From: a virus
Virus record (IMG/VR): IMGVR_UViG_3300009788_000113
Location: 1-58,311 of that record
Direction: 5' to 3' (one strand)
Length of the DNA stretch: 58,311 nt
The notes beneath the pieces were generated by a model. That model made no database searches. It saw only the letters and a program-made list of their open reading frames with translations, and was not told where the DNA came from. The position numbers and the translations under genes were made by a program. Numbering within the stretch: the stretch's first letter is position 1; every line of letters begins with the position of its first letter. This document shows positions 1 to 58,311 of the stretch, piece by piece.

Positions 1-70
1 GGCCGGGGGCGGGGGGGGGCGGGATGGGGCGGGAGGGGGGGGCGGCGGGGAGGCAGTTCGGGAGGAACGA
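1..70. repeat. Terminal overlap with 58242-58311
   Basis: Bases 1-70 align without gaps to bases 58242-58311. Bases 37-70 are identical. In bases 1-36 ten positions differ, and nine of them carry G where the right end has A, C or T. The reading frame of the structural gene entering at the right end continues exactly into the left end. The simplest reading is a circular or terminally redundant genome whose first 36 assembled bases are low-quality, with G called at dark cycles. The right-end version should be trusted. Confidence 0.9.
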
Positions 71-719
71 GGCGGAGATCGAAGCCACGCGCGAGGCGCT
101 GATGAGAGGGCTCACCGAGTTGAGGGGGGCGGGGGGCGCGGAGTCGGAGCGGCTTCTGGAGTTGGCGGGTGAGCAGCGGGAGGTGTTCGAGGCGGGGGTG
201 ACGGAAGCGATTGAAGGGTTCAGGGATCTATCGAACCAGCAGATCGCGCAGATAAGTAGTGATATCAACCGTGACGTGGGAGATGCGCGCAGGGCGATAT
301 CGGCAGGGTTCAATCCGCAGACGGGTGAGCCGTTGAGACCGGGCGAGGGCGAGGCGCTTTTTAGTTCGATTGAGAGGGAGGCGGGGCTTCGGCAGGGGCG
401 CGCGGTGGTGGAGTTGAGGTCGAGGTTCAATGAGCAGTTGTTGCAGGCGAGGTTGGCGGCGAGCCAGCAGAGGCTAGGGTCGTTAGAGGGGCAGAGGGCG
501 CTGTTTCTTGCGTCGGCGCAGTTGAGGACGAGTATTGCGGCTGCGGCTACGCAGCTTGAATTGCAGGGCAGGACGGCGCTCGCGGAACTTGTGAGAGCGA
601 ACCCGGAGAGTATTATCTCGACGTTCTCGGGCCTTGTGGCGCTCGCGGAGTTGGCGACCGCGCCCGGAGGTGGGAGTATACCGGGGCTTAACCTTAATCC
701 CTTCCAAGGTGCGGCATGA
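1..719 (+). CDS. Helical virion protein, 3' part (wraps across the ends)
   Basis: This is the C-terminal part of the gene that starts at 57854. Joined across the 70-nt overlap the product is 368 residues. This part is rich in Ala, Arg, Glu and Gln and predicted helical or coiled coil; it ends in a Gly-rich tail with PGGGSIPGLNLNPF. The neighbours are tail-tube-like and internal-protein-like genes, so a tail-tip, adaptor or ejected internal protein is likely. I do not recognise the family. The ATG at 24 is not a start: it lies in the error-rich first 36 bases and the open frame continues upstream through the join. Confidence 0.85.
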   Translation, partial: PGAGGGGMGREGGAAGRQFGRNEAEIEATREALMRGLTELRGAGGAESERLLELAGEQREVFEAGVTEAIEGFRDLSNQQIAQISSDINRDVGDARRAISAGFNPQTGEPLRPGEGEALFSSIEREAGLRQGRAVVELRSRFNEQLLQARLAASQQRLGSLEGQRALFLASAQLRTSIAAAATQLELQGRTALAELVRANPESIISTFSGLVALAELATAPGGGSIPGLNLNPFQGAA

Positions 720-732
720 GTGAGGTGATGGC

Positions 733-2373
733 ATGAGTCAGATTGCGTCGTTTATATCGCCGGTGAGGCCGCAGGCGGGCGCGCCGCCGGTTAATGTGCT
801 GGATCCAATTACGCCGCAGGCGCAGAGGGGCATTGAAGGGATTACGGGGAACTTGCAGGCGCAGGCGAACAGGCAGTTGGAAGCGGCGAGGATTGCGGCG
901 CAGGCGGGGCTAGCGAAGGCGGATATTGATGCGCGGCAGAGGTTGCAGGAGGCGGAGTTAGAGAATCGGATGCAGCAGCAGACGGCGGAAGTGGAGCAGT
1001 TGCAGTTGGGGAGGGAGGCGAGGACGGCGGAGCAGGAGAGCGAGCAGCAGTTCCAGGCGCAGTTGACGCAGGAGGCGCAGGAATTTACGCAGCAGGAGAA
1101 CCAGTTACAGCGGGGGTTCGAGGAGAGGTTGGTGAGCAAGGAGAGGGAGGCGAGGAACGGGATAGAGAGGGCGAAGATCAAGGCGGCGGAAGCGATCGCG
1201 GTGGGAGATACGGGCGCGGCGAGGGATGCGCAGGAAGAGATCATCAATCTGGAGATCGAGGCGGACAAGGTGCAGGAGGATATTGCGACGTTGCAGGGGA
1301 CGCTCTCGATGGTGAGGGGGCAGCAGGCCCCGGCGACGTTCGGGAGGATCAAGGATTCGGCGATGGAGTTCCTGAATATGCGGGAAGAGGTGCTGGTGGC
1401 TTCAAGGAATGATGCGCGGTTGAGGATTGATCTCGTGGCGAGGAACGCGGGGGCGATAAAGGGCGGTGTGAAGAAGGTGCTGGATGAGGGGGAGACGCTG
1501 GTGAGAGAGCGGTTGGTGGAGAGTCGCGTGGTGCCCGTGCCTCTGCCAGCGAGAGGCGCGATTAGAGAGGGGCCTGCGCAGTTCAGGGATGTGCGAAGGG
1601 TGATGCCGTTGCAGGCCGAGGCCAGGGAGAGGGTGCTTGATGAGGGGAGGGCGGAGGCGCTTGCGAGGCAGGTGGTGAAACAGTTGGATTTGCCGGATGA
1701 AGCGCCGGGAAGGATCAAGGATGCGCTGAATGATCTGATGACGCCGCTTGTGAGGGGCGCGGCGCAGGGGGTGATGAGTGATGAGAGGCAGACAGAAGCG
1801 GGCGTAGCAGTTGCGAGGTTGGAGGAGTTGGGGTTTGATAAGTTCAGGATCGCAGCGCTCTTGGATGCGTTCAGGGACACGGATCAAAGGTTCGGAGACG
1901 AGAAGAAGGGGGATCTGTCGAAGCTGGAGAACGCGGCGGGGATACTGAGGGGGTTGCCCGGTGCGGGGAGCGCGGTGGGGATAGACCCGGAGGGGTCGAA
2001 GAAGCAGGTCGAGTCGATGGCGCGAGTGTTCGAGAACCAGACGAACGCGGGCGCGCTGTTGTTCAGTGATGAGCAGTTCAATGAGTTCCTTGCGGGGCTC
2101 GCGCCGTTCACGGATGATGAGGAGATGGCGCGGTTGAGGGAGATCAGGCAGGCGTTCATCGGGAGGAGCGCGGAGGAGTTCGGGTTCGCGGGCTTCGAGG
2201 ACGTGTTCAACATCGAGGGGGCGACGGGCCGTCTCGAAGAGTTGCGAGGCGAGAGAGCGGGGCTTCGCAGGCGCGCGGGGGGGATACAGCGGCGCGCGAG
2301 TGAACGCGCCGGAGAAGCGCGCAGGGGTGCGGGTGAGATATTGCTTGAGAGCTTGTTGGAGCCATCTGGATGA
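733..2373 (+). CDS. Long coiled-coil virion protein
   Basis: The product has 546 residues. Residues 1-40 are Pro/Gly-rich, then about 40-190 form a Gln/Glu/Ala/Arg coiled coil, followed by further helical stretches and an Arg-rich C-terminus. AGGTGA lies 5 nt before the ATG. The gene sits 13 nt after another helical structural gene and before two Ala/Arg-rich membrane-active-looking proteins. Such tandem long helical genes after the tail-tube genes are typical of internal proteins ejected by podoviruses. No enzymatic motif is visible, so the role is inferred from position and composition only. Confidence 0.8.
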   Translation: MSQIASFISPVRPQAGAPPVNVLDPITPQAQRGIEGITGNLQAQANRQLEAARIAAQAGLAKADIDARQRLQEAELENRMQQQTAEVEQLQLGREARTAEQESEQQFQAQLTQEAQEFTQQENQLQRGFEERLVSKEREARNGIERAKIKAAEAIAVGDTGAARDAQEEIINLEIEADKVQEDIATLQGTLSMVRGQQAPATFGRIKDSAMEFLNMREEVLVASRNDARLRIDLVARNAGAIKGGVKKVLDEGETLVRERLVESRVVPVPLPARGAIREGPAQFRDVRRVMPLQAEARERVLDEGRAEALARQVVKQLDLPDEAPGRIKDALNDLMTPLVRGAAQGVMSDERQTEAGVAVARLEELGFDKFRIAALLDAFRDTDQRFGDEKKGDLSKLENAAGILRGLPGAGSAVGIDPEGSKKQVESMARVFENQTNAGALLFSDEQFNEFLAGLAPFTDDEEMARLREIRQAFIGRSAEEFGFAGFEDVFNIEGATGRLEELRGERAGLRRRAGGIQRRASERAGEARRGAGEILLESLLEPSG

Positions 2374-2385
2374 AAGTAGTCGCTA

Positions 2386-2712
2386 GTGGTTGAGCCGCAT
2401 ACGCAGCAGATTAAGTTGCTGTCGCACCTCGTGCATGAAATCGTGCAGGAGGACGGGGGCGTGGCGCTGTCGTTGCATGGGCTGCACACGATCAAATCGG
2501 AGGATATGGAACAACTGGTGGAACCCGCGCAGATATCGGATGGGACTCCCAAGCGGGTGCGCAGGTTTATACATTCGCTCAAGGGGAGGAACCTGAAGAG
2601 GAAAGATATGGTGATATGGGCCGCGAAGGATGAGGCGGGGAAGGTGTGGATAGGCGCGGGGTTTACGGATGAGGCATTACCAAGGGAAACTTTAGAAGAG
2701 GAGGCTGCATGA
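2386..2712 (+). CDS. Hypothetical 108-residue protein
   Basis: The frame uses a GTG start and its end overlaps the next ATG (ATGA). I do not recognise the protein. It has an amphipathic N-terminal helix, a Lys/Arg-rich middle (KRVRRFIHSLKGRNLKRKD) and an acidic tail. An exact copy of the dispersed 14-bp motif (2534-2547) is read in the sense direction here and encodes SDGT. The upstream ribosome site is weak and a later start is possible. Confidence 0.65.
   Translation: MVEPHTQQIKLLSHLVHEIVQEDGGVALSLHGLHTIKSEDMEQLVEPAQISDGTPKRVRRFIHSLKGRNLKRKDMVIWAAKDEAGKVWIGAGFTDEALPRETLEEEAA
2534..2547 (+). repeat. 14-bp motif, exact copy
   Basis: TATCGGATGGGACT, inside the 108-residue gene at 2386-2712, sense orientation, read as ISDGT. 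Confidence 0.9.
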
Positions 2713-3143
2713 TGACTCAAGCAACGTTGAACTCAGGACAAGTTGCAGGAGACGGAAATGCATTGCGTGAACAAGAGATCATAAAAAGAGAGCATCTTGC
2801 AACACCGGGGCCTTGGATGGCACAGGAATGTGGTGAAAAGTGCAGTGCAATAGTTATAGGTGTGGCTTACGCTATAGGAGATGAAGTTTGTAAGGAGGGC
2901 CTTTCAGGATGGCCTGAGTGCTATGATGAAGATGGTAATGATTTAATATCGCGTGAATGTCACATTTGTGAGTTGGGTGACTATTCTGAAAATTCTAATT
3001 CTAATGCTGATTTTATAGTTCACGCTCGTGATGATATTGCTTTCCTTCTTAAACGGTTGAATGCGTCACGCGCACATGTGGCTTTGTTGCAACAGAGAGT
3101 GAAAGAGCTTGTGTCTGGATTGACACCTGAGGAAACTGCGTAA
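2709..3143 (+). CDS. ATPGPW-motif phage accessory protein
   Basis: This 144-residue product carries ATPGPW (residues 31-36) and, near the end, ADFIVHARDDIAFLL. That pairing marks the widespread Ead/Ea22-like phage proteins of unknown function. There are two start choices, ATG at 2709 (overlapping the upstream stop) and ATG at 2712. The gene is clearly richer in A and T than its neighbours and lacks their heavy AGG/GCG codon use, which suggests a recent insertion into the virion module. A distant relative lies at 36512-36832 on the other strand. Confidence 0.75.
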   Translation: MMTQATLNSGQVAGDGNALREQEIIKREHLATPGPWMAQECGEKCSAIVIGVAYAIGDEVCKEGLSGWPECYDEDGNDLISRECHICELGDYSENSNSNADFIVHARDDIAFLLKRLNASRAHVALLQQRVKELVSGLTPEETA

Positions 3144-3781
3144 TGGCGAAGAGGCGGACATTCAGGGGGGCGGCGGTGGCGCAGAGGTCGCGGGATGCGG
3201 TTGCGCGGCAGTTGGCGGAGAGGGCGCGGAGGAGCGCTGCGGCTGCGAGGAGCGGGTTGGCGGGGACGTTCGGGGTTGCTCCGAGTGTAGCGAGTGTGGC
3301 CGCGATAGAGGCGGCGACTACTCCGGCGACGACGGTGAGAGGGGGCGCTGCGCTGGGGAGGACTGCGGGGAGAGGCGCGGCGCGTGCGGTGGGAGGGGCG
3401 GTTGCGAGGAGGGCTGCGCTTGCGCCGCTGGGGTTTGTGCCGGGGATAGGTCAGATCATAACAGGTGGGCTGTTGGGTTTGACAGCCCTTCAACTGTTGA
3501 GAGGGGGAGGGGGAGGTGCGGCGGATATAAGGGCGGAGGAGTTGGAGTCGCTACTTATCAGTCAGCAGAGGGCGGGGGTCGAGGCGCAGATCAGGGAGGA
3601 GCAGGCGCTGGGGGGTCTTATTGATTTGAATGTGGAGGCGGAGCGCGCGAATAGGAGGGTGAGGGAGCTTGCAGAGCTAAGGGAGTTGATTGGGCAGGAG
3701 GCGGGGAGGATCGCGGAGATTTCGCAGGTGGAGGTGCCGAGTCTGGCTGAGGTGGCGGCGAGGATAGGGTTGGGGTTGTGA
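3143..3781 (+). CDS. Ala/Arg-rich virion protein with membrane segment
   Basis: The product has 212 residues. The N-terminal 80 are extremely rich in Ala and Arg. A hydrophobic segment at about residues 97-118 (GFVPGIGQIITGGLLGLTAL) could cross or insert into a membrane, and the rest is a charged coiled coil. The start overlaps the preceding stop (TAATG). A basic head plus a membrane-active segment in the tail region fits an internal virion protein that helps DNA enter the host. The family is not recognised. Confidence 0.75.
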   Translation: MAKRRTFRGAAVAQRSRDAVARQLAERARRSAAAARSGLAGTFGVAPSVASVAAIEAATTPATTVRGGAALGRTAGRGAARAVGGAVARRAALAPLGFVPGIGQIITGGLLGLTALQLLRGGGGGAADIRAEELESLLISQQRAGVEAQIREEQALGGLIDLNVEAERANRRVRELAELRELIGQEAGRIAEISQVEVPSLAEVAARIGLGL

Positions 3782-4653
3782 CGCAACTGGCTACGAGGTT
3801 GGTGGGGAGGCCGGTTACGGCGCTCTTGAGGAGGGCGGTGAAGGGTGTTGTGAGGCCGGAGTTGGCGGCGAGTACGAAGTTGAGGTTGGATAGGTTGTTG
3901 AAGAGGGGGGAGAGGATTGTTAATACGGAGTTTGTGAGGGATCTGCCGGGGGATAGGGAGTTGTTGGTGGAGATTGCGACGAGGGGGGGCGGGACGAGGA
4001 CGGAGGTGCTGAGGTTGGGGGGACGGGGGTTTGCGAGGAAAGCGGCGCAGGCGGGAGGAGTGGAGGCGGGCGCGAGGGCGACTGTGGAAGGGGCGAGGAG
4101 GAGGCCGCCGGTGCTGGGGCAGGCGGCGCGAAGGGCGGCGGGGTTGGCGCGGAGGAGGCCGATCGAGACTGCGGCAGTGGCGGCTTTGACTGCGCCGTTT
4201 GCGGCGAGTGTGATCTCGGGGTTTGCGAGGACGGCGCAGGGGAGCAATCTGGATGATCTTATAGAGGCGGAATTGGCGGGGCAGACGGGGCTGGTGGCGG
4301 ATTCGATTCGGGCGCAGAAGTTGCAGCAGTTGGTGGGGGTAAATACGGCGAGGTTGGCGGCGCTGAGGCCAGATATTGCGATGCAGTTGAGCGCTGGGAG
4401 GAGGCTGCCGCAGGGGGGGATCTTTATTGGGAGACCGCAGGGGCAGGGCCTCCTCGAAGAGTTGGCGCTGAGTATGGCGACGGGTGGGTTCCAGAGCCCG
4501 GGGACGGTGGAGGACCAGGTGCTTCAGAGGTTGGCGCAGCAGGCTGGGTTGAGGGTGTCCACGAGATCGAGGACGTTGCAGGGCGGGGATGTGAGCAGGA
4601 CGGTGAGCGTGACAGGGCGGAGTGGCGAGGATCAAACATCGTCGCTATTCTAA
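3778..4653 (+). CDS. Ala/Arg-rich virion protein, second copy type
   Basis: The 291-residue product uses a GTG start overlapping the preceding TGA (GTGA). Like its neighbour it is Arg/Ala-rich, with a hydrophobic stretch at about residues 134-152 (AAVAALTAPFAASVISGF). The C-terminal third is Gln/Gly-rich and more polar. Translational coupling and similar composition suggest that the two proteins act together, perhaps as ejected internal proteins. No domain is recognised. Confidence 0.72.
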   Translation: MTQLATRLVGRPVTALLRRAVKGVVRPELAASTKLRLDRLLKRGERIVNTEFVRDLPGDRELLVEIATRGGGTRTEVLRLGGRGFARKAAQAGGVEAGARATVEGARRRPPVLGQAARRAAGLARRRPIETAAVAALTAPFAASVISGFARTAQGSNLDDLIEAELAGQTGLVADSIRAQKLQQLVGVNTARLAALRPDIAMQLSAGRRLPQGGIFIGRPQGQGLLEELALSMATGGFQSPGTVEDQVLQRLAQQAGLRVSTRSRTLQGGDVSRTVSVTGRSGEDQTSSLF

Positions 4654-4668
4654 GCTAGGAGACAACAG

Positions 4669-5040
4669 ATGAGCGTGATACCAGAATCAGAACTGACGAA
4701 TGTGAACTTCCTCATGGCTCCGCTGCCCTTCGATCCGGCGACGGCCACAAGGGTGATACTGTTCGTAGCGCCTTATGATATGTTTATTGATGAGGCGGCG
4801 ATCCGGTATACGGTGGCGAACGGGGCCGCGCTGACGGGGAATATCTCGAAGCTGGCGGACGGGACGGCTGTGTCGAGCGCGGGGACTGCGCTTACGAGCG
4901 CGGTGGATATGGATTCGACAGCGGATACGGTGCTGTTCTCGCTGGGGTTGAAGACCGACATTGATGCGAACAGGCGTCGAGAGGTGATGCAATACTTCTG
5001 GAGTTTTCGGGAGCGGCGGCTGCGGCGTTGGGGTTGGTGA
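4669..5040 (+). CDS. Beta-rich virion protein, probably frameshifted
   Basis: The ATG follows AGGAGA. The first about 105 residues are a beta-rich virion protein similar in strand pattern to the next gene (AIRYTV, NISKLADG, GTALTSAVD, LGLKTDI). The annotated C-terminus then turns into RRREVMQYFW... and RRLRRWGW, which looks like out-of-frame GC-rich sequence. In the -1 frame the DNA reads GDAILLEFSGAAAAALGL...HREFG and stops at 5073-5075, just before the AAAGGAG site of the next gene. A one-base error or a frameshift near 4960-4995 is likely; the natural gene would end at 5075. Confidence 0.75.
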   Translation: MSVIPESELTNVNFLMAPLPFDPATATRVILFVAPYDMFIDEAAIRYTVANGAALTGNISKLADGTAVSSAGTALTSAVDMDSTADTVLFSLGLKTDIDANRRREVMQYFWSFRERRLRRWGW

Positions 5041-5087
5041 GTGTGACGATTCGAGGGCACAGAGAGTTCGGATAAAGGAGCCGGAAG

Positions 5088-5480
5088 ATGGTACTGAACG
5101 ACTTTGCACTGGGATTCAGGCAGCTTGTGATGGTGAACTTCCAAGGGGATATCATCACGGATCAGCCGCTCGCTATCTTTCACAGAGATGTGCGGTTGAG
5201 GGGCGCGTGGTTGAGGTACGGGGTGAAGGGTGCGACAGGGACGTTCACCTTTACGCTTAAGAGCGCGGTGGATGCGACCGCGATCGGGTCGGGAGTCGCG
5301 CTGACTGCGGCGTTCGATGCGGTTGCGGGCGCGGCGAATACGTTTCATCCCTTCGCTATCACGGGCGGGTTTCAGGATATCAGCCAGAACGTGGTTATTG
5401 GTCTGGATGTTGCGGATTCGGCGACGACCAATGTTGCGGATATGGTTGTGGGGCTCGACTTCGAGTTCTTGCCCACTTGA
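5088..5480 (+). CDS. Beta-rich virion protein, paralogue of 4669 gene
   Basis: The 130-residue product has a strong AAAGGAG site 12 nt upstream. It is beta-rich and largely hydrophobic/Gly/Ala, with strand order matching the preceding gene (RLRGAWLRYGV, FTLKSAVD, SGVALTAAFDAV, NVVIGLDV, GLDFEFLP). Two adjacent beta-sandwich paralogues in the tail module suggest head-fibre, decoration or tail-spike-base proteins. A rho-independent terminator follows it, as expected for an abundantly made virion component. Confidence 0.8.
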   Translation: MVLNDFALGFRQLVMVNFQGDIITDQPLAIFHRDVRLRGAWLRYGVKGATGTFTFTLKSAVDATAIGSGVALTAAFDAVAGAANTFHPFAITGGFQDISQNVVIGLDVADSATTNVADMVVGLDFEFLPT

Positions 5481-5565
5481 TGGTGAGGCGACAGGTAGAT
5501 AGGTGTAACACGGTGCATGAGGCGGAAAGGCGCGATTGTCCCTTGTGGGCACGCGCCTGAGCGAG

Positions 5566-5600
5566 CCCCGGCGGGGGTTTCAGCCTCTGCCGGGGTTTTT
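5566..5600 (+). terminator. Rho-independent terminator
   Basis: CCCCGGC (5566-5572) pairs with GCCGGGG (5589-5595) around a 16-nt loop and is followed at once by TTTTT (5596-5600). It ends the unit containing the two beta-rich proteins. The next gene starts only 4 nt after the T tract, with no visible promoter between, so it probably acts as an attenuator that lowers expression of the large downstream gene. Confidence 0.8.
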
Positions 5601-5603
5601 ACG

Positions 5604-8600
5604 ATGACGCAGTTCCCGTCATTCAGCGCGGCGGCGCAGTTCGAGAGGGTGACGCCCTTCGATGCGCCGGGCGTGATATTTACACAGCTTGTGGATGGGG
5701 AGTTGACGGCGGGCTCCGCTGCGCGCGCGTTGTTTGATGGTTCGTCGTTGGGGGCGAAGGAGAGGGATTCGCTGTCGCAGAGGTTGAAGGCGCAGGCGGG
5801 CGGGACGGGGGTGTCCAATGCGCTGGTGGATATTGCGACGAACCCGTGGGTGTGGTTTATGTTCGCCACGAGCGCCTTTGGGCTTACGGCGGTGGGAAGA
5901 GGCGCAGAGAATATATTCAGGCTGGCTCCTAAGTATCACCCGTTCATTGCGGAAAACGGGAGCTTGTTGCATCAGGTTGGAGGCACGACGCCGCTCCAGA
6001 GTTTGAGGGGGACGGCGACGGGCGCGAGTTCGTTCCAAGTGAGCGACGCGATGGATGCGTTCAGACGGAGGAGAGGCGACGGGTTGGGCAGGGCGATATT
6101 TGAAGCGCAACAGAGGTTGGGAGTAAAGACGCTTGATCCGAGGCGGATACCGAACCCGGAGTTGGCGGGGAAGGTGGAGCGGGGGATGCTGGCCGTTCAT
6201 GCGTCTATTACGGGAGCGGCGCGAGAGATAGAGGAGGTGTTCCCGGTTGTGGAGAAGGGGGTGCTGACGTTGGAGAAGGTGAGGAGGCCCGCGCTTATTG
6301 CGCAAGATCCTGACATCATCTTGCAACAGATGGGGCTCACGGGGTTGAGGGACGCGATGGTGAGGACGTTCAGGGAGACAGCGGACGAGTTGTTTCCTGA
6401 TGAGGACGCGATACTGAGGATTTACAGAGGGCTGGCGAATCCAGTGGTGAGTCCGAACAAAGACACTTTGGCTGGGATTGATCTGGTGGGGCAGGTGCTG
6501 GGGAAGTTTGCAAATGATGTGAGGCAGGGAGCGGTGACGAGGGATCAGTTCACGAGGGCGATCAGGGAGACGGTGTTAGCGCCGATAAGGGAGAACGGGA
6601 CGTACTTTCCGAGGAATGTGAGCGAAGGGTTCAAGCTGGCGACGGGTAAAACGATAGATGTGGATAGGTTGAGAGCGGCGACGGCTGACGCGAGAAGACT
6701 GGGGCCTGCGGGAGCGACGATACCGAGGGTGAATGCGACGGGGCTTTTCCATCCGAGGGATCTGGAGGGGCTGGGGAATCAGTTCGGGGCGACCAATGAG
6801 TTAAGGCGTCAGATCAGTGTGGGGGACGCGATCCTTGAGAGAGGGCTTGTGAACGCGGATGAAGGGGTGGTGAGGTTCCATCGACTAAGGCCCTTAGCTC
6901 AGGTCACTAAGTATGTGGATGATTCGACGAGGACGTTCGCGTTCTTCGTGGATAAGCCAGGGAAAGAAGTGCTCGCGCTCCAGAAGGCGTCGCGTGCAGA
7001 AGCGTTAGCGGCGGATCCGGTGGGGAGGTTGAGGTTTGCGGTGGGGCTGGAGGCGGCAGGCAGGGCAGGGCCGCAGGGAGAGCGGGCGCTGGGTGCGAGG
7101 GTCTCCTCGATCTTCGACGAGGTAGGGGAGGCTCAGCAGCCTCTAGGCGGCTTCTCGATGGCGGATGCGTTCCAGAGAGAGTTCCAACTCATCAAGGATC
7201 CACATAGGCAGCGAGTCATTACGGATGTGATTGTCCCGAGAGCGTTAGGGAGATTGTCAGTACGGAATACGGCTTCGATCGCGGCGCTGCACACGGGGAA
7301 GCAGATGCTCGATTCGTTCGTGAGGACGGACGCCGCGAAGGTGATTGGTGAGTCGGGAGTCTACGGGAAGCGCGTAGTTGACAGGATGAGGCAACTGGCG
7401 AATCAGGATACGGATTTGTTGAGAGCGGGCGGTTCTATATCGAGGGGGCTTGCGAATCTGCTCTACAAGACGCACTTGGGGGTGAATCTGGCGTCGGTGG
7501 CGCTGAACTCGACGCAGCCCTTCTTGTTGGCGAGCACGTTCGTAGGGGCGAGGAATGTGCTGGCGGGGTACGGGGCGGCGTTCAGGGAGATGGGGGGGTA
7601 CTTCGCGGAGAGGACGGCGCGGTTCGGGCTGAGGCCCATTACGAACGCGCAGCGCGGGGAGTTGGTGAGGAACAATTTCAGGTTCGCGGACGTGGAGGGT
7701 GTGGATCTGCTGGGGGCGACGGACGACGTGCTTGAGAGTCTGGATGCGATCTCGTTCGAGAAGGGCGGGAGGGGGTTGGCGCTGGGTGGAGAGACGGCGT
7801 TTAGGCAGGAGGTGCTGTCGGGCGACTTCCTGTTGAAGCCCTTCGAGAAGGCCGAGATGATGAATCGGAACGTGGCCGCGCACGCGCTGGCGAGAGCAAG
7901 AAACTTTGATGTGGATGCGCTCGCGCCGGGGCAGGCGACGGAGTTGAGGGAGTTCGTGCTGGAGACGCAGTTCGGTAGCAATCCGCTGAATACGCCGCTG
8001 AGGTTCCAGCCGAGTCGAGCGAGCCAGGAGTTGACGTTCTCCCGCCTTCTGGAGAACCCGCTGATGCGGCAGTTCTTCAGTTTCCCGCTGCGATCGTTCA
8101 CGGGGATCGCGGAGACGAGCAGGTTCGTGGGGGGGAGTGAGGGAGTGAGAGGGTTCGGGAGAGGCGTGGGCGGGGTGGCGGTGGATGTGCTGAGGGGCAT
8201 GGGTGTGTCGGCGATTATGTTCGAGGCGGGCAAGGATCTCATTGGGGTGGATCTGGAGAGGGCGGGCTTTGCGAGCGCGACGACTGAGTTCCCGAGCCTG
8301 TTGCTGGGGCAGGAGGGACGGGGGTTGGTGCCGCCCATCGTGGATATTGGGCAGGACGTGTTCAAGGCGGCGTTCACGGACGAGGATGTGCAGTTCACGA
8401 GGGATATCCTACCGAGGGTGGTGCCCGGTGGGATTGCGGTGTCGCGCGCGATAGGGGTGCTGCCGAAGATAGACACAACGCCGTCGCTGAATCCGCAGCG
8501 GAGGTTCGCGGACTACACGCAGCTTAATGAAGAGGGAAGGGTGCCCGTATTTGACGCGAACTCGGGGAGCCTTATCTCGTTCGAGAGGCCGATTGATCTA

Positions 8601-9116
8601 GTGCTTGAGGGGCTGGGCGTAGACCTGGGGAGGTTCGGCGATACGCAGCAGTTGGAGCAGTTCCTTATCAGGAGCAGGGAGCAGATGAACGCGCTGAAGG
8701 ATCAGGCCATTAACTCGTTGCTGTCGAATAATATCGAGAGGTTCCAGAAGATAAAGAACGAGTTCACGAGAAGGTTCGGCGTGCCTATGGACATTACGAA
8801 GCAGCGGTTGAGGCGAGAGATACAGCAGCGGGAGACACCGCGCCCCGAGCGCATATTGGATACGTTGCCGCCCGAGGCGAGGCCGATATTTCAGCAGATC
8901 GTGGCGCAGCAGGCCGCGAGGTTGGGTCTGCCACCCGAGGTTATCATCAGGGGAAAGACGGCGAGGCAGCGGGACTTCGCGCGAGGAAACAGGTTCGAGG
9001 TGAGCCCGGATACGCAGGACGCCATACGAAGGGCGCTTCAGGAGCAGGCGGTGGAGGCGGCGAGGTTGCCAGGACAGAACCCGGCGTTCGCGCCATTTTC
9101 AGGATTCGAGCGATGA
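5604..9116 (+). CDS. Very large virion protein (1170 residues)
   Basis: The ATG at 5604 starts a clean N-terminus (MTQFPSFSAAAQFERV); the open frame extends upstream to 5517 only through the terminator hairpin. The protein is mainly helical with hydrophobic patches near residues 75-95, 620-660 and 860-890. NPLMRQFFSFPLRSF at about residue 820 resembles segments seen in large polyvalent phage proteins (LPD-type), but I cannot assign it firmly. Size and place (end of the virion module) fit an ejected internal protein like those of podoviruses. No lysozyme or transglycosylase motif is evident. Confidence 0.85.
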   Translation: MTQFPSFSAAAQFERVTPFDAPGVIFTQLVDGELTAGSAARALFDGSSLGAKERDSLSQRLKAQAGGTGVSNALVDIATNPWVWFMFATSAFGLTAVGRGAENIFRLAPKYHPFIAENGSLLHQVGGTTPLQSLRGTATGASSFQVSDAMDAFRRRRGDGLGRAIFEAQQRLGVKTLDPRRIPNPELAGKVERGMLAVHASITGAAREIEEVFPVVEKGVLTLEKVRRPALIAQDPDIILQQMGLTGLRDAMVRTFRETADELFPDEDAILRIYRGLANPVVSPNKDTLAGIDLVGQVLGKFANDVRQGAVTRDQFTRAIRETVLAPIRENGTYFPRNVSEGFKLATGKTIDVDRLRAATADARRLGPAGATIPRVNATGLFHPRDLEGLGNQFGATNELRRQISVGDAILERGLVNADEGVVRFHRLRPLAQVTKYVDDSTRTFAFFVDKPGKEVLALQKASRAEALAADPVGRLRFAVGLEAAGRAGPQGERALGARVSSIFDEVGEAQQPLGGFSMADAFQREFQLIKDPHRQRVITDVIVPRALGRLSVRNTASIAALHTGKQMLDSFVRTDAAKVIGESGVYGKRVVDRMRQLANQDTDLLRAGGSISRGLANLLYKTHLGVNLASVALNSTQPFLLASTFVGARNVLAGYGAAFREMGGYFAERTARFGLRPITNAQRGELVRNNFRFADVEGVDLLGATDDVLESLDAISFEKGGRGLALGGETAFRQEVLSGDFLLKPFEKAEMMNRNVAAHALARARNFDVDALAPGQATELREFVLETQFGSNPLNTPLRFQPSRASQELTFSRLLENPLMRQFFSFPLRSFTGIAETSRFVGGSEGVRGFGRGVGGVAVDVLRGMGVSAIMFEAGKDLIGVDLERAGFASATTEFPSLLLGQEGRGLVPPIVDIGQDVFKAAFTDEDVQFTRDILPRVVPGGIAVSRAIGVLPKIDTTPSLNPQRRFADYTQLNEEGRVPVFDANSGSLISFERPIDLVLEGLGVDLGRFGDTQQLEQFLIRSREQMNALKDQAINSLLSNNIERFQKIKNEFTRRFGVPMDITKQRLRREIQQRETPRPERILDTLPPEARPIFQQIVAQQAARLGLPPEVIIRGKTARQRDFARGNRFEVSPDTQDAIRRALQEQAVEAARLPGQNPAFAPFSGFER

Positions 9117-9329
9117 CGCATCTTCCGTACTCATCAAGACCACTATGTTCGATTCGTGGTCAACTTCCTTCACGTAGAGCTTTGGGCGGTTGGGATCAGG
9201 AGCTTCCGAGAGCGGGATGGATGATGGTCCTCCATAGGCGACAGGATTACCTTCGGGATCTTCAATGAGGCAACAGCCATGTTTGTCCAACTTAACAGAG
9301 TTGCCTTGGCGGTAGCGATTGACCTTCAT
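9099..9329 (-). CDS. Small hypothetical protein, last gene of leftward array
   Basis: The 76-residue product has GGAGGT 7 nt before its ATG at 9329. It is a well-mixed globular-looking sequence (HGCCLIEDPEGNPVAYGG, KLYVKEVDHESNIVVLMS). It overlaps the 3' end of the 1170-residue gene by 18 nt and lies divergently against the lipoprotein gene whose start is only 12 nt away. The same 10-bp palindromic block serves both ribosome sites. No family is recognised. Confidence 0.7.
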   Translation of the reverse strand: MKVNRYRQGNSVKLDKHGCCLIEDPEGNPVAYGGPSSIPLSEAPDPNRPKLYVKEVDHESNIVVLMSTEDASSLES

Positions 9330-9330
9330 A

Positions 9331-9340
9331 GGAGACCTCC
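9331..9340. promoter_or_regulatory. Shared two-way Shine-Dalgarno block
   Basis: GGAGACCTCC reads as GGAG for the GTG at 9342 on the + strand and as GGAGGTCTCC for the ATG at 9329 on the - strand. Both starts lie at suitable spacing. Transcripts from the two sides must therefore overlap over their ribosome sites. Confidence 0.55.
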
Positions 9341-9341
9341 A

Positions 9342-9893
9342 GTGTTGCACGCAATTATAGCGGCGAGCGTCTTGGCGGGGTGCGTGACAGCGAGCCTACC
9401 CGAGGACACATCGCCAAACTTATCGGATGGGACTGTCTTGGAAGAGATGGATTCGGATGTTGAGTCATTGATATCCTCGATCAGTGAGGCGGCGCGGACG
9501 ATGGAGGAGTGGGATGTGCAGCGGCAGATGTTCGCGCCGGGGACTCCGGAGAGGGAGCAGTACGATAAGATCGTGGCCGCGATTGCGGCGATGACCATAG
9601 AGAAGATCAGGGACGGGTACGCGCCGGAGTGGACGCCCTCTGTTGGAGCGATTTCGACCGTGACCACGGTGGGCGGAGGCGGAGGGTTGTTGGCTGCGGT
9701 GGCGGGGTGGTTTAGGGAGAGAAGGGGGAGGCTGGGAAACGTGAGCGCTATGGAGGAACTGGCGACGGCTATCGTTGAAGGGGAGCACCACGAGGGCTTG
9801 TTAGCGAGCGATAAGATATCGAGCGCACGGGCGAGGCAGCTTGTCAAGAGAATAGCGGAGACCCATGATGGCGAGAGCACGCAGAAAAACTAG
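9342..9893 (+). CDS. Lipoprotein with C-terminal membrane segment
   Basis: I chose the GTG at 9342, 7 nt after GGAG. It gives a short signal peptide with lipobox LAGC (VLHAIIAASVLAGC), so the mature protein would be lipidated at Cys15 and held in a bacterial membrane. A second hydrophobic stretch lies at about residues 105-125 (STVTTVGGGGGLLAAVAGWF), and the region between is helical and acidic. It may be a spanin, a superinfection-exclusion lipoprotein or a lysis helper; the sequence does not decide. An exact 14-bp motif copy encodes NLSDGT. Confidence 0.75.
   Translation: MLHAIIAASVLAGCVTASLPEDTSPNLSDGTVLEEMDSDVESLISSISEAARTMEEWDVQRQMFAPGTPEREQYDKIVAAIAAMTIEKIRDGYAPEWTPSVGAISTVTTVGGGGGLLAAVAGWFRERRGRLGNVSAMEELATAIVEGEHHEGLLASDKISSARARQLVKRIAETHDGESTQKN
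9421..9434 (+). repeat. 14-bp motif, exact copy
   Basis: TATCGGATGGGACT in the lipoprotein gene, sense orientation, read as LSDGT. Confidence 0.9.
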
Positions 9894-10041
9894 AGGATTC
9901 AAGGCCAGCACGCGGCGCGTGTCGCGGAAGCAGCGCGCCACCGCAGTGCGCGTGCGCAGGATACGCGCGGCCAGCGCGCGCAGGGTTAGCCCTGGGACAA
10001 GGAGCGTGAACCCAAGAACCAGAAGAGCGCGCGGGACTTAG
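9865..10041 (+). CDS. 58-residue very basic protein
   Basis: This is an open frame of 58 residues starting MMARARRKTRGF. It contains about 21 Arg/Lys and almost no acidic residues. GGAG precedes the ATGs at 9865 and 9868. Its start overlaps the end of the lipoprotein gene. The composition is that of a nucleic-acid-binding, protamine-like peptide, so DNA condensation in the head or RNA binding is possible. It is the last + gene; beyond it the leftward array begins. It is too short for similarity alone to prove it, but the ribosome site and overlap support it. Confidence 0.6.
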   Translation: MMARARRKTRGFKASTRRVSRKQRATAVRVRRIRAASARRVSPGTRSVNPRTRRARGT

Positions 10042-10090
10042 CAGGGGCCACCACTCGCCCAAGTCCTCGGGCTCATAATCCTCGGGACAC

Positions 10091-10303
10091 TCACACACGA
10101 ATGTAACCGCTAGGATGGTCAGGCGGTGGTGATTTGTGTGTGCATGGGATACAGTCGCGCCACAACCACAATTCGCGCTGTTGCTTGTTGCAATAATCTG
10201 TTTTACCTCGATGAGGGAGAAGACCACGAGCTACGCAGTAGCCTTCGCGGTAGGCGCGTTCGGTGGCGGGGTCGGTCTTGGTGGAGGGCAGTTGGTACAC
10301 CAT
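10091..10303 (-). CDS. Small Cys-containing hypothetical protein
   Basis: The 70-residue product has GGGAG about 9 nt before the ATG. It contains the run YREGYCVARGLLPHRGKTDYC and a later CIPC pair, which could bind a metal. The C-terminus is Pro/His-rich. It follows the 188-residue gene directly and is read in the same direction. The family is unknown. Confidence 0.55.
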   Translation of the reverse strand: MVYQLPSTKTDPATERAYREGYCVARGLLPHRGKTDYCNKQQRELWLWRDCIPCTHKSPPPDHPSGYIRV

Positions 10304-10304
10304 G

Positions 10305-10871
10305 TCAGGGCTCCCTTGTTTGAGTCCCATCCGATTCATTTGCTTTGGCGTGGACGAACATTTCTAGGTCTGGGAATTCTTTAAGGATCTGTTGGTTAGT
10401 GTGTTCGGTTAGTCCTATTCTGATATACTCCATGTGTACTTCTATTATTGACTGGTTTATGTTTCCAAGATCGCCTTCTTCGATTTGCTTCACAAAGTAC
10501 TCCTCTAGTTCTGCATCGCCGCATGCGCCAAGAAGTAATAAGGATGAAATGTTGGTCAATAACGGGAGTTCATTCGCGTATACTTCTCGAAGTCTGTCTG
10601 ACGATACATATAGTTGCCGAGGGCTCCATTTTGAAGTTCCGCTCACCCTCCACCAGTATGGAATTATTGCGGTTGCTGTGAGTAGCTGGTCGCTAGTTAT
10701 TAACGGATACCTTGAAAGGTCTGTGATCTTCGTTGGCTCGTTACTATCGTGGTTGTTGATGATGAACGTGAAATCCATTGACACTGGGATGTCTTTGTCT
10801 TCTGCTGCTGACTTTCTTAAAACTGCCACCGCGATGTTTAGTGTCTTGAATGGTAGATCGTTTATGTTCAT
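10305..10871 (-). CDS. Hypothetical 188-residue protein
   Basis: The start overlaps the stop of the co-chaperonin gene (ATGA at 10868-10871), so the two are translationally coupled. The sequence is soluble and mixed alpha/beta, with no catalytic motif I recognise. Its near C-terminal residues ESDGTQTREP are encoded by a 13/14 copy of the dispersed motif. Base composition is more balanced than in the neighbouring G-rich region. Coupling to groES suggests a protein that is folded with, or regulates, the chaperonin, but this is only a guess. Confidence 0.75.
   Translation of the reverse strand: MNINDLPFKTLNIAVAVLRKSAAEDKDIPVSMDFTFIINNHDSNEPTKITDLSRYPLITSDQLLTATAIIPYWWRVSGTSKWSPRQLYVSSDRLREVYANELPLLTNISSLLLLGACGDAELEEYFVKQIEEGDLGNINQSIIEVHMEYIRIGLTEHTNQQILKEFPDLEMFVHAKANESDGTQTREP
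10323..10336 (-). repeat. 14-bp motif, 13/14 copy
   Basis: Read on the - strand as AATCGGATGGGACT, near the 3' end of the 188-residue gene, sense orientation, encoding SDGT. Confidence 0.85.
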
Positions 10872-11227
10872 GGCGATGGTTCCTGTGGGGGGAGGATGAG
10901 GAGGATTTCGGGTTCGGTTAGGACTTTGTACTCTTGCTCGTCGATCGTGATATCGACGCCCGCGTAGCGAGAGTAGACGACGCGATCACCCACGGAGATC
11001 GTCATGGGGCGGTGCCAAGTTCGAGGTTGTGCAATGTTTGAATCGGCAGCGGTTTCGAGGTGGAGGCCGGGGCCGCAGGAGAGGACGGTGCCGATGGTGG
11101 GCTTCTGCTGGGAGTCCTTGGGGATGTGGAGCGCGCCCGCCATAGTTTCGGCGTCGTCTTCGCGGAGGAGGACGTTGTTCGAGAGGAGGCGCAGGGCGGC
11201 GGGGAGCGAGGGGGTGTCATGGGACAT
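10868..11227 (-). CDS. groES: GroES-like co-chaperonin
   Basis: At 119 residues it is slightly longer than bacterial GroES (about 95-100). It shows the family order: an N-terminal strand with LLSNNVLLREDD, a mobile-loop region (AETMAGALHIPKDSQQKP), GTVLSCGPG, a VGDRVVYSRYAGVDI beta hairpin, and a C-terminal EPEILLIL strand. It would cap a GroEL ring, probably the host one, to fold capsid or other phage proteins, like T4 gp31. A 20-residue insertion lies in the roof/hairpin region (about residues 60-80). No phage GroEL is present. Confidence 0.88.
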   Translation of the reverse strand: MSHDTPSLPAALRLLSNNVLLREDDAETMAGALHIPKDSQQKPTIGTVLSCGPGLHLETAADSNIAQPRTWHRPMTISVGDRVVYSRYAGVDITIDEQEYKVLTEPEILLILPPQEPSP

Positions 11228-11444
11228 TTTCGAGGTTCGTCCTTTCTGGAATGATCGTGACCGTGAAGCCGCTTATGTAGACGGGGGTGTTGGGATGGGC
11301 GGCGTCGATTTCAGTGTAAGCGGCGTTAAAGACTTGCTTGAGTGTGGTGGTGTGGAGAAGGGAAGTGGCGTCCACAGCCTTGTGGTGTGTGAGCACTTCG
11401 GAGCCAGTGGTGAAGTGGACTACGACCTTTGCGGAGGGGGGCAT
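11217..11444 (-). CDS. Hypothetical 75-residue protein
   Basis: AGGAG lies 10 nt before the ATG and is encoded in the C-terminus of the upstream gene. The protein is small and predicted alpha/beta (AKVVVHFTTGSEVLT, VYISGFTVTIIPERT). Its 3' end overlaps groES by 11 nt. No family is recognised. Confidence 0.7.
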   Translation of the reverse strand: MPPSAKVVVHFTTGSEVLTHHKAVDATSLLHTTTLKQVFNAAYTEIDAAHPNTPVYISGFTVTIIPERTNLENVP

Positions 11445-11445
11445 G

Positions 11446-11793
11446 TCAAGGCTCCTCTACTGGTAGCTTGTCTCTCCATGCGAGTTGTTTATTCATTGCT
11501 TCCTTGGCTTTCTCGTAAGAAACAGTGATAGCTTCGGCAGCTTCAACAAGTCCTAACTTGTCAACACGACTAGCTTTGCACATGATATTAGTGAAAAGGG
11601 CTTGATTGCTGAACACCATGTATATGACATCCCCTTCTGCAATCTTCTTATTAGTAAGAGGGCAAACATCTGTTTGCTTCATTATAACTCGTTGTTTAGC
11701 AAATTTAGCATTGTAGTCCATACTGCGAAACCAGACGGGTTTATCGCGGCAGGTTATTCGCGTTAGGTCAGATGATACGGTTTCGGACGGCAT
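11446..11793 (-). CDS. Hypothetical protein with Cys pairs
   Basis: The 115-residue product has GGAG upstream of the ATG. CPLTNKKIAEGDVIYMV near residue 44 resembles half of a zinc-ribbon or treble-clef knuckle, and a further Cys follows in NIMCKASR. It is Lys-rich toward the C-terminus. Composition is more balanced than in neighbouring genes. No function is assigned. Confidence 0.7.
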   Translation of the reverse strand: MPSETVSSDLTRITCRDKPVWFRSMDYNAKFAKQRVIMKQTDVCPLTNKKIAEGDVIYMVFSNQALFTNIMCKASRVDKLGLVEAAEAITVSYEKAKEAMNKQLAWRDKLPVEEP

Positions 11794-11805
11794 GTGTGGG
11801 CTCCG

Positions 11806-12372
11806 TCAAGCGGGGTTGAACAGAGGGATGAACAATTGTAGCTTTCCGAGGGTGGGGATGCGCAGGGACGCGCCCCGGCGGCGGGGGAGGAGGCGTTCTG
11901 AGAGCCAGCGGCCCTTCGTGTGGGGGTTCCCGTACTTGGAGAAGATGGCGCGCATGTGGATGGGCAGGAGACGCGCGCGGAGGGAGGATAGGGCGTCGTC
12001 GCGGACGTTCCATGTGGACTGGAGGGGAATGGATATGAGCCATTCGAGCTTGTAGGGCCGGGGCTCGTATTCGGCGAGGCGGGAGGAGTGCGTGTCGTAG
12101 TTGGGGGATGGCTCGGTGGGGGCGTAGGAGAAGGAGAAGACGAGCCAGGGGTGGAAGCCCGATGCGTGGGGCTGCTCCATCATGCCCAGCGCGGCGCGGC
12201 CGTTCACGCGGTAGTTCGTGGAGCGACATTTATCGGATGGGACTTTCATGCGCGGGGCGTGTTGGATGGGGGACGTGATGATCTCGATGGGCGAGCCGTA
12301 ATCGACACGCTCGACATTGTGAACAGGGCGGATATTCGCCTCACACTTAGCCTCGAACAAAGGTTCTTTCAC
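11806..12372 (-). CDS. Hypothetical 188-residue protein
   Basis: A GTG start follows AAGGAAG, which also codes the last residues of the preceding gene. The product is Arg/Pro/His-rich with motifs such as FHPWLVFSFSYAPTEPSPNYD and KYGNPHTKGRWLSERLL, and looks globular. I recognise no family. An exact copy of the dispersed motif lies antisense in it and is read as KVPSDK just after an internal Met that could be an alternative start. Confidence 0.7.
   Translation of the reverse strand: MKEPLFEAKCEANIRPVHNVERVDYGSPIEIITSPIQHAPRMKVPSDKCRSTNYRVNGRAALGMMEQPHASGFHPWLVFSFSYAPTEPSPNYDTHSSRLAEYEPRPYKLEWLISIPLQSTWNVRDDALSSLRARLLPIHMRAIFSKYGNPHTKGRWLSERLLPRRRGASLRIPTLGKLQLFIPLFNPA
12231..12244 (+). repeat. 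14-bp motif, exact copy
   Basis: TATCGGATGGGACT, antisense inside the gene at 11806-12372, where the complement encodes VPSD. Confidence 0.9.
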
Positions 12373-12600
12373 TTAGGCTTCCTTGAGGGGTGGGTTGTCT
12401 GCGAGCCATTTCTTTGCTTTCACGAGGGCGCAGCCCTCTTTGTGCGGGAAACCTTCACCCATATATGTTCTTATTGCGCCACACGTTCCACAGATATAAT
12501 TATAATTAGAATTAGGATCAGAAGGCGTAACAGTAGGATCACGAGTCATAGCTTCTAGTAGTTCGCGTAGTTCCGCAATCTCTGCTTCTGCATTTTTCAT
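12373..12600 (-). CDS. Small zinc-finger-like protein
   Basis: The 75-residue product has AGGAG 9 nt before the ATG. An N-terminal acidic helix is followed by CGTCGAIRTYMGEGFPHKEGC, a CxxC...HxxxC pattern that would bind one zinc ion, and a Lys-rich end. A similar CxxC + H/C layout recurs in many small genes of this phage (23.7-24.8 kb and 30-33 kb). The role is unknown. Confidence 0.75.
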   Translation of the reverse strand: MKNAEAEIAELRELLEAMTRDPTVTPSDPNSNYNYICGTCGAIRTYMGEGFPHKEGCALVKAKKWLADNPPLKEA

Positions 12601-12721
12601 TCGAGGGCTCCTGTGTTGGGGGGAAACCAACGCCCGCCGGGGAGGGCGAGCGCCGGGGGACCGAGTTTCGCGCCGTAGGGCGCGCAGGGGTTCGGTCCAT
12701 TGGCCCCTTCCCACAGGCCCT
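12601..12721 (-). ncRNA. Highly structured leader between two genes
   Basis: This 121-nt spacer can form nested hairpins. GGACCGA (12656-12662) pairs with TCGGTCC (12692-12698) and encloses CGCGCC/GGCGCG. A second hairpin CGCCC.../GGGCG lies next to it. There is no T tract, so it is not a simple terminator. It may be a structured 5' region or processing signal of the small zinc-finger gene. The call rests on base pairing only. Confidence 0.35.
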
Positions 12722-13291
12722 CTATCCGGCGATGAGTTCTTGGATGAAGTCTTCCTTGTCCCTGCGCTTGCGCACGGTGTCGCCCTGTTTCTTTTCAGTG
12801 TCGCGGATGTTCTGCTTGAGGCGGACCTGGACGATGGATTGGGCGGCCTCTGCTTCGTCGAGTTTGGTCTGGACGAAGGCGACTGCCTGTTCGATGTCGG
12901 GGCTCTCTTCGCCGGTGAAGCCCTTGAGGCAGCCCTTGAGGCGGTCGCGCGAGATGCGCACGCGGATTTGTTGATTGGAGGGGAGGGCGGCTTCGGCGGA
13001 TTCGTCGATGGGGAGGATCATCGGCTGGCCCTTGAAGGTTAGTTCGCCTACGTTGGGGTCGTCCGCGTAGCGGTAGTGGAACTGGAAGACGATGGCGGGG
13101 AGTTCTTGGGCGGGGTTGCCGTGGCGGAAGGTGCCATCTTCGGCGGTGAAGGCAACGAGGTCGGCGGTGTATTCCTTTTCGCCGGGGCCTTCGTCTTCGT
13201 AGGGCCACTTGCCGAGGCCGCCGTAGCCCATGTTGGCGTTGGCGGTGTTGAAGCGGGCGACGAGTTTGCCGAGGGATGCGGATACGCTCAT
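12722..13291 (-). CDS. Candidate ssDNA-binding partner of Sak4-like ATPase
   Basis: I chose the ATG at 13291, which overlaps the stop of the ATPase gene (ATGA), giving 189 residues. The N-terminal two thirds are beta-rich (ELPAIVFQFHYRY, GELTFKGQPMILPI), compatible with an OB fold; the C-terminus is a charged helix. In many phages a Sak4/AAA_24 ATPase gene is followed by a single-strand-binding protein of the DUF669 type. Position supports that role but sequence alone does not prove it. Confidence 0.6.
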   Translation of the reverse strand: MSVSASLGKLVARFNTANANMGYGGLGKWPYEDEGPGEKEYTADLVAFTAEDGTFRHGNPAQELPAIVFQFHYRYADDPNVGELTFKGQPMILPIDESAEAALPSNQQIRVRISRDRLKGCLKGFTGEESPDIEQAVAFVQTKLDEAEAAQSIVQVRLKQNIRDTEKKQGDTVRKRRDKEDFIQELIAG

Positions 13292-14298
13292 GCGGGTTCT
13301 CCTTCTGGTTGGATCATTCGGTTGCGGGCCTTTGAGTATTCGTCTTCGAGTTGCGTCCATGCGTCACGAGATGAGAGCTTGAGGTCGGAGGTGAAGGCGA
13401 CGCGGCGCTTGGCGGCGTTGCGTTGGTCGATGTGCTCGAAGGTGAGGTAGTGAACGGGGCGTGTGCCTGATTCTCTTCGTGTGCGGGGTTTTCCGTTGCC
13501 GAGTAACTTGGGGGTGCCGTCGAGGTTCTTGACTGCGACATCTTCTTGGAAGGATTCGCGGCGGACTTCGACGACGGCGACGAAGGAGCAGACAGGGTAG
13601 ATGCGGTTCCAGAGCTTGTCGGAGATGGTGGGCACGTTCTCTATGTAGCGGCGGTGCTCGCCCTCGCCCTCGATCTTGTCGCCGAAGTGGACGACGTAAC
13701 AGACGCCATAGCCCTTGGAGTGGAGTTCGATACCGAAGTCGAGGAGGTGATCGTAGATGGTGCCCCATGCCTGCTGGCCGTGGAGTTCGCCGAAGGTTTG
13801 CTTGCCGAAATATTCTGTGACCCAGGGCTTGCACATGCGGATGCAGGTGGTGAGTGTGTCTATGACGATTATCTTGGGGCGGGCGGGGTCGTTGTCGTCC
13901 GCCATCTGTTCGAGGATCTTCTTCTGTTCGAGGAAGGCGTTCCAAGTGGCTTTTACTCGTTTGAGGTGGACGGGAAAACCTTGTTGATCGGAGAGTTCCT
14001 TGTCCTCGTAGGAGTCTTGTTCGCCCGGGTTAGCGCCCTCGGCGGGGTTGCCCTCGGTGTCGAAGCCGGGCCACATCGTCGCGCGGTAGGTGGGGGTGGT
14101 GACGCCGGAGAGGTCGGTGTTGAATATGTAGGCGTCGGGGCATGATTGGAGGAGGGCGGACTTGCCCGAGGAGGATGCGCCGCCGATGACCATGAGTTGG
14201 TTGTGGAGCGGGGGGCACATGAAGATGCCGCCGCCTACGCCACGGAGCTTCCCATACTTCTGCGCGATGGTCTTGCCATGCTCAAGCGTCTGCGTCAT
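13288..14298 (-). CDS. Sak4-like RecA-fold ATPase (AAA_24)
   Basis: The 336-residue product has Walker A GGASSSGKSA at about residues 39-48 and Walker B KIIVIDT near residue 142. DHLLDFGIELHSKGYGVCYVVH matches the sensor strand of the RecA core. This is the architecture of phage nucleotide-binding proteins and Sak4 single-strand annealing recombinases, which load on ssDNA with a cognate SSB. The neighbours (candidate SSB, Cas4/RecB-like nuclease, polymerase) fit a phage recombination module. Confidence 0.8.
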   Translation of the reverse strand: MTQTLEHGKTIAQKYGKLRGVGGGIFMCPPLHNQLMVIGGASSSGKSALLQSCPDAYIFNTDLSGVTTPTYRATMWPGFDTEGNPAEGANPGEQDSYEDKELSDQQGFPVHLKRVKATWNAFLEQKKILEQMADDNDPARPKIIVIDTLTTCIRMCKPWVTEYFGKQTFGELHGQQAWGTIYDHLLDFGIELHSKGYGVCYVVHFGDKIEGEGEHRRYIENVPTISDKLWNRIYPVCSFVAVVEVRRESFQEDVAVKNLDGTPKLLGNGKPRTRRESGTRPVHYLTFEHIDQRNAAKRRVAFTSDLKLSSRDAWTQLEDEYSKARNRMIQPEGEPA

Positions 14299-14632
14299 TA
14301 TTATCCTCCGTACACATATCTTTGATTCGGCCTTCTATTTCTTCCATTGACTCTTCGATTCGTAGGTATCTAAACTTAGAGTCTGTTGTGTCTAACCTTA
14401 CTACCGCTTTTGCACTAGGATAGAACTTTCTATCCCAATCGTTAGTTCCAAGTGGTTCACCTGTTTCGTTTTTTGTAGATATAGAAGTGACTTTATGGAT
14501 TGGAATCATCGTTATAACTCCAGGTTGTGGAATGACCGCCCAATCAGTGGAGCCAAGGTCATCTTTGGTTTTTATTTCGTCTGAATATTTACTCACCATA
14601 GCTTCGGTGACATAAACAAAGATGTTATTCAT
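14282..14632 (-). CDS. Hypothetical 116-residue protein
   Basis: The ATG at 14632 is preceded by GAGGAGG. The sequence is a compact alpha/beta protein (NNIFVYVTEAMVSKY, WAVIPQPGVITMIPIHKV). It ends with an acidic tail that overlaps the ATPase start by 17 nt. Codon use is less GC-rich than in flanking genes. No family is recognised. Confidence 0.7.
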   Translation of the reverse strand: MNNIFVYVTEAMVSKYSDEIKTKDDLGSTDWAVIPQPGVITMIPIHKVTSISTKNETGEPLGTNDWDRKFYPSAKAVVRLDTTDSKFRYLRIEESMEEIEGRIKDMCTEDNNDADA

Positions 14633-14870
14633 CACTCGCCTCCTCGATGAGCTTCTTGATCTGTGCGGGAGTTTCGTCGAAACATACTTCGTGGTCGTGC
14701 CCTCGCATTAAGAGTGAGGAACTGAGCTTTGGATATGCAGGAGCAGTATCTGTTTCACAATAAGTTTCGATGCAAAGAATTTCTGAAGTCCTGACTTCTG
14801 TCGTTGCACGGTGTTTGCGAAGGTGAGCGTAAATGTGTCCTGTTCTATGCAATGTGATAAACCTGGCCAT
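14625..14870 (-). CDS. Hypothetical 81-residue protein
   Basis: Its ATG overlaps the upstream stop (TGATG at 14870). The product is His/Arg/Thr-rich at the N-terminus and acidic at the C-terminus (CFDETPAQIKKLIEEASDE). It has scattered Cys but no clear metal site. Function is unknown. Confidence 0.62.
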   Translation of the reverse strand: MARFITLHRTGHIYAHLRKHRATTEVRTSEILCIETYCETDTAPAYPKLSSSLLMRGHDHEVCFDETPAQIKKLIEEASDE

Positions 14871-15220
14871 CACTCCCCCTCCTCTTGCGCTGGCAGCCCG
14901 TCCGCGAGGCGGAGGGCCTCGCGGGCAGAATAAACAATTAGTGCTCGCATTCTGTCGCCAGGCGGAGCACCATGCGCCACAAGAAGTTGCAGCGCGCCGT
15001 ACATGGCGAGGCAACATTTGTGTGAACGATTGATAAGTTCTATAGTTGCTTGGTCCTTGTTTGCGACTCCTGTATTGCCTAGTCCGGATATTGAGATGCC
15101 ATTGGTGACTTCTATTCGCGTGTTTCCAGCTACGCTTGCGACTTTCCATTTTCCAATGGTGGCTTGTTCATACAATTCCGGTAGTGTTCGCCACTTGGGC
15201 TTCGTCTGTGTGTCGTGCAT
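14870..15220 (-). CDS. Hypothetical 116-residue protein
   Basis: A GGAG site lies before the ATG at 15220. The first half is beta-like (KVASVAGNTRIEVTNGISISGLG), the second helical with ATIELINRSHKCCLAMYGAL and an Ala/Leu-rich helix. It overlaps the next gene by a stop/start. No known domain is visible; the balanced base composition is that of a recently gained accessory gene. Confidence 0.65.
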   Translation of the reverse strand: MHDTQTKPKWRTLPELYEQATIGKWKVASVAGNTRIEVTNGISISGLGNTGVANKDQATIELINRSHKCCLAMYGALQLLVAHGAPPGDRMRALIVYSAREALRLADGLPAQEEGE

Positions 15221-15247
15221 GAGGGGGCTCCGTGGGAAGGGAGGGGG

Positions 15248-15517
15248 TTATTCAGTGGGGGGAGCGGAGGGGGGTTCGATGGTTTGGAGGGTGGCCTTGC
15301 GCTGGAAGGCGAAGCCGCAGAGCGCGAGCCATGTGCGGAAGCGCGCGATGGCGGGCTTGGAGCCCGTGCGCGCGGTGAAGGCGTCGCGCAGTTCGGTGAT
15401 GGAGTCGAACTCCTGGGTCTTGCACAGATCGTCGATGTGGGGCTTGATTGAATCGCGGATGATCTCGGGCATGAAGGGGCCGAGGGGGTCGTGGTAGGTG
15501 CGGGATGGGTTGGTCAT
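15248..15517 (-). CDS. Small helix-turn-helix-like protein
   Basis: The 89-residue product overlaps the nuclease stop at its start (ATGA at 15514-15517). Residues about 38-70 (ITELRDAFTARTGSKPAIARF, then a second helix) resemble a helix-turn-helix as found in small phage DNA-binding proteins that recognise operators or end sites. A role in regulation or as nuclease partner is possible. It is one of two candidates for a protein that binds the dispersed 14-bp motif. Confidence 0.55.
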   Translation of the reverse strand: MTNPSRTYHDPLGPFMPEIIRDSIKPHIDDLCKTQEFDSITELRDAFTARTGSKPAIARFRTWLALCGFAFQRKATLQTIEPPSAPPTE

Positions 15518-16917
15518 TGGGGGGAGTCCTCTTTGTCTGTGGCGGCATCCTCTTCTTCACGCGAGCGTTGGATGAAGCCTTCTCGAAGGATGATCTCGGG
15601 CCAGTCGCGGACGGGGCAGACGTAGAAGGGGGCGTAGGGGGAGAGGGAGGAGTGGTGGGAGGTCATGCCGGAGCCGACCCGTGGGAAGTTCATTGGGAAA
15701 GGTTTGGCTGTGGCGAGCGAGTAGACACGGGCGGTGTTGTCAAGATACTCGCCCTCAGCGTCCTCGTCAAGTTCGGTGATGGGCGTGATCGAGACGTTGA
15801 AGGTGGGCTGGGCCTCGCGGAGAGGGGCTTCGTCGAGGTAATCGCCCTCGCCCTTGTACCATTCGAGGCAGCGCTTGAGGAAGAGGTGACGCGAGGGCTC
15901 GCCGTGGAACACCTTGGTAGGTTTCTTGTTGGTGTAACTATGCAGATACTCTGTAGCGAGGCTTTCGTTAGTGTGGAATAAATTCTTCGACTTGGGCGGT
16001 TTTCTTACGCCTATCAAACTAAATGTTACTTCCCAACGATTATTACGAAAATGGATTTCGCCGGAGATGCCGGAGCGTTTGCCTTCGGAGATGTAGTGGT
16101 AGGGGCGGTCGCGTTGGCCGAATTTGATGGTGGGCTTCTGGATGGCGATGTGCATCATGCCGCCGCACTTGGCGGAGGAGGGGAGGTGGTAGCGGTCTTG
16201 GATCACGCCTTCTTGGATAAGGTAATAGAGGATGTAGAGGTAGTGGCGGGTTTGGTTTTCGATGGTGCAGGTCTGGAGGCGGTCGTGAGTGGAGGACGTG
16301 CAGGTTTTCCAGTCGAGGATCCAGATGCGATTCGTTTTGTGGTTGTAGACGAGGCGGTCGATGCGGCAGACGAGGGGACACTTGGGGAAGTTGGCGTGAT
16401 CGGTGTATGAGAGGGAGACCTCGGTGGCGAGGGTCTGGAAGTTGGGGCGATCCAAGTAGGGGAGGATGCCGCAGGCGAGCGAGGGGGAGGGGTGGGAGCG
16501 GAGGGAGGTTACGGCCTCGAAGTAGGCCCACGCGGCGTGCGCGGCGCGTTCTTCGCGCAAGAGGAGGTCGTGCATTTTATCGGATGGGACTTGTCGGGAG
16601 GTGCAGAGGCCACGGAGTTCGTCGAGGCGGGCGGTGAGAGCGGTGGACATGAGGCGGTGGACTTCGGAGGCGTCGCGGTCGTAGTGCTCGGCGCGGGCGT
16701 GGAACCACGAGCCGTGGGAGAGGGCGGCGGACCACGAGAGGAAGTGGGCGAGGTTGAGGCGGCGAGTGAGGTAGTATTTGAAGGGGTCGGCGGAGAGGGA
16801 GAGGTCGGAGGAGTGGATGTGGGGGACGGCGGTGTAGAGGCCGTGGGCTTCGAGGTAGCGCTGGGCGTCGAGGGCGCGATCGAGGGGGGGATCAATGGAG
16901 AGGGGGGTGGGGGGCAT
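15514..16917 (-). CDS. PD-(D/E)XK exonuclease, Cas4/RecB-like
   Basis: The 467-residue product carries the core RIDRLVYNHKTNRIWILDWKT at about residues 182-202. It holds the D...D-x-K triad of the PD-(D/E)XK superfamily, with an upstream helix bearing His/Tyr residues. Phage members degrade one DNA strand to make single strands for recombination. It stands two genes upstream of the Sak4-like ATPase in the same operon. There is no obvious four-cysteine iron-sulfur cluster. An antisense exact motif copy lies in the N-terminal third (QVPSDK). Confidence 0.8.
   Translation of the reverse strand: MPPTPLSIDPPLDRALDAQRYLEAHGLYTAVPHIHSSDLSLSADPFKYYLTRRLNLAHFLSWSAALSHGSWFHARAEHYDRDASEVHRLMSTALTARLDELRGLCTSRQVPSDKMHDLLLREERAAHAAWAYFEAVTSLRSHPSPSLACGILPYLDRPNFQTLATEVSLSYTDHANFPKCPLVCRIDRLVYNHKTNRIWILDWKTCTSSTHDRLQTCTIENQTRHYLYILYYLIQEGVIQDRYHLPSSAKCGGMMHIAIQKPTIKFGQRDRPYHYISEGKRSGISGEIHFRNNRWEVTFSLIGVRKPPKSKNLFHTNESLATEYLHSYTNKKPTKVFHGEPSRHLFLKRCLEWYKGEGDYLDEAPLREAQPTFNVSITPITELDEDAEGEYLDNTARVYSLATAKPFPMNFPRVGSGMTSHHSSLSPYAPFYVCPVRDWPEIILREGFIQRSREEEDAATDKEDSPQ
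16578..16591 (+). repeat. 14-bp motif, exact copy
   Basis: TATCGGATGGGACT antisense inside the exonuclease gene; the complement encodes VPSD. Confidence 0.9.
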
Positions 16918-16941
16918 GGGTGGCGGTTCCTGAGCGAGAGG

Positions 16942-19218
16942 TTAGCCAAAGAGGCGGAGGGCGCGGCCCCGGTGCTTTACGCCGGGGCCAGAGAGATCAC
17001 CATAGTCAGTTGTGGTGGCGGAGACAACCACGACTTGCAAAGCTCCGGCTGCCCCTGTCCCATCGTCGGGAATGGTAGTGCCGTCGAAGTCGATTATGGC
17101 GACGCGCTCGCCTGTGGGGATGCGAGAGAGCAGTGCGCCTACGGGGTGATAGTCGCCGTTGCCCGCACCACCACCGGAGAGGGATTGGTCATCGACGAAG
17201 ACTGCCGGGGGTGGGTCGTCCTGTGTGTTGTCGATGCCCGGGAACTCGCCGGGGAAGCCCGAGAGTTCGTAGTTGTTGCCTACGAATCCAACGCCGAAGC
17301 CTACAGGCCATGAGCCGATGCGGTTGGCGTTGCCGGTGCCGAAGGTGTCATCTTTGTTGTTCCAGTCGCGCATGTGGTTGAACTTCTGTAACCAGTTGAA
17401 ATGGTTGACGGCGGAAGTGCCGACATCGTTGTACCCGAAGTTTTCGCGCTCACCCACAAATGTGTTGTGAGCAAGGATGATGTGTTCGCTGGCAACAGAG
17501 CCCGTAACACCCGCGATCTCAGTGAGTGGGTTGGTGCCCGTCTTCCACTCGAACAGATTGCCAATGACAACCGCGCCCGTGGCGATGGCCACAGCATTGC
17601 CCAGGAGCAGGATTCTAGCATTTCGTTCGTTGGCGACAACTTTATTGAATATGCAAAGAGCGTTGTCTATCTCTGGTGCGGGATTCAATGCGGCTGATTG
17701 CTGTTGAGAAATCGTCACAGGCCCCGTCACAAGATTGCACACAAACCGGGCGTTGGAATCTACGTTGGCGGCGGTTGTGGATTCGGCTATCACATTTCCG
17801 TCATACACGGAAGCCGTCCGAGATGTAGAGAAAGACGCTATTCCGTGATTAAAGTCGCTTAGGTCACCTTCGTTGTTGATATACCAAGTACCCTGACTCA
17901 GATGCCCCGGTCCAGCTGAAGTGCTGGCAGCCCCGCTAACATTCCATAGACATCCAACATAAGAAATCTTGTTCAGGTTCGAGCCATCTACAAATCCCGC
18001 CGCAGCGTCACGGTGGATAGAATTCCCCATATACATGAGCCGCTCGGTGTTGTATGCTTTTATGCCGCTGCTTATCTGGAGGATTGCGCCTGCTTGGTTC
18101 GTTGATGAATGAGGCTCCGCAGTAATGTTAAACGCGGTGGTCACACGGGGAGACGGGGCAACACCAATCAACTTGTGCGTGCCAGCTTTCACGAACACTC
18201 TGAGCGCGGTGGCTGGTGTTCCGCCTCCTGTACTGGCGTCTATGGCTCCGCCAATCGTTAAGAAGGGGGCGGCTTCGGCAGCAGCGAGCGTGCCCACGAT
18301 GCCCGTCGCATCAACGCCCGCTGTGTCTACCACTGCGATCAGGCTGGTGGTGATTGCATCGTCCTTGTCGCAAGTCACGTCGATCTCGGTCCAACCCAAA
18401 TACTCCTGCGCCAATATCTCCGCCGCCAGGGACAGGTCGTTCGTGTCTAAGACGCTCGCCGCGTCGCCAACCACAGGAAAGACGCGGTAGCGGCAGGTGA
18501 TCTGCTCGGCTTGGGTAAACGCCGCTATGGGTATGGTGGCGTGGTATGCCTCGGCGAAGAGCCCTGAAGCTGTTCGCTGAGTCGCCGTCTTGCTGGTGAT
18601 TGTCAAAGTCTCGTTGTTCAGGCTGGTCACGCCGTCCGCGTCGAAGATGACTGCGGCTACGCCGAAGCGGTGGTATGCGTTGCAGGCCAACGTAAAATCG
18701 GCAAGGACGCGAGTGAAGCCGTGCGTGCCCGCGTAATAGTCCCACTGGCCGAGCGCCTTGGGGTAGATGACTACAGAATTGTTCGTCACCGCAAGGTCTG
18801 TGACGGGCTGGCTGTTCGATTCGGGGTCGATGGGGTTGTTGTACCAGTTCGCCGCGATGGTTACGGTGGGCGCAGTGCCGCTCTTACCCGCCCCCGTGTT
18901 GTCGTCGAAATACACAAACTCCGAAAGCGAAATTCGAGCCGTCATCTGGGCGGCGATGGGCGTATCGTCTATCTCGTCGAGGTTGGCCTCGTTGGGGAAC
19001 GCCAGCCGCATGATGCTCGTGCCCTGAACAGTGCGGACCACTGTTCCCAAGACTCCGGTCGCGTCGAAGCCCTCGCTGGTGACTGTGAGCGTGAAATTGG
19101 CGGCGCTGGGGAGGGTTCCGAAGGCATAAGTGCCGCCCGGCGTCATGTTGTCAATGACCACATCGACGGAGAAGCCGTCATTCCGCACCGTCACGCTGAG
19201 AATGTCGCCGTTGGCCAT
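16942..19218 (-). CDS. Tail fibre/spike with beta-helix region
   Basis: The 758-residue product starts at an ATG with AGGA upstream. The N-terminal 300 residues hold Ig-like or jelly-roll strands with repeated FDATGV/VDATGIVGT phrases. About residues 310-620 are Asn/Gly/Ser-rich with short repeating strands (IGNLF, ILAHNTFVGE, FVGNNYE) typical of a parallel beta helix, as in receptor-binding or polysaccharide-degrading tail spikes. It lies on the strand opposite to the main virion module. Its more even base composition suggests that it was acquired separately. A strong hairpin (16965-16989) overlaps its last codons. Confidence 0.78.
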   Translation of the reverse strand: MANGDILSVTVRNDGFSVDVVIDNMTPGGTYAFGTLPSAANFTLTVTSEGFDATGVLGTVVRTVQGTSIMRLAFPNEANLDEIDDTPIAAQMTARISLSEFVYFDDNTGAGKSGTAPTVTIAANWYNNPIDPESNSQPVTDLAVTNNSVVIYPKALGQWDYYAGTHGFTRVLADFTLACNAYHRFGVAAVIFDADGVTSLNNETLTITSKTATQRTASGLFAEAYHATIPIAAFTQAEQITCRYRVFPVVGDAASVLDTNDLSLAAEILAQEYLGWTEIDVTCDKDDAITTSLIAVVDTAGVDATGIVGTLAAAEAAPFLTIGGAIDASTGGGTPATALRVFVKAGTHKLIGVAPSPRVTTAFNITAEPHSSTNQAGAILQISSGIKAYNTERLMYMGNSIHRDAAAGFVDGSNLNKISYVGCLWNVSGAASTSAGPGHLSQGTWYINNEGDLSDFNHGIASFSTSRTASVYDGNVIAESTTAANVDSNARFVCNLVTGPVTISQQQSAALNPAPEIDNALCIFNKVVANERNARILLLGNAVAIATGAVVIGNLFEWKTGTNPLTEIAGVTGSVASEHIILAHNTFVGERENFGYNDVGTSAVNHFNWLQKFNHMRDWNNKDDTFGTGNANRIGSWPVGFGVGFVGNNYELSGFPGEFPGIDNTQDDPPPAVFVDDQSLSGGGAGNGDYHPVGALLSRIPTGERVAIIDFDGTTIPDDGTGAAGALQVVVVSATTTDYGDLSGPGVKHRGRALRLFG
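16965..16989 (-). terminator. Hairpin at the 3' end of the tail fibre gene
   Basis: GGCCCCGG and CCGGGGCC form a perfect 8-bp stem around a 9-nt loop, inside the last codons of the fibre gene. On the - strand no strong T tract follows (only CTCTTTGG about 15 nt on), so termination would be weak; mRNA 3'-end protection is equally possible. Confidence 0.4.
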
Positions 19219-19334
19219 AAGCGTCCTAGTATATGAAACTCCCGCCCCGCCGGTGGAGGGCGAGACGAGAGTGGAGGAGAGAGAACTACTAGGCTCTAAA
19301 TGAGGCCGCCGAGCATGGCGTGCTTGGCGACCCC

Positions 19335-19348
19335 TATCGGATGGGACT
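19335..19348 (+). repeat. 14-bp motif, exact copy, intergenic
   Basis: TATCGGATGGGACT in the 162-nt spacer between the tail fibre start (19218) and the end of the holin-like gene (19381). It is antisense to the operon. Confidence 0.9.
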
Positions 19349-19380
19349 CTCAGCGCCCAAGGGCTGCGTCCCTGGACTGA

Positions 19381-19680
19381 CTACTGAACAGTCGCTGCGG
19401 GTTGCACCGTGTCAGCTAGAGGCGGCGAAGTGTGTACAGCCATGCTGCCTATGGGCATGGCTGCGGCCATGTGGCCAGTTGTCCGAACTTCAGAAGGTGG
19501 TGCGCGGTGTTCGCTCTTGGAGAGGCCGCGCGAGATGGTGTAGCCTGTGCCCGCGCCTACGGCGGCGAGGATGCTCTCGAAGTCGAGGCCCAAAGTTTCT
19601 TGGAGGATGATGAGGCCGATGAGGACAATTGTGATGATGAATTCTGAGGTCTTTAGCCCCGAGGAAAGGTTTCCAAACAT
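19381..19680 (-). CDS. Holin-like membrane protein
   Basis: The 99-residue product has AGGAGA before the ATG. KTSEF at residues 10-14, one or two hydrophobic segments (IITIVLIGLIILQETLG; ESILAAVGAGTGYTISRGL) and the closing GYTISRGLSK match a common small phage membrane family annotated as holin. A polar Pro/Ala-rich tail follows. It would form holes in the inner membrane to release a muralytic enzyme. Neighbouring lipoprotein and spanin-like genes support a lysis role. Confidence 0.7.
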   Translation of the reverse strand: MFGNLSSGLKTSEFIITIVLIGLIILQETLGLDFESILAAVGAGTGYTISRGLSKSEHRAPPSEVRTTGHMAAAMPIGSMAVHTSPPLADTVQPAATVQ

Positions 19681-19695
19681 GGCGGTTGTCTCCTG

Positions 19696-19989
19696 TTAGG
19701 TGTTCTCGCCCTGAGCGCGGAGCATTCGGACGAGGAAACCTGATGCGATACTCCATATGGCTGATCCTGCTATACCAGCAGGGCCTAGAGTTGAAAGGAT
19801 TCCCTTAACTATTGGCGTGCTTTGTTCTATCCCTGTAGCGACACCCTCTGCGCCTTGTTCAAGGACGCGATCGGTGGTTTGCCCAAACGCATCTTTGAAT
19901 GTGTTCCAGTCGTCAGACGAGCAACCTGAAATGTGTAGCAGGATGAGTGCGCTAGATGTGAGGGTGGCGAGAGCGAGTGTGCGTTTCAT
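19696..19989 (-). CDS. Lipoprotein, candidate outer spanin
   Basis: I chose the ATG at 19989, which overlaps the preceding stop (TGATG). The 97-residue product has a signal peptide MKRTLALATLTSSALILLHI and lipobox ISGC, so mature Cys is near residue 23. An amphipathic helix follows, then a C-terminal hydrophobic segment (IAGSAIWSIASGFLVRML). Position beside a holin-like gene suggests the lipoprotein part of a spanin pair, but the second membrane segment is unusual for that role. Confidence 0.7.
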   Translation of the reverse strand: MKRTLALATLTSSALILLHISGCSSDDWNTFKDAFGQTTDRVLEQGAEGVATGIEQSTPIVKGILSTLGPAGIAGSAIWSIASGFLVRMLRAQGENT

Positions 19990-20108
19990 CAATCACCCTC
20001 CGGCGGACAAGTGGTTGGTTCGCCGTTCTCATCGCAACACACGCGCACGCACGGTGGTTGGCCGGGAGGAACAGGACAATTCGGGTTCGGGGGTGGGCAG
20101 TGCGACAT
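19989..20108 (-). CDS. 39-residue Pro/Cys-rich peptide
   Basis: This short frame begins MSHCPPPNPNCPVPPGQPP and carries six Cys and 13 Pro. GAGGAGG stands 8 nt before the ATG, and the stop overlaps the lipoprotein start, so it is very likely translated. Cys spacing (CVRVCC and three single Cys) suggests disulfides or metal binding. It sits inside a candidate lysis cluster. Nothing comparable is known to me. Confidence 0.65.
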   Translation of the reverse strand: MSHCPPPNPNCPVPPGQPPCVRVCCDENGEPTTCPPEGD

Positions 20109-20111
20109 GGA

Positions 20112-20747
20112 TTAGCCTCCTCGTGTCGGTTTGATGTCGTCGGGTGTGCTTTGATCGCTGTCGTAGTTTTCGGCGGGCATTCTATGCGCTCGCAGGTAGA
20201 TGCGGGCGGTGTTCAGTGTGTTTATGACTGCACGCTGGGATTCGCCGTGCGCGTTGTTGAGCGTAACTTGTTCGAGGCGCGTGAGGATCTGCTCGAAGCC
20301 TTCGTGCGCGCGTTGGCCTGCTATCTTGAAGCCGAAGTTATAAGCAGAGGTGGTGCTCCCGCTTTCCTCGATGCTTGCCCACTCCTGGGCGACCGCTTCG
20401 CCGCTTATCAAGCCTACGTCTCTTCCTGTGTCGTCCATGATGTCTTTCCTGATTACGGGTACAAAGAACTGTTTAATTTGAGCGATATCTTCGCGGTTGG
20501 CGTCTACCTTGGCGGTGAGTGTGCCGATGCTTGCGCCAACGACGGCGATGTCGGTGCGTATGTTGGCGGCGCTTGTGCTTACGAGGAGGCTATTTACGAA
20601 GGCATGACCAGCGAGGGCGGCGATGACGGCGGTGGAGAAAATACCGATTATTATAAGTTCTCTTTTTCGCATGTATGCCACCGATTCGTGTAGGTGTTCA
20701 GTCCGTGATTCGAGCGTCGCTATTTTTTCTCCGTGGGTGGGAACCAT
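20112..20747 (-). CDS. Membrane-anchored coiled coil, spanin/XhlA-like
   Basis: The 211-residue product has an N-terminal coiled coil with heptads (EKIATLESRTEHLHESVAYM), then a membrane segment at about residues 30-54 (LIIIGIFSTAVIAALAGHAF), then a long periplasmic helical domain. A short cytoplasmic heptad followed by one transmembrane helix is the plan of XhlA-type lysis proteins and of some inner-membrane spanins. The ribosome site is weak. Neighbours are the Cys-rich peptide, lipoprotein and holin-like genes. Confidence 0.62.
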   Translation of the reverse strand: MVPTHGEKIATLESRTEHLHESVAYMRKRELIIIGIFSTAVIAALAGHAFVNSLLVSTSAANIRTDIAVVGASIGTLTAKVDANREDIAQIKQFFVPVIRKDIMDDTGRDVGLISGEAVAQEWASIEESGSTTSAYNFGFKIAGQRAHEGFEQILTRLEQVTLNNAHGESQRAVINTLNTARIYLRAHRMPAENYDSDQSTPDDIKPTRGG

Positions 20748-20753
20748 ATAGGG

Positions 20754-21392
20754 TCATCCAAAGAATCTTCCCGCGAGTACTCCGGCGGTGGGGCCGACCA
20801 TCGCTGTGCGTATGAGGACCATGACCTTTGTGAAACCGCCGCAGTAGAGAAAGATGTTGTCGTGCTGGATGCGGAAGACCTGCGCGCCGCCGGTCACGTC
20901 GTCCTTGGTGACTTCGGTGACGGTGGTGAAGTCGAGGAGGTGTACGTCGGTTTTGGGATGGTAAAGGGGGAGCCAGTGGCCGCGCTCACGCACATCGGTG
21001 TCGGACATGGAGGTGGTGGCGTTGATGAGGATGTCATCGTAGTTGGTGGAGTCCACGTCTGCGGCTTGGAATCCGCCGTACGCTGTGCCGGAGGAGCCTT
21101 TGGGGATGGGCTCGAAGCCGAATGCGGAGATGCCGAGCGCGGTGGTTATTGCGCCCGCGCCGGAGACGAGGTTGTGGAGGCCAAGGAGGGCGTGGTTGCC
21201 GGGGCTGCGTATGTGGATGGCTGCGCCTTGGGCGTCATCGCCTGCGGCTACAGCGTAGGGATCGTCCACGTCGCCGGTTTGTGTCATGGAGTCGTTGTTG
21301 AGGATTAGTAAGGGGGAGGAGGAGGCGCGGATGATGGTGGGGGAGGCTACGGGGTCGCCTCGGTAAGTGTTGCTGAAGAGTGCGTCAGCCAT
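20754..21392 (-). CDS. Minor virion protein
   Basis: The 212-residue product has GAGGT 9 nt before the ATG. It is Gly/Ala/Ser/Thr-rich and beta-patterned, with an N-terminus (MADALFSNTYRGDPVASPT) typical of small capsid- or tail-associated proteins. It precedes the lysis genes and is next to a second beta-rich gene, although both lie on the strand opposite to the main virion module. They may form the fibre base or a head decoration. Confidence 0.6.
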   Translation of the reverse strand: MADALFSNTYRGDPVASPTIIRASSSPLLILNNDSMTQTGDVDDPYAVAAGDDAQGAAIHIRSPGNHALLGLHNLVSGAGAITTALGISAFGFEPIPKGSSGTAYGGFQAADVDSTNYDDILINATTSMSDTDVRERGHWLPLYHPKTDVHLLDFTTVTEVTKDDVTGGAQVFRIQHDNIFLYCGGFTKVMVLIRTAMVGPTAGVLAGRFFG

Positions 21393-21393
21393 G

Positions 21394-21843
21394 CTAGACC
21401 TCGCAGTATATGACGGCGGTGATGAAGCCTTCTACGGTGGACACTATATCAAGTCCTTGGGAGACGGTGGTGTCGAACCATCCGTGGGGGTTGTAGGGGA
21501 GGGTGAAGTGGCCACCGGGGACTAGAATGGCGACGCCCGTGCCGAAGAGGTTTGTGGGGGTGGTGTCTTGGATGGCGAAGGTGGCGGTGCTCTCGGAGTT
21601 GATGACGAGGGAGAGGACGCGGATCTGTTTGGTGGCGACGAGAGCGACGAGGTTGATTGTGCCCGCGTCGAGGCGACCGCCCGTGGCGCGTTTGACGGTG
21701 AGGGGAGCGGCGACACCTACCTGGAGGAGTTCGCCCATTCGCTCCAAGGCGGCTACATGCTGGACGTGAACGTCCCCGCCGACATCTGTAGTGTCGAGGT
21801 CGGAGCCGCCGGAGCCCGCGTTGAGAGTGATGTTATCGGCCAT
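21394..21843 (-). CDS. Beta-rich minor virion protein
   Basis: The 149-residue product has an N-terminal Gly/Asp-rich linker, then regular beta strands (LVALVATKQIRVLSLVINSES, TGVAILVPGGHFTLPYNP). Such short beta-sandwich proteins (NPHGWFDTT motif) commonly lie beside fibre genes in marine and soil phage genomes. It ends one base before the next gene. Function is inferred from context. Confidence 0.65.
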   Translation of the reverse strand: MADNITLNAGSGGSDLDTTDVGGDVHVQHVAALERMGELLQVGVAAPLTVKRATGGRLDAGTINLVALVATKQIRVLSLVINSESTATFAIQDTTPTNLFGTGVAILVPGGHFTLPYNPHGWFDTTVSQGLDIVSTVEGFITAVIYCEV

Positions 21844-22378
21844 GAACGATGGTTCCGTTTATCAGGAGGCGAGCAACGTAGTCCGCAGTTCTTCGACGCG
21901 CGGCGGGGGTTGAACCGGGTATCGGGATGAGGGTGACTCCATACTCAAGGCACAGGCGCTGGAGCGCGTCGAGGGCGAGAGCGGGGTTGACCTTGGAGGA
22001 GGGGTAGGTGGTGGAGAGAGTGGGGAGGCCGCCTTCGACGATGAGGTGGGGGCGACGCCAGGATTCGGACATGCGTGTGAGTTGGGCCACGAAATTGCGG
22101 CGTTTGCTAAGGCTGAGACAGTTGGCGGCAATCTCATCAATGGACCTCTTAGTCTCTACGATGACCGAGCGCTCGGAGAGAGCGTAGCAGTTGCAGGGTG
22201 AGTCGGCAAGTGCGTAGTCGGCGGTCTTCAGGGTCTCGGCGCGGGTCTTGAGACGGACTGTGATAGCCTTTTGTTCGGTTGGGAGGGCGCGGGGGTCGAG
22301 GATCTCCAGCGCCGCTGGAAAAACCAGGGGTTTCTTTTCCCTTTTATCTATCAAGATTGTGTATTCGCGTCCCCGCAT
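21833..22378 (-). CDS. ERCC4-type nuclease
   Basis: The 181-residue product shows the XPF/ERCC4 nuclease order: ILIDKREKKPL near residue 9, a beta hairpin with LKTADYAL, and the catalytic block VIVETKRSIDEIAANCL at about residues 72-88 (ERKxxxD type, here ETKRSID). A C-terminal Rossmann-like part contains RPHLIVEGG. Such enzymes cut branched DNA. The start codon lies 2 nt after an exact copy of the 14-bp motif and has no ordinary ribosome site; GGATGGG of the motif may serve instead. Confidence 0.82.
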   Translation of the reverse strand: MRGREYTILIDKREKKPLVFPAALEILDPRALPTEQKAITVRLKTRAETLKTADYALADSPCNCYALSERSVIVETKRSIDEIAANCLSLSKRRNFVAQLTRMSESWRRPHLIVEGGLPTLSTTYPSSKVNPALALDALQRLCLEYGVTLIPIPGSTPAARRRTADYVARLLINGTIVHGR

Positions 22379-22380
22379 GG

Positions 22381-22394
22381 AGTCCCATCCGATA
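22381..22394 (-). repeat. 14-bp motif, exact copy, upstream of ERCC4 gene
   Basis: Reads TATCGGATGGGACT on the - strand and ends 2 nt before the ATG at 22378. It fills most of the 23-nt spacer. Confidence 0.92.
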
Positions 22395-22401
22395 AGTTTG
22401 T

Positions 22402-22605
22402 TTAGGTAAGGAACCCTATCGTCACAAGTGTTTGGGTGTAATAGACTATTCCAAGCAAAAGCATGCCTGCGCAGAATCCGGCAAGCATGCGAATAAACTC
22501 GGATTTATCTGTAATTGCTGCGCGAATTGATGCTACAAACGCTGAGAATAGAAAGCCTAGCACGATAATTAGGATTGCTTTCAGAACGAAGTCGGTGGTT
22601 GTCAT
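22402..22605 (-). CDS. Small two-helix membrane protein
   Basis: The 67-residue product has two hydrophobic segments (FVLKAILIIVLGFLFSAFVA and GFCAGMLLLGIVYYTQTLV) joined by a charged loop with KSEF. A holin or antiholin role is possible, but the gene is about 3 kb from the main lysis cluster. Its start overlaps the end of the preceding gene by 4 nt. Confidence 0.68.
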   Translation of the reverse strand: MTTTDFVLKAILIIVLGFLFSAFVASIRAAITDKSEFIRMLAGFCAGMLLLGIVYYTQTLVTIGFLT

Positions 22606-22820
22606 GGGGTGGGATCCTTTGTGGTGAGGCGTTCGAGGGTGGTTTCGAGCTTCTCGCGGACGTGGTAGGACATGTTGCCCTCGCAGTCTATGAGGTAGCC
22701 TTGCTTGACGAAGGAGCCGTCCTTCGCGGATGTGCCGCTGGCGTGGAAGCCGACTATCTTGCCGCGCGCTATGTGGACGGGGCCTCCCTCCACGAGCGCG
22801 AACTCCACGAGGTCAATCAT
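22602..22820 (-). CDS. Small conserved phage protein
   Basis: The 72-residue product has its ATG at 22820 overlapping the preceding stop. The pattern MIDLVEFALVEGGPVHIARGK, then GYLIDCEGNMSYHVRE, resembles a family of tiny beta-barrel phage proteins with a 'value-in-position' layout (residue-binding loop HI.RGKIVGF). Function is unknown. Confidence 0.65.
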   Translation of the reverse strand: MIDLVEFALVEGGPVHIARGKIVGFHASGTSAKDGSFVKQGYLIDCEGNMSYHVREKLETTLERLTTKDPTP

Positions 22821-23224
22821 GTCTCGCCCTCCTGCTTGGGCTGCTCGTCGCGCAGCGATCGGATGGCGGCGATGGGTCGAGCGCAGTAAGGGCAAACTTG
22901 CATAATTTTCTGCGAAGAATCGGGCACATAGCGACCAGACCAAACCTCACCCTTGCCCTCGCACGTTGCACACGCCCCGCGCACGGCGTTGATGGCGGCG
23001 TCTATGCTGATGCGGCTCTCGTTCTGTTTGATATAAGCAAGGAAACGCAGGTCTGTATCATTCTTAGGGTCAGCGGGGATACGAATAGTTGGATTGCGGC
23101 CATCCCACTTCTTGTCATGGTGCCCCTTTACAAAGGCTTGGAGCAGCTTCCTTGCCTCTGCGTGCGAGACTTCACCACACAACTCGGAAAGCGTTGCATT
23201 GTTTTTCGTTCGCTGCTCACTCAT
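22817..23224 (-). CDS. DnaJ-type zinc-ribbon protein
   Basis: The 135-residue product has a helical N-terminus, then CATCEGKGEVWSG and, after 17 residues, CPYC. This is a CxxCxGxG...CxxC zinc-ribbon like those of DnaJ or TraR-like accessory proteins. Its first eight residues (MSEQRTKN) are repeated as a dead-end copy 260 bp upstream (see the 36-bp repeat). Confidence 0.7.
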   Translation of the reverse strand: MSEQRTKNNATLSELCGEVSHAEARKLLQAFVKGHHDKKWDGRNPTIRIPADPKNDTDLRFLAYIKQNESRISIDAAINAVRGACATCEGKGEVWSGRYVPDSSQKIMQVCPYCARPIAAIRSLRDEQPKQEGET

Positions 23225-23243
23225 CGCTGGATTCCTTTGCGGC
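23208..23243. repeat. 36-bp direct repeat, copy 1
   Basis: Identical to 23472-23507. It spans the end of one gene (KESSDE) and the start of the DnaJ-type zinc-ribbon gene (MSEQRT). Confidence 0.9.
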
Positions 23244-23426
23244 TCTCACTTCTTCAAGCGCAGCGACAAGTACCCGCTCCGCGATTTCATAATCAAGTTC
23301 AATCTCTTGGTGTGGCTCTTGACTCCATCCGAAAACATGAGAGAGCGGAAGAAATCGTTGAATTATGAACCGTCGCAGCACCCCATGTTCCTTAATAGTA
23401 ATTAGATCGCCACTTGAGCTAAGCAT
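23217..23426 (-). CDS. Hypothetical 69-residue protein
   Basis: I chose the ATG at 23426, preceded by AGGAGC at 5-6 nt; an upstream ATG at 23444 is also in frame. The product is a small soluble protein whose last seven residues (AKESSDE) are shared with the gene at 23481 because both end in the same 36-bp repeat. It may have been inserted between a gene and its former neighbour. Confidence 0.62.
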   Translation of the reverse strand: MLSSSGDLITIKEHGVLRRFIIQRFLPLSHVFGWSQEPHQEIELDYEIAERVLVAALEEVRAAKESSDE

Positions 23427-23471
23427 TTTCGCTCCTGTAGACATCACACTCCTCCCTTCGCATCGTTCTTT

Positions 23472-23507
23472 GTTCGCTGCTCACTCATCGCTGGATTCCT
23501 TTGCGGC
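23472..23507. repeat. 36-bp direct repeat, copy 2
   Basis: Exact second copy of 23208-23243. After the shared stop it encodes a truncated start of the zinc-ribbon gene (MSEQRTKNDAKGGV and stop), a remnant of a duplication. Confidence 0.9.
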
Positions 23508-23720
23508 GAGTTCTTGGCGCTTCTCTAGCTTCATACGACAAACCTTGCATTCGTCTGGTCTGACAACTCCGTCGTAGTCTTCTCGCCATTTACCTTGTGT
23601 GCCCCACTTCCTGCATAAAGACATTCCGCTCTCATCAAAGAAATGCCGCTTGCGCGCCATGTCAAACTTAACCCAACCTTCAATGTCAAACTTGATACAG
23701 AATTCATTAGGCTTGCCCAT
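23481..23720 (-). CDS. Small Cys-containing accessory protein
   Basis: The 79-residue product starts MGKPNEFCIKFDIEGWVKFD; the start overlaps the previous stop (TGATG). CxxCxxC-like spacing (ECKVCRMKLEK) and an upstream SLCRKW suggest a single zinc site. The C-terminus KESSDE comes from the 36-bp repeat. Function unknown. Confidence 0.65.
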   Translation of the reverse strand: MGKPNEFCIKFDIEGWVKFDMARKRHFFDESGMSLCRKWGTQGKWREDYDGVVRPDECKVCRMKLEKRQELAAKESSDE

Positions 23721-24088
23721 CACCCTTCTCCCTTCGCGGCGTCCGCTGCGCGTTGCGCGGCGTCGGGGGTGGAGTAGAACTTGCGCCGCCACTTGCCATG
23801 AAGGTCAGTTTCAAACCAGTGCATACCGTTGTTGCGTGCTGATATTCCGAGTACTGTTCTGCTATTAGGCACACATATAAAACACTCATCCACCCCATGC
23901 ACAAACGCCTTGCCGGTGTCGGCGTACACGGGCAGCTTGGCGATGGTGGATTCGAGGTCTTCGATGGTGTCGTCTTGTTTGTCTATGAAACATTGCGCGC
24001 ATATCCAGCTGTTGTCACGTTCGAGTAGTTCTTTGCCCGATTCGCAAGATTCACAGCATTCGCATACATGGCAGAATTCACTTCCCAT
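23720..24088 (-). CDS. Accessory protein with zinc knuckle and LP-DTG domain
   Basis: The 122-residue product begins MGSEFCHVCECCESCESG and has CxxC at 30-33, a probable zinc-binding head. A coiled coil (DDTIEDLESTIAKLP) follows, then a domain with YADTGK...FICVPN...KFYSTPDAAQRAADA. The second half is clearly related to the next gene (24078-24362), so these are tandem paralogues, one with and one without a zinc head. Confidence 0.68.
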   Translation of the reverse strand: MGSEFCHVCECCESCESGKELLERDNSWICAQCFIDKQDDTIEDLESTIAKLPVYADTGKAFVHGVDECFICVPNSRTVLGISARNNGMHWFETDLHGKWRRKFYSTPDAAQRAADAAKGEG

Positions 24089-24362
24089 CGCGCGCCTCCT
24101 CTGCGGCTGCTTTGGTGGAGTAGCAATCAGCAATCTTGTATTTTTGTCCGCGCCCGTCGGCAACGTAACTTGAAGTCACGAACAATCTGTTGTGGATGGA
24201 TGGCCCTTCTTTGTATCGAGGGTGGTATATCTGCGTGTCTTGAATAACCCGCACCCCATCCCCCGTCTTGGGCAGCTTCTCGACGATCGCTTCTAGTTGC
24301 GCGATGCGGTCTTTGAGTTCACGATTACGGCGGACAAGTTCCGCAGCGACCAAACCGTCCAT
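24078..24362 (-). CDS. LP-DG domain accessory protein
   Basis: The 94-residue product has its ATG at 24362 overlapping the upstream stop. A coiled coil (ELVRRNRELKDRIAQLEAIV) leads into EKLPKTGDGVRVIQDTQIY and ends in CYSTKAAAEEARD. It aligns with the C-terminal half of the neighbouring 122-residue protein. Such coiled-coil plus short beta-domain proteins are common phage accessory genes of unknown use. Confidence 0.68.
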   Translation of the reverse strand: MDGLVAAELVRRNRELKDRIAQLEAIVEKLPKTGDGVRVIQDTQIYHPRYKEGPSIHNRLFVTSSYVADGRGQKYKIADCYSTKAAAEEARDGK

Positions 24363-24823
24363 CACTCACCCCCTTCTGGCTGCGCTGCTGGCTGGTCCTT
24401 GTTCTCCGGGCGCTGCTCGGCGAGCCACGCGACGGCGGCGGGCAAAGGGCAATCTTCATAATGCCCAATGGACTCCAGACCTTCTGCGAGACAAATTTTG
24501 CACTCACACCATCGCCCGTTCAGCGGTGCGGGCATTTTCACAGTTCTTGTCGTGCATTCCCCCACCAGCCGCTCGATGAGCGAGGTGGCTTGGGAGAGGG
24601 AGGCTTGAGCTTCGTCGTAGCCTGCTTTGAACGCCTTGCTATATGTCCTTGCTGCCCACGTCTCCGCACGCGCCGAGTCCAGGCGGGAGAGGAGGAAGCG
24701 TTCGCGCGAATTACGACTCCCAGAATTAGCCGCGTGATCTTCGCGTATCCCCGCCTCGCGCTGGTCGGCGCTCTCATCTGTCCGCGCAGTGGGTGCGTCG
24801 TTGGGGGGGTCTTGGGTTGTCAT
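24362..24823 (-). CDS. Accessory protein with CxC/CxxC site
   Basis: The 153-residue product has a disordered acidic N-terminus, a helix (ARTYSKAFKAGYDEAQASLSQ) and WCECKICLAEGLESIGHYEDC, a CxCxxC...HxxxC arrangement that could hold zinc. AVAWLAEQ with a polar tail closes it. It belongs to the same style of small zinc-site proteins as its neighbours. Confidence 0.65.
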   Translation of the reverse strand: MTTQDPPNDAPTARTDESADQREAGIREDHAANSGSRNSRERFLLSRLDSARAETWAARTYSKAFKAGYDEAQASLSQATSLIERLVGECTTRTVKMPAPLNGRWCECKICLAEGLESIGHYEDCPLPAAVAWLAEQRPENKDQPAAQPEGGE

Positions 24824-24858
24824 GGGCGGGTTCCTTTATGTGAGCGATGAGGGGGAGG

Positions 24859-25041
24859 TTAGCGCTTGCGACGGCGCGCGGTGGAGAAGGCGATGGCCTG
24901 GGCTTGCTTGCGGGTGCGGACGCGGGAGCCGGAGGAGGAGCGCAGGGTTCCGGCCTTGAACTCGCGCAGGACGCGGGAGATTTTGCGGCGGGCGCGGGGG
25001 GTGCGGGGGATCGGTTTACGCTTGAGTTGTCGCTTGCCCAT
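24859..25041 (-). CDS. DUF6496-like basic protein
   Basis: The 60-residue, strongly basic protein carries RVLREFKAGTLRSSSGS followed by RTRKQAQAIAFSTARR. This matches the DUF6496 pattern (EFK.G.L.SG.G..V..RKQA.AIA.S.AR) widespread in environmental phage genomes. Function is unknown; the charge suggests nucleic-acid contact. Confidence 0.78.
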   Translation of the reverse strand: MGKRQLKRKPIPRTPRARRKISRVLREFKAGTLRSSSGSRVRTRKQAQAIAFSTARRRKR

Positions 25042-25237
25042 TGTGGTTCTCCATGCGTTGGGTTATTTCATGGTCAGTGAGCACCATTGATACTTCGCAG
25101 TCTATAACTTTGCCTTGGAAGGCATCCAATATGCGACAAAGCCTTTCTTCGCCTATTACATCGCGGCGGTGTTGGCTGCCGTCGTGCGTGAGCAAACTGA
25201 TGGAGTAGATCCTTCCCTTGGTTGTGGTGTTGGGCAT
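25016..25237 (-). CDS. Hypothetical 73-residue protein
   Basis: The ATG at 25237 has AGGA upstream. The first 45 residues read as a small beta protein (GRIYSISLLTHDGSQHRRDVIG), then a helix with VIDCEVSMVLTDHEITQRM. It overlaps the HTH-like gene by 82 nt at its start and the DUF6496 gene by 26 nt at its end. Family unknown. Confidence 0.55.
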   Translation of the reverse strand: MPNTTTKGRIYSISLLTHDGSQHRRDVIGEERLCRILDAFQGKVIDCEVSMVLTDHEITQRMENHNGQATTQA

Positions 25238-25527
25238 GGCGATTCCTGTTGCGAGAGGATGGTGGTGATGTGGTGGGGGGATTGGCGGTGGGCTTCGGCG
25301 ATGGCGCGAGTGGGGACGCCGGAGAGGTGGGAGGCGTGGATGGAGCGGGCGGAGTCGCCGGTGGGGAGGAGGGGGCGGTTGTAGGGCCAGCCGAACTGGG
25401 AGGCGACGCGGCGGGCGTGGCGAGGGGAGAGGGAGGCGAGGGGGGCTGCGGCGTTGATGGGGAGGTGCTGGTCCACGAGGAGGTGGCGGAGGTGGGGGTA
25501 GTCTCGGGCGAGGCGGGGGATTCGCAT
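25156..25527 (-). CDS. Helix-turn-helix-like regulator candidate
   Basis: The 123-residue product begins MRIPRLARDYPHLRHLLVDQ. Two helical segments, APLASLSPRHARRVASQFGW and VPTRAIAEAHRQSPHHITTIL, have the spacing of helix-turn-helix units, the second close to sigma/transposase-type HTHs. It is the best visible candidate for a site-specific DNA-binding protein in the array. The last about 30 residues overlap the next gene in another frame and may not be functional. Confidence 0.55.
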   Translation of the reverse strand: MRIPRLARDYPHLRHLLVDQHLPINAAAPLASLSPRHARRVASQFGWPYNRPLLPTGDSARSIHASHLSGVPTRAIAEAHRQSPHHITTILSQQESPCPTPQPREGSTPSVCSRTTAANTAAM

Positions 25528-25529
25528 GG

Positions 25530-25757
25530 TTAGACGACGGGGGCTGCGTCCTTGATGAGGGCGACAACGGTGTCGAAGTCCTCTTCGGTGATGATGTAAC
25601 GGGAGTCGGGCGCAACGTCCTCGAAGGCTACGTCGCGGAAACTGATGTACGCGCGGTCGAGGGAGTCGATGTTGGGACGCACGGACTTGATGGCCCATAT
25701 GTTGATGAGCACGGACATGCCGCTGGTGGTGACGAGGATAAAGCGTTTAGGGGGCAT
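25530..25757 (-). CDS. Hypothetical 75-residue protein
   Basis: A compact alpha/beta product (MPPKRFILVTTSGMSVLINI, then RAYISFRDVAFEDV). It stops just before the HTH-like gene, which it may be coupled to. No family recognised. Confidence 0.65.
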   Translation of the reverse strand: MPPKRFILVTTSGMSVLINIWAIKSVRPNIDSLDRAYISFRDVAFEDVAPDSRYIITEEDFDTVVALIKDAAPVV

Positions 25758-25819
25758 CGCGCGGGTGCTCCGGGGTGGGTGTGTGGGTTCCTTCGCGTAG
25801 GATTATAGCAGGTGGGGGA

Positions 25820-26113
25820 TTAGGGTGGTGTTTGGGCGTTCACCATGCGAGTGATGATCTCGTCGAAGGTTTCGGAAGTGGTGTGGTGGACGTGGGAGGA
25901 GCCGCGCATAAGGATGTCGGCAGTCCCATCCGGATTGGTGAGGACGCAGCCTATCTCGTTGAGTATGGCGGAGATAGGTGCTTTTACCGAGCCGTTGACC
26001 TTGGGCGTGAAGGTGATGGAGCAGGCCAAGATTTCGTCCGCCTCGTGCTGGGGGTTGGTGTGTCGGACTAAGGCTTCTACGTCGATTACGCGCGGGGGTG
26101 AGCGATCCTTCAT
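25820..26113 (-). CDS. Hypothetical 97-residue protein
   Basis: The ATG overlaps the polymerase stop (ATGA at 26110). The product looks alpha/beta (EILACSITFTPKVNGSVKAPI) with a helical end (ETFDEIITRMVNA). A degenerate 14-bp motif copy (11/14) is read as NPDGT. Coupling to the polymerase hints at a replication accessory protein, but no motif confirms it. Confidence 0.68.
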   Translation of the reverse strand: MKDRSPPRVIDVEALVRHTNPQHEADEILACSITFTPKVNGSVKAPISAILNEIGCVLTNPDGTADILMRGSSHVHHTTSETFDEIITRMVNAQTPP

Positions 26114-28254
26114 GCGGGTTCCTTTATTGAGGTGTCGTGGGCGAGGGGGACGTGGCGATCGTAGTGGTTCTCCAGGAGATGCCAGTAGTCGGCGGTGGTG
26201 ATCCAGGCGATGGCGTCCTCGATCATCTGAACTATGGAGAGGGCGGTGAAGCGATTCTTGCAGTCGAAGTAGTTGGCGTCGTAGACGTTGAGGTAGAGGT
26301 GGCAGGAGGGGGAAGGGTGGGAGAGCGAGGGGAGGTGCGTGTGGAAGAAGTGCTGGAGGCGCACGAGGACGTTCGATGCGGTGTTCTGCACGGGGAAGTT
26401 TACTATCTCGTTGGGTTTATTGCCAGCGGTTCCAGTGACAAAGGTGCGGGTTTGTCCGTAGATGGGGATTTCGAGGTAGCCTCGGGTGTTCACCTCGTTG
26501 AAGAGGGTTTGATGCCATGCCATGAGGCCGGGACGCAGGGAAGAGCGGGATTCGACGATCTTGTAGAAGAATGAGAGGGGGAAGAGGACGCGCGAGCGTT
26601 TGAGCATCTGGGCCTGCATCTCTTTAGCGCCCGCGAGATAGAGGTCTTGGAAGTTGAGGCTCTTGCTCCAGAAGCGGGGGTCGAGGCGGGTGTGGTGCTC
26701 GTCCTTCCAGTGGGCATGTTCGGTGATGGAGGGGCCGAAGACGAAGACGGCGCGGTCGGCGTGGAGATCGCGGCCTTCGAGGTAGTTCGTCATCAGGGAG
26801 TGGTCGCCCGACAACAGGGCGGCGCAGCGGAGTTCGATCTGGGCTAAGTCGAAGTAGACGATGAAGCCATCGCGCCAGCGGGAGCGGATGCAGTCTTTTA
26901 TTTCGCTGGGGAAGGTCTGGGCGGCGGGGTTCTTGAAGGAGGGGCGGCCTTGGCGCTGGCCGCCGGAGTCTCCTTGGGCGTCGTTGACGAAGGAGGGGAC
27001 GATGTAGACGGTGGGGTAAGCGAGGTGGATGGAAGGGTCGATGGTCTTCGCGCGCCGCTGGGGTAAAATCTTGGAGTTGCATTTTGCTATATTCTTACGG
27101 GAATGTCGGAGGAGGGGGTAGGTGTAGCGGGAGACGAGGCCCTGGGCGTCGGAGTGGGAGTCCCATAGGTCGAGCGAGGGGATGAATTCGTGATCGGGAG
27201 GGAGGAGGTGGCGCGCGAGGGCGCGGTTCACGTCCTTGAAGGAGACGAGTTTCTTCTTGTCGGTGGTCTGGAGGATCTTGGAGTCGTAGACGGATTCGAC
27301 GCCCAACTTCGAGAGTGGTGTGCCGAGGTCGTCGATGGTGGAGAAGACGCGATCGAAGAAGTCGTAGCGCGAGTGCTTGGGCGGGAGGTCTTTTTCGATA
27401 AGGCGTGAGGCGAGGTCGAGGGTGGAGGAGCCGGGGCCTTCGATGAGGAGGTCGTGCTTCTCGGAGAGGGTGTCACAAGCGTGCGTGGCGGTGAGGAGGG
27501 ATTCCTCCTCCAAATAGGTGAGGGAGGGGAGGTGGAAGGGGATGCCCGCTTCGACCATGCGGAGGCAGGACCACATCATGTCCGAGTAGAAGGAGAGGCA
27601 GGCGGGCGAGAGCTTTAGGGTGGAGGGGTAGTCGCGCGAAATGCGGCGCGCTAGTTCGGAGATGGCGAGTGGGGGGTTGTGCGTGTCTTCGGCGTTGTAG
27701 CGGTGTTCTTCGGGGTCGGAGGGGGACTTGAAGCGGTGGAACTCTTTGGAGTTGTAGTGATGGTCGGCGTAGCGGAAGAGACGGAGGACAATGCCGAGGT
27801 TCTTGAGGGAGCGCTCGGGGCGTGTTTCGGAGTGGAGGAAGTTGACGACGGAGAGGTCGATGAGGAGGTGGGAGCCCGAGAGGAACGTGCGGAATTCGGA
27901 TAGGTGGCGGAGGTAGAGGAGATCGAAGGACAGGTCTTTGCCGAAAATAGTTGTCGCCCAAGCGAGCCACTTGCGGAGGATGGTGCGGTGCCGCGCGCGG
28001 TGTAGTTCGAGGACCATCGTCTGGCCGGGGCGTATCTCGGCCAAGGAAGCTAGATCGAAAACATTATCGGATGGGACTCCCTCGACGAGGGTTATAGAGC
28101 AGGTTTGGATGAGGTCTTCCATGCGCACGCGGTCCTGGAGGATGGAGCGGCGCGGGTGGTAGACGGTTTGCGGGGGGAGCGGGAGCCCGAGGTGGTTGTG
28201 CGTGCAAACACCGTAGGTTTCTATATCGAGGCAGATAGCGCGAGTGTCGGGCAT
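26110..28254 (-). CDS. Family A DNA polymerase with 3'-5' exonuclease, divergent
   Basis: The 714-residue product has exonuclease motifs ICLDIETYG (residues 7-15), SFDLLYL (about 105) and YNAEDTHN (about 190), all with the metal-binding acids kept. Polymerase motif A (YFDLAQIELR, about 466-475) is intact. The O-helix (LKRSRVLFPLSFFYKIVE, about 555-572) lacks the normal R-x3-K-x3-F-x3-YG spacing. Motif C reads NVYDANYFD instead of VHDE (about 655): the Asp is kept, His and Glu are not. It would copy phage DNA, but its polymerase site is unusual. An antisense exact motif copy lies near the N-terminus. Confidence 0.88.
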   Translation of the reverse strand: MPDTRAICLDIETYGVCTHNHLGLPLPPQTVYHPRRSILQDRVRMEDLIQTCSITLVEGVPSDNVFDLASLAEIRPGQTMVLELHRARHRTILRKWLAWATTIFGKDLSFDLLYLRHLSEFRTFLSGSHLLIDLSVVNFLHSETRPERSLKNLGIVLRLFRYADHHYNSKEFHRFKSPSDPEEHRYNAEDTHNPPLAISELARRISRDYPSTLKLSPACLSFYSDMMWSCLRMVEAGIPFHLPSLTYLEEESLLTATHACDTLSEKHDLLIEGPGSSTLDLASRLIEKDLPPKHSRYDFFDRVFSTIDDLGTPLSKLGVESVYDSKILQTTDKKKLVSFKDVNRALARHLLPPDHEFIPSLDLWDSHSDAQGLVSRYTYPLLRHSRKNIAKCNSKILPQRRAKTIDPSIHLAYPTVYIVPSFVNDAQGDSGGQRQGRPSFKNPAAQTFPSEIKDCIRSRWRDGFIVYFDLAQIELRCAALLSGDHSLMTNYLEGRDLHADRAVFVFGPSITEHAHWKDEHHTRLDPRFWSKSLNFQDLYLAGAKEMQAQMLKRSRVLFPLSFFYKIVESRSSLRPGLMAWHQTLFNEVNTRGYLEIPIYGQTRTFVTGTAGNKPNEIVNFPVQNTASNVLVRLQHFFHTHLPSLSHPSPSCHLYLNVYDANYFDCKNRFTALSIVQMIEDAIAWITTADYWHLLENHYDRHVPLAHDTSIKEPA
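28065..28078 (+). repeat. 14-bp motif, exact copy
   Basis: Antisense inside the polymerase gene near its N-terminus; the complement encodes GVPSDN. Confidence 0.9.
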
Positions 28255-28257
28255 TGA

Positions 28258-28527
28258 TTATTTCTGGCGTTCTTCAAGCAGCCAAGCATGGAGCAGGAAA
28301 CCCACGAGGAAAGGGTAGTAAATGCTGAGGCTTATTAGGGGAGGTAGCACGAGTCCTATACCCGCGAAGAAGCTCATCCACGAAGGGAGTGTGACGCACC
28401 AGTAGCGCCAGCCGGTGCGCCATTTGGAAGTCCCATCCGATTGTTTTCCTTCTTTGGATGCTGTGGCGGCGTGGTGGAGTTCAATTTGGGAAAGGTCGAA
28501 GTCGTCTTGCATGAGAGTTCCTTTCAT
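28258..28527 (-). CDS. Small membrane protein with polymerase-like start
   Basis: The 89-residue product is coupled to the preceding gene (ATGA at 28524-28527). An ATG at 28512 after AAGGAAC is an alternative start. Residues about 9-18 read DFDLSQIELHH, matching motif A of the adjacent polymerase (FDLAQIELRC) at protein and DNA level. Two hydrophobic segments follow (SWMSFFAGIGLVLPPLISLS and YYPFLVGFLLHAWLL). A 13/14 copy of the motif encodes QSDGTSK. Role unknown; membrane anchoring of a replication factor is one idea. Confidence 0.68.
   Translation of the reverse strand: MKGTLMQDDFDLSQIELHHAATASKEGKQSDGTSKWRTGWRYWCVTLPSWMSFFAGIGLVLPPLISLSIYYPFLVGFLLHAWLLEERQK
28429..28442 (-). repeat. 14-bp motif, 13/14 copy
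   Basis: AATCGGATGGGACT on the - strand, sense in the membrane-protein gene, encoding SDGT. Confidence 0.85.
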
Positions 28528-28712
28528 AAGGGAGGAGGTTTGGCCCCTTCTACTCGCAGCGTGAAGTAGTAGGTGATTCCGGCGATGACTAATGGGTCAT
28601 CAATGCGAACAGGCACTTCGGCTGACGTTAGTTCTTCTCTAGCTGCTTTCATAACAACTTCAGCAAATGCTTCGTCGAGCGCAATTAGGATGGCATGTTT
28701 CCATTCGTGCAT
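28524..28712 (-). CDS. Hypothetical 62-residue protein
   Basis: A short open frame begins MHEWKHAILIALDEAFAEVV with AAGG 9 nt upstream. It has a helical N-half and a beta C-half (VIAGITYYFTLRVEG). It is packed between the glycosylase stop and the start of the membrane-protein gene with an ATGA overlap, which supports translation. Confidence 0.62.
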   Translation of the reverse strand: MHEWKHAILIALDEAFAEVVMKAAREELTSAEVPVRIDDPLVIAGITYYFTLRVEGAKPPPL

Positions 28713-28722
28713 GGTTGCAGCC

Positions 28723-29553
28723 TTATTTATCGGATGGGACACGAGGGGTGATGAGGGTGGGGGTGGATTCGGTGACGGTGATGTTGTCGAGCCAGTCGGA
28801 GACGAGTTGGAGGTGGTCCTGGACGGAGGCGGCGACGTTGGGGTTTCGCAACAAGTAGGCGGGGTGGTAGGTGGAGAAGATGGTGCAGGGGCCGCAGGGG
28901 AGGTGGAGGGTTTCGCCGTTGCGCGAGAAGGCGGTGAGTTGGCGTATGCCCTTGATGTGTGCGATGTAGTCGTAGATGGCGCGGACGGCGGTGTAGCCCA
29001 GGAGGATGAGGGCGGTGCGCGGGTGGGAGGCGATGATGGATGTGAGGTCGGTGAGGAGGTAGGAGGAGCAGGGGCGGATGTGGCGGGTGAGCGGGGTGGA
29101 GTTGTCGAGCGTCCAGCAGCGGATGGCGTTGGTGAGGAAGATGGAGGAGCGCGTGCGGAAGGAGAGTTCGTCGATGTAGGAGCCTTCCTGCCACTCGACT
29201 TCGGAAGAGAAGCGGGAGGGGAGGGCGTCGCGCGGGAGGCCGAGGAGGTTGTTGCGGTGGAGGTATTCGGGGGAGACGTTGGGCGCGAAGGTGGAGGCGG
29301 CGAGCATGAGGGATTGCTCTTTGGCGCGCGTGGGCCACCAGCCGCCACGGACCATGACGCCGGACTTGGAGACGAAGGGCTGGGCGCACTGGGATTCGTA
29401 CCAGCCGGGGTTCTGACCGATGAAGACGAGGGCGGGGAGGGAAGGGTCGGGGGTGAGGGAGATGGTGCCGATGCCTACGGAGGTGGGCGCGACGTGCTCA
29501 TGGAGTTCGCAACCAGCGCAGTTCGTCTGTTGTGGGAGAAGGCTAAGTTTCAT
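28723..29553 (-). CDS. Uracil-DNA glycosylase, family 4/5-like
   Basis: The 276-residue product carries CAGCELHE (residues 12-19, iron-sulfur Cys pair), the catalytic loop FIGQNPGWYE (about 44-53, GEAPG type), FLTNAIRCW (about 139) and STYHPAYLLR (about 228, HPS/A motif). It would remove uracil from DNA near the membrane-free replication complex. It lies one gene upstream of the polymerase. Its C-terminal RVPSDK is encoded by an antisense motif copy. Some phages use such enzymes to remove deaminated bases. Confidence 0.85.
   Translation of the reverse strand: MKLSLLPQQTNCAGCELHEHVAPTSVGIGTISLTPDPSLPALVFIGQNPGWYESQCAQPFVSKSGVMVRGGWWPTRAKEQSLMLAASTFAPNVSPEYLHRNNLLGLPRDALPSRFSSEVEWQEGSYIDELSFRTRSSIFLTNAIRCWTLDNSTPLTRHIRPCSSYLLTDLTSIIASHPRTALILLGYTAVRAIYDYIAHIKGIRQLTAFSRNGETLHLPCGPCTIFSTYHPAYLLRNPNVAASVQDHLQLVSDWLDNITVTESTPTLITPRVPSDK
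28728..28741 (+). repeat. 14-bp motif, 13/14 copy
   Basis: TATCGGATGGGACA at the 3' end of the glycosylase gene, antisense, complement encodes VPSDK and the stop. Confidence 0.85.
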
Positions 29554-29941
29554 TCACAGCAACCTTGTTCACCGCTTCGAACGCGAGGACGAGCGCTTCG
29601 AGGAGTGTGGGGGCTGTAGTGTCGAAATCCTTGTCTTCGTCATCTTTGCACGGTGTAACCACGATGACCTTTTCATTCTGCATGCCTGATCCGTGAATCA
29701 TTCCCCCGTTGCGAATGCACTTCTCCACCATCGCGGCGGTGAGAATGAACGAAGCAATATCATCATTGACCGGAATGGGCGCTGCTCTAAGAGTATCCCA
29801 ATACTGAAACATCGGTTCTGTGCTACAGCCCTTCCGCTCAGCATCAACAACAGTGGCGAAAAAACCACCTTTCGCGCCCCAGCCCAGCAGCTTGATGGCC
29901 CTGCGGATCACGTCGTGCGATGGTTGGGGTGGGTCAGGCAT
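29543..29941 (-). CDS. Hypothetical 132-residue protein
   Basis: The ATG at 29941 has AAGGAGC 9 nt upstream. The N-terminus (SHDVIRRAIKLLGWGAKGGFF) is amphipathic helical; the remainder is mixed, with DDIASFILTAAMVEKCIRNGG and an acidic DDEDKDFD loop. It overlaps both neighbours. Base use is balanced, unlike the polymerase. No family recognised. Confidence 0.66.
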   Translation of the reverse strand: MPDPPQPSHDVIRRAIKLLGWGAKGGFFATVVDAERKGCSTEPMFQYWDTLRAAPIPVNDDIASFILTAAMVEKCIRNGGMIHGSGMQNEKVIVVTPCKDDEDKDFDTTAPTLLEALVLAFEAVNKVAVNET

Positions 29942-30344
29942 TGCCAAGCTCCTTAATCATCTCAAGTGTGATTCCTAGTCGGGGCATCACGATTGGCATC
30001 ACCAAGTCCCAATCGACCATTGGGCGGTTGCCCGCCTTGCGCGACGGGCGCATTGGGCAGCCAGCCGCAGCGTCATCGACGTAGCAAATCGCATACGCCT
30101 TCGGCGAGTTCGTCCACGACTCTTGCTCTGGGTTGCTGTTGACCGCCCAGATTGGGATTCTGTTGTGGGCGCAATAGTCAGTCGCCTTGTCTAACCCGTC
30201 GCCATGCCGCATCGTCCACAGGATGATTTTTACGCCCAGCTTCGAGAGCATCCTGAGCGATTCGGCTGCTCCAGGAACTGCTTTACCTATCTCGGGGTAC
30301 TCGTGTTCGACGATGGTGCCATCGAAGTCAACTGCCAGAATCAT
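29934..30344 (-). CDS. HAD-family phosphatase
   Basis: The 136-residue product has the HAD motif I as AVDFDGTIVEH (residues 4-14), motif II in KIILWTMRHG (about 39), and VDWD/YVDDAAAG for the acidic motif (about 88-92). This short form without a cap domain occurs in many phages and acts on small phosphate substrates or nucleic-acid ends. AAAGGAG precedes its ATG. It lies between the glycosylase and a zinc-site protein. Confidence 0.82.
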   Translation of the reverse strand: MILAVDFDGTIVEHEYPEIGKAVPGAAESLRMLSKLGVKIILWTMRHGDGLDKATDYCAHNRIPIWAVNSNPEQESWTNSPKAYAICYVDDAAAGCPMRPSRKAGNRPMVDWDLVMPIVMPRLGITLEMIKELGNA

Positions 30345-30837
30345 CGCCCGCTCCTTTCTGTTCGACGTACAGCTTTGTGTGCATGTCCGGGTCGTGTTGC
30401 TCTAAGCTCTCCCGAAGAATCCTCAACTCGTCACAGTTGTCGCACTGATGCTTTCCGGGGCGCACCGCTGTCATAAGGCAACCACACTGTCCACAGACAC
30501 ACACAGTGGACGCCTCGGCTTTTGTACGGCTCATCCCCCTCGCCTCTCGCTCCTCGGCGTTGATCCAATCAATGGAGTGCCTGAACTGGTCTAGCTCCTC
30601 CTCGCACGCCTTGAGCTTGGCTTCGAGGGCGGCGATGCGGGTGTGAAGTTCAGCGTCATCACCTTGACCCCGCATCTGCGCAACCCAATCAGCGGCATCC
30701 ATGCCACCGGGCACACGTAGTTTTCTACGATGGACTTCTTCGATGCTGATTGGCTCGATTGGTGGTTCGTAAAGACCGCCACCGCCACCACAAGTGGGGC
30801 ACTTGCGCCATTCTCTTTTTATTGGGTCACTCGCCAT
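30328..30837 (-). CDS. Zinc-site coiled-coil protein
   Basis: The 169-residue product has GAGGAGG before its ATG. CPTCGGGGGLYEP at the N-terminus and CVCGQCGCLM...CDNC near residue 120 are two zinc-knuckle blocks separated by a coiled coil (HTRIAALEAKLKACEEELDQ). It is a larger relative in style of the small zinc proteins in this array. Function unknown. Confidence 0.7.
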   Translation of the reverse strand: MASDPIKREWRKCPTCGGGGGLYEPPIEPISIEEVHRRKLRVPGGMDAADWVAQMRGQGDDAELHTRIAALEAKLKACEEELDQFRHSIDWINAEEREARGMSRTKAEASTVCVCGQCGCLMTAVRPGKHQCDNCDELRILRESLEQHDPDMHTKLYVEQKGAGDDSGS

Positions 30838-30881
30838 CGTCGGCCTCCTCTACCTGCGCGGGGGTGTGTCGCGTATGCATG

Positions 30882-31013
30882 TCAGTTTCCTTTAGCCGTA
30901 TAGATAAGGCATGACAGACCGAGGATGAAAACAACAAAAAATCCACCGAACACAAGTGATACAGCCCAAATTAGCCAATACGAAGGAGCCCTACTTTCCA
31001 TTTCTTCGTCCAT
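30882..31013 (-). CDS. 43-residue single-span membrane protein
   Basis: AAGGAG precedes the ATG. After MDEEMESRAPSYW comes one hydrophobic helix (LIWAVSLVFGGFFVVFILGLSC). An upstream in-frame ATG (31118) would add a basic leader but lacks a ribosome site. Small one-span peptides of this kind often modify host membranes; role unproven. Confidence 0.6.
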   Translation of the reverse strand: MDEEMESRAPSYWLIWAVSLVFGGFFVVFILGLSCLIYTAKGN

Positions 31014-31123
31014 CCCGTTCTCCTTTCTAAAAGTGCGGCGCTTCACCCACGCCGCGCGAGGGGCCGCGAATTCGTTCCCGCTGGTTAGGCGCACGGCCCC
31101 AGGTTCCGCCCATGCCATGACGG

Positions 31124-31315
31124 TTAGAATCTGTTTCTCCAAGGCGGGGGGAAGTCCGGGTATTGTTGCTGTTGGTCCAACTTCTCAGCCTCGCGCATAG
31201 TCTGTTCTGCTTTGCGGACACACATCGGACAGGCATACTGTTCAAGGTCTGTGCCCGGGTAGGACATAAACATTCGTCCACAGTGTGTGCATTTTTCGGT
31301 TATGCCTTTGTTCAT
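31124..31315 (-). CDS. Small zinc-ribbon protein
   Basis: The 63-residue product reads MNKGITEKCTHCGRMFMSY, then CPMC 21 residues later: a CxxC...CxxC zinc ribbon, followed by an acidic/Gln-rich helix. AAAGGAAG precedes the ATG, matching the ribosome-site style of its neighbours. Confidence 0.68.
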   Translation of the reverse strand: MNKGITEKCTHCGRMFMSYPGTDLEQYACPMCVRKAEQTMREAEKLDQQQQYPDFPPPWRNRF

Positions 31316-31407
31316 GTCGTCTTCCTTTCCGGCGCAATCGCCGCGAGCAGCCCAATGCCCGCGAAGCGCAGCCATCTCCGTCGTGTGTGCATGTCAGGAG
31401 TCCTTGT

Positions 31408-31746
31408 CTACTTTACGTTAGGGAAGATGCCCATAAACCGTTCAACTTCACAGCACACCGCCTGAATGAGAGCCAGCGGGTCCATGTCGTCAAACTCCAT
31501 CCCGTACAAGTCGTTGTAGTTCAGTGTGTGGTCATCCGCTCTCAACTTAAGAACCTCCGATTTCGAGAAGTCCCTCACCATCGCGCGGCACACACAGTCA
31601 GAAAGGTCGCGGAATCGCACGCCCTTGATTTCTGTCTTGCCTCGCTTGCCAAAGCAAGTCCAAGGCTGGCCAGAGAATGGTCTGTCCGGATGCGTGAGTT
31701 GGTCAGACAGCCCCGCGATGATGTCGCCCAATTCTTCGCTATCCAT
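31408..31746 (-). CDS. Hypothetical 112-residue protein
   Basis: The ATG at 31746 follows AAAGGAG at 7 nt. The sequence is acidic and globular (ELGDIIAGLSDQLTHPDRP; DLYGMEFDDMDPLALIQAV). A CVC and a CC pair are present but no clear metal site. The stretch upstream to 31922 holds the tRNA-like element, not an extension of this gene. Confidence 0.66.
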   Translation of the reverse strand: MDSEELGDIIAGLSDQLTHPDRPFSGQPWTCFGKRGKTEIKGVRFRDLSDCVCRAMVRDFSKSEVLKLRADDHTLNYNDLYGMEFDDMDPLALIQAVCCEVERFMGIFPNVK

Positions 31747-31784
31747 CCCATCTCCTTTCGTTGTTCGTTCGTCGTTCGAGTCAA

Positions 31785-31860
31785 GGCGGCGGGCAGGAGT
31801 CGAACCTGCGTTTTCCATAGCATCTGCTGATCGAGGCAGAAGCTCTATGGCTGCGCCGCC
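31785..31860 (-). tRNA. tRNA-like element lacking a D arm
   Basis: On the - strand, 31860 to 31785 gives a 76-nt structure. GGCGGCG pairs with CGCCGCC as a 7-bp acceptor. GCAGG-TTCGACT-CCTGC is a perfect T arm, and CCATAG/CTATGG plus TCTGC/GCAGA form one long arm with loop CTCGATCA. No D-arm with GG is seen. A D-loop-like sequence (AGTGGTTGG) lies just upstream instead, so a longer, rearranged or intron-bearing tRNA is possible. No CCA end is encoded. It could also be a decayed tRNA or mimic. Confidence 0.45.
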
Positions 31861-31921
31861 GGGCCGAAGCCGCGCGCATGCACACGACACCAACCACTCC
31901 ACGCCGCCGCCGCTGTTTCGT

Positions 31922-32266
31922 TCAATCAACCGAGTAATTGCAGAAGTGCTTTGCAATATGCTCTAGTTCTAAGACGTTTTTGCGGAACATCTCTGCTTGA
32001 AATTGCACCATCTTCAAGTGGCCGGGGTCTCCCGGCTGTTTGGCGTCGCCCGGCGCGGAATTCGCTGGTTCTGGCAGTGGCGGGAGCGATTGGTCGAGAG
32101 AGAGCATCCCGTCTCGCACCGCCCCAATTACTGCACAGAACCGTTGATTCGAGTCCAGTAATCTTGCTTGGAGTTCACTCACCTCGCCAATCATGCTTAT
32201 GCTCACAGGCGACGGCGCAGTGCCAGCAGTTGACGAGTAGGGAGTTGCTTCAGATGTTGTGTTCAT
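31922..32266 (-). CDS. Hypothetical 114-residue protein
   Basis: I chose the ATG at 32266, preceded by AAAGGAA. The N-terminus is Ser/Thr/Pro-rich and probably disordered; two helices follow (EVSELQARLLDSNQRFCAVIG and FQAEMFRKNVLELEHIAKHF). Possible coiled-coil accessory protein; no family recognised. Confidence 0.63.
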   Translation of the reverse strand: MNTTSEATPYSSTAGTAPSPVSISMIGEVSELQARLLDSNQRFCAVIGAVRDGMLSLDQSLPPLPEPANSAPGDAKQPGDPGHLKMVQFQAEMFRKNVLELEHIAKHFCNYSVD

Positions 32267-32322
32267 GTCGATTCCTTTCAATTTGACCTGTGAAATCTTC
32301 CAGTCATTCGTTCATACCCCGC

Positions 32323-32406
32323 TCACTCTTCCACGCCCGGCGCGGGGCGGACCGGGCTGGGGGGCATGTTGTCGGGGTGGGTTATGCACTTGTCATGCGT
32401 TCCCAT
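32323..32406 (-). CDS. Possible 27-residue peptide
   Basis: MGTHDKCITHPDNMPPS... follows the GAAAGGAGCG junction and the stop of the zinc-ribbon gene by 3 nt. It contains a Pro-rich tail. It is too short to confirm; the standard ribosome site is the only support. Confidence 0.35.
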   Translation of the reverse strand: MGTHDKCITHPDNMPPSPVRPAPGVEE

Positions 32407-32409
32407 GTG

Positions 32410-32574
32410 TCACGCTCCTTTCTTTTTCTTGTCTCCGTATGTGTTGCGCTCAGCTTCAGAGTGCATCTCGTTGCTGCATTTGGGACAGTGAGACTGATCC
32501 AGAACCGTCATGTTGGCCCTGTAGTAGTACGACCCGCATTTTGGGCACGTTGAAACAGGCTGTGTCCTGCTCAT
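32410..32574 (-). CDS. 54-residue zinc-ribbon protein
   Basis: The frame begins MSRTQPVSTCPKCGSYYYRA and has CPKC again 20 residues later, so CxxC...CxxC zinc ribbon. The C-terminal DKKKKGA is encoded by GAAAGGAGCG, which is also the ribosome site for the following peptide. GGAGCG precedes its own ATG. It resembles the zinc ribbons at 31124 and 32803. Confidence 0.66.
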   Translation of the reverse strand: MSRTQPVSTCPKCGSYYYRANMTVLDQSHCPKCSNEMHSEAERNTYGDKKKKGA

Positions 32575-32577
32575 GTG

Positions 32578-32799
32578 TTACGCTCCTTTCGGTTGCTGCT
32601 CAATCACTCCGCTTCTTATGCGCTCAACCGACCTCACCTTTATTCGATAATCCTTCTTTGCCTTCTGCGAAATAACGTGTTCTTGCAATATGGCGATCGC
32701 CTGTTCAGCTTCTGCCGCAATTACGGTTTCTTTGCGGCTCAAAATTGCTACAAAATCAGGCGGCAATTCCTCGTACTCAATGTCATAAACGCTGTTCAT
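32578..32799 (-). CDS. Hypothetical 73-residue protein
   Basis: Starts MNSVYDIEYEELPPDFVAIL after AAAGGAGCG, ends in EQQPKGA. Mostly helical and charged, with ETVIAAEAEQAIAILQEHV as a likely coiled coil. No family recognised. The PKGA end is a by-product of the next ribosome site, as in adjacent genes. Confidence 0.66.
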   Translation of the reverse strand: MNSVYDIEYEELPPDFVAILSRKETVIAAEAEQAIAILQEHVISQKAKKDYRIKVRSVERIRSGVIEQQPKGA

Positions 32800-32802
32800 C
32801 CT

Positions 32803-32985
32803 TCACGCTCCTTTCGGGATGTTTGAGAGGGTGGCTGGACGAGGGTCGCCTTGTTGCCATTGGTGGCTTTGTTCCGCTTCTTGGACGCATGAGCGACACG
32901 CGGATTGATCCCCGGCGTAGAAAGCCATGACCTTGTACGGTTTTCCGCAGATAGGACATTTCACTGTCTGTTCCATTAGCGACAT
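32803..32985 (-). CDS. 60-residue zinc-ribbon protein
   Basis: KCPICGKPYKVMAFYAGDQ and CRSC give a CxxC...CxxC zinc ribbon. AAAGGAAC precedes the ATG at 32985. Its last residues IPKGA again overlap the next ribosome site. Likely a member of the same small family as the genes at 31124 and 32410. Confidence 0.68.
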   Translation of the reverse strand: MSLMEQTVKCPICGKPYKVMAFYAGDQSACRSCVQEAEQSHQWQQGDPRPATLSNIPKGA

Positions 32986-32988
32986 TCG

Positions 32989-33309
32989 TTATGTTCCTTT
33001 CGGTTGTTCGAGGTGGTGGGTGGTGGTGTGGAGGAGGGTGGTGAGGAGGCGGAGGCTGGAGGTGTGGGAGTGGATGTCGTCGGAGGGGTCAAGGTGTTCG
33101 GCGAGGAGACCGACGTGGTTCTCGGTGGCTTCGTCGGCGAGGTCGGAGGCGAGGGCGAGGATTTCGGGGGGAGTGAGCGAGGGGTTGTGGAAGCGGATGG
33201 CGAGGGGGAGGAGTATAGCGGAGATGATGGGGAGCGTGTAGGGAATGGAGAGAGGATCCTTTAGGAGGGTGTGGGTGAGTTCGTTAACGGAGGTAGTGTA
33301 TATGTCCAT
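32989..33309 (-). CDS. Hypothetical 106-residue protein
   Basis: The ATG at 33309 overlaps the upstream stop (TGATG). A hydrophobic stretch (SIPYTLPIISAILLPLAI) may be membrane-associated or a buried helix. The rest is His/Thr/Leu-rich, with EILALASDLADEATENHVG. The end EQPKGT carries the ribosome site of the next gene. Family unknown. Confidence 0.66.
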   Translation of the reverse strand: MDIYTTSVNELTHTLLKDPLSIPYTLPIISAILLPLAIRFHNPSLTPPEILALASDLADEATENHVGLLAEHLDPSDDIHSHTSSLRLLTTLLHTTTHHLEQPKGT

Positions 33310-33671
33310 CAGTCGCACCAGGAGCGGTTGCAGAGAGGACAGGAGGTGATGTGGGTGTGTCCCATCCGATTGGTTAGATGAGGGATCACGTCCTGTGAGC
33401 AGGAGAAGCAGAAGCCGTCATTAGGGAGAAACATAGGCACTTTGGCGTTCTTGCAATATGTAAGTTGGGCTTCGATGAAGAGGGGGCGTAGGCCACGGAT
33501 GGAACCGCACATCTTCTTCATGGCGTCGAGGTGGTGCGAAATGGCGTAGTCATTGAGCGAGCGCGAAAGCTGAAGTCGAAAGTCCATGGAATTAGCGTGT
33601 GCCTTGATTCGTGGCTCGAACTTGGCGGCGGCGATCATGGCAGGGTGTAGTTCGGTGGTTTCAGGGGGCAT
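33309..33671 (-). CDS. Zinc-site accessory protein
   Basis: The 120-residue product has an N-terminal helix bundle with RLQLSRSLNDYAISHHLDAM and C-terminal CFSC...CPLC (about residues 88 and 111), a zinc site. A 12/14 copy of the dispersed motif is read here in another frame (NRMGH). Longer upstream frames lack a ribosome site and overlap the next gene. Confidence 0.66.
   Translation of the reverse strand: MPPETTELHPAMIAAAKFEPRIKAHANSMDFRLQLSRSLNDYAISHHLDAMKKMCGSIRGLRPLFIEAQLTYCKNAKVPMFLPNDGFCFSCSQDVIPHLTNRMGHTHITSCPLCNRSWCD
33358..33371 (-). repeat. 14-bp motif, 12/14 copy
   Basis: AATCGGATGGGACA on the - strand within the zinc-site gene, read as NRMGH. Confidence 0.75.
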
Positions 33672-33990
33672 GGGGATTCTCCGCTTCTTTGAGGAGGACT
33701 TGTTTCCAGAGGGTGTAGAGTTGCAGGTCTTCTTCGCAGGTGCATGATTCCTTGGTATGAAGGTTGTACCACAGGACGGATGAGCCAAAGTAGGTGGCTT
33801 GGGTGTTGTCTTGGTCGATGACGTGGAGGATGAGAGTGTCGGGGCCGATGTGCTTAGAAGCGAGCAGTGTGAGAGTAAGGGGGGTAGAGCGGGATGCCTC
33901 GATTTTGCGGATGGATCGGGCCATGAAGATGATAAAGCACACCACTGCGATCGTTAGGATTGTCATTGATATGTCGATAAGTACAGGCAT
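33661..33990 (-). CDS. N-terminally anchored membrane protein
   Basis: The 109-residue product has one N-terminal membrane helix (ISMTILTIAVVCFIIFMA) and a soluble domain with beta strands (DTLILHVIDQDNTQATYF) and CTCEEDLQLY. Role unknown; outward or inward orientation cannot be told. Confidence 0.65.
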   Translation of the reverse strand: MPVLIDISMTILTIAVVCFIIFMARSIRKIEASRSTPLTLTLLASKHIGPDTLILHVIDQDNTQATYFGSSVLWYNLHTKESCTCEEDLQLYTLWKQVLLKEAENPHAP

Positions 33991-34001
33991 GGGGGGGATC
34001 C

Positions 34002-34223
34002 TTAGAGGTGGGCGAGGATGTAGCCGAGGGTGATGGCGATGGCGAGGAGGAGGACGGAGAAGATGATGAGGAGGGCGGTGTTGTGGCGGAGCCTAGAGTT
34101 GGTGCGGGAGAGGTGGATGGCGATGTAGGATTCGACGTAGTTCTCGTAGCGGAGGAATGAGGAGATGGAGGGGGAGAGGGAGTGGCGCTCGAAGTATTCG
34201 GATGAGGTGAGGGGAGGCTTCAT
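34002..34223 (-). CDS. C-terminally anchored membrane protein
   Basis: The 73-residue product has a polar N-half (MKPPLTSSEYFERHSLSPS) and a C-terminal tail anchor (ALLIIFSVLLLAIAITLGYIL). Its ATG is part of a 4-nt overlap with the upstream stop and lies 2 nt after the 3' end of a motif copy; no other ribosome site is present. Confidence 0.65.
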   Translation of the reverse strand: MKPPLTSSEYFERHSLSPSISSFLRYENYVESYIAIHLSRTNSRLRHNTALLIIFSVLLLAIAITLGYILAHL

Positions 34224-34576
34224 GGAGTCCCATCCGATTGCGTGAGTAGTTCGGGGTGCGTTTCTTCTATCTCGGCAATAATGTCAGAGCGGGCGGATTG
34301 AAACAGTTTGATGGCGGCTTCTACTCTGTTCGGGTCTGTGTATCGGATTTCGGTTGGTCCGTTTCCACCGCCGCCAGGAACTTGAAGGTAACATTGCGTA
34401 GGACTAGTGGGATTTGTCGGCGGCATGAGCAGGCCATGTTCTGTGGAAGGTATCCTTGCTAGCCAGTCAATCTGTCTGCCGATTGCGTCAAGTTCGCTTA
34501 GTTTATGGATAAGGGCTTTGTCCTTGCCTGATCTATCATAAAACTCGCCAAGTGCTTCTTTGTTTAGTGATAACAC
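34220..34576 (-). CDS. Hypothetical 118-residue protein
   Basis: A GTG start (34576) follows AGGAG at 9 nt. The protein is helical with IHKLSELDAIGRQIDWLARI and, after a Gly-rich loop (QVPGGGGNGPTEIRY), VEAAIKLFQSARSDIIAEIE. It ends in QSDGTP, encoded by a motif copy that also abuts the next start. No family recognised. Confidence 0.66.
   Translation of the reverse strand: MLSLNKEALGEFYDRSGKDKALIHKLSELDAIGRQIDWLARIPSTEHGLLMPPTNPTSPTQCYLQVPGGGGNGPTEIRYTDPNRVEAAIKLFQSARSDIIAEIEETHPELLTQSDGTP
34226..34239 (-). repeat. 14-bp motif, 13/14 copy at gene junction
   Basis: AATCGGATGGGACT on the - strand; codes the last residues of one gene and ends 2 nt before the ATG of the next (34223). Confidence 0.88.
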
Positions 34577-34587
34577 CGGATGGGACT
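34574..34587 (+). repeat. 14-bp motif, 12/14 copy at gene junction
   Basis: CACCGGATGGGACT in the 12-nt spacer between the ATPase stop (34589) and the GTG at 34576, antisense. It overlaps the AGGAG ribosome site, so part of the match may come from that. Confidence 0.6.
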
Positions 34588-34588
34588 C

Positions 34589-35953
34589 CTACGTTGTGGG
34601 GGTTTCGGCGGGCATGGTGCGTTCGAGGCATTCTACGAGGAAGGTCTGGAATTCGCGGGTTTCGTCGGATGCGCCGGTGATGTGGTGGGCGATCTCTTCG
34701 ATGCAGGCGGAGCGTTCGTGGACGGTTCCGGCGGTTTCTTTGTTGAGGTAGCAGGTGCCATCGGAGTAGGAGCCGGACGTGATGGTGGAGAGGCCGGGGC
34801 GAGGGAGGAATTGCATGAGTGAGGGTTTGGGGCGATCTCGGGTGAGTGAGTGGTGGAGGAAGGCGTCCCAGGTGGAGTCAAAGACGGCTTGGGCTTCGGG
34901 GGTTGGGTCTTGGACCTTCTCGTATTCTTTTTGTTGTGAGGAGAGGAATTCGGAGGCGGTTGGGATGCCGATGTTTTTGAGTGCTACGCGCAGGCCGGAG
35001 TCGAGGATGATTACAGGGCGGCGTCCGCGCTGGGAGATGCGGTCGTAATAGAACTTGTCGTTGTCGGTGATTACGGCGTTTTCGCCGAAGAGGGAGTAGA
35101 AGGCGTTGCGCCAGTTAGCGCCGTTGGAGACGTTCAACCAAATGTGTAAGAGATGGGCTGTTTCGAGTTCAAAGAATTCTTCCTTGTGGCGAATGGCGCG
35201 GTCGAGGAGGTTGGCGGCCATCTCTTGCGTGTATGCGCAAAGGATTTTAGCGACGTTGGTATGAATGTCGTGCCAGTCGCAGGAGCGAGACTCGTTGAGG
35301 CGTAGTTTGGAGATGTTGTAGTCGTAAAGGGAGGTTTCTTTTTGTGATTCTTGGACCCATACGCCGCGATGGAAAATCTGGAGAGTGGGTTGTGCCCTCT
35401 TCTTGAGAACGGTGTCTTCTGGGAAACCGGAGATGGGGAGGTAGTCGGGTTCGGAGAGGGGGAGGAGCTTTTCGTGGACGGTGCCGTAGGCGGCGAGGAG
35501 AGGGGGCGTCATGGGGATGTAGAAGCGGGTGGAGCCCGCGACGCCGGAGGGGGCGGAGGAGGTTACGTCGTGGACGAGGTTGGATACGGGGCCTTCGTCG
35601 AGGGCGTTGCAGATGACTTCGCGGAAGACCATCCAGGGGTCGTCCCAGTCGGCTTTGCCGAAGTCGGGGTGCATCCCTAGGCCGTACCAAGTGTTGGCGA
35701 GGAAGGTGTCTTGGGGGGAGGAGAGGCGGAAGTGGATCTCGTCTTGAGAGCAGGAGGTGCGGATGGCGAAGTCCATGCGACAGGTGCCGGAGTAGATGAC
35801 GGGGAGCGCGTCGAGGCGCGCCAATAGGGCGATGGATTCCTTGAGGCCGGTGCCGAATTGGCCGATCTGGGATTCGTCCTTGTTGGAGAGGCCCAATAAG
35901 CGGAGGCCCCAGATGGGTAGCTCGCCTTGATTCTGGATCAGGATGTGGCTCAC
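34589..35953 (-). CDS. Hsp90-like (GHKL) ATPase-fold phage protein
   Basis: The 454-residue product has IGQFGTGLKESIALLARL at about residues 31-48, like the G2 box of GHKL ATPases, and REVICNALDEG at about 111-121, like the N box (E-x3-N-A-x-D). In HSP90, MutL and gyrase the N box comes first, so the order here is swapped. The C-terminal CIEEIAHHITGASDETREFQ resembles a HExxH zinc-protease helix in which the first His is Glu. Related proteins are familiar from phage genomes under vague names. Target and activity unknown. Confidence 0.72.
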   Translation of the reverse strand: MSHILIQNQGELPIWGLRLLGLSNKDESQIGQFGTGLKESIALLARLDALPVIYSGTCRMDFAIRTSCSQDEIHFRLSSPQDTFLANTWYGLGMHPDFGKADWDDPWMVFREVICNALDEGPVSNLVHDVTSSAPSGVAGSTRFYIPMTPPLLAAYGTVHEKLLPLSEPDYLPISGFPEDTVLKKRAQPTLQIFHRGVWVQESQKETSLYDYNISKLRLNESRSCDWHDIHTNVAKILCAYTQEMAANLLDRAIRHKEEFFELETAHLLHIWLNVSNGANWRNAFYSLFGENAVITDNDKFYYDRISQRGRRPVIILDSGLRVALKNIGIPTASEFLSSQQKEYEKVQDPTPEAQAVFDSTWDAFLHHSLTRDRPKPSLMQFLPRPGLSTITSGSYSDGTCYLNKETAGTVHERSACIEEIAHHITGASDETREFQTFLVECLERTMPAETPTT

Positions 35954-36207
35954 TTCGATCCTCCCTTTTCTGTTTCGCGTAGTTCGTAAATTAGAATTTC
36001 AGCGATGCCGATGAAATATTGAGCGGCGTTATGGTCTATGGATTCGTAATCAAGACCGCCCGCTATTGCTCCTTTCATGGCTTGCCCTGTGTAATATGCG
36101 AGGAGTGTCATACCGGGGTGGATCACTGTGCGATCTATTCGGTCTTTGTCAATAAACTCTTCACGATAAGGGAAGGCGGGTCCGCCGTCGTCGATCTTCG
36201 TGGGCAT
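35950..36207 (-). CDS. GGPAFP-family small phage protein
   Basis: I chose ATG 36207, after AGGAGCC. The 85-residue product has DDGGPAFPYRE at residues 6-16, GMTLLAYYTGQAM and a C-terminal helix. This is a very common phage family (GGPAFP...GMTLRDYFA) of unknown function. A longer frame from 36255 begins with MKVPSD, encoded by a motif copy, but has a poorer ribosome site. Confidence 0.78.
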   Translation of the reverse strand: MPTKIDDGGPAFPYREEFIDKDRIDRTVIHPGMTLLAYYTGQAMKGAIAGGLDYESIDHNAAQYFIGIAEILIYELRETEKGGSK

Positions 36208-36236
36208 TGTGGGCTCCTGGGGGTTGGAGGGGGGAT

Positions 36237-36250
36237 TATCGGATGGGACT
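36237..36250 (+). repeat. 14-bp motif, exact copy, intergenic
   Basis: TATCGGATGGGACT between the stop at 36252 and the ATG at 36207, antisense to the array. Confidence 0.9.
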
Positions 36251-36251
36251 T

Positions 36252-36515
36252 TCATGGGGTGTCTCGGAGGGTGGCGTAGAGGAGGGGGTCGCGGAGGAAG
36301 CGCGTGATATCGGCGCGGATTAGGGAGGTGAGGTGGGAGCGAGTGGCGCGAGGGGCGAAGAGTTGCGAGCGGAGGTAGGCGGTGGAGGTGGTGGAGAGCG
36401 AGAAGGACCAGGCGGGGTTGCGCCCGTTTATGGCATCTTGCCAGAAGCGCACCTCGGCGTCAAGGTCCAAAGTGAGGCCGGAGCGCAGCAACAAGGTGGG
36501 CGGGTGGGGTTTCAT
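36252..36515 (-). CDS. Hypothetical 87-residue protein
   Basis: The ATG at 36515 overlaps the previous stop (ATGA). Arg/Leu/Ser-rich, with AEVRFWQDAINGRNPAWSF and SLIRADITRFLRDPLLY. Looks like a small helical protein. Not recognised. Confidence 0.62.
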   Translation of the reverse strand: MKPHPPTLLLRSGLTLDLDAEVRFWQDAINGRNPAWSFSLSTTSTAYLRSQLFAPRATRSHLTSLIRADITRFLRDPLLYATLRDTP

Positions 36516-36832
36516 TCGGTTTGTGTAGCTTTGGCGATGGCGGCGCGCGCCTCGCGCAAACTGCCAACGGTTACAGTTAGCGTAATTTCGTCGCTGTCAT
36601 GCGCGCCTTCGGGTATGGATTCCGTATACCCAGCAAAGTAGCCAAGAGAATCATTCAACTCCGGTGCGGCTGCGATCAGGCGAGCGCACTTTGGCGAGCA
36701 AGTTGCAACAGCATATCCGTAGGCCGGGCCGATGCTTCGCCAGCGGTGAGGCACATATCTCAGTTCACACGAATTCCAAGCGGCAACATTCCACGGACCC
36801 GGCGTGTGCGTTTGTGTTTGTGTGGTGGTCAT
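36512..36832 (-). CDS. TPGPW-motif phage accessory protein
   Basis: The 106-residue product reads MTTTQTQTHTPGPWNVAAW and ARLIAAAPELNDSLGYF. That is the widespread TPGPW...ARLIAAAPELL family of phage accessory proteins, similar to the gene at 2709. The start overlaps the neighbour's stop by 4 nt. Biochemical role unknown. Confidence 0.78.
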   Translation of the reverse strand: MTTTQTQTHTPGPWNVAAWNSCELRYVPHRWRSIGPAYGYAVATCSPKCARLIAAAPELNDSLGYFAGYTESIPEGAHDSDEITLTVTVGSLREARAAIAKATQTE

Positions 36833-37446
36833 TTGGTGGGCCAGTCTTCGGGGTAGCGGAGGCGGGCGAGGGCTTGGATGTTGTAATCGAGGCAGATGGC
36901 TTGTCCGGTGCAGGTGCGGCCCCACCAGTGGGATTCATCGTCGGTCAACAAGGGTTCGCCTTGTTCGTCGAGCTTGGAGGCGAGCCAGGAGGTGACGAGC
37001 CACCATTCGTAGATTTCCTGGGGTTCACCGAGTTCGCGGATGCAACCCATAAGGGCTTCGTGGTTCGATTCTTCATTTGTGTCTTCGTCACTGGAGGTGA
37101 AGCCGCAGGAGGAAGAGGGGCAGATGATGCCACCTTGAGCATTCGTAGCGAGTTGATGGGAGGAGCAGTCGGGGCAGGAGTCACCGGGCATGGGTTCGAG
37201 GTCGGGGCGGTCCCATCGCTCGTCTATGTACGAGAGGCAGTCTGTGTAGGGCCAGGAGGAGGGGTCGGGGTAGAGGTTCTGTATCGAGTCATAGGAGTAG
37301 GCGGAGAGGGCGGGGTCTTCGGATTTGAGGAGGGCATCCATTAGGTAGGAGTGGCATTTGAGCACCTCCGATTGGACGAAGAGGCCGGTGAGGCGTTGGC
37401 GAGTGGATTCGGCGTTCATGTTCAGTGAGGGTGTGAGTGTGGGCAT
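36829..37446 (-). CDS. Conserved phage protein with WGRTCTGQAI motif
   Basis: I chose ATG 37446 (AGGA upstream), giving 205 residues. CPDCSS...CPSSSCG (about residues 94-115) is a zinc site. EWWLVTSWLASKLDEQGEPLL and HWWGRTCTGQAICLDYNIQ near the C-terminus match a phage family (WGRT.SGQAI..D) of unknown function, often beside antirestriction-like genes. A longer frame to 37554 includes a motif copy but no ribosome site. Confidence 0.72.
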   Translation of the reverse strand: MPTLTPSLNMNAESTRQRLTGLFVQSEVLKCHSYLMDALLKSEDPALSAYSYDSIQNLYPDPSSWPYTDCLSYIDERWDRPDLEPMPGDSCPDCSSHQLATNAQGGIICPSSSCGFTSSDEDTNEESNHEALMGCIRELGEPQEIYEWWLVTSWLASKLDEQGEPLLTDDESHWWGRTCTGQAICLDYNIQALARLRYPEDWPTK

Positions 37447-37463
37447 GGGCGGGCGTCCTTGTG

Positions 37464-37477
37464 TGTCCCATCCGATA
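37464..37477 (-). repeat. 14-bp motif, 13/14 copy, intergenic
   Basis: TATCGGATGGGACA on the - strand in the 40-nt spacer upstream of the ATG at 37446. Confidence 0.85.
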
Positions 37478-37486
37478 TGGGTGGGG

Positions 37487-37771
37487 TTATGTGAGTGTGG
37501 AGTGTTGGTAACCGTCGCCTCGATGAATTGTGCCGAAGTATGAGAGGTGTACATTGTCGGCCTGTGCGAATGCTTCGATTCGTGAGGTGCATTCTGAGAG
37601 TGTGCAGTCGGCGTTATATCGTGGGGCGCTGACGTGTTCGGGCCAGTTAGCTACATACCATGAGTCATCATGGATTGATTCGACGCCGCATAGTTCTGTG
37701 TCCCCGTCGATCGACTCGAATAGTGGGGCGAGGTGTAAGCCTTGAATTGCTACTGATGGGTGCTTTGTCAT
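37487..37771 (-). CDS. Hypothetical 94-residue protein
   Basis: Overlaps the previous gene by ATGA at 37768-37771. Contains AIQGLHLAPLFESIDG, WYVANWPEHVSAPRYNADC and several Asp/His residues. It looks globular. No motif identifies it. Confidence 0.63.
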   Translation of the reverse strand: MTKHPSVAIQGLHLAPLFESIDGDTELCGVESIHDDSWYVANWPEHVSAPRYNADCTLSECTSRIEAFAQADNVHLSYFGTIHRGDGYQHSTLT

Positions 37772-37971
37772 GGTTTGGGTTCGGAGAGGCGGGTGTTGCG
37801 TTGTGTGGAGTTCTCGATTTGGAATATGCCGTTGACGCGGTAGATTCGTTTGTCGATGTCAGTGGGGAGGGCGTTGCCCCAGTGGATGTTGTCGGTGCGA
37901 TAGCCCAGGATGGTGTGGAAGGGTTTGCCGATGTCGGATTCGGTGATTGTGTGCAGGAGGGTGCGGGGCAT
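37768..37971 (-). CDS. Hypothetical 67-residue protein
   Basis: Begins MPRTLLHTITESDIGKPFHT; a small beta-type protein (IYRVNGIFQIENS). Coupled to both neighbours. Not recognised. Confidence 0.62.
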   Translation of the reverse strand: MPRTLLHTITESDIGKPFHTILGYRTDNIHWGNALPTDIDKRIYRVNGIFQIENSTQRNTRLSEPKP

Positions 37972-37973
37972 GG

Positions 37974-38420
37974 TTAGGCCCTCATCCAGTATTCGACGCC
38001 ATCGAAATCAACGCTCATGTAGTCTTGTTTGAGTTCGTCGGCGGCTGCGTCCCAGTCAAGGTGGCTTTGGGGCCATCGGTGCTCATTGGGGATCATTCCG
38101 CAATCTTCGGCGAGTTGTTCAGCGTAGTCACGGAAATAGGAGTCTCGGATGAGGGTTTCGCCGTGTATCCAGTCGCCGTAGCCCTCGCCCTCGTCTGCGA
38201 GCAGTTTCAGTGATTTCAGTTCATAGCCGTTTTCGGTTTCCCATTCGTTTACTGATGTTGCCGCGTTGTGTATTGCGTCGGCGGTTACGTGAGGGTTTGT
38301 AGATAGGTCCACTCTCTCGGCTGCCAGCGTGTCACGTTCGTCTTGGAGTTCTTGTAGACGGGCGATGATGTCGCGGGAGTCGATGATGTCGGCGGTGTTT
38401 GAGATTTCGGTCGCGGGCAT
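37974..38420 (-). CDS. ArdA-neighbour type conserved phage protein
   Basis: I chose ATG 38420 (GGAGCC upstream), 148 residues. An N-terminal coiled coil (IIARLQELQDERDTLAAER) leads to LIRDSYFRDYAEQLAEDCG, WPQSHLDWDAAADELKQDY and VDFDGVEYWMR. This C-terminal pattern is very common in phages and plasmids near antirestriction genes; I do not know its activity. Confidence 0.75.
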   Translation of the reverse strand: MPATEISNTADIIDSRDIIARLQELQDERDTLAAERVDLSTNPHVTADAIHNAATSVNEWETENGYELKSLKLLADEGEGYGDWIHGETLIRDSYFRDYAEQLAEDCGMIPNEHRWPQSHLDWDAAADELKQDYMSVDFDGVEYWMRA

Positions 38421-38430
38421 GATGGGGCTC

Positions 38431-38712
38431 CTATGTGGTGATGCCTTCGCGTTTGTTGCGGGCGATTGTGGCGTTGATTTGGGCGAGGCGGGAGTCAATG
38501 CGAGATTGGGCCAGGGCGCGGGTGGCGAAGGGTTTGCCAGCCATTCCGTGGATTGTGCCATTGGAGTAGAGGATGGCGTATCCATTTGAGACTATGGCCC
38601 AATTGGGTTTGTCTGAGGATGCGGTGTAGGGGCATGCGCCGTGGATGGAGGCGGTGCGGCCGGTGAGGGTGTGACGCCAGTGGCGGGATTCGACTACTTT
38701 GATGGGACGCAT
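38431..38712 (-). CDS. Hypothetical 93-residue protein
   Basis: AGGAGCCC stands before the ATG at 38712. The product, MRPIKVVESRHWRHTLTGRT..., has beta-type IVSNGYAILYSNGTIHG and an Arg-rich helical end (LAQSRIDSRLAQINATIARN). Basic overall; possible nucleic-acid contact. Not recognised. Confidence 0.65.
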   Translation of the reverse strand: MRPIKVVESRHWRHTLTGRTASIHGACPYTASSDKPNWAIVSNGYAILYSNGTIHGMAGKPFATRALAQSRIDSRLAQINATIARNKREGITT

Positions 38713-38723
38713 GGGGTGGGCTC

Positions 38724-38966
38724 CTATGAATGAAACGGGGGCCATATCCAACCGACGCCCTCGGCATATCTTGATATGGTGACGATGAGCGCCTTACGAT
38801 CACGAGTGAATCGACCGAAGATGAACCGCTCGCCGCGAGGATTCGTGAATGTCCACAATTTGCGACAGGTACGGTTTAGTTCCCGCTCTTGAATACGGAG
38901 TAGCTCGCGGAGTCGCTTTGGCATGTCTGATCGGTTGATGGGTTCGTCAATTGCGGGGTTTATCAT
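38724..38966 (-). CDS. Hypothetical 80-residue basic protein
   Basis: Starts MINPAIDEPINRSDMPKRL after AGGAGCC. Arg-rich with a helix (RLRELLRIQERELNRTCRKL) and beta strands (GERFIFGRFTRDRKALIVTI). It overlaps the next gene by 4 nt. Family unknown. Confidence 0.65.
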   Translation of the reverse strand: MINPAIDEPINRSDMPKRLRELLRIQERELNRTCRKLWTFTNPRGERFIFGRFTRDRKALIVTISRYAEGVGWIWPPFHS

Positions 38967-39535
38967 CGTGGCTCCTGTGGGGTAATGCCTTTCAGTCGTT
39001 CGGTTTGTGCCTGTGAGGCGACTTGTTTCAATTCGGCGACGGTGACGACCGAGCCATCGGCGCAGTTGCACATATTGAATCGTTCGGAGCCTTCCTCGTG
39101 CCACTGGTTCGATTCGATGTCCTCGTAGATCGCCTCTTCGCTTAGCAGGCCATCAATCTCCGCGTCTACCCAGCGAGCGAATGAGCGCCACTGGGCGAGG
39201 GCGATGGCGTCCCAAGTGTCTAGGTCTGTGTTGATGCCATCGACGATGAGCCATCCGCCCGAGCGTCCCTCTGTGTAGACCTTGATGGATGCGCCCCATA
39301 TTTCGCGGGCTCGCTCTTGTGCGTCCTCGAAGAATTGACCTTGTGCGCTCTCAAATTGGAAGTTGAGCGCTTCTTGGGCGGTTTCATGGGAGCAGTCGAA
39401 GCGCTTAGCTACGTCATCTGCATCGACTGGCCATCGGTATACTTTGATGTCAAGAGCGGGTGTGGAGGAGCGTGCGTAGCCCTCGGAGTGGGTTTGTACG
39501 TCGTCCTTTGAGGTGATTCGGTTCGTGTCGCGCAT
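38963..39535 (-). CDS. Conserved 190-residue phage protein
   Basis: The segment IKVYTEGRSGGWLIVDGINTDLDTWDAIALAQW (residues about 84-116), then FARWVDAEIDGL, matches a recurring phage protein pattern found next to the gene type at 37974. AGGAGCCC precedes the ATG at 39535. Acidic overall (pI low), as DNA-mimic antirestriction proteins are, but this is only suggestive. Confidence 0.7.
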   Translation of the reverse strand: MRDTNRITSKDDVQTHSEGYARSSTPALDIKVYRWPVDADDVAKRFDCSHETAQEALNFQFESAQGQFFEDAQERAREIWGASIKVYTEGRSGGWLIVDGINTDLDTWDAIALAQWRSFARWVDAEIDGLLSEEAIYEDIESNQWHEEGSERFNMCNCADGSVVTVAELKQVASQAQTERLKGITPQEPR

Positions 39536-39648
39536 GGGGTGGGCTCCTGTGGGGGGGTGTTGTGGGTTAGTGGACGGGGATGGTAGGGGGATGGTAGGAG
39601 AGGGGTTTGTTAGGGTGTGGATGAGGGGCTCTTAAGAGGTATTTAAGG

Positions 39649-39906
39649 TCAGGTTGGGGTTTTCGGTTCTAGTTCGGTGCATTGTTCGCGGAATAGGGAA
39701 CAATCGAAATTGGGATTATCGAGAGCGAACGCATCGGACAATGGTTTGATTATGCTTAATAATCCGTTTACTTCCGCCCAATCACTACCATCATCGGGAC
39801 AGATGGCAGGCAGAGGATCTAAACAAGCTTGGCGTTGCTTACGATATTCACGATTGATAACCGCCGCCAAGGCTTCGTAGTGGCGTTTCTTGAAGAGTAT
39901 GGGCAT
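39649..39906 (-). CDS. Hypothetical 85-residue protein
   Basis: The ATG at 39906 has AGGAG 10 nt upstream. MPILFKKRHYEALAAVINRE with a following Arg/Gln helix and CPDDGSDWAEVNGLLSI is helical. In many phages similar short proteins (RHYEAIA..I) sit in early operons with unknown role. It lies near the strand-composition switch. Confidence 0.68.
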   Translation of the reverse strand: MPILFKKRHYEALAAVINREYRKQRQACLDPLPAICPDDGSDWAEVNGLLSIIKPLSDAFALDNPNFDCSLFREQCTELEPKTPT

Positions 39907-39988
39907 CGGATGGGCTCCTGGGGGTGCGTGAGGGTGAAACTCCCGCGCGGCGCGTTGACACCGGGGGGAGTGGGTGAGGGAGAGAGAG

Positions 39989-40369
39989 TCAGCCTGATAC
40001 GCAGTGTTCGCAGTGTTCACAAGTGATTTCAGACCAATCACCCCCTGGATTTGGTGTAAACTCGCTGCAATACGAGCAGCGGACAACACCCTCATCCTCG
40101 CAATGTCTATTCTCGATAGTCTCGTACCAGTCACCCCAGCTCGTAACTACAAACTCTCCACTAGGCTCGCGCCCGATTGTCGCTGTATACGTATCCCCTC
40201 GGTTCAGATACTCCAGCTCGACGCCAGCGCACTCCACGCGCTCAATCCCGTAATGACCTAGACCTATGTGCTGCACCATTCTTCCGATGCAGTCCATCGT
40301 CTGAGATTCTTTGTTAGCCCGAGCGGCGATTCTGTCCAATTTCGCACGTTCTTGTTCGGTGCATTGCAT
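39989..40369 (-). CDS. First gene of the leftward array, zinc-site protein
   Basis: The 126-residue product follows AAAGGAGCC. The N-terminus is helical (RAKLDRIAARANKE), the middle beta-rich (GVELEYLNRGDTYTATIG), and the C-terminus has CSYC and CEHCEHC, a zinc site. It is the first product after the sigma70-type promoter at 40401-40429, so it is probably made early. Confidence 0.72.
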   Translation of the reverse strand: MQCTEQERAKLDRIAARANKESQTMDCIGRMVQHIGLGHYGIERVECAGVELEYLNRGDTYTATIGREPSGEFVVTSWGDWYETIENRHCEDEGVVRCSYCSEFTPNPGGDWSEITCEHCEHCVSG

Positions 40370-40400
40370 TCTGAGGCTCCTTTGCGATGTTTACGATTTC

Positions 40401-40429
40401 ATCATATCACAAATATCGACCACACGCAA
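40401..40429 (-). promoter_or_regulatory. Sigma70-type promoter for the leftward array
   Basis: On the - strand TTGCGT (40429-40424), a 17-nt spacer and TATGAT (40406-40401). Transcription would start near 40394 and reach the ATG at 40369 after a short leader with AAAGGAG. Confidence 0.7.
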
Positions 40430-40546
40430 CATATTACACCACACTTTGCACAATCGAGACTTACTCTCATTCTAATCACCCTGCGCGCACCCTTTTAGCC
40501 GCCACGACGAATATCACACACTAGTATTCACTAACCGCACACACAC

Positions 40547-40561
40547 GCACATATTATGTGC
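40547..40561. promoter_or_regulatory. Perfect 15-bp palindrome, candidate operator
   Basis: GCACATA-T-TATGTGC, centred about 43 bp upstream of the rightward promoter -35 element. The symmetry suits a dimeric regulator. Confidence 0.6.
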
Positions 40562-40600
40562 ACGCGATAGTATGGAGCGAATCTCCACGTATATTATCGT

Positions 40601-40629
40601 TTGACACGCGCACGCGCCCTAGATATGCT
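40601..40629 (+). promoter_or_regulatory. Consensus sigma70-type promoter, rightward
   Basis: TTGACA (40601-40606), a 17-nt spacer and TATGCT (40624-40629). It fires into gene-free DNA, so its product would be a leader of about 1.2 kb before the gene at 41844, or an untranslated RNA that could prime replication. Confidence 0.75.
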
Positions 40630-40814
40630 CTTGCTGTCCCCGCGCGTGTGGGACAACGCTAACAAATGCCCCGTCGCGCGCTCCCATGCTCGGCGGGGTT
40701 TCAGCGGTCCTAAGGGTTCGTCCTAAGGATTGCGAGGTGTGCGAAGAGACGCGCGCACCTTAGCCCTGTTGTAGCTGTCTCTAGCTGCTCCAGGGTTTTC
40801 TTATGCCCCCGCAA

Positions 40815-40845
40815 TAAGTAAACTCATACGCCGCCATTTTACTTA
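40815..40845. repeat. 8-bp inverted repeat
   Basis: TAAGTAAA and TTTACTTA separated by 15 nt; about 10 bp upstream of a motif variant. Confidence 0.5.
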
Positions 40846-40854
40846 GCTACCTAC

Positions 40855-40868
40855 AATCGGATGGGGCT
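40855..40868 (+). repeat. 14-bp motif, 12/14 copy, intergenic
   Basis: AATCGGATGGGGCT in the control region. Confidence 0.75.
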
Positions 40869-41275
40869 CGCCACGATGGGCGCGCCGCGCGCACGCTCGC
40901 ACCAGGGCGATAGGCATATACCCGACACGCATATCCACAATTAGGCACGCACGCGCCCACGCACATATCCGGACGCCGCTATCGCCATTCGCGCGACCCC
41001 CCTCGGCCCCCTGGCGTCTTCGTTCATTTGGGGGCGAAACACCCTCCCTTACTGGAAATTACCCAAAAGTTACCGAAGGTTTCCGCCTTCTAACGCCCCA
41101 GAATACTCCCGACCTAACATAACCTTTACAAACACGCCCTTATGTGCCCTCACCTACTAACACTTCCCTAATCTGTAGCAAACGCCCCCCTAACCCACTC
41201 GCCCCGCTTCCCCGAATGTGTCCATCAGCACCCCTATCCCCCGACCACATACTTACATCACTCACCGGAAATAGA

Positions 41276-41550
41276 CTATAACAATGACAGCTTTCGCTAT
41301 AACAATGTCAACTAGGACACGTCAACTTGTCAACTTTTTGATACCGTAAAGGGGGTTCAGCCAGCTTTGGCAGCTTTGCAGCTTTTTTTGGATACTTTAC
41401 ATACGCGCGAGGCGCCTCATCGCGCAATATAGAGAGTATAGAGAGTGTACGACCAAAAAGCCGAAAAAGCTGACAAACCCGACATAATCGGCCCTCACAC
41501 CCCCGTCAGGGCCTATTCCCCACTCCAAAAGCTGTCATCAAAGCTGTCAT
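41276..41550. other. Short-repeat cluster, candidate replication origin
   Basis: CTATAACAATG at 41276 and 41297 (21-bp spacing). GTCAACT at 41307, 41321 and 41329. CAGCTTT at 41288, 41362, 41371 and 41379. TATAGAGAG twice in tandem at 41428 and 41437. AAAGCTGTCAT at 41528 and 41540, the inverse of ATGACAGCTTT at 41284. Such iterons in A/T-rich gene-free DNA beside a helicase gene are typical of an origin where an initiator binds. Confidence 0.6.
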
Positions 41551-41736
41551 CGACCTGGCAAATCCTGCATCTGTTAGCCTAACATCCCCCAGCTATCTAC
41601 TAATACCCCCACCTTCATCATATTTGCAACCCCCCCTCACACCCTCCTACCGCCCTTTCACCCCAACACACCCCTAATCTCCCCGCACTAACATATTCGC
41701 CCCCTCCCCGCCAAACACCCCCTTCTGCACACTAGC

Positions 41737-41750
41737 TATCGGATGGGACT
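41737..41750 (+). repeat. 14-bp motif, exact copy, intergenic
   Basis: TATCGGATGGGACT about 95 bp before the ATG at 41844, sense to that gene. Confidence 0.9.
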
Positions 41751-41843
41751 CCCTAGGCGCGGGTTGCGTTGCTCCCCCCTCCCCGCTACACTCCACTCCG
41801 CGTCCTCTGCTTCGCCACACTCGCTCACAGAAAGGACTGAACA

Positions 41844-42122
41844 ATGGAAAGTATCAAATGCACCGTATGCGTAGGAAAACTTAGATGGCTCAAAGAAGAG
41901 GCTGCTGAGTCTTGCGTTTGCTTCTTGAATGACAGAAAAGTCATAGTTGCAGTGTTTACGAGGAGAGAAATGCACGACCCTATGGATGTGCATGATGTGT
42001 GGATGTGCGCCGAAGAGGGAGCGTTTACTGTGAGCGATATGTCGCCTCCAGAGGTGGTTAGCATGTCGGGCGGAATGTGTTCAACTCGTCCTATGATGCA
42101 AGATCCACAGGCCAAAAGGTAA
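41844..42122 (+). CDS. Hypothetical 92-residue Cys-containing protein
   Basis: AAAGGA precedes the ATG. The N-terminus MESIKCTVCVGKLRWLKEE has CxxC and a further ESCVC, so one zinc site is possible. The end is Met/Pro/Ser-rich. It is the only + gene in this stretch and converges with the helicase gene 3 nt away. No family recognised. Confidence 0.66.
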   Translation: MESIKCTVCVGKLRWLKEEAAESCVCFLNDRKVIVAVFTRREMHDPMDVHDVWMCAEEGAFTVSDMSPPEVVSMSGGMCSTRPMMQDPQAKR

Positions 42123-42125
42123 AAC

Positions 42126-43574
42126 CTATCTAACTAACTCCCGTCGCACGCTCAACCCCTTGACTCCTCTCTTCTCCTCTCCTCTCGTCTGTGAGACGCC
42201 CCAACTCGATAGCTCGCACAGCTTCTTCGGGAAGTGCATCTGACTCACCTGCGCCCTTCTGTTGTCCCTGATCGTGTACCCGTTCTCCTTCTCCCACCAC
42301 CTTCTCAACTCCCTCACCTTGTCGTTATGCACCCACCCCCCTCGATTCTTCACGAAGCAATCATCGAGGAACGCATCAAACAAATTACTTTCCCTATCGA
42401 ACTTCCTTATCACGTCCTGCGACGAACCTGGCATCTCAAACTTCTTCCTCGGATCCTCCTCCGCCTCCAACCGTATCGCCGCATCCACGAACCTCCTCGC
42501 TATCCCCGCCAACTCCCCATCCAGCTTCCGCCCCAACTCGAAGTCCTCTCTCCCCTCGAACGAATTCTCGAACCCCAGCGCGACCATCTTGCTCGATAGC
42601 CCCCTCGCCGTATTCGGTAGCGTCAACATCTGATTGCTCTGCACAATCGGCAGCGCCCTAATCACCACATCCTTCTTCTGCCTCAGATACTTCGCATTCA
42701 CCGTCAACGTATCTTCCCCCAGCACACTCTTAAGCAAGCTGCTCACCCTCTCCCCCGTCCGATTATCCAGATCACTAGCTTCCGAGATACAGAGCACCGA
42801 GCACACATCCACCCCATCCAATCCGAACCCATCCGCCAACTCCTCCATCTTCACCCCAAAGAACATCGGATGGGGCAGCAACCTCTTCAACACCCGCGTC
42901 CCCGATCCCTTCCCGCCTCGCACCTTCCCATACTCCAGCAGCCACTTCGCATACTTTCGCGTCCCCATCAGCGCGTACCCGTACATCCTTTCTCTCAACT
43001 CCGTCCACTTCTCATCCCCCGCGCCCCACTCCTCCATGCACGACTCCCACGTCGGGCACAACGCCTTCTCCTTGAACTCCACTGGCGCTACACACGGCGA
43101 GAAGAACTCCCGTCCCCTCTCCACCACCACATACTCCATCTTCCCCGTCTCCCTCAACTTCGCCGCGCTCGCCCTCACATCCACGAGACAATTCTTGAAC
43201 GCGATCACATGCCCGATATCCGGCTTATCCCCCCCTCCACCCAACCACGTCGGTATCGCCTCAAATTCCCCCCTCGTGATCGCCTCCAGCGCCCTCCTCA
43301 CATTCCTCACCTTGTTGATGTCCGGATGGAACCTCTCCGCTACCTGCACCCCCTCCTTCTCGCTCACAATCTCCTTCGCGTCCTCCAGCATCGTCCACAG
43401 CCCATCCTCCACCTCCGCCACGGTCCTCACGCACCAAACCTTCCCGTCCCACTCGTAGAAGCTCCCCTCGTGCTCATAGAGCATCCTCCCCCCCTTCTCA
43501 TCGGTCCACAGCCCTCCCACCAACTGCCTCGCCACCTTCATCGGCTCCCTCGATTCCAGCGTCAACCCTTGCAT
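42126..43574 (-). CDS. D5-family superfamily 3-type helicase
   Basis: The 482-residue product has Walker A GKVRGGKGSG (about residues 216-225, GxxxxGKGS type as in phage D5-like helicases), then VLCISEASD (Walker B) and sensor stretch PIVQSNQMLTLPNTARGLSS. GREDFELGRKLDGELAGIARR matches the family's next helix, and the winged C-terminal domain has FVKNRGGWVHNDKVRELRRWW. There is no primase domain at the N-terminus. AGGAGG precedes the ATG. It would unwind the phage replication fork; the nearby repeats may be its origin. Confidence 0.85.
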   Translation of the reverse strand: MQGLTLESREPMKVARQLVGGLWTDEKGGRMLYEHEGSFYEWDGKVWCVRTVAEVEDGLWTMLEDAKEIVSEKEGVQVAERFHPDINKVRNVRRALEAITRGEFEAIPTWLGGGGDKPDIGHVIAFKNCLVDVRASAAKLRETGKMEYVVVERGREFFSPCVAPVEFKEKALCPTWESCMEEWGAGDEKWTELRERMYGYALMGTRKYAKWLLEYGKVRGGKGSGTRVLKRLLPHPMFFGVKMEELADGFGLDGVDVCSVLCISEASDLDNRTGERVSSLLKSVLGEDTLTVNAKYLRQKKDVVIRALPIVQSNQMLTLPNTARGLSSKMVALGFENSFEGREDFELGRKLDGELAGIARRFVDAAIRLEAEEDPRKKFEMPGSSQDVIRKFDRESNLFDAFLDDCFVKNRGGWVHNDKVRELRRWWEKENGYTIRDNRRAQVSQMHFPKKLCELSSWGVSQTRGEEKRGVKGLSVRRELVR

Positions 43575-43604
43575 CCTTGCCTCCTATCGCGTACATTCCG
43601 TTGC

Positions 43605-43943
43605 ATGACCGCCCCAATAACCCTCAACCTCACCAAACGCCTCCCTAACTGGAATCTCGGCAGCTTCATCCAGATCCGCGAACACGAAGCACTGTGGATA
43701 CAACGAAGCGAAGACACCAACAAGGCTATGAAAGAGTTCGTGGCCGTCCTGAGTGATCCCGAGAAGTTCGCCACAATGCAGTTGATTCACGAATCTTGGG
43801 CCAGAGCCGAATCCAAAGAAGACTACGAAACCCTTGCCATTCTCCAAGAACGGCTCTATGAATTGTTCAAGTCGGCAGACACATCGCAGATCGAGGAGAC
43901 CACTCATGTCAACACTCGCAAGCGGATTGTCCACAGCGCTTGA
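43605..43943 (+). CDS. Hypothetical 112-residue protein
   Basis: I chose the ATG at 43605; the open frame further left only shadows the helicase gene. The product is helical with WIQRSEDTNKAMKEFVAVLS and AESKEDYETLAILQERLYEL. It is the first gene of the virion block and overlaps the next gene by 38 nt. The ribosome site is poor. Possibly a head-associated or terminase-related factor. Confidence 0.66.
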   Translation: MTAPITLNLTKRLPNWNLGSFIQIREHEALWIQRSEDTNKAMKEFVAVLSDPEKFATMQLIHESWARAESKEDYETLAILQERLYELFKSADTSQIEETTHVNTRKRIVHSA

Positions 43944-44904
43944 GGGCCTTCTGAACGTCGCCCTCCTTACACCTCCCGAACTTGCATCCCCCACCGCCAC
44001 CGATCCCAAGACCGGCGTCTCCTTCGAGGAGCCCCGCGCTGCCCTCGCGCGCGCAGGCCAGCGACTCACCAAACAGGCCCAGCCCGCCACCACTCCCGCA
44101 ACTCCATCCGATGACACTGTGAAACGCGGCGCGCTTCCTGGCGAGACAAACGTGCCGGGAGGACGCCCCGTAGAGCCCGCGACCGACGCTACCACTCCCG
44201 CCACCGTGACCGCAGCGGAGAGCCCCATGCTCACCCGCCTCCGCGAGCGAATCGAGCGCGAACGCCTACGCCGCGAACTCGCGGACGAACAACGCAAAAC
44301 ACGCGACGCCCAGGTCGAGGTCTCACCCTTCAACCGCGCGCGCCGCGCTGTTAACGAGAACCGCCCCGACCTGAATGCCGCTGGCAAAGACGCCTTCGAC
44401 CGCGCCCTCACTGCGGGACAACTCGCAGGAATGAACGACACCCAGGCCCGCCGTTTTGCCCAGGAGAAGATGCGCCAAGCCCGCGAGGCTTTCATCAAAG
44501 AACTGCTCGGCGGAGTCACCGAGGAGTTGCAGGATCCCAACGACCCGACCCAAACAATCACCAACCGTCCCTTCGTCAACCCCGACACGGGCCGCGTCGC
44601 CGTACCTCGCCCTCGCCCCACCCCAACACGCACCGAACTTGGCCCACTCCTAGCGCGTGACGCCGCACCACCCGACTTCGCCGCCTCCGAGCAATTCGGA
44701 CGCGAGTTCCGCCGAGAATCGCAGCAGAAGCGCGCGCGCGGATTGCAGGAGCGAGGGGTTTCGACATTCAGCCCGGAGGATTTCGGGGCGGCGATCAGCG
44801 ACACGGCGACTCCCACAAATCAGGCATTGGACGAGCTATTGAGCGGGCGTTTGTCTGTTTCGCCTACAGTCGCTGATCTTCTTGGTCTATCTCGTGTCGC
44901 CTGA
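43906..44904 (+). CDS. Disordered/coiled-coil 332-residue protein
   Basis: GAGGAGA lies 5 nt before the ATG at 43906. Residues 1-110 are Ala/Thr/Pro-rich and disordered; 110-150 are a strongly charged coiled coil (LTRLRERIERERLRRELADE); then helices with RRFAQEKMRQAREAFIKELL. The position before the terminase, and codons ending in C, mark the start of the virion block. Function unknown. Confidence 0.72.
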   Translation: MSTLASGLSTALEGLLNVALLTPPELASPTATDPKTGVSFEEPRAALARAGQRLTKQAQPATTPATPSDDTVKRGALPGETNVPGGRPVEPATDATTPATVTAAESPMLTRLRERIERERLRRELADEQRKTRDAQVEVSPFNRARRAVNENRPDLNAAGKDAFDRALTAGQLAGMNDTQARRFAQEKMRQAREAFIKELLGGVTEELQDPNDPTQTITNRPFVNPDTGRVAVPRPRPTPTRTELGPLLARDAAPPDFAASEQFGREFRRESQQKRARGLQERGVSTFSPEDFGAAISDTATPTNQALDELLSGRLSVSPTVADLLGLSRVA

Positions 44905-44931
44905 TCGCGCCGCTCGCCACAAGGATACACG

Positions 44932-45444
44932 ATGTCCGAACCTATGACAATGCTGAGCCTCGGCCCCGGACTCACCGCCGTCTCACAGGACGACATCTAC
45001 CGCCAACTCTCCATATTCGGCCTCTCCAAGAACGGCGTCTCCTCACTCCTCAAGAACTCCCTCCACGTCCCGCGCATCCACATGCCCAACCGCGAAAAAC
45101 TCGTGGACATAGTTTCCCTGCAACTCGCCTGGCGCGCAGTCAACCGCATAGGCTCCGGTGACTTCTACATGCCCGGTCACCCCTCCGTCACCAAAGGACG
45201 AGTCCCATCCGATAGTCGCACAAGCATCACGCCGCAGGAATTCTACGATAAGTACCCCATCTGGATCTCCGAACTCATGTACGCCCGCCAACTCGACTAC
45301 CGCCAGTTCACTCACGAAATGCAACGCTCGTTCCACCGCGCCGCCGAACGGATGAGTTTCGCCATGTCACGCATGGTGGGCGAAGGATCAAGAAGGTTAC
45401 CCCAGCCCGAACCCCTATCGGATGGGACTCAATATGCCGCCTGA
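44932..45444 (+). CDS. Small-terminase-like or head accessory protein
   Basis: The 170-residue product has AAGGA before the ATG. It holds LSKNGVSSLLKNSLHVPRIH and NREKLVDIVSLQLAWRAVNR, a helix-turn-helix-like N-half, and a helical C-half. Small terminase subunits have this size and HTH head, and the gene lies before terL, but conserved hallmarks are not visible. Two exact motif copies lie in it, one in each direction. Confidence 0.62.
   Translation: MSEPMTMLSLGPGLTAVSQDDIYRQLSIFGLSKNGVSSLLKNSLHVPRIHMPNREKLVDIVSLQLAWRAVNRIGSGDFYMPGHPSVTKGRVPSDSRTSITPQEFYDKYPIWISELMYARQLDYRQFTHEMQRSFHRAAERMSFAMSRMVGEGSRRLPQPEPLSDGTQYAA
45201..45214 (-). repeat. 14-bp motif, exact copy
   Basis: Antisense inside the gene at 44932; the + strand encodes RVPSDS. 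Confidence 0.9.
45416..45429 (+). repeat. 14-bp motif, exact copy, at gene junction
   Basis: Encodes LSDGT at the end of the 170-residue gene and ends 4 nt before the ATG at 45434, which has no other ribosome site. Confidence 0.92.
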
Positions 45445-46183
45445 ACCGAAGCACATCGTAAACCGCACCAACGGCGAGATCGTGGACTCATCTCAGAGCG
45501 AGGTGGGCGCGATCGTCAGTTTCTACGGCATAGATGGCTTCACGGGCGGGCTCATAGCTGGTGGTTTCAACCAGATTGACTGGGCGAAGAAGATCGCCGC
45601 TGCCATACGGCACGAAGACCCGAAGGTGTCGATAGCGGGCTCGAAAGAGCTTCGCGCCATCATGCGTGAAAAGGCGGAGATGAACGGCCACATCAACCGT
45701 ACACAGCAGTCATTCGTATCACAGAACGAAGAAGGAACACTCACTCAAACCGCCGCGCGCAAGCTACTTACGCGCTTGGAGGAGACCCCCCATGACGGCA
45801 GCAACGGATACAAAGCCGAAACCTTCCTCCCCCACGAGCCCTCCCAAGAAGGCGGCTCCGAAGCCTCCCAAGAAGAAGACGGTGGACGAGCTTCTGGAGG
45901 AGAGAGTTCCGGCGTCCCGGCTGAACAACGTGAGGACGTGCCTGCGCAGGACTCAGGAGATCCTCTCGTCAATCCCGCTACTGGCATTCACGAGGGGCTA
46001 CCAGGATCTGCTGGAGGACATGAGCGTGGAGGATCCACCCATCCTCTTGGGGAAACAGAGGGATCAAATAGCGCAACAAGTGTACGATCTTATTATGGAA
46101 ACCCGGGAGACATTGACCCCGAGGATGACGAAGACGGCTCTGGAGGTGATAGTGAATTGCCCGCTCCTCACACAGTCGCCTGA
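45434..46183 (+). CDS. Hypothetical protein with long out-of-frame overlap
   Basis: The ATG at 45434 (or 45422, inside the motif) gives about 249 residues. Residues 1-115 look like a folded domain (EVGAIVSFYGIDGFTGGLIAG, KVSIAGSKELRAIMREKAEM). From about 120 on the frame overlaps the next gene for 392 nt and turns into an acidic Gly/Ser/Glu/Pro-rich tail. Either this is real overprinting or the true stop was lost. Confidence 0.6.
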   Translation: MPPEPKHIVNRTNGEIVDSSQSEVGAIVSFYGIDGFTGGLIAGGFNQIDWAKKIAAAIRHEDPKVSIAGSKELRAIMREKAEMNGHINRTQQSFVSQNEEGTLTQTAARKLLTRLEETPHDGSNGYKAETFLPHEPSQEGGSEASQEEDGGRASGGESSGVPAEQREDVPAQDSGDPLVNPATGIHEGLPGSAGGHERGGSTHPLGETEGSNSATSVRSYYGNPGDIDPEDDEDGSGGDSELPAPHTVA

Positions 46184-46262
46184 GTCCATTGTCATCATCC
46201 TCCTCCGCTTCGCAGCAACTATCGTCTACATGCGCGAATGCGAGGCTAACTGGGACATCTGA
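45792..46262 (+). CDS. Helical protein upstream of the terminase
   Basis: The 156-residue product has GGAGGAGA before its ATG. Residues 1-35 are Lys/Pro-rich (PPKKAAPKPPKKKTVDELLE), the rest clearly helical and folded (QRDQIAQQVYDLIMETRETL, ESIVIILLRFAATIVYMREC). Its stop overlaps the terL ATG (TGATG). It may be the small terminase subunit or a packaging cofactor; the basic N-terminus would suit DNA contact. Confidence 0.68.
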   Translation: MTAATDTKPKPSSPTSPPKKAAPKPPKKKTVDELLEERVPASRLNNVRTCLRRTQEILSSIPLLAFTRGYQDLLEDMSVEDPPILLGKQRDQIAQQVYDLIMETRETLTPRMTKTALEVIVNCPLLTQSPESIVIILLRFAATIVYMRECEANWDI

Positions 46263-48292
46263 TGTCCGCGAAACCCATTCCATTCCGCCACGAAGACAAC
46301 CCCTGCTATCCCCTCCCTCCCGACTACGACGATCTCACTTCGGAGGGGCAACGGCTCGCGCGCGTCAACGCCTGTCGCCAGTGGACGCTGTGGAACAACA
46401 AAATCCACCCCATCGAGAAGGGCGAAGCCTTCGTGCGCGGCATCGACTTCTTTGATAAATATTATTTGCAGCAGGACCACGACGACGAGGGCAACGTCCT
46501 CTTCGACTCCTACTTCTACGACTTCGACCCCCTGCGCACGCCCGTAGAACACTGGGAATTCATGCGCGCTTCGATTACGAACAAGCGGCTTGCGGGGGTG
46601 ATGCCCCGGGGCGGCGCGAAGACCTCCATGCAGCGCAAGCGCATTATCATGCAGATGATCGCGCGCCCTCGCTATTCCTTCATCTACGCCACGTCTACGA
46701 ACGAACTCGCCGAGCTTACGGGCGAGATGGTCCGCTACCAACTCTACGAGAACCCCCGCATCAACGATGATTGGTCCCCCGAATACGGCGGGCGCATAAA
46801 GCCCGGACGCTCCGAGGGCTCGCAGGGCATGAAGAACTTCGTCCTCTCGAACCGCTCATCCTTCTTCGCCACCTCGGCGGAATCACGGCAGAGGGGTGGG
46901 CGTCCCATCCGATATTTGCTGGATGATCCCGAGTACGACCCCAAGGCGTCCACGTCGATGGAGGTGATTCGTGAGTGGATGGAAACGCTCATATTCAAGA
47001 TCATCATGCCCATGCTCTCGCGCCCCAACGTGGGCATAGATTGGGTGGGCACATTCGTATCCAAGCGCCACTACCTGTGGCATGCCCTCCAAACTAAAGA
47101 GACCACACTATCGGATGGGACTCTAGCAAGGGTTGCTGATGATTCCCGGTTCAACAAGTGGCACCGCCGCATTGCGAGGGCGGCTAATGAGGAGATAGAT
47201 GAAAAAGGCAACAAAGTGCTGGTGTCGTTCTGGCCCGAGATGTGGCCCTCCACCGAAGAGGAGAAGTTGCGGTTGAAGCTGCACGAGGATACGGAGACCT
47301 TGGTGCAGATAAAAGAGAACTGGGGATCCGCCGTCTTTAATGCGGAGATGATGGCGCAGCCGGGCGAGGCGGGCACGAACTTCTTCCCAGAGCTTGACAA
47401 GCGGCTTCATGGGTGGTGGATTGATGAGGGGAGTGCGGATGAGGCGTTTGCGCTCAAGCCTTACAAGTCTAAGAGCATCCTCTGTTATTATGACGGGAAC
47501 ACGGACACACTCATCGAGCGCACGATTGAGGACATGGTGTTTACTTGCTTCATGTTCCAGACAGCGGACACTTCGTATGGGGAGAAGAAAACGTCGGACT
47601 TCAAGGCGTGTGGGCTTTTCCTTGTAGATGAGAATGGCAACCTGCTGATTATGGACCTGTGGGCTGCGCAAGCGAAAGAGGCGATTCTTGTCACCGAGTT
47701 GTTCGGCATGGCCGATCGCTGGCGCTGCCCGCTTATCTGTCCTGAAAAAGTGAAGGAAGGTTCTTCGCTCATTGACTCGATCTCGGAGATCGTGAGGGTG
47801 CGCGCGAGTGACGCGATGGGAGTGGAGTGGTTGCCGACGATCGTTCCTAAGCATCCGGGCATGGCGGAAAAATCGGCGAGGATAGCGGGGTCGCTGTGGC
47901 GGTTCGAGCACGGCAAGATCAAGATGCCGCTGTGGAAGCGGGATGTGTGGCCGTGGTCCACGTTCTATGACCAGATAGAGGGCTTCAATCCGTATGTGAA
48001 GGATGGCGGGTTGGAGCATGATGATCTCATAGATATTGCGCTGGCGATGCCGCAGGCCGTGACAAGGGCGGGGATGTTCGTTAGGATCGGCGACGACGAG
48101 GTTGAGAAGACCCCGTATGAGCGGTTGATGGACGGTGAAACAATAGATCACAAGACGGGGATGAGCCTCATGCACATGGCAGTCTCCCTAGGCATGAGTA
48201 AGGCGGAACTGGATACGCTTGTGGATAGGAGGATGGGGTGGGACGGTGAGGAGCCGCCTATGCGAGCGAGAAGGCAGCACACAGCGATATGA
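46262..48292 (+). CDS. terL: Large terminase subunit
   Basis: The 676-residue product has the ATPase Walker A as MPRGGAKTSM (about residues 113-122), Walker B RYLLDDPEYD (about 216-225) and the nuclease metal ligands in DTSYGEKKTSDFK (about 435) and HDDLIDIAL (about 585). This is the motor that cuts and packs phage DNA into the procapsid through the portal. Two motif copies in opposite directions (46901 and 47109) lie 208 bp apart in it. Base usage changes from C-rich to G-rich on the + strand just between and after them. Confidence 0.93.
   Translation: MSAKPIPFRHEDNPCYPLPPDYDDLTSEGQRLARVNACRQWTLWNNKIHPIEKGEAFVRGIDFFDKYYLQQDHDDEGNVLFDSYFYDFDPLRTPVEHWEFMRASITNKRLAGVMPRGGAKTSMQRKRIIMQMIARPRYSFIYATSTNELAELTGEMVRYQLYENPRINDDWSPEYGGRIKPGRSEGSQGMKNFVLSNRSSFFATSAESRQRGGRPIRYLLDDPEYDPKASTSMEVIREWMETLIFKIIMPMLSRPNVGIDWVGTFVSKRHYLWHALQTKETTLSDGTLARVADDSRFNKWHRRIARAANEEIDEKGNKVLVSFWPEMWPSTEEEKLRLKLHEDTETLVQIKENWGSAVFNAEMMAQPGEAGTNFFPELDKRLHGWWIDEGSADEAFALKPYKSKSILCYYDGNTDTLIERTIEDMVFTCFMFQTADTSYGEKKTSDFKACGLFLVDENGNLLIMDLWAAQAKEAILVTELFGMADRWRCPLICPEKVKEGSSLIDSISEIVRVRASDAMGVEWLPTIVPKHPGMAEKSARIAGSLWRFEHGKIKMPLWKRDVWPWSTFYDQIEGFNPYVKDGGLEHDDLIDIALAMPQAVTRAGMFVRIGDDEVEKTPYERLMDGETIDHKTGMSLMHMAVSLGMSKAELDTLVDRRMGWDGEEPPMRARRQHTAI
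46901..46914 (-). repeat. 14-bp motif, 13/14 copy
   Basis: Antisense in terL, + strand codes RPIRY of the Walker B region. Confidence 0.8.
47109..47122 (+). repeat. 14-bp motif, exact copy
   Basis: Sense in terL, encodes TLSDGTLA. Confidence 0.9.
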
Positions 48293-48630
48293 CGGACGAA
48301 GCGGGCATCTTCCAAATCGGCACATCGCACATCGCGGTGCCTTTATGGCGATATGACGAGATGGCGCGCATCTTCTATTTGCATGAGTCAGGGCTCCTTG
48401 TGGAGACGGAGGGGAGTGTGGAGGGCGTGACCGACGTGTCCACGCCCGATGAGCCTACGCCCTCTCCTCCTGCGCCTAAGCCCGCGATGATAAGTGACAC
48501 GGTGCTGGGCGGCGTACCTGGGTTCCGCGCTACGAACTATGCTAAGGAAATGCAGGACAAACGAAAGGTGGTGCTGGAGAAGGTGGCGGATAATGGGGCG
48601 GCGCAGGTGGAGGTGAAGGATGACGGTTGA
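48289..48630 (+). CDS. Hypothetical 113-residue head protein
   Basis: The ATG overlaps the terL stop (ATGA). The N-half is folded (IFQIGTSHIAVPLWRYDEMA), the middle Pro-rich (PTPSPPAPKPAM) and the C-terminus charged. Between terminase and portal such small proteins are often packaging or head-completion helpers. No family recognised. Confidence 0.66.
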   Translation: MTDEAGIFQIGTSHIAVPLWRYDEMARIFYLHESGLLVETEGSVEGVTDVSTPDEPTPSPPAPKPAMISDTVLGGVPGFRATNYAKEMQDKRKVVLEKVADNGAAQVEVKDDG

Positions 48631-50653
48631 GCTTAATACGCCTGATCTGCCGACTGGGAAGGATCTCGCCGATGTGATGCGGATTCATGCGACCCGTGAG
48701 GGCTTGCGTATGTCAACCCGCATTATTCGTTGGCGATTGGCTCATGCATATCTCAACGGCGCGCGGAGGTTCGTGGCGCAACCGTTTCACAGCGGGCACA
48801 ACGGGTTGCTTGGTTCGGGCATTGTGGCGGCTGCCGAGCTTTCGGAGCGTGACCACAAGCGCGGGCGATTGCCGGTGCAGATGTCCGATCTTATCCGTGA
48901 GATAAACAAAGTGCAGGGGATGTTGGAGGCGTTCAACCTAAAGCCTCACGTTGACAGAGAAGGAACGTCTCTCACTTCGATACAGAACCGCGCTACGGGG
49001 CAGGTGATTCTGGATTCAGTTACAGACACCGAACAGTTGAATTCCATCAAGAGGCGGGCGTCACACATATTTACGACGTATGGGAGTGTAGGGTTGCAGG
49101 GGCATATGGTGGACCATCCTACTATTGGACTCACTAATGACTTCGAGGTGATACACCCGCTCGAACTGTTGTCGTGGCCTTCGTTTGGCATCGACTATAC
49201 GAGACAGACGGGTGTCATGCGAGAGCGGCTTATCCCGTTAGAGAGGTTGAGGCAGCGGTTCGGGAGGCGCATCTCACAGAATGTCAGGAAGCTGGAGACG
49301 TTCGAGCCCATGCACGGCGAGGCGTTGCCGGAGCAGGATTCACTTACATTCGTGGACGAGATGCACGGCAGGAGATTCGCGTCGTCGAACACGTCGATAA
49401 GCGACGCGACGCGGTTCACTGCGGTGCGGGTGAGGGAGTTGTGGATCACGGGCGAGCGCAATACTTGTAAGAGCTATGCGGCGGCGAGTGGTGAGTTCGT
49501 GATTACGGACCAGCGCTTCGAGAATCAGACGGTTTTCTGCCCAATCGGATGGGACTCGTTTATTGATACGGGCGATCCGCACGGGATGGGCATGTTTGAT
49601 CTGTTGTTCTCGATGGTGCGGGAGTTCGAGAGGTTCGTGGAGGATCTGATTGATAATACGAAGGACTTGAACCAGTATCCGGTGGTGATAATGCCGCAGG
49701 CGCAGTTGAATAAGAGAGAGGTTTTAAGGGATGATGGTAAATCGTTGCACTTTACGTTTGCGAGCCCCGATCCTCGATTGGCGGCGGCGGGTCAGTCGTT
49801 CAATCCCATTACGGTTGCTCCCCCGACGCTTGGGGATACGCCGGGGCGGACGGCGGCGTTCCTGAGGGACATCATCCAGCAGACGAGTCCCATCCGAGAT
49901 TTGCTGAGGGAGAAGGGGAGGGTGGATTCGCTGCCGGGGCTCCAGTTCCTGGATGAGAACGATAAGCAGAGCGTGGTGAGCGCGGCAAGGGGGTTTACCA
50001 ATGTGTTCTCGTCGGTGCATCGGTGGGCGTTGGCGGCTGCGACGAGGGAGATGGTGGCGAGTCCGAGGCCGGTGCCGATAGATAGGGTGGATCTGGGGCT
50101 CGTGGGGGCGATTGTGGACTTTGAGAGGGGGACGGTGGATTTCAAGCAGAACCCGCTGCCGGATGTGACGAGGTTGAGGGTGGGAGTGAAAGAGGTAACG
50201 CCTAGGTCGCAGGCGCTGCGGAAGCAGGAGGCGCTGGCGATGTTCACGGCGCAGTTGGCGGACGCGGACAGGCTCATACTGTTGTCGTTGGAGGAAGGGA
50301 TCGACCTAGCGCTGTGGATAGAACCGGAGAAAGCGGCTTATCAGGTGGTGGTGCAGAACATTCTCTCGCTCTATGGGGACGGACAGGCGGGGGGGAGTAT
50401 TGTGGTGACGCCGCATACGGAGAGGCCCGAGTTCCAGTTGCGGGTGTTGGAGGCGTTCATGGGCGGACCGGAGATGCGGGCGGCTTCGGCTGAGGTGCAG
50501 GACTTCTTTATCAGGTACAGGACGGCGCTGCTCGGGTTCATCTCGCCCATCTTGCCGGAGCAAGTGCCGGATCTTCAGGAAAGCGCGTTGATTGCTCAAC
50601 AAACACAAGGTAGACTTGGGCAGGCCCAAGGGGCGCTGCCACAGGCTGTCTAA
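48620..50653 (+). CDS. Portal protein
   Basis: The 677-residue product follows GAGGTGAAGG. The position directly after terL, its length (600-800 for podovirus-type portals) and its features support a portal: an N-terminal wing, a helical stem region with VGAIVDFERGTVDFKQN, and a C-terminal crown with Gln-rich tail. SIKRRASHIFTTYGSVGLQG and EVIHPLELLSWPS match the typical portal core layout. It forms the dodecameric DNA gate at one capsid vertex. Two motif copies lie in it. Confidence 0.82.
   Translation: MTVELNTPDLPTGKDLADVMRIHATREGLRMSTRIIRWRLAHAYLNGARRFVAQPFHSGHNGLLGSGIVAAAELSERDHKRGRLPVQMSDLIREINKVQGMLEAFNLKPHVDREGTSLTSIQNRATGQVILDSVTDTEQLNSIKRRASHIFTTYGSVGLQGHMVDHPTIGLTNDFEVIHPLELLSWPSFGIDYTRQTGVMRERLIPLERLRQRFGRRISQNVRKLETFEPMHGEALPEQDSLTFVDEMHGRRFASSNTSISDATRFTAVRVRELWITGERNTCKSYAAASGEFVITDQRFENQTVFCPIGWDSFIDTGDPHGMGMFDLLFSMVREFERFVEDLIDNTKDLNQYPVVIMPQAQLNKREVLRDDGKSLHFTFASPDPRLAAAGQSFNPITVAPPTLGDTPGRTAAFLRDIIQQTSPIRDLLREKGRVDSLPGLQFLDENDKQSVVSAARGFTNVFSSVHRWALAAATREMVASPRPVPIDRVDLGLVGAIVDFERGTVDFKQNPLPDVTRLRVGVKEVTPRSQALRKQEALAMFTAQLADADRLILLSLEEGIDLALWIEPEKAAYQVVVQNILSLYGDGQAGGSIVVTPHTERPEFQLRVLEAFMGGPEMRAASAEVQDFFIRYRTALLGFISPILPEQVPDLQESALIAQQTQGRLGQAQGALPQAV
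49543..49556 (+). repeat. 14-bp motif, 13/14 copy
   Basis: AATCGGATGGGACT, sense in the portal gene, read as PIGWDS. Confidence 0.85.
49886..49899 (-). repeat. 14-bp motif, 13/14 copy
   Basis: Antisense in the portal gene; + strand reads TSPIRD. Confidence 0.8.
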
Positions 50654-50664
50654 GGAGACGACTC

Positions 50665-51702
50665 ATGTTCTGGAACCAACCACTCAGAGATCCAACGGCT
50701 CAAGGCGGCGGCGCAGCGACCGCGACACAGACACAGCAGACGGGCGCTGATGGTGTGAACCTAGGACCGGGCGCGAATGGGTCGCGCGGGCAGGGGAGCA
50801 GTATCAACCTCGACACGACGGTCACGGCTGGCGGCGAGGCGTTCACCATCAATCAACTCCTCACTGCGAAGCGAGAACTGGATTCGATGAGGGGGGAGAA
50901 AGGTGAGCTTACTTCGCTGCGCGCGTTGAAGGACGCGGTGAAGCTGGTGATGCCGGATGATGGGGCGGAGGTGGGTGTGGATGTGTCCGAGCGAGCGATG
51001 AGGACGGTGCTCGCGGGCGTTGACTGGAAGGGAAACGTGGACCAATTCATTAGTGATACGTACAGGCAGGTTGAGGGTTCGGGACAGCAGGTCGCGGGGG
51101 CTCAGGCCGCTGCCAACGTCGCGCAGAATGGCGCGGTGAATGGACAAGCCACGAGCGAACTCGCGGACACCAACGCATCCGTGAACCATCAGGGAAGGTT
51201 GCTTCAAGAAGTGTTGAGGGATCGACTGAGGACCAAGACTGCTGAAGCGGTGTTGAATGACCCCATGCTCAACAAGTTCATCAAGGTCATTAAAGAGCGT
51301 GAAGGCGATAAGGGAGAAGAGGACGTAGCTAAGGTGCGCGCAGGATGGAGCGATCAGATATATCAAGGTCTGATCTCGGCGGTGGCTAGGAAGAAGGACG
51401 CGATTGGCGGAGACCTCGACATGCGTTGGATTGATGAGGTTGCGCCAGAAGTGGTGAAGCAAGTGGCGGATAAAGCCCGTTTGCTCATCGGGGATCCCAA
51501 CCAGATCGGTAGGGGGTCGTCGATGCCAGGCGGAGAGGATCCGTTCAAGGCCATACTGGAACGGGAAGCGGCGACTATGCCCAAGTACGATCCTGATAAT
51601 CCGCATGATCCGAAGTTCGACAGTAAAGTCGTTGATTTTGCGACTGATGTGCTGTCGAGAGCGGCGGCGAACGCGGATAGAGGCGAGGGCACGGTCGCTT
51701 GA
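50665..51702 (+). CDS. Scaffolding protein
   Basis: The 345-residue product has AAGGAGA 7 nt before its ATG. It has a Gly/Gln/Ala-rich disordered N-terminus, long acidic helices (TINQLLTAKRELDSMRGEKG; LRTKTAEAVLNDPMLNKF), a further helical stretch (EEDVAKVRAGWSDQI) and a short C-terminal part. Its place between portal and capsid genes is diagnostic of the internal scaffold that directs procapsid assembly and leaves afterwards. Confidence 0.8.
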   Translation: MFWNQPLRDPTAQGGGAATATQTQQTGADGVNLGPGANGSRGQGSSINLDTTVTAGGEAFTINQLLTAKRELDSMRGEKGELTSLRALKDAVKLVMPDDGAEVGVDVSERAMRTVLAGVDWKGNVDQFISDTYRQVEGSGQQVAGAQAAANVAQNGAVNGQATSELADTNASVNHQGRLLQEVLRDRLRTKTAEAVLNDPMLNKFIKVIKEREGDKGEEDVAKVRAGWSDQIYQGLISAVARKKDAIGGDLDMRWIDEVAPEVVKQVADKARLLIGDPNQIGRGSSMPGGEDPFKAILEREAATMPKYDPDNPHDPKFDSKVVDFATDVLSRAAANADRGEGTVA

Positions 51703-51728
51703 TGGCACAAGAACGGAGATAACAAACA

Positions 51729-53318
51729 ATGGCGTCGATTGCGAACTCACTCTTTGATCGCAATAAGGATGTGGTCAAAGAGTTGATAGGAAACATGGCT
51801 TTCGAGTTGCTGCCGCAGACAGACCCCATCTTCATGGGGATGCTGCTGCCGGAGTTCAGCACTGAGAGCGACAGTCTTGGTCGTGACATGCTGTTCAAGA
51901 AGAGATTCTATGGATCTCTCACAGGTGTCATCCAAGGTGCGCAGAAGAGTAATCAGTTCACGATTACAGGCGATCAGACGACTTCGCCCGTAGGCGCGCC
52001 GAAGTTGTTTAGGAATTTGCCACAGGAGACTTTTCCCGATCCGCGTGAAGGTCCGAACCCGAATCCTTTCAATCTGGCAGGCACGATCTACGCGATCGAG
52101 ACCAACTTCCTGATTACGCTGAGTATGTTGCAGTTGGACGCGACGCCCGCGAACATCAAGCAGCATGTTGTGCCGGTGTTCAGAGGGTTCGCTCGCAACA
52201 TTGCGCAGTGGGCCGCGAACAGTTGGTATCTGGACAGGGAGCAGCAGTTCAGATATTCGGAGTTGGGGCCAAGTTCGGGCACGGGCTCGTATACGGTGGA
52301 CCCGACCACGAACTTCACGATTACCTTCTTCCCTCCCCAGCGCGAAGTGCGCAGGTACATACAGGGGCAGGCTGTCGAGATCAGGAAGATTTCTGACAAT
52401 ACGCTCGTCTCGAAGTCGGACACGACTAACGCGAGGGCGCGGCTGTTCGTGGCGTCTGCTGATGTGCTGAAGAACAAGGTCGTGTTGGCGTCTGAGGAGA
52501 CGGCGACCGATGGCACAGCGGCACCGCTAGCGACGTGGGACGGAAACCTTGGCGATAGCACGGAACAGATCGTGTTGGCGGACCAGACCGATGCGTCTGA
52601 CGTGATCGAGGGTCTGTATTCGTGGAGAGATTGGTACAAGTTCCCACCAGATTCCGGTGCGACAAACGCGCAGAAGAGGCTGCTGGGATCTTCAGCAATC
52701 ACGGCCAATAACGAGTTTATTGACGTGACGCAGCACCCCGAGTTCCAGTCCTTCCATGCGTCGAGTGTGGGTCCGTTGACGGAAACCAAGCTCCTTGCGC
52801 ATCTCGACACGATGGAGAGCATGTTCGAGATGTATGGATACTTCGTTGATACCCTTATTGCAGCGTCGGGCATCTGGCTCAACGTGTTCGATATTCGTCG
52901 GGCGAAAGAGAGGGTTGACCGGACGAACCGGCCCGGGTCGATTACGAATCTCGGACTCGGAAAGGGTTTCGGGATTGAGAGCCAGACCGGACGGGTGTAT
53001 ACCGGGGTTACGAGCCGGTATCTAGAGAAGCAGACGATCATTGGCACACGGATAGCGAGCAACTGGTCTCTGGTTGTTCCTCCGGATCCCGACCAGTTGT
53101 CCCGCGCTGGGACACAGATGAACGAGGTGCCCAAGATCCCGTTGATCTTCGTGAACGAGGCGCTTAGTGGATCGGACAGGTTCCCGATTACGTCGGGCGG
53201 CTTGCTCACTGAAGCTGCGCAGTTCCCTGCGATGATTCGGATGCAGTACGCGCCGAGGGAGCAGATACCTGGCGCGGTTTGGGAAGGCGTCGATGACAAC
53301 GTGATTCTGTCTACATAG
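51729..53318 (+). CDS. Major capsid protein
   Basis: The 529-residue product follows the scaffold gene after a 26-nt spacer with a weak GGAGA site. Features expected of an HK97-fold coat protein are seen: an N-terminal helical arm (ANSLFDRNKDVVKELIGNMA), an E-loop region rich in Gly/Thr, a long spine-like helix (KLLAHLDTMESMFEMYGYFV), and C-terminal beta strands (KIPLIFVNEALSGSDRF). Codons are more C/T-tolerant than in neighbours, as for highly expressed genes. A strong terminator follows. Confidence 0.85.
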   Translation: MASIANSLFDRNKDVVKELIGNMAFELLPQTDPIFMGMLLPEFSTESDSLGRDMLFKKRFYGSLTGVIQGAQKSNQFTITGDQTTSPVGAPKLFRNLPQETFPDPREGPNPNPFNLAGTIYAIETNFLITLSMLQLDATPANIKQHVVPVFRGFARNIAQWAANSWYLDREQQFRYSELGPSSGTGSYTVDPTTNFTITFFPPQREVRRYIQGQAVEIRKISDNTLVSKSDTTNARARLFVASADVLKNKVVLASEETATDGTAAPLATWDGNLGDSTEQIVLADQTDASDVIEGLYSWRDWYKFPPDSGATNAQKRLLGSSAITANNEFIDVTQHPEFQSFHASSVGPLTETKLLAHLDTMESMFEMYGYFVDTLIAASGIWLNVFDIRRAKERVDRTNRPGSITNLGLGKGFGIESQTGRVYTGVTSRYLEKQTIIGTRIASNWSLVVPPDPDQLSRAGTQMNEVPKIPLIFVNEALSGSDRFPITSGGLLTEAAQFPAMIRMQYAPREQIPGAVWEGVDDNVILST

Positions 53319-53359
53319 ATATCCCTTCTCCACCTCTGAGGTGCGAGAATCCTCCCCAT

Positions 53360-53390
53360 GAGGGCGGGAATAAACCCCCGTCCTCGTTTT
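53360..53390 (+). terminator. Rho-independent terminator after the capsid gene
   Basis: GAGGGCGGG (53360-53368) pairs with CCCGTCCTC (53377-53385), with one G-U pair, around an 8-nt loop. A G and TTTT follow. It would end most transcription after the abundant capsid product. Confidence 0.8.
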
Positions 53391-53411
53391 CACAAACCCC
53401 GGAAACCCAAC

Positions 53412-53425
53412 TATCGGATGGGACT
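53412..53425 (+). repeat. 14-bp motif, exact copy, upstream of a start
   Basis: Lies between the capsid terminator and the ATG at 53427, ending 1 nt before it. No other ribosome site is visible. Confidence 0.92.
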
Positions 53426-53426
53426 C

Positions 53427-53987
53427 ATGCAAGTGAAGGTTGTAGATAGACTGGTGCTTGCGATGAAGCACGAAGGAGGTTCTATCTTTGATCCAATGAA
53501 GCACAGGGAGGTGAGGTGCTTGTGGGTTGAGAGTGTGAGATGTATGGCTGAGAAGCTGGGTAAGGACTTCGCGCGCGATCTGTTTCTTTGTATGAATGAT
53601 AAGGGCGGGTGCGCGGTTGCTATGTGGGAGAAGAGGCCGGTAGCAAAGGGAAGGAAGGGTGTTTTTCGGGTTATACATGCGCTGATGATGCATCCGGATA
53701 AGGGGGATGGAGGGAACTTGCCGTCGATGAGGTATATGGCGCAGCGGTTAAGGCCGACCGTAGAGATTATGGATGAGGCGATGAGAGATATGGTGGCGAC
53801 GGAGAAGATGGAGGATAACGCGAAGATGGCGTCGGAGGAGCAGAGGGATGAGATGGTGAAGCATTACAGGAAGAGAGAGGGGTGGGACAGCGCTACGGCG
53901 AGGATGCTGAAGTCGGGGGCGATGCCGTTCGTGGGCGAGGAGGAGGCGGCGTTGAGCGATACGGACGACATGCTGGGATTGGAGTGA
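53427..53987 (+). CDS. Hypothetical 186-residue protein after capsid
   Basis: Starts MQVKVVDRLVLAMKHEGGSI (an in-frame ATG at 53418 lies inside the motif). Lys/Met/Glu-rich and mostly helical, with several Cys (EVRCLWVESVRCMAEKLG; LFLCMNDKGGCAV) and MQ/MM-rich stretches. The place between capsid and connector genes suggests a head-completion or internal-core factor. The ribosome site may be the motif itself. Confidence 0.7.
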   Translation: MQVKVVDRLVLAMKHEGGSIFDPMKHREVRCLWVESVRCMAEKLGKDFARDLFLCMNDKGGCAVAMWEKRPVAKGRKGVFRVIHALMMHPDKGDGGNLPSMRYMAQRLRPTVEIMDEAMRDMVATEKMEDNAKMASEEQRDEMVKHYRKREGWDSATARMLKSGAMPFVGEEEAALSDTDDMLGLE

Positions 53988-53988
53988 G

Positions 53989-54915
53989 ATGCATTCAACG
54001 GGCGCTATCTTGTGGTCAACGCTTGAGGATATAGCGTTCTTGTTTGATGAGTCGTGGGGAGAGGGTAAGTATGACGCGAACTTCGCGGTGAACAGGTTTG
54101 TGCAGCCGAAGATAGATGAAGTGTGGTCGCGCGTGATACTAACGATGGACAACGTGGTGCTTATCAGGCACCAGATTTCTATACTGAAAGATGTAGCTTC
54201 ATACGAGTTGCCGCCACAGATACAGGAGATATGGAGGGTGGGGCTGCTCGACGATCAGGGGGATTTGGTGGCGGAGTGGAGGCCGAGGGGTTATTTCCAT
54301 CCGCATGGGCAGAACTGGAGGATAGAGCATAACCAGTTAGTGTTTGACCCGAAGCCGAACGTAGCGTCCACGGCGCAGATTGACTATGTGCCTTCGGGGG
54401 ACGTGTTCGTGCATTGGCATGATGGGACGAGTAATTTGGGGGAGGTGCTGACGACGACGACGTTCAAGGGGACGAAGACGCCAACGCTGGGGATATTTGA
54501 TAGAAGGGCGAATGCGTATGTGGGGAGCATACTAAGAATACTAGGGAAGAATCCTAATGATGCTGCGAGTGTGTGGGAGGAGCACATCATTGACTCGCAG
54601 GCGAACGATGTGTTTACGACGAGGACCGTGATGTCGAGCGCTGTGAGTACGGGGTATCAGTATGAGGTGGTTCCGGCGGGGTATACGGCGATTGCGGAGG
54701 CGGTGTCGATGGCGGGCGCGTCGAAGTTTGGGTTGGGGAGAGGGATGAGCCAGAAGAAAGCGAACCAGATTGCCATTGAGTATGCGGAGGCGATCAAGAC
54801 AATTACAGATAGGCTGTCGAATCTGAATATGAGGTTTGGAGATCATTATGATCGACAGACGATAGATAATCCTGAGATGATGGTGCATGTGCATGGGACC
54901 GGGCATATCTTCTGA
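53989..54915 (+). CDS. Head-tail connector, tail-tube A-like
   Basis: The 308-residue product starts one base after the previous stop. The N-half has helices typical of connector adaptors (TLEDIAFLFDESWGEGKYD; FVQPKIDEVWSRVILTMDN), a beta middle (SYELPPQIQEIWRVGLLDD, NWRIEHNQLVFDPKPNV) and helical C-terminus (KANQIAIEYAEAIKTITDRL). This is the plan of gp11-like tail-tube A proteins that attach below the portal. The call is supported mainly by order and pattern. Confidence 0.66.
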   Translation: MHSTGAILWSTLEDIAFLFDESWGEGKYDANFAVNRFVQPKIDEVWSRVILTMDNVVLIRHQISILKDVASYELPPQIQEIWRVGLLDDQGDLVAEWRPRGYFHPHGQNWRIEHNQLVFDPKPNVASTAQIDYVPSGDVFVHWHDGTSNLGEVLTTTTFKGTKTPTLGIFDRRANAYVGSILRILGKNPNDAASVWEEHIIDSQANDVFTTRTVMSSAVSTGYQYEVVPAGYTAIAEAVSMAGASKFGLGRGMSQKKANQIAIEYAEAIKTITDRLSNLNMRFGDHYDRQTIDNPEMMVHVHGTGHIF

Positions 54916-54928
54916 GGAGGATAAGTGA

Positions 54929-55132
54929 GTGTCGCAGATATCTGAGAGCGATGCGAGAGAACTGTTGAAGCAGATGGACCTTGCGCTGAGGCCGGGGGTG
55001 CGCGGGGAGACGGATGAGTTTATTCGTGCTTCGTTTGGGATTGGGGTGAGGGCGTCGTTCGTGCCGGGGAACTCGTTTGAGGGGCCGTTCAAGGTGAAGG
55101 TGCAGGACGACAGCCTGGTGGAGGGGACGTAG
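54929..55132 (+). CDS. Small connector-region protein
   Basis: A GTG start after GAGGAGG gives 67 residues: MSQISESDARELLKQMDLAL, then FIRASFGIGVRASFVPGNSF and a short beta end. It may be a tail-completion or head-closure subunit. It is packed 1 nt before the next gene. Confidence 0.66.
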   Translation: MSQISESDARELLKQMDLALRPGVRGETDEFIRASFGIGVRASFVPGNSFEGPFKVKVQDDSLVEGT

Positions 55133-55133
55133 C

Positions 55134-57857
55134 GTGCCTCCTGAAAAGCGCAGGCTTGAGACGGAGTGGTCGTTCCCAACAACGAATGTGACGGCGGTGC
55201 GGAGGGGTCCGAGGACGACCGTTCCGGCGAAGCTGCCCAATGGATTGGATGTGGCTTCGCGGTTGGTGGGGTTCGAGGGCTCGTGCGATGTGGCGCTGAG
55301 GCCGAGCAAAGGGTTCAGGATAGTGAGGGAGGCGGACCTGCCGAGCGGGGCGGGGACGTGGGAGGGGAGTACGGTTGATCCGCCGAGTGATTATACGTTT
55401 GTGGACGTGCGCGCGGTGGAGTTGAAGGTGGGAGAGAATGACTTCATATACGGGTTTATGTACAGGACGAGGAGTGTTGCGAAGGGCGTGAATGCGTCGG
55501 ATCATCTGTGGCTTGAGTACAGGATTGTGCCGCACGGGAATTTTACGGTGCTGGAGGTGGACTGGAATATAGCGGCGGCGGCGCAGTGGGACGTGGTGAC
55601 TTCGGGGCGGATTATGTATGTGTTCGTGGAGGGACGGGAGGTTGTCTCGATTGAGATAGAGGATACGTCTGTGTCCCCGGCGGCGGGTGCGGGGGAGCAG
55701 TATCCAGCGGGCGCGTGGGGATTGAATATGGGGCCTGCGGATACGAAGATATTGGGTGGGGAGCAGGGCGCGTTCGCGCCGGGGCCGGGGCAGAGGCCGG
55801 TGTGGAGCACCACGGTTAGTAATTCGATCGCGGGGCTGGATCCTGCGTTTCTGGATCTGTCGGCGGGGGAGACGGCGTTCGGTAGTCTGCGGTTGGTGGG
55901 GCAGAACACGACCGAGTGGCCCGACACTTTCGTTTGGCTTGGGGGGACGGCGTTCTTCCAACAGAACGAGGATATAGACAGGATCGCGGTGCGGACGCCA
56001 GGGTTCGGCGCGTTTGTGCCGGGCGGGTACGGGTTCGCGTACCAGCTTATTAGTACGAAGACGGGCAGAAGGTCGCAGATCACGGATCTGTTGGGCATCG
56101 ACACGACGGCCTTCGATGATCCGGCGAAGGATGATCTGTTCGCTGTCAACATCCTTTACAACACGCAGAAGTTTAATGCGGTGGCGTTTTACAGGAGTGT
56201 GGAGAATCCCAATGACATTCCGGTGCTGAGTATATCTCAGTTGTTCCTTGATAGGGTGTTTGATCTGGTGGACTCCAAGAGCGCGGCGGGGGCGGGCGAT
56301 GCGCTGGAGACGGATGAGCAGCACTCGACGGTTTTCTTCGAGGCGAGTGATAACCGGATAACTTCGCATATGGGGTTCACGGATAGTGATACATATGATG
56401 AGGAGGTGCCGAGGGGCGGGGCGGCGCTGTTGTTTGACGGGACGATGCTCGTGTCGAAGATCGTTCCGCCGCCCGCGAGCACGACGCCCGAAGAGACGCA
56501 GGATCCCGAGGACTTTAATCAGTCGCTGGGGGTGATGCGGTGGTCGTCCTTGAGGACGCAGAGCGTGGAGTTGTTCCCGCCGGAGAACATCTTTGTGCCG
56601 AGCATACCCACGAGCGAGATTATTAGGTTCGGGAGGGTGGGCGATACGATATTGGGCTTTGCGAGGGAGAAGGTGTACCTGATAAGGAGGCAAGGGTTCA
56701 TACTGGATAACCCGAAGGAGATACATATTGGGTTCGGGATTACGGGGGATAGGGCGATGACGGTTGTGGGGCCGATCGTGTATTTCCTTACGCACAAGGG
56801 ATTGAAGGTGGCGGACTCGACGGGCGGGTTGCAAGACGTGGCGGAGATCAACACGATCATCATAGATGAGTGGAGAGGGCAACTTGGGAATGTGAAGCTG
56901 GTTTACGATGCGTTCGCCGGGCTCATCATGGTGCATAACCCCGATCTTGAGAAGATGGTGTGCCTGTGGATCACGAGCGGGAAGATCACCGAGTTCTTCG
57001 ACGCGAACTTCGTAGCCGCGACGGAAGGGTTGTTCACACGCGATATAAGTGATCCTGAGTCGCCGTTTGTGGACAGGGCGTTCCTGTTGCAGACGAGCGG
57101 CGTGGGGACGAGCGCGCTGGGAAGGGTGTATGCGTACGACTTCGAGCGCGCGAAGGCGAGGGTGACATTCTTGGAGGTGACGGGGGATGTGAGGCTGGAT
57201 GTTGGGAGTGTGGCGAGCAACGTGGTTACGACGAGCGGAGGGACGCCGGGCACGGATATTGTGGGCACGACGATGTATGTGTTGGAGACGACGCCCATCG
57301 AGGATATCGGGAGGAAGAGCAAGATCACGGCGGTGAGTGGGCAGGATGTTACGGTGGAGAACGGGTCGCTGTTCAAGACGAATGATCGGGTGGGGATCTC
57401 GCCGGTCTTCTGTAGCGTGGTCACGCCGCCTATCTCGGTGCAGGACGAGGGTGGGTTCGTGTTCGGGCGGAGGGACTTCATGCAGCAGAAGACCATCGAG
57501 GCCGTGGGCGCGGCGTTCACGCGGGTCGAGGGAGCAGCCACATCGGATGGGACCACAGATGCGAAGTTCCAGGGGGTTTACTTCAGGGGGGACGACGAGG
57601 CGGCGTTTGCTACGAGCGTGCCGCAGTTGAAGAACATGGACAAGTTCAGGTCGATTGTGGACGGGTCTTCGCAGTATGACGCGGCGTTCAAGGGGAGCAA
57701 TGTGGAGACGAATATAGGGGGGAGGTTGGGAATCGCGCATGGAGCTCCCTCGATCGGGTTGCAGACGTTCTGCCCCGAGGCGGATTACAGGTTGCTGATG
57801 CTGCGTGTGAAGGGTAAGATCGAAGCGACACAACGAGACAAGAGGCCAGAACCATGA
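55134..57857 (+). CDS. Tail-tube B-like beta-propeller protein
   Basis: The 907-residue product (GTG start) is rich in beta strands and repeated propeller-like blades (WLEYRIVPHGNFTVLEVDWN; GDTILGFAREKVYLIRRQGF; GPIVYFLTHKGLKVADSTGG; AGLIMVHNPDLEKMVCLWIT). This is the pattern of podovirus tail-tube B/nozzle proteins. The blade FGRVGDTILGFA...KGLKVADS...WRGQLGNVKLVYD is typical. It would form the tail nozzle. A 12/14 motif copy encodes TSDGTTD. The stop overlaps the next ATG (ATGA). Confidence 0.75.
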   Translation: MPPEKRRLETEWSFPTTNVTAVRRGPRTTVPAKLPNGLDVASRLVGFEGSCDVALRPSKGFRIVREADLPSGAGTWEGSTVDPPSDYTFVDVRAVELKVGENDFIYGFMYRTRSVAKGVNASDHLWLEYRIVPHGNFTVLEVDWNIAAAAQWDVVTSGRIMYVFVEGREVVSIEIEDTSVSPAAGAGEQYPAGAWGLNMGPADTKILGGEQGAFAPGPGQRPVWSTTVSNSIAGLDPAFLDLSAGETAFGSLRLVGQNTTEWPDTFVWLGGTAFFQQNEDIDRIAVRTPGFGAFVPGGYGFAYQLISTKTGRRSQITDLLGIDTTAFDDPAKDDLFAVNILYNTQKFNAVAFYRSVENPNDIPVLSISQLFLDRVFDLVDSKSAAGAGDALETDEQHSTVFFEASDNRITSHMGFTDSDTYDEEVPRGGAALLFDGTMLVSKIVPPPASTTPEETQDPEDFNQSLGVMRWSSLRTQSVELFPPENIFVPSIPTSEIIRFGRVGDTILGFAREKVYLIRRQGFILDNPKEIHIGFGITGDRAMTVVGPIVYFLTHKGLKVADSTGGLQDVAEINTIIIDEWRGQLGNVKLVYDAFAGLIMVHNPDLEKMVCLWITSGKITEFFDANFVAATEGLFTRDISDPESPFVDRAFLLQTSGVGTSALGRVYAYDFERAKARVTFLEVTGDVRLDVGSVASNVVTTSGGTPGTDIVGTTMYVLETTPIEDIGRKSKITAVSGQDVTVENGSLFKTNDRVGISPVFCSVVTPPISVQDEGGFVFGRRDFMQQKTIEAVGAAFTRVEGAATSDGTTDAKFQGVYFRGDDEAAFATSVPQLKNMDKFRSIVDGSSQYDAAFKGSNVETNIGGRLGIAHGAPSIGLQTFCPEADYRLLMLRVKGKIEATQRDKRPEP
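57541..57554 (+). repeat. 14-bp motif, 12/14 copy
   Basis: CATCGGATGGGACC, sense in the tail-nozzle gene, read as SDGT. Confidence 0.75.
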
Positions 57858-58311
57858 CCTCATTCACAACTGGCTTTGCTGACTTATCACGATTCAGTTC
57901 GCCCGCTGCGCCAGGGTTCGGGGCGCAGTCTTCGTTCGCGGGTCCATCCCTCAGCGCGCCCTTTGCAAGGATGGCGGGGCAGAGGGTAGGGCAGCCGACC
58001 ACGTTTGGTCCAACATCAGACGCATTCAGAGGGCTGCCGTCCGGTGGGCAGCGCGGTGAGCCTTCAAGGTCGGAGTTGGAAGACGCGGCGCGGAGGTTCT
58101 TCGGGCCAAATGTGATGATACGCGGGGACAGGGTGATTACGGGTGTGCAAGCGGGCACCGGGGCGGAGCTATCGAGAAGCATCAATGACCTCTCTATCAG
58201 GCGCGCGGCGACTGCGGGACGCACGACGCTGCTCGATCAGTTGACGGGGGCGCTGGGGGGCGAGATTGAGCAGCAGAGGGGGGCGGCGGGGAGGCAGTTC
58301 GGGAGGAACGA
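57854..58311 (+). CDS. Helical virion protein, 5' part (wraps across the ends)
   Basis: The ATG overlaps the preceding TGA. It starts MTSFTTGFADLSRFSSPAAP, Gly/Ser/Ala-rich, and ends in LDQLTGALGGEIEQQRGAAG, which continues in frame at base 1 of the window. Joined length 368 residues. Placed after the nozzle, so a tail-tip or internal protein. Family not recognised. Confidence 0.85.
   Translation, partial: MTSFTTGFADLSRFSSPAAPGFGAQSSFAGPSLSAPFARMAGQRVGQPTTFGPTSDAFRGLPSGGQRGEPSRSELEDAARRFFGPNVMIRGDRVITGVQAGTGAELSRSINDLSIRRAATAGRTTLLDQLTGALGGEIEQQRGAAGRQFGRN

Follow-up and report, generated by a model that had tools for sequence, protein, structure and literature searches.

The stretch of DNA analysed in the present work, hereafter the window, corresponds to a virus record of IMG/VR with a length of 58,311 bp. 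The final 30 bases recur near position 40 and a 99.9% identical contig (G001) spans the junction; hence, the map is a circle of about 58.24 kb. The genes recognised in the window encode the terminase large subunit (TerL), a family A DNA polymerase, an SF3-type helicase, a uracil-DNA glycosylase, a PD-(D/E)XK nuclease, Sak4 and an ERCC4-type nuclease; most proteins are without any match, and neither a repressor nor an integrase was seen among the scanned proteins. The PD-(D/E)XK nuclease, a small protein with an apparent helix-turn-helix (HTH), Sak4 and a protein with no assigned function form an operon that is present in every relative in which this region is intact. The gene for the small HTH protein overlaps the nuclease gene by 4 bases, and such an open reading frame comes after the nuclease gene wherever the region is intact. 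The coordinates of these genes and of the copies of a dispersed motif are summarized in Table 1.

Table 1. Selected genes of the window and the 27 copies of the dispersed motif.
Feature	Position	Strand	Remarks
Terminase large subunit (polarity reference strand)	46262..48292	+	PHROG 38, E 2.4e-32; in 25/25 genomes
SF3-type (D5_N/DUF5906) replicative helicase	42126..43574	-	
PD-(D/E)XK nuclease, AddB-like	15514..16917	-	Pfam PDDEXK_1; AlphaFold2 pLDDT 86.5; PDB match AddB
Small protein, apparent helix-turn-helix	15248..15517	-	sequence alignment; HTH by eye, no domain match
Sak4-like single-strand annealing recombinase	13288..14298	-	PHROG 124, Pfam AAA_24
Protein after Sak4, no assigned function	12722..13291	-	follows Sak4 in 24/25 genomes
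Winged-helix DNA-binding protein (predicted), long C-terminal helix	44932..45444	+	AlphaFold2 pLDDT 83; in 22/25 genomes
Motif copy	2534..2547	+	exact
Motif copy	9421..9434	+	exact
Motif copy	10323..10336	-	1 mismatch
Motif copy	12231..12244	+	exact
Motif copy	16578..16591	+	exact, antisense in nuclease gene
Motif copy	19335..19348	+	exact
Motif copy	22381..22394	-	exact, just before ERCC4-type nuclease gene
Motif copy	25922..25935	-	3 mismatches, core kept
Motif copy	28065..28078	+	exact, antisense in polymerase gene
Motif copy	28429..28442	-	1 mismatch
Motif copy	28728..28741	+	1 mismatch
Motif copy	33358..33371	-	2 mismatches
Motif copy	34226..34239	-	1 mismatch
Motif copy	34574..34587	+	2 mismatches
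Motif copy	36237..36250	+	exact
Motif copy	37464..37477	-	1 mismatch
Motif copy	40855..40868	+	2 mismatches
Motif copy	41737..41750	+	exact
Motif copy	42864..42877	+	3 mismatches, core kept
Motif copy	45201..45214	-	exact
Motif copy	45416..45429	+	exact
Motif copy	46901..46914	-	1 mismatch, antisense in TerL
Motif copy	47109..47122	+	exact, in TerL
Motif copy	49543..49556	+	1 mismatch
Motif copy	49886..49899	-	1 mismatch
Motif copy	53412..53425	+	exact
Motif copy	57541..57554	+	2 mismatches

The word TATCGGATGGGACT is found on both strands of the window between positions 2534 and 57554 in 13 exact copies, 8 copies with one mismatch and 4 copies with two, a recount identical to the original prediction of 13 exact copies and 12 with one or two changes. 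Two additional copies with three mismatches retain the GGATGGG core, which brings the total to 27 sites. The prediction had also placed the motif far above chance, and neither kind of shuffled control reproduced the counts: dinucleotide shuffles gave 5.1 matches at up to 3 mismatches versus 27 in the window, and codon-preserving shuffles gave means of 0.22, 0.83 and 2.25 copies with 0, 1 and 2 mismatches versus the 13, 8 and 4 observed, with a total that never exceeded 6 versus the 25 real copies with up to two mismatches. Chance and codon usage are excluded as sources of the motif by these controls. Across the 27 sites, CGGATGGG and the C located two bases further do not vary, and the conserved part covers about 15 bp, (T/A)ATCGGATGGGACTC, with about 25 bits over its 15 positions. 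By gene strand, 11 of these sites are sense, 8 are antisense and 8 lie outside genes, close to the earlier figures of about 14 sense and 10 antisense. The enrichment in spacers that had been claimed is present (8/27 outside the gene calls), but it is weaker than was proposed, since about 19% of the window, and not 5%, falls outside these calls.

Near-identical G001 shares 12 sites with the window at identical offsets and the relatives have words of their own, which rules out an artefact of assembly or of a single genome. No match for the motif was found in Rfam, and an RNA element is rejected on this result together with an orientation that is unrelated to transcription. A literature search on the words of the family returned nothing relevant, and the earlier statement that no annotated feature explains the motif stands.

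The window is a member of a large family of tailed phages with genomes of roughly 50–60 kb. No record matching the terminase, the 48620-50653 protein or the nuclease of this family was present in a collection of 50,697 phages, and no isolate was found. Relatives were found in IMG/VR by means of the polymerase and the terminase, and five late proteins are shared by every one of the 25 genomes or long fragments examined, most of which also contain the genes for recombination and replication. The window's own word is absent from the relatives searched, G001 apart. The relatives contain dispersed asymmetric G-rich words of their own (viz. CAGTGGGGGT, GTGGGGGGA, GAGTGGGGG, AGCGGGGAA, CTAGTGGGGAA, GCTGTGGGAGGGGGG, and GGCTTGGGCGGCAA), which have a TGGG or CGGG core in common once they are in register; a further lineage carries 18 copies of GATGCGGTGCT in 21 kb, and the word of another lineage is TTTCTGGGGGA. 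A G-rich word of this kind was found in 25/25 genomes examined, weakly in two of them (G008 and G023). It is also the top over-represented word in 61 of the 70 loci of TerL relatives and 43 of the 47 loci of nuclease relatives that are 9 kb or longer, by a loose criterion that considers the word alone. The genomic GC of the word-bearing genomes is 0.41–0.67 (0.37 in G036). The sites are spaced about 2 kb apart, with a regularity slightly above that of random positions, and the 560 sites of the family comprise 257 sense and 197 antisense sites within genes and 106 (19%) outside called genes, in genomes that are roughly 90% coding. The sequence distance between the motifs of different genomes (motif distance) tracks overall relatedness (r 0.84 with TerL distance). 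These results show that a lineage-specific asymmetric G-rich word of 8–15 bp, present about every 2 kb, occurs in nearly all members of the family. A comparison with relatives had been put forward as a check on the prediction; the close relative keeps the same sites, and in the distant ones the phenomenon persists although the word has changed. Of the refuting outcomes named with the prediction (in shuffles, in host DNA and by loss in relatives), none was observed.

Strong purifying selection acts on the sites, both within genes and in spacers. In aligned relatives, 176 of 270 sites (65%) were unchanged, versus 163 of 1066 near-matches (15%) and 3219 of 34735 words (9%) of identical base composition within the same alignments, which served as controls. 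Fully unchanged sites accounted for 732 of 1210 pairwise-alignment cases, which overlap and are not independent, versus 238 expected from windows 20–90 bp away. The conservation is restricted to the motif, and it is about equal in both orientations and in sense, antisense and spacer sites.

In each of the 23 genomes in which they were counted, which are related and hence not independent, the sites favour the terminase strand, and about 70% of the sites overall are found on this strand. In the late arm, where the genes run with the terminase, 229 sites are on the terminase strand versus 98 on the other, and in the early arm, where the genes run against it, the numbers are 167 versus 66; the bias is similar in all ten bins round the circle. 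Because it holds in both transcription arms, the orientation follows the chromosome and not transcription. Composition accounts for part of the bias only, since the terminase-strand share is 71.6% for the sites versus 57.8% for non-site GTGGG. The window by itself has a weak bias (17:10) against a very strong G skew; for most of its length, its terminase strand has a positive GC skew, and the window sites, which are few in this part, do not track a local skew reversal at 40–45.5 kb. Promoters and start-associated sequences were rejected on the grounds that the orientation is unrelated to transcription and that genes contain most of the sites, on either strand. Actinophages (clusters K, EF, EC, EG, and O; PMC7302621, PMC12614000) also have short conserved words repeated in each genome, viz. 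start-associated sequences and intergenic repeats, but these are located upstream of genes.

The structural model of the nuclease has AddB of AddAB as its best PDB match (E 5.8e-3, probability 0.97; none below 0.001), followed by RecE and then MGME1, and in Pfam the correspondence with AddB concerns the nuclease part and not the helicase-like part. The helicase-like part of AddAB is the part that reads Chi, and no such part was recognised in the nuclease of the phage, nor was a Chi-reading helicase subunit recognised elsewhere in its proteins. On the basis of this model, the AddB-like nuclease is a candidate partner of the motif. The small HTH protein does not co-vary with the motif; its recognition helix differs among genomes that share one motif (G012 versus G014 and G022). 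The protein encoded after Sak4 has no sequence relative in the PDB, and from its position it is possibly the SSB of Sak4. The winged-helix protein, whose model shows weak, non-significant similarity to BldC and lambda gpNu1, is an alternative candidate reader. PolA is unlikely to be the reader, as the polymerase distance tracks the motif poorly (0.38). The motif distance correlates best with TerL (r 0.84) and the 48620-50653 protein (0.85), only slightly above others, and across the family no protein stands out after correction.

We consider it possible, with a probability of about 0.4, that the motif is a phage-owned, Chi-like polarity tag, for which the reader proteins are candidates only. 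A phage-encoded machine that processes DNA ends would read the word when it is met from one side, and the simplest machine of this kind would consist of the AddB-like nuclease, the neighbouring small HTH protein and the Sak4 recombinase. On reading the word, the machine would stop degrading and pass the strand to Sak4. Phage concatemers exposed by unidirectional replication or by terminase cleavage would thereby be spared and recombination-dependent replication would be fed, while untagged host DNA would be left open to degradation. The fuller proposal, that the family encodes a Chi system of its own in which a polar self-tag is read by the nuclease, HTH protein and Sak4, tag and reader drift together between lineages and untagged DNA is degraded while phage DNA is spared and recombined, is more doubtful.

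The Chi of bacteria with RecBCD or AddAB (in E. coli GCTGGTGG) is likewise short, asymmetric, G-rich, conserved, located in genes and spacers, and found to about 70% on one chromosome strand. The word described here shares with Chi an occurrence above chance and a one-strand bias, but it is 8–15 bp long, lineage-specific and present on the phage, with no enrichment in the chromosome of the one associated bacterial bin. KOPS, the FtsK-orienting polar sequences, are also G-rich, strand-biased orientation signals; they flip at the terminus and require FtsK, whereas the phage word has a single polarity over the entire circle and no protein similar to FtsK was observed. Several observations weigh against a Chi-like tag. 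The motif distance follows overall relatedness and singles out no protein, the nuclease lacks the Chi-reading part of AddAB, the HTH recognition helix varies under one shared motif, words of 13–15 bp exceed the length of known Chi sites, the bias is weak in the window alone, and a single metagenome bin underlies the host test. Further, genomes that bear recombinases usually avoid host Chi (PMC3784561), though this concerns host enzymes.

The Chi of the host's own AddAB or RecBCD, accumulated by the phage for protection, would also be a G-rich, asymmetric, polar and dispersed word, and host Chi is over-represented in some phages (PMC3784561). The host-DNA check suggested with the prediction was run in a Myxococcales bin in which one relative was found and which may not be the host: 29 of 36 copies of GTGGGGGGA are on three phage-encoding contigs (48.6 kb in total) and 7 in the other ~3.55 Mb, with 12 copies in all of the reversed control; the 379 sampled genomes of the bin's phylum held no further relative. 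As the word is confined to phage contigs in the one bin that holds a relative, it is unlikely to be a host Chi. Host Chi tends to be lost or avoided by phages that carry recombinases of their own (PMC3784561), and a non-host word in a recombinase-bearing family is therefore more in keeping with a private signal than with a borrowed one. The persistence of a G-run word across GC contents of 0.41 to 0.67, the recombinase and nuclease encoded by the family itself, and the rarity of a 15-bp word, too great for a host Chi, also make a borrowed signal the least probable of the explanations considered.

It is unlikely, though less so than the other alternatives, that the sites are bound by a phage DNA-binding protein such as the winged-helix protein, which would silence or organise the phage DNA in a stoperator-like or nucleoid-like manner. 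This protein is encoded in 22/25 genomes and is modelled as a winged helix with a long helix, the sites are modestly enriched in spacers, and the motif varies by lineage with relatedness, as does the stoperator motif of cluster A mycobacteriophages (PMC6550527). The resemblance to stoperators noted in the prediction stands for copy number (many per roughly 50-kb genome), length (13 bp in cluster A), asymmetry and this drift. It fails for orientation: cluster A stoperators point predominantly one way relative to transcription (PMC6550527), whereas the family word is oriented to the chromosome and follows the terminase strand even in the opposite-running arm, where 167 sites lie against gene direction versus 66, and stoperators are rejected on this ground. 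Stoperators are moreover read by an immunity repressor, while no repressor or integrase was recognised among the scanned proteins here, and the majority of the sites are within genes, on either strand. Quite unlikely are start sites of the lagging strand, at which a phage primase or primosome would assemble on the G-rich strand, which would serve as template of the lagging strand were replication to proceed in the direction of the terminase. The single polarity round the entire circle, the positive GC skew of the terminase strand in the window (over most of its length) and the slightly even spacing of about 2 kb agree with such sites, but about 30% of the sites are reversed and equally conserved, no catalytic domain of a primase was recognised, the word is rather long for a priming site, and the few window sites at 40–45.5 kb ignore the skew reversal. 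The prediction had also named a Chi-like or packaging signal as possible; the Chi-like tag fits best among the options listed, and packaging is kept as a very unlikely rival, in which the terminase small subunit or another packaging factor would bind the sites as polarity marks. The polarity follows TerL, the closest correlations of the motif are with TerL and the adjacent 48620-50653 protein, and the winged-helix model weakly resembles lambda gpNu1; however, those two correlations barely exceed others, and known pac or cos sites form single clusters, unlike the roughly 25 copies dispersed here.

Chi, KOPS and other dispersed polar signals are known as features of the host that phages copy or avoid. 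The many natural variants of the motif described here would allow its reader to be discovered by matching motifs to proteins. A family-wide set of sites that is owned by the phage, drifts by lineage and keeps its positions would represent a new kind of self-marking of viral DNA.

The phage genome has a circular map of about 58.24 kb, because the final 30 bases of the window recur near its start and the junction between end and start is covered by G001, a contig 99.9% identical to the window. The first ~40 bases are low-complexity sequence. The GC skew of the + strand is positive across most of the window and strongly negative (to -0.54) at about 40.1-45.5 kb (within positions 39900-45600), and this reversal suggests a replication origin near 45.5 kb with very unequal replication arms. 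Next to the gene for the SF3-type replicative helicase lies a region in which no ORF of 60 aa is present; it contains short direct repeats and is also a possible replication origin.

Features of the window
Feature	Position	Strand	Basis
End repeat	58282-58311; about 40-70		
GroES-like co-chaperonin gene	10868-11227		PHROG 3188
Protein matching family annotated phosphoheptose isomerase	29934-30344		PHROG match
tRNA-Arg (tct) gene	31785-31873		
Stretch lacking ORFs of 60 aa	40500-41735		
Short direct repeats	41276/41297; 41528/41540		
SF3 helicase gene	42126..43574	-	

Nearly all relatives of this phage carry their own versions of the dispersed word. One example is GATGCGGTGCT, the word of relative L294/L295 (contig IMGVR_UViG_3300030397_000948), which is found 18 times in 21 kb, with 9 copies on each strand. 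In another relative (L150:579-606), two copies pointing apart, ACCCCCACTG...CAGTGGGGGT, constitute an inverted repeat that could form a hairpin; similar divergent pairs are present in L160, L186, L190, and L201, and the gap across these relatives is 16-24 bp.

Most of one family member (L203-L207) was found on three contigs inside a Myxococcales metagenome bin, which provides a weak hint as to the host phylum.

Follow-up and report, generated by a model that had tools for sequence, protein, structure and literature searches.

A gene of 454 codons on the minus strand of an IMG/VR virus record encodes a protein in which the motifs of the GHKL ATP-binding fold stand in the order G1, lid, G2 and N-box, followed by a transducer, a helical linker and a zincin-like domain. 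The window, meaning the whole stretch of DNA that was analysed, has 58,311 bases. GHKL proteins rank among the major ATP-binding superfamilies; to our knowledge, they always carry these boxes in the order N-box, G1, G2. That the protein has a GHKL fold and that this fold is permuted is almost certain. Taken as a whole, it is best explained, with a probability of about 0.6, as a permuted, transducer-bearing (Hsp90/MORC/sacsin-like) GHKL clamp joined to an altered zincin, in a DNA-metabolism setting. A natural rearrangement of the GHKL fold appears to be previously undescribed: a literature search covering few subscription journals, and for that thin coverage no proof of absence, returned no description of a permuted GHKL, Bergerat or HATPase domain, of a phage MORC or of a GHKL domain combined with SprT.

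The gene and its family

The features are as follows (positions of the window, all on the minus strand).

34589..35953, minus: the complete gene; its 454 aa comprise the permuted GHKL ATPase, a transducer, a helical linker and a zincin-fold domain
35960..35965, minus: strong ribosome-binding site GGGAGG, 6 nt 5' of the GTG start, read from the sequence
35918..35947, minus: strand and box of G1 type, ILIQNQGELP (residues 3-12), with Asn8 where the canonical Asp would be; from conservation and fold matches
35867..35899, minus: short MORC-like lid LLGLSNKDESQ, residues 19-29; from conservation, colinear with MORC2 FGKSAKR
35840..35866, minus: G2 box IGQFGTGLK, residues 30-38; conserved throughout the family, although used for its selection; aligns to the Hsp90 G2
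35552..35662, minus: transposed segment, residues ~98-134, with N-box helix 107-119 and the next strand 127-131; from profile alignment to the unpermuted sister
35597..35623, minus: N-box REVICNALD, residues 111-119 (E112, N116, D119); from invariance, aligns to Hsp90 positions 29-45
35513..35536, minus: GTxV-like strand GSTRFYIP, residues 140-147, in its canonical place before the transducer; strand 141-147 in the model
35168..35509, minus: S5-like transducer domain (residues 149-262), aligned by VIA with MORC2/Hsp90 up to residue ~257
35285..35299, minus: LNESR, residues 219-223; hhalign pairs R223 with the middle-domain arginine of Hsp90 (LNVSR)
34904..35167, minus: helical linker, residues 263-350, from DSSP of the model; no known fold was matched to it
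34610..34903, minus: zincin-fold domain, residues 351-448; structure matches to four known zincins
34664..34699, minus: EEIAH...D, residues 419-430; HExxH site with the first His changed to Glu, Asp conserved

The open reading frame starts with GTG at 35953 and stops at 34589-34591. Since the strong GGGAGG lies 6 nt before the GTG, there is no hidden N-terminal N-box ahead of the reading frame; no extra N-box was found within 700 bases 5' of the gene in 143 loci, nor any tandem-duplication intermediate with two N-boxes among the loci checked. The earlier note, made from the letters alone, had placed a G2-like box (GQFGTGLK, residues 31-38) ahead of an N-like box (REVICNALDEG, residues 111-121). 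This was borne out: a G1-like ILIQNQGEL (residues 4-12) sits at the extreme N-terminus before G2, and the order G1-G2-N recurs across the family. The structure prediction and search for relatives which that note had proposed gave a GHKL-type fold with matches to Hsp90 and MORC2, more than 200 viral loci that conserve the permuted order, and an unpermuted sister family.

The N-box carries the E-x3-N-x2-D of GHKL proteins (E112, N116, D119) and the G2 box their GxxGxG (G31, G34, G36, together with K38). The DxGxG of G1 is absent, the box reading N8-x-G10 without the second Gly, and the usual N-box, G1, G2 order is replaced by G1, G2, N-box. Asn stands for the Asp of G1 in 111 of 117 sequences and G10 is kept in 97 of 117; the G1 Asp contacts adenine in Hsp90, and the Asn may alter nucleotide affinity.

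Most of the 71 phage records matched by tblastn come from Yuavirus and related phages that infect Pseudomonas, Bordetella, Stenotrophomonas and other hosts. Scanning by the G2 motif yielded 204 relatives in viral contigs, the best 80 of which were taken on, and 19 in genome contigs. Among the 97 relatives gathered by the G2 motif alone, W103, R111, E112, N116 and D119 were identical in all 97. This is the real test, because the N-box was among the selection criteria of the 117-sequence set, where its invariance proves nothing. A motif order that recurs in the family, together with an N-box invariant in 97/97, is not due to chance. Elsewhere in the 117 sequences, G21 of the lid is invariant and S23 and K25 are strongly conserved, T142 of the GTxV-like strand is present in 101, and E221 and R223 of the transducer in every one. 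The phrog_8203 profile (unknown function) matches the protein over the ATPase-transducer module (residues 1-262, E 1e-20) and was matched by 72/72 family members. Searches for the canonical order miss permuted proteins, so the family in cultured Pseudomonas, Bordetella and Stenotrophomonas phages is mostly called 'hypothetical'; some of the matched phage records are annotated 'HATPase', 'ATP-binding protein' or 'metallopeptidase'. A copy in a Paraburkholderia symbiont (L100:3998-4435) has a premature stop beyond the N-box that leaves it 147 codons long.

Relocation of the N-box segment

An unpermuted sister family, phrog_6077, was identified in phages (113 records, with members in L188, PaMx11, Luteibacter phage Pluto and Vibrio, Erwinia and Klebsiella phages). 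Its boxes follow in canonical order, HWGxxEAxRELxQNAxD, G1, LLGxSxK and IGxFGEGxK, then YGYD...RDR. Given this canonical sister and the G1-G2-N order, the window protein is to be read as a permuted descendant of GHKL proteins.

When profiles were compared, the score against the sister family was 136.5 in native order and 202.5 with residues 90-134 placed in front, and the best stretch grew from residues 6-59 to 14-237 once the segment had been moved. Segment 97-140 alone aligns to sister positions 24-46, the N-box, at E 4.9e-9. Leaving residues 135-148 in place gave a score of 198, against 187 when they were moved too, so the moved piece is probably a helix plus a strand. From these alignments, the transposed piece is probably one segment, comprising the N-box helix and the next strand, which now stands before the GTxV-like strand and the transducer.

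The Hsp90 profile scored 33.4-33.6 in native order, with only the N-box stretch aligned, 42.6-47.6 with the N-box segment in front, and about 27 when the segment was scrambled or dropped. Three islands align to Hsp90: the N-box, the G2 region and LNESR, the last against LNVSR, whose transducer arginine in Hsp90 reaches the gamma phosphate. With MORC2 (PDB sequences) the match changed from E 0.3, confined to G1-G2, to 7e-4, when N-box, G1, lid and G2 aligned colinearly; the sequences behind the two profiles differed in number. The sacsin ATP-binding model of NCBIfam, 80 positions long, aligned with the window protein over positions 42-68 only and with the unpermuted protein of L188 over 3-68, all below the cut-off. 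Single sequences gave no Pfam HATPase match in native order and none after the segment had been moved to the front; none of 72 members matched Pfam HATPase, the sacsin model alone being matched, weakly.

In the joint tree, permuted and unpermuted proteins are split by one fully supported branch and one change is needed, which suggests a single permutation event; the root was placed on the unpermuted side by choice.

The AlphaFold2 model, a monomer prediction from 72 aligned sequences, reached a pLDDT of 94.7 and a pTM of 0.85. Foldseek matched it to Hsp90 (E 5.7e-6) and, weakly and at the C-terminus, to selecase. VIA aligned model residues 1-257 with MORC2 residues 61-462 (Z 8.3) and also matched Hsp90/TRAP1 (Z about 7.7), both matches beginning just before G1. 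Z values near 8 are middling alone; the weight rests on the agreement of fold, motifs and profiles. A second model, of the distant relative L150 from the HExxH clade described below, had a pLDDT of 87.8, an identical order of elements and the same fold matches, with topoisomerase VI and GyrB in addition.

Some records name the unpermuted sisters 'RIIA lysis inhibitor' or 'histidine kinase' (L227, Klebsiella phage phi1_175008; PAKlein3), and these names look unreliable. Both forms of the ATPase occur within the Mesyanzhinovviridae, the permuted one in Yuavirus and the unpermuted one in Abidjanvirus, and the gene contexts differ (L225, PaMx11; L004, AN14).

The C-terminal zincin-type domain

Residues 351-448 adopt a zincin fold in the model, with VIA matches to jannalysin (Z 7.7), abylysin (7.5), the DPC-repair protease 6mdx (7.4) and selecase (7.2). 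The helix EEIAHHITGASDETR (residues 419-433 of the 454-aa protein), which the earlier note had taken for an HExxH helix whose first His is replaced by Glu, proved to be just that, EExxH standing where a zincin has HExxH. The motif E-E-x-x-H...D occurs in 77/117 permuted sequences and H-E-x-x-H...D in 15/117, the latter forming one fully supported clade; counting the sequences with a full motif only, one change on the tree suffices for the switch between His and Glu. Recurring Pfam matches of the relatives were to SprT-like and once to WLM, all weak, below the cut-off and to be taken as a lead only; some members of these families cut proteins crosslinked to DNA. A metzincin (HExxHxxGxxH/D) was ruled out, the spacing being one residue longer here.

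Two unpermuted proteins, from Moorella phage MTATph1 (WPA89660.1) and Exiguobacterium phage vB_EalM-132 (AYP68649.1), both annotated hypothetical, also carry the domain.

L234:1486-2823 and L235:1489-2799: unpermuted ATPases with a C-terminal HExxH zincin-like domain, from the Moorella and Exiguobacterium phages

Their C-terminal ends read HETLHKYSGARDCTREF (MTATph1) and HETIHRVTGANDNTEAF (vB_EalM-132). The MTATph1 protein has a true DDGPGI G1 box and an HATPase_c match (4.8e-5); the N-box of the vB_EalM-132 protein is degenerate. A single-sequence search of viral contigs found no relatives of L104 or L234. As HExxH is kept in these two as well as in the 15 permuted sequences, the joining of ATPase and zincin appears to predate the permutation, and on the sequences HExxH looks like the ancestral state.

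The earlier note had further proposed a permuted ATPase fused to a dead or altered protease, and of this the permuted ATPase, now resting on fold, motifs and sister family, and the altered domain stand, whereas 'dead' seems a poor fit to the residues that are kept. The domain could possibly be a pseudo-enzyme, a dead fold that merely serves the ATPase clamp as a protein-binding or dimerisation module, given that 77 of the 92 domain-bearing sequences lack the first ligand His and that the domain has been lost or replaced altogether in several lineages; decay, however, would be expected to strike E420, H423 and D430, which are invariant in both clades of a 42-sequence alignment. EExxH is retained in 77 diverse members, and the base Glu and second His were kept after the first His was lost, which argues for an altered, used site over a decaying one. 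We therefore regard the pseudo-enzyme as a minority reading; rather than dead, the protease-like site looks changed and maintained by selection.

Residue 436, paired with residue 419, is Arg in the HExxH members and, nearly without exception, Gln in those with EExxH; the pairing may reflect a changed site or ancestry alone. One supported permuted clade (L028, L035, L041, L043, L061) has a different C-terminal end instead of the EExxH motif.

Gene setting, proposed mechanism and known systems

On the same minus strand of the window lie a primase (42126-43574), an ArdA-like anti-restriction gene, a DNA polymerase, an exonuclease and a Sak4-like annealing protein. Among 93 neighbours of relatives, the named families were mostly helicases, primases, methyltransferases, annealing proteins and a topoisomerase, with recombinases also present; longer same-strand reading frames were scanned, so this sample leans to large genes. 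No conserved neighbour was shared widely across the family, and no neighbour in the window recurs. The neighbourhoods point, tentatively, to replication and recombination of phage DNA. The 'new kind of phage effector' foreseen in the earlier note found no backing, as nothing indicates a host target. PADLOC returned no convincing match, the hits to DrmB (0.0026, L004) and TmtA (0.0016, L188) being weak and partial.

The ArdA-like candidate (37974-38585, minus; phrog_25535 E 1.1e-31, phrog_2059 anti-restriction 2.8e-4) lies ~2 kb upstream of the ATPase gene. Replication-type genes occupy the minus strand over 13288-44816, and a terminase and other long reading frames the plus strand over 44932-57857; many long reading frames of the window have no PHROG match. 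A small reading frame (29934-30344, minus), starting MILAVDFDGTIVEHEYPEIG, looks by eye like a putative HAD-type phosphatase.

A protector resembling T4 rIIA, which would shield infected cells from exclusion or premature lysis and have no part in DNA metabolism, seems unlikely. RIIA does appear among the BFVD fold matches (E 3e-5, below rank 7), and some sister records bear its name. One of 72 members matches phrog_612 (RIIA) at 4.4e-4, weakly, the window protein giving no match. These matches, however, are weak, partial and common to all GHKL proteins, the neighbours are mostly DNA-metabolism genes, and RIIA has the canonical motif order.

Under the permuted-clamp reading, the first helix-strand unit, with the N-box, would have been relocated from the front of G1 to between the ATPase sheet and the GTxV-like strand and transducer. 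The relocated helix probably folds back to where it normally sits, which would leave ATP binding and hydrolysis normal: E112 would act as general base, N116 would hold Mg2+, G2 would bind the phosphates and R223 of the transducer would reach the gamma phosphate. An active ATPase is likely, judging from conservation and from what is known of Hsp90 and MORC proteins. By analogy with these, ATP binding would close a dimeric clamp. The zincin-fold domain would descend from an HExxH form, the first ligand His having become Glu in the EExxH clade, and, with base Glu, second His and Asp retained, it probably continues to bind a metal or ligand, whether as an altered enzyme or as a site for binding. 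The likeliest setting is replication or recombination of the phage genome, where the clamp might act on the DNA or on proteins bound to it; this DNA role, weakly suggested by the neighbours and the SprT/WLM-like similarity, is held with low confidence. A speculative extension, which we hold to be rather improbable, joins a natural circular permutation of the Bergerat fold, arisen once in phages, to a zincin metal centre rebuilt for a different activity by a His-to-Glu change that has persisted since, giving an ATP-clamped metalloenzyme whose targets while the phage replicates would be proteins bound to DNA.

GHKL proteins function as dimers, and the sequence fixes the order of the segments, not the chain that donates the helix. 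The N-box helix might thus complete the ATP pocket of the partner chain in a segment-swapped dimer, which would be an ATPase only as a dimer and which a model predicted as a monomer would not display. As that model is of very high confidence throughout, residues 100-150 included, such a swap is very unlikely. An Hsp90-like helper for the folding of phage proteins is more improbable again: Hsp90 gives the best Foldseek matches, but these are limited to the ATPase-transducer module, the MORC match is equally good, and in place of a recognisable Hsp90 C-terminal domain there is a zincin domain (Pfam scans gave no match to PF00183, the Hsp90 middle and C-terminal domains). That the N-box is a chance resemblance in a protein that is no permuted GHKL, as the missing Pfam HATPase matches might suggest, is already refuted by the 97/97 N-box, the alignment of the segment to the sister and the fall of the Hsp90 score on shuffling or dropping it.

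A permuted branch beside an unpermuted sister would show that the fold tolerates relocation of a catalytic helix, in an event open to experiment, and the conserved switch from HExxH to EExxH offers a clean test of a zincin without its first His.

Among known systems, MORC2 shares with the window protein the GHKL and transducer fold, the FGxSxK lid and a G2 box IGQYGxGLK; it differs in its canonical order and in an S5 signature that the window protein lacks. A MORC-type GHKL plus S5 (transducer) with its basic finger residue is present, given the fold match over 1-257 and the invariant R223. The MORC family carries the signature GhXhhpXXRhl in its S5 domain (PMC2292703). Membership was ruled out, this signature being absent from the window protein and found in 2/117 sequences at scattered positions, by chance.

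Hsp90, TRAP1 and HtpG have in common with it the ATPase-transducer fold, an N-box RELISNASD and the LNVSR arginine; unlike it, they keep the canonical order and end in a C-terminal domain of their own, without a zincin. The N-terminal ATP-binding domain of sacsin (NF047352, PF25794) shows weak profile similarity, below the cut-off, and canonical order. T4 RIIA is likewise a phage GHKL ATPase, with canonical order, another C-terminal part and weak fold similarity only. Minigluzincins (selecase, jannalysin, abylysin), SprT/SPRTN and WLM resemble residues 351-448 in fold, the SprT-like and WLM profile matches being those of relatives; in the window protein and 76 relatives, the first ligand His of these zincins is Glu.

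The closest counterparts are in phages. In phrog_6077 (e.g. PaMx11 gp71 and the 'histidine kinase' of Pluto), the GHKL-transducer module is homologous over its whole length after the segment move (E 9e-29), but the order is N-box-G1-G2 and most members end without a zincin domain. WPA89660.1 and AYP68649.1 have the same ATPase-transducer-zincin architecture as the window protein, from which they differ by their canonical order and intact HExxH.
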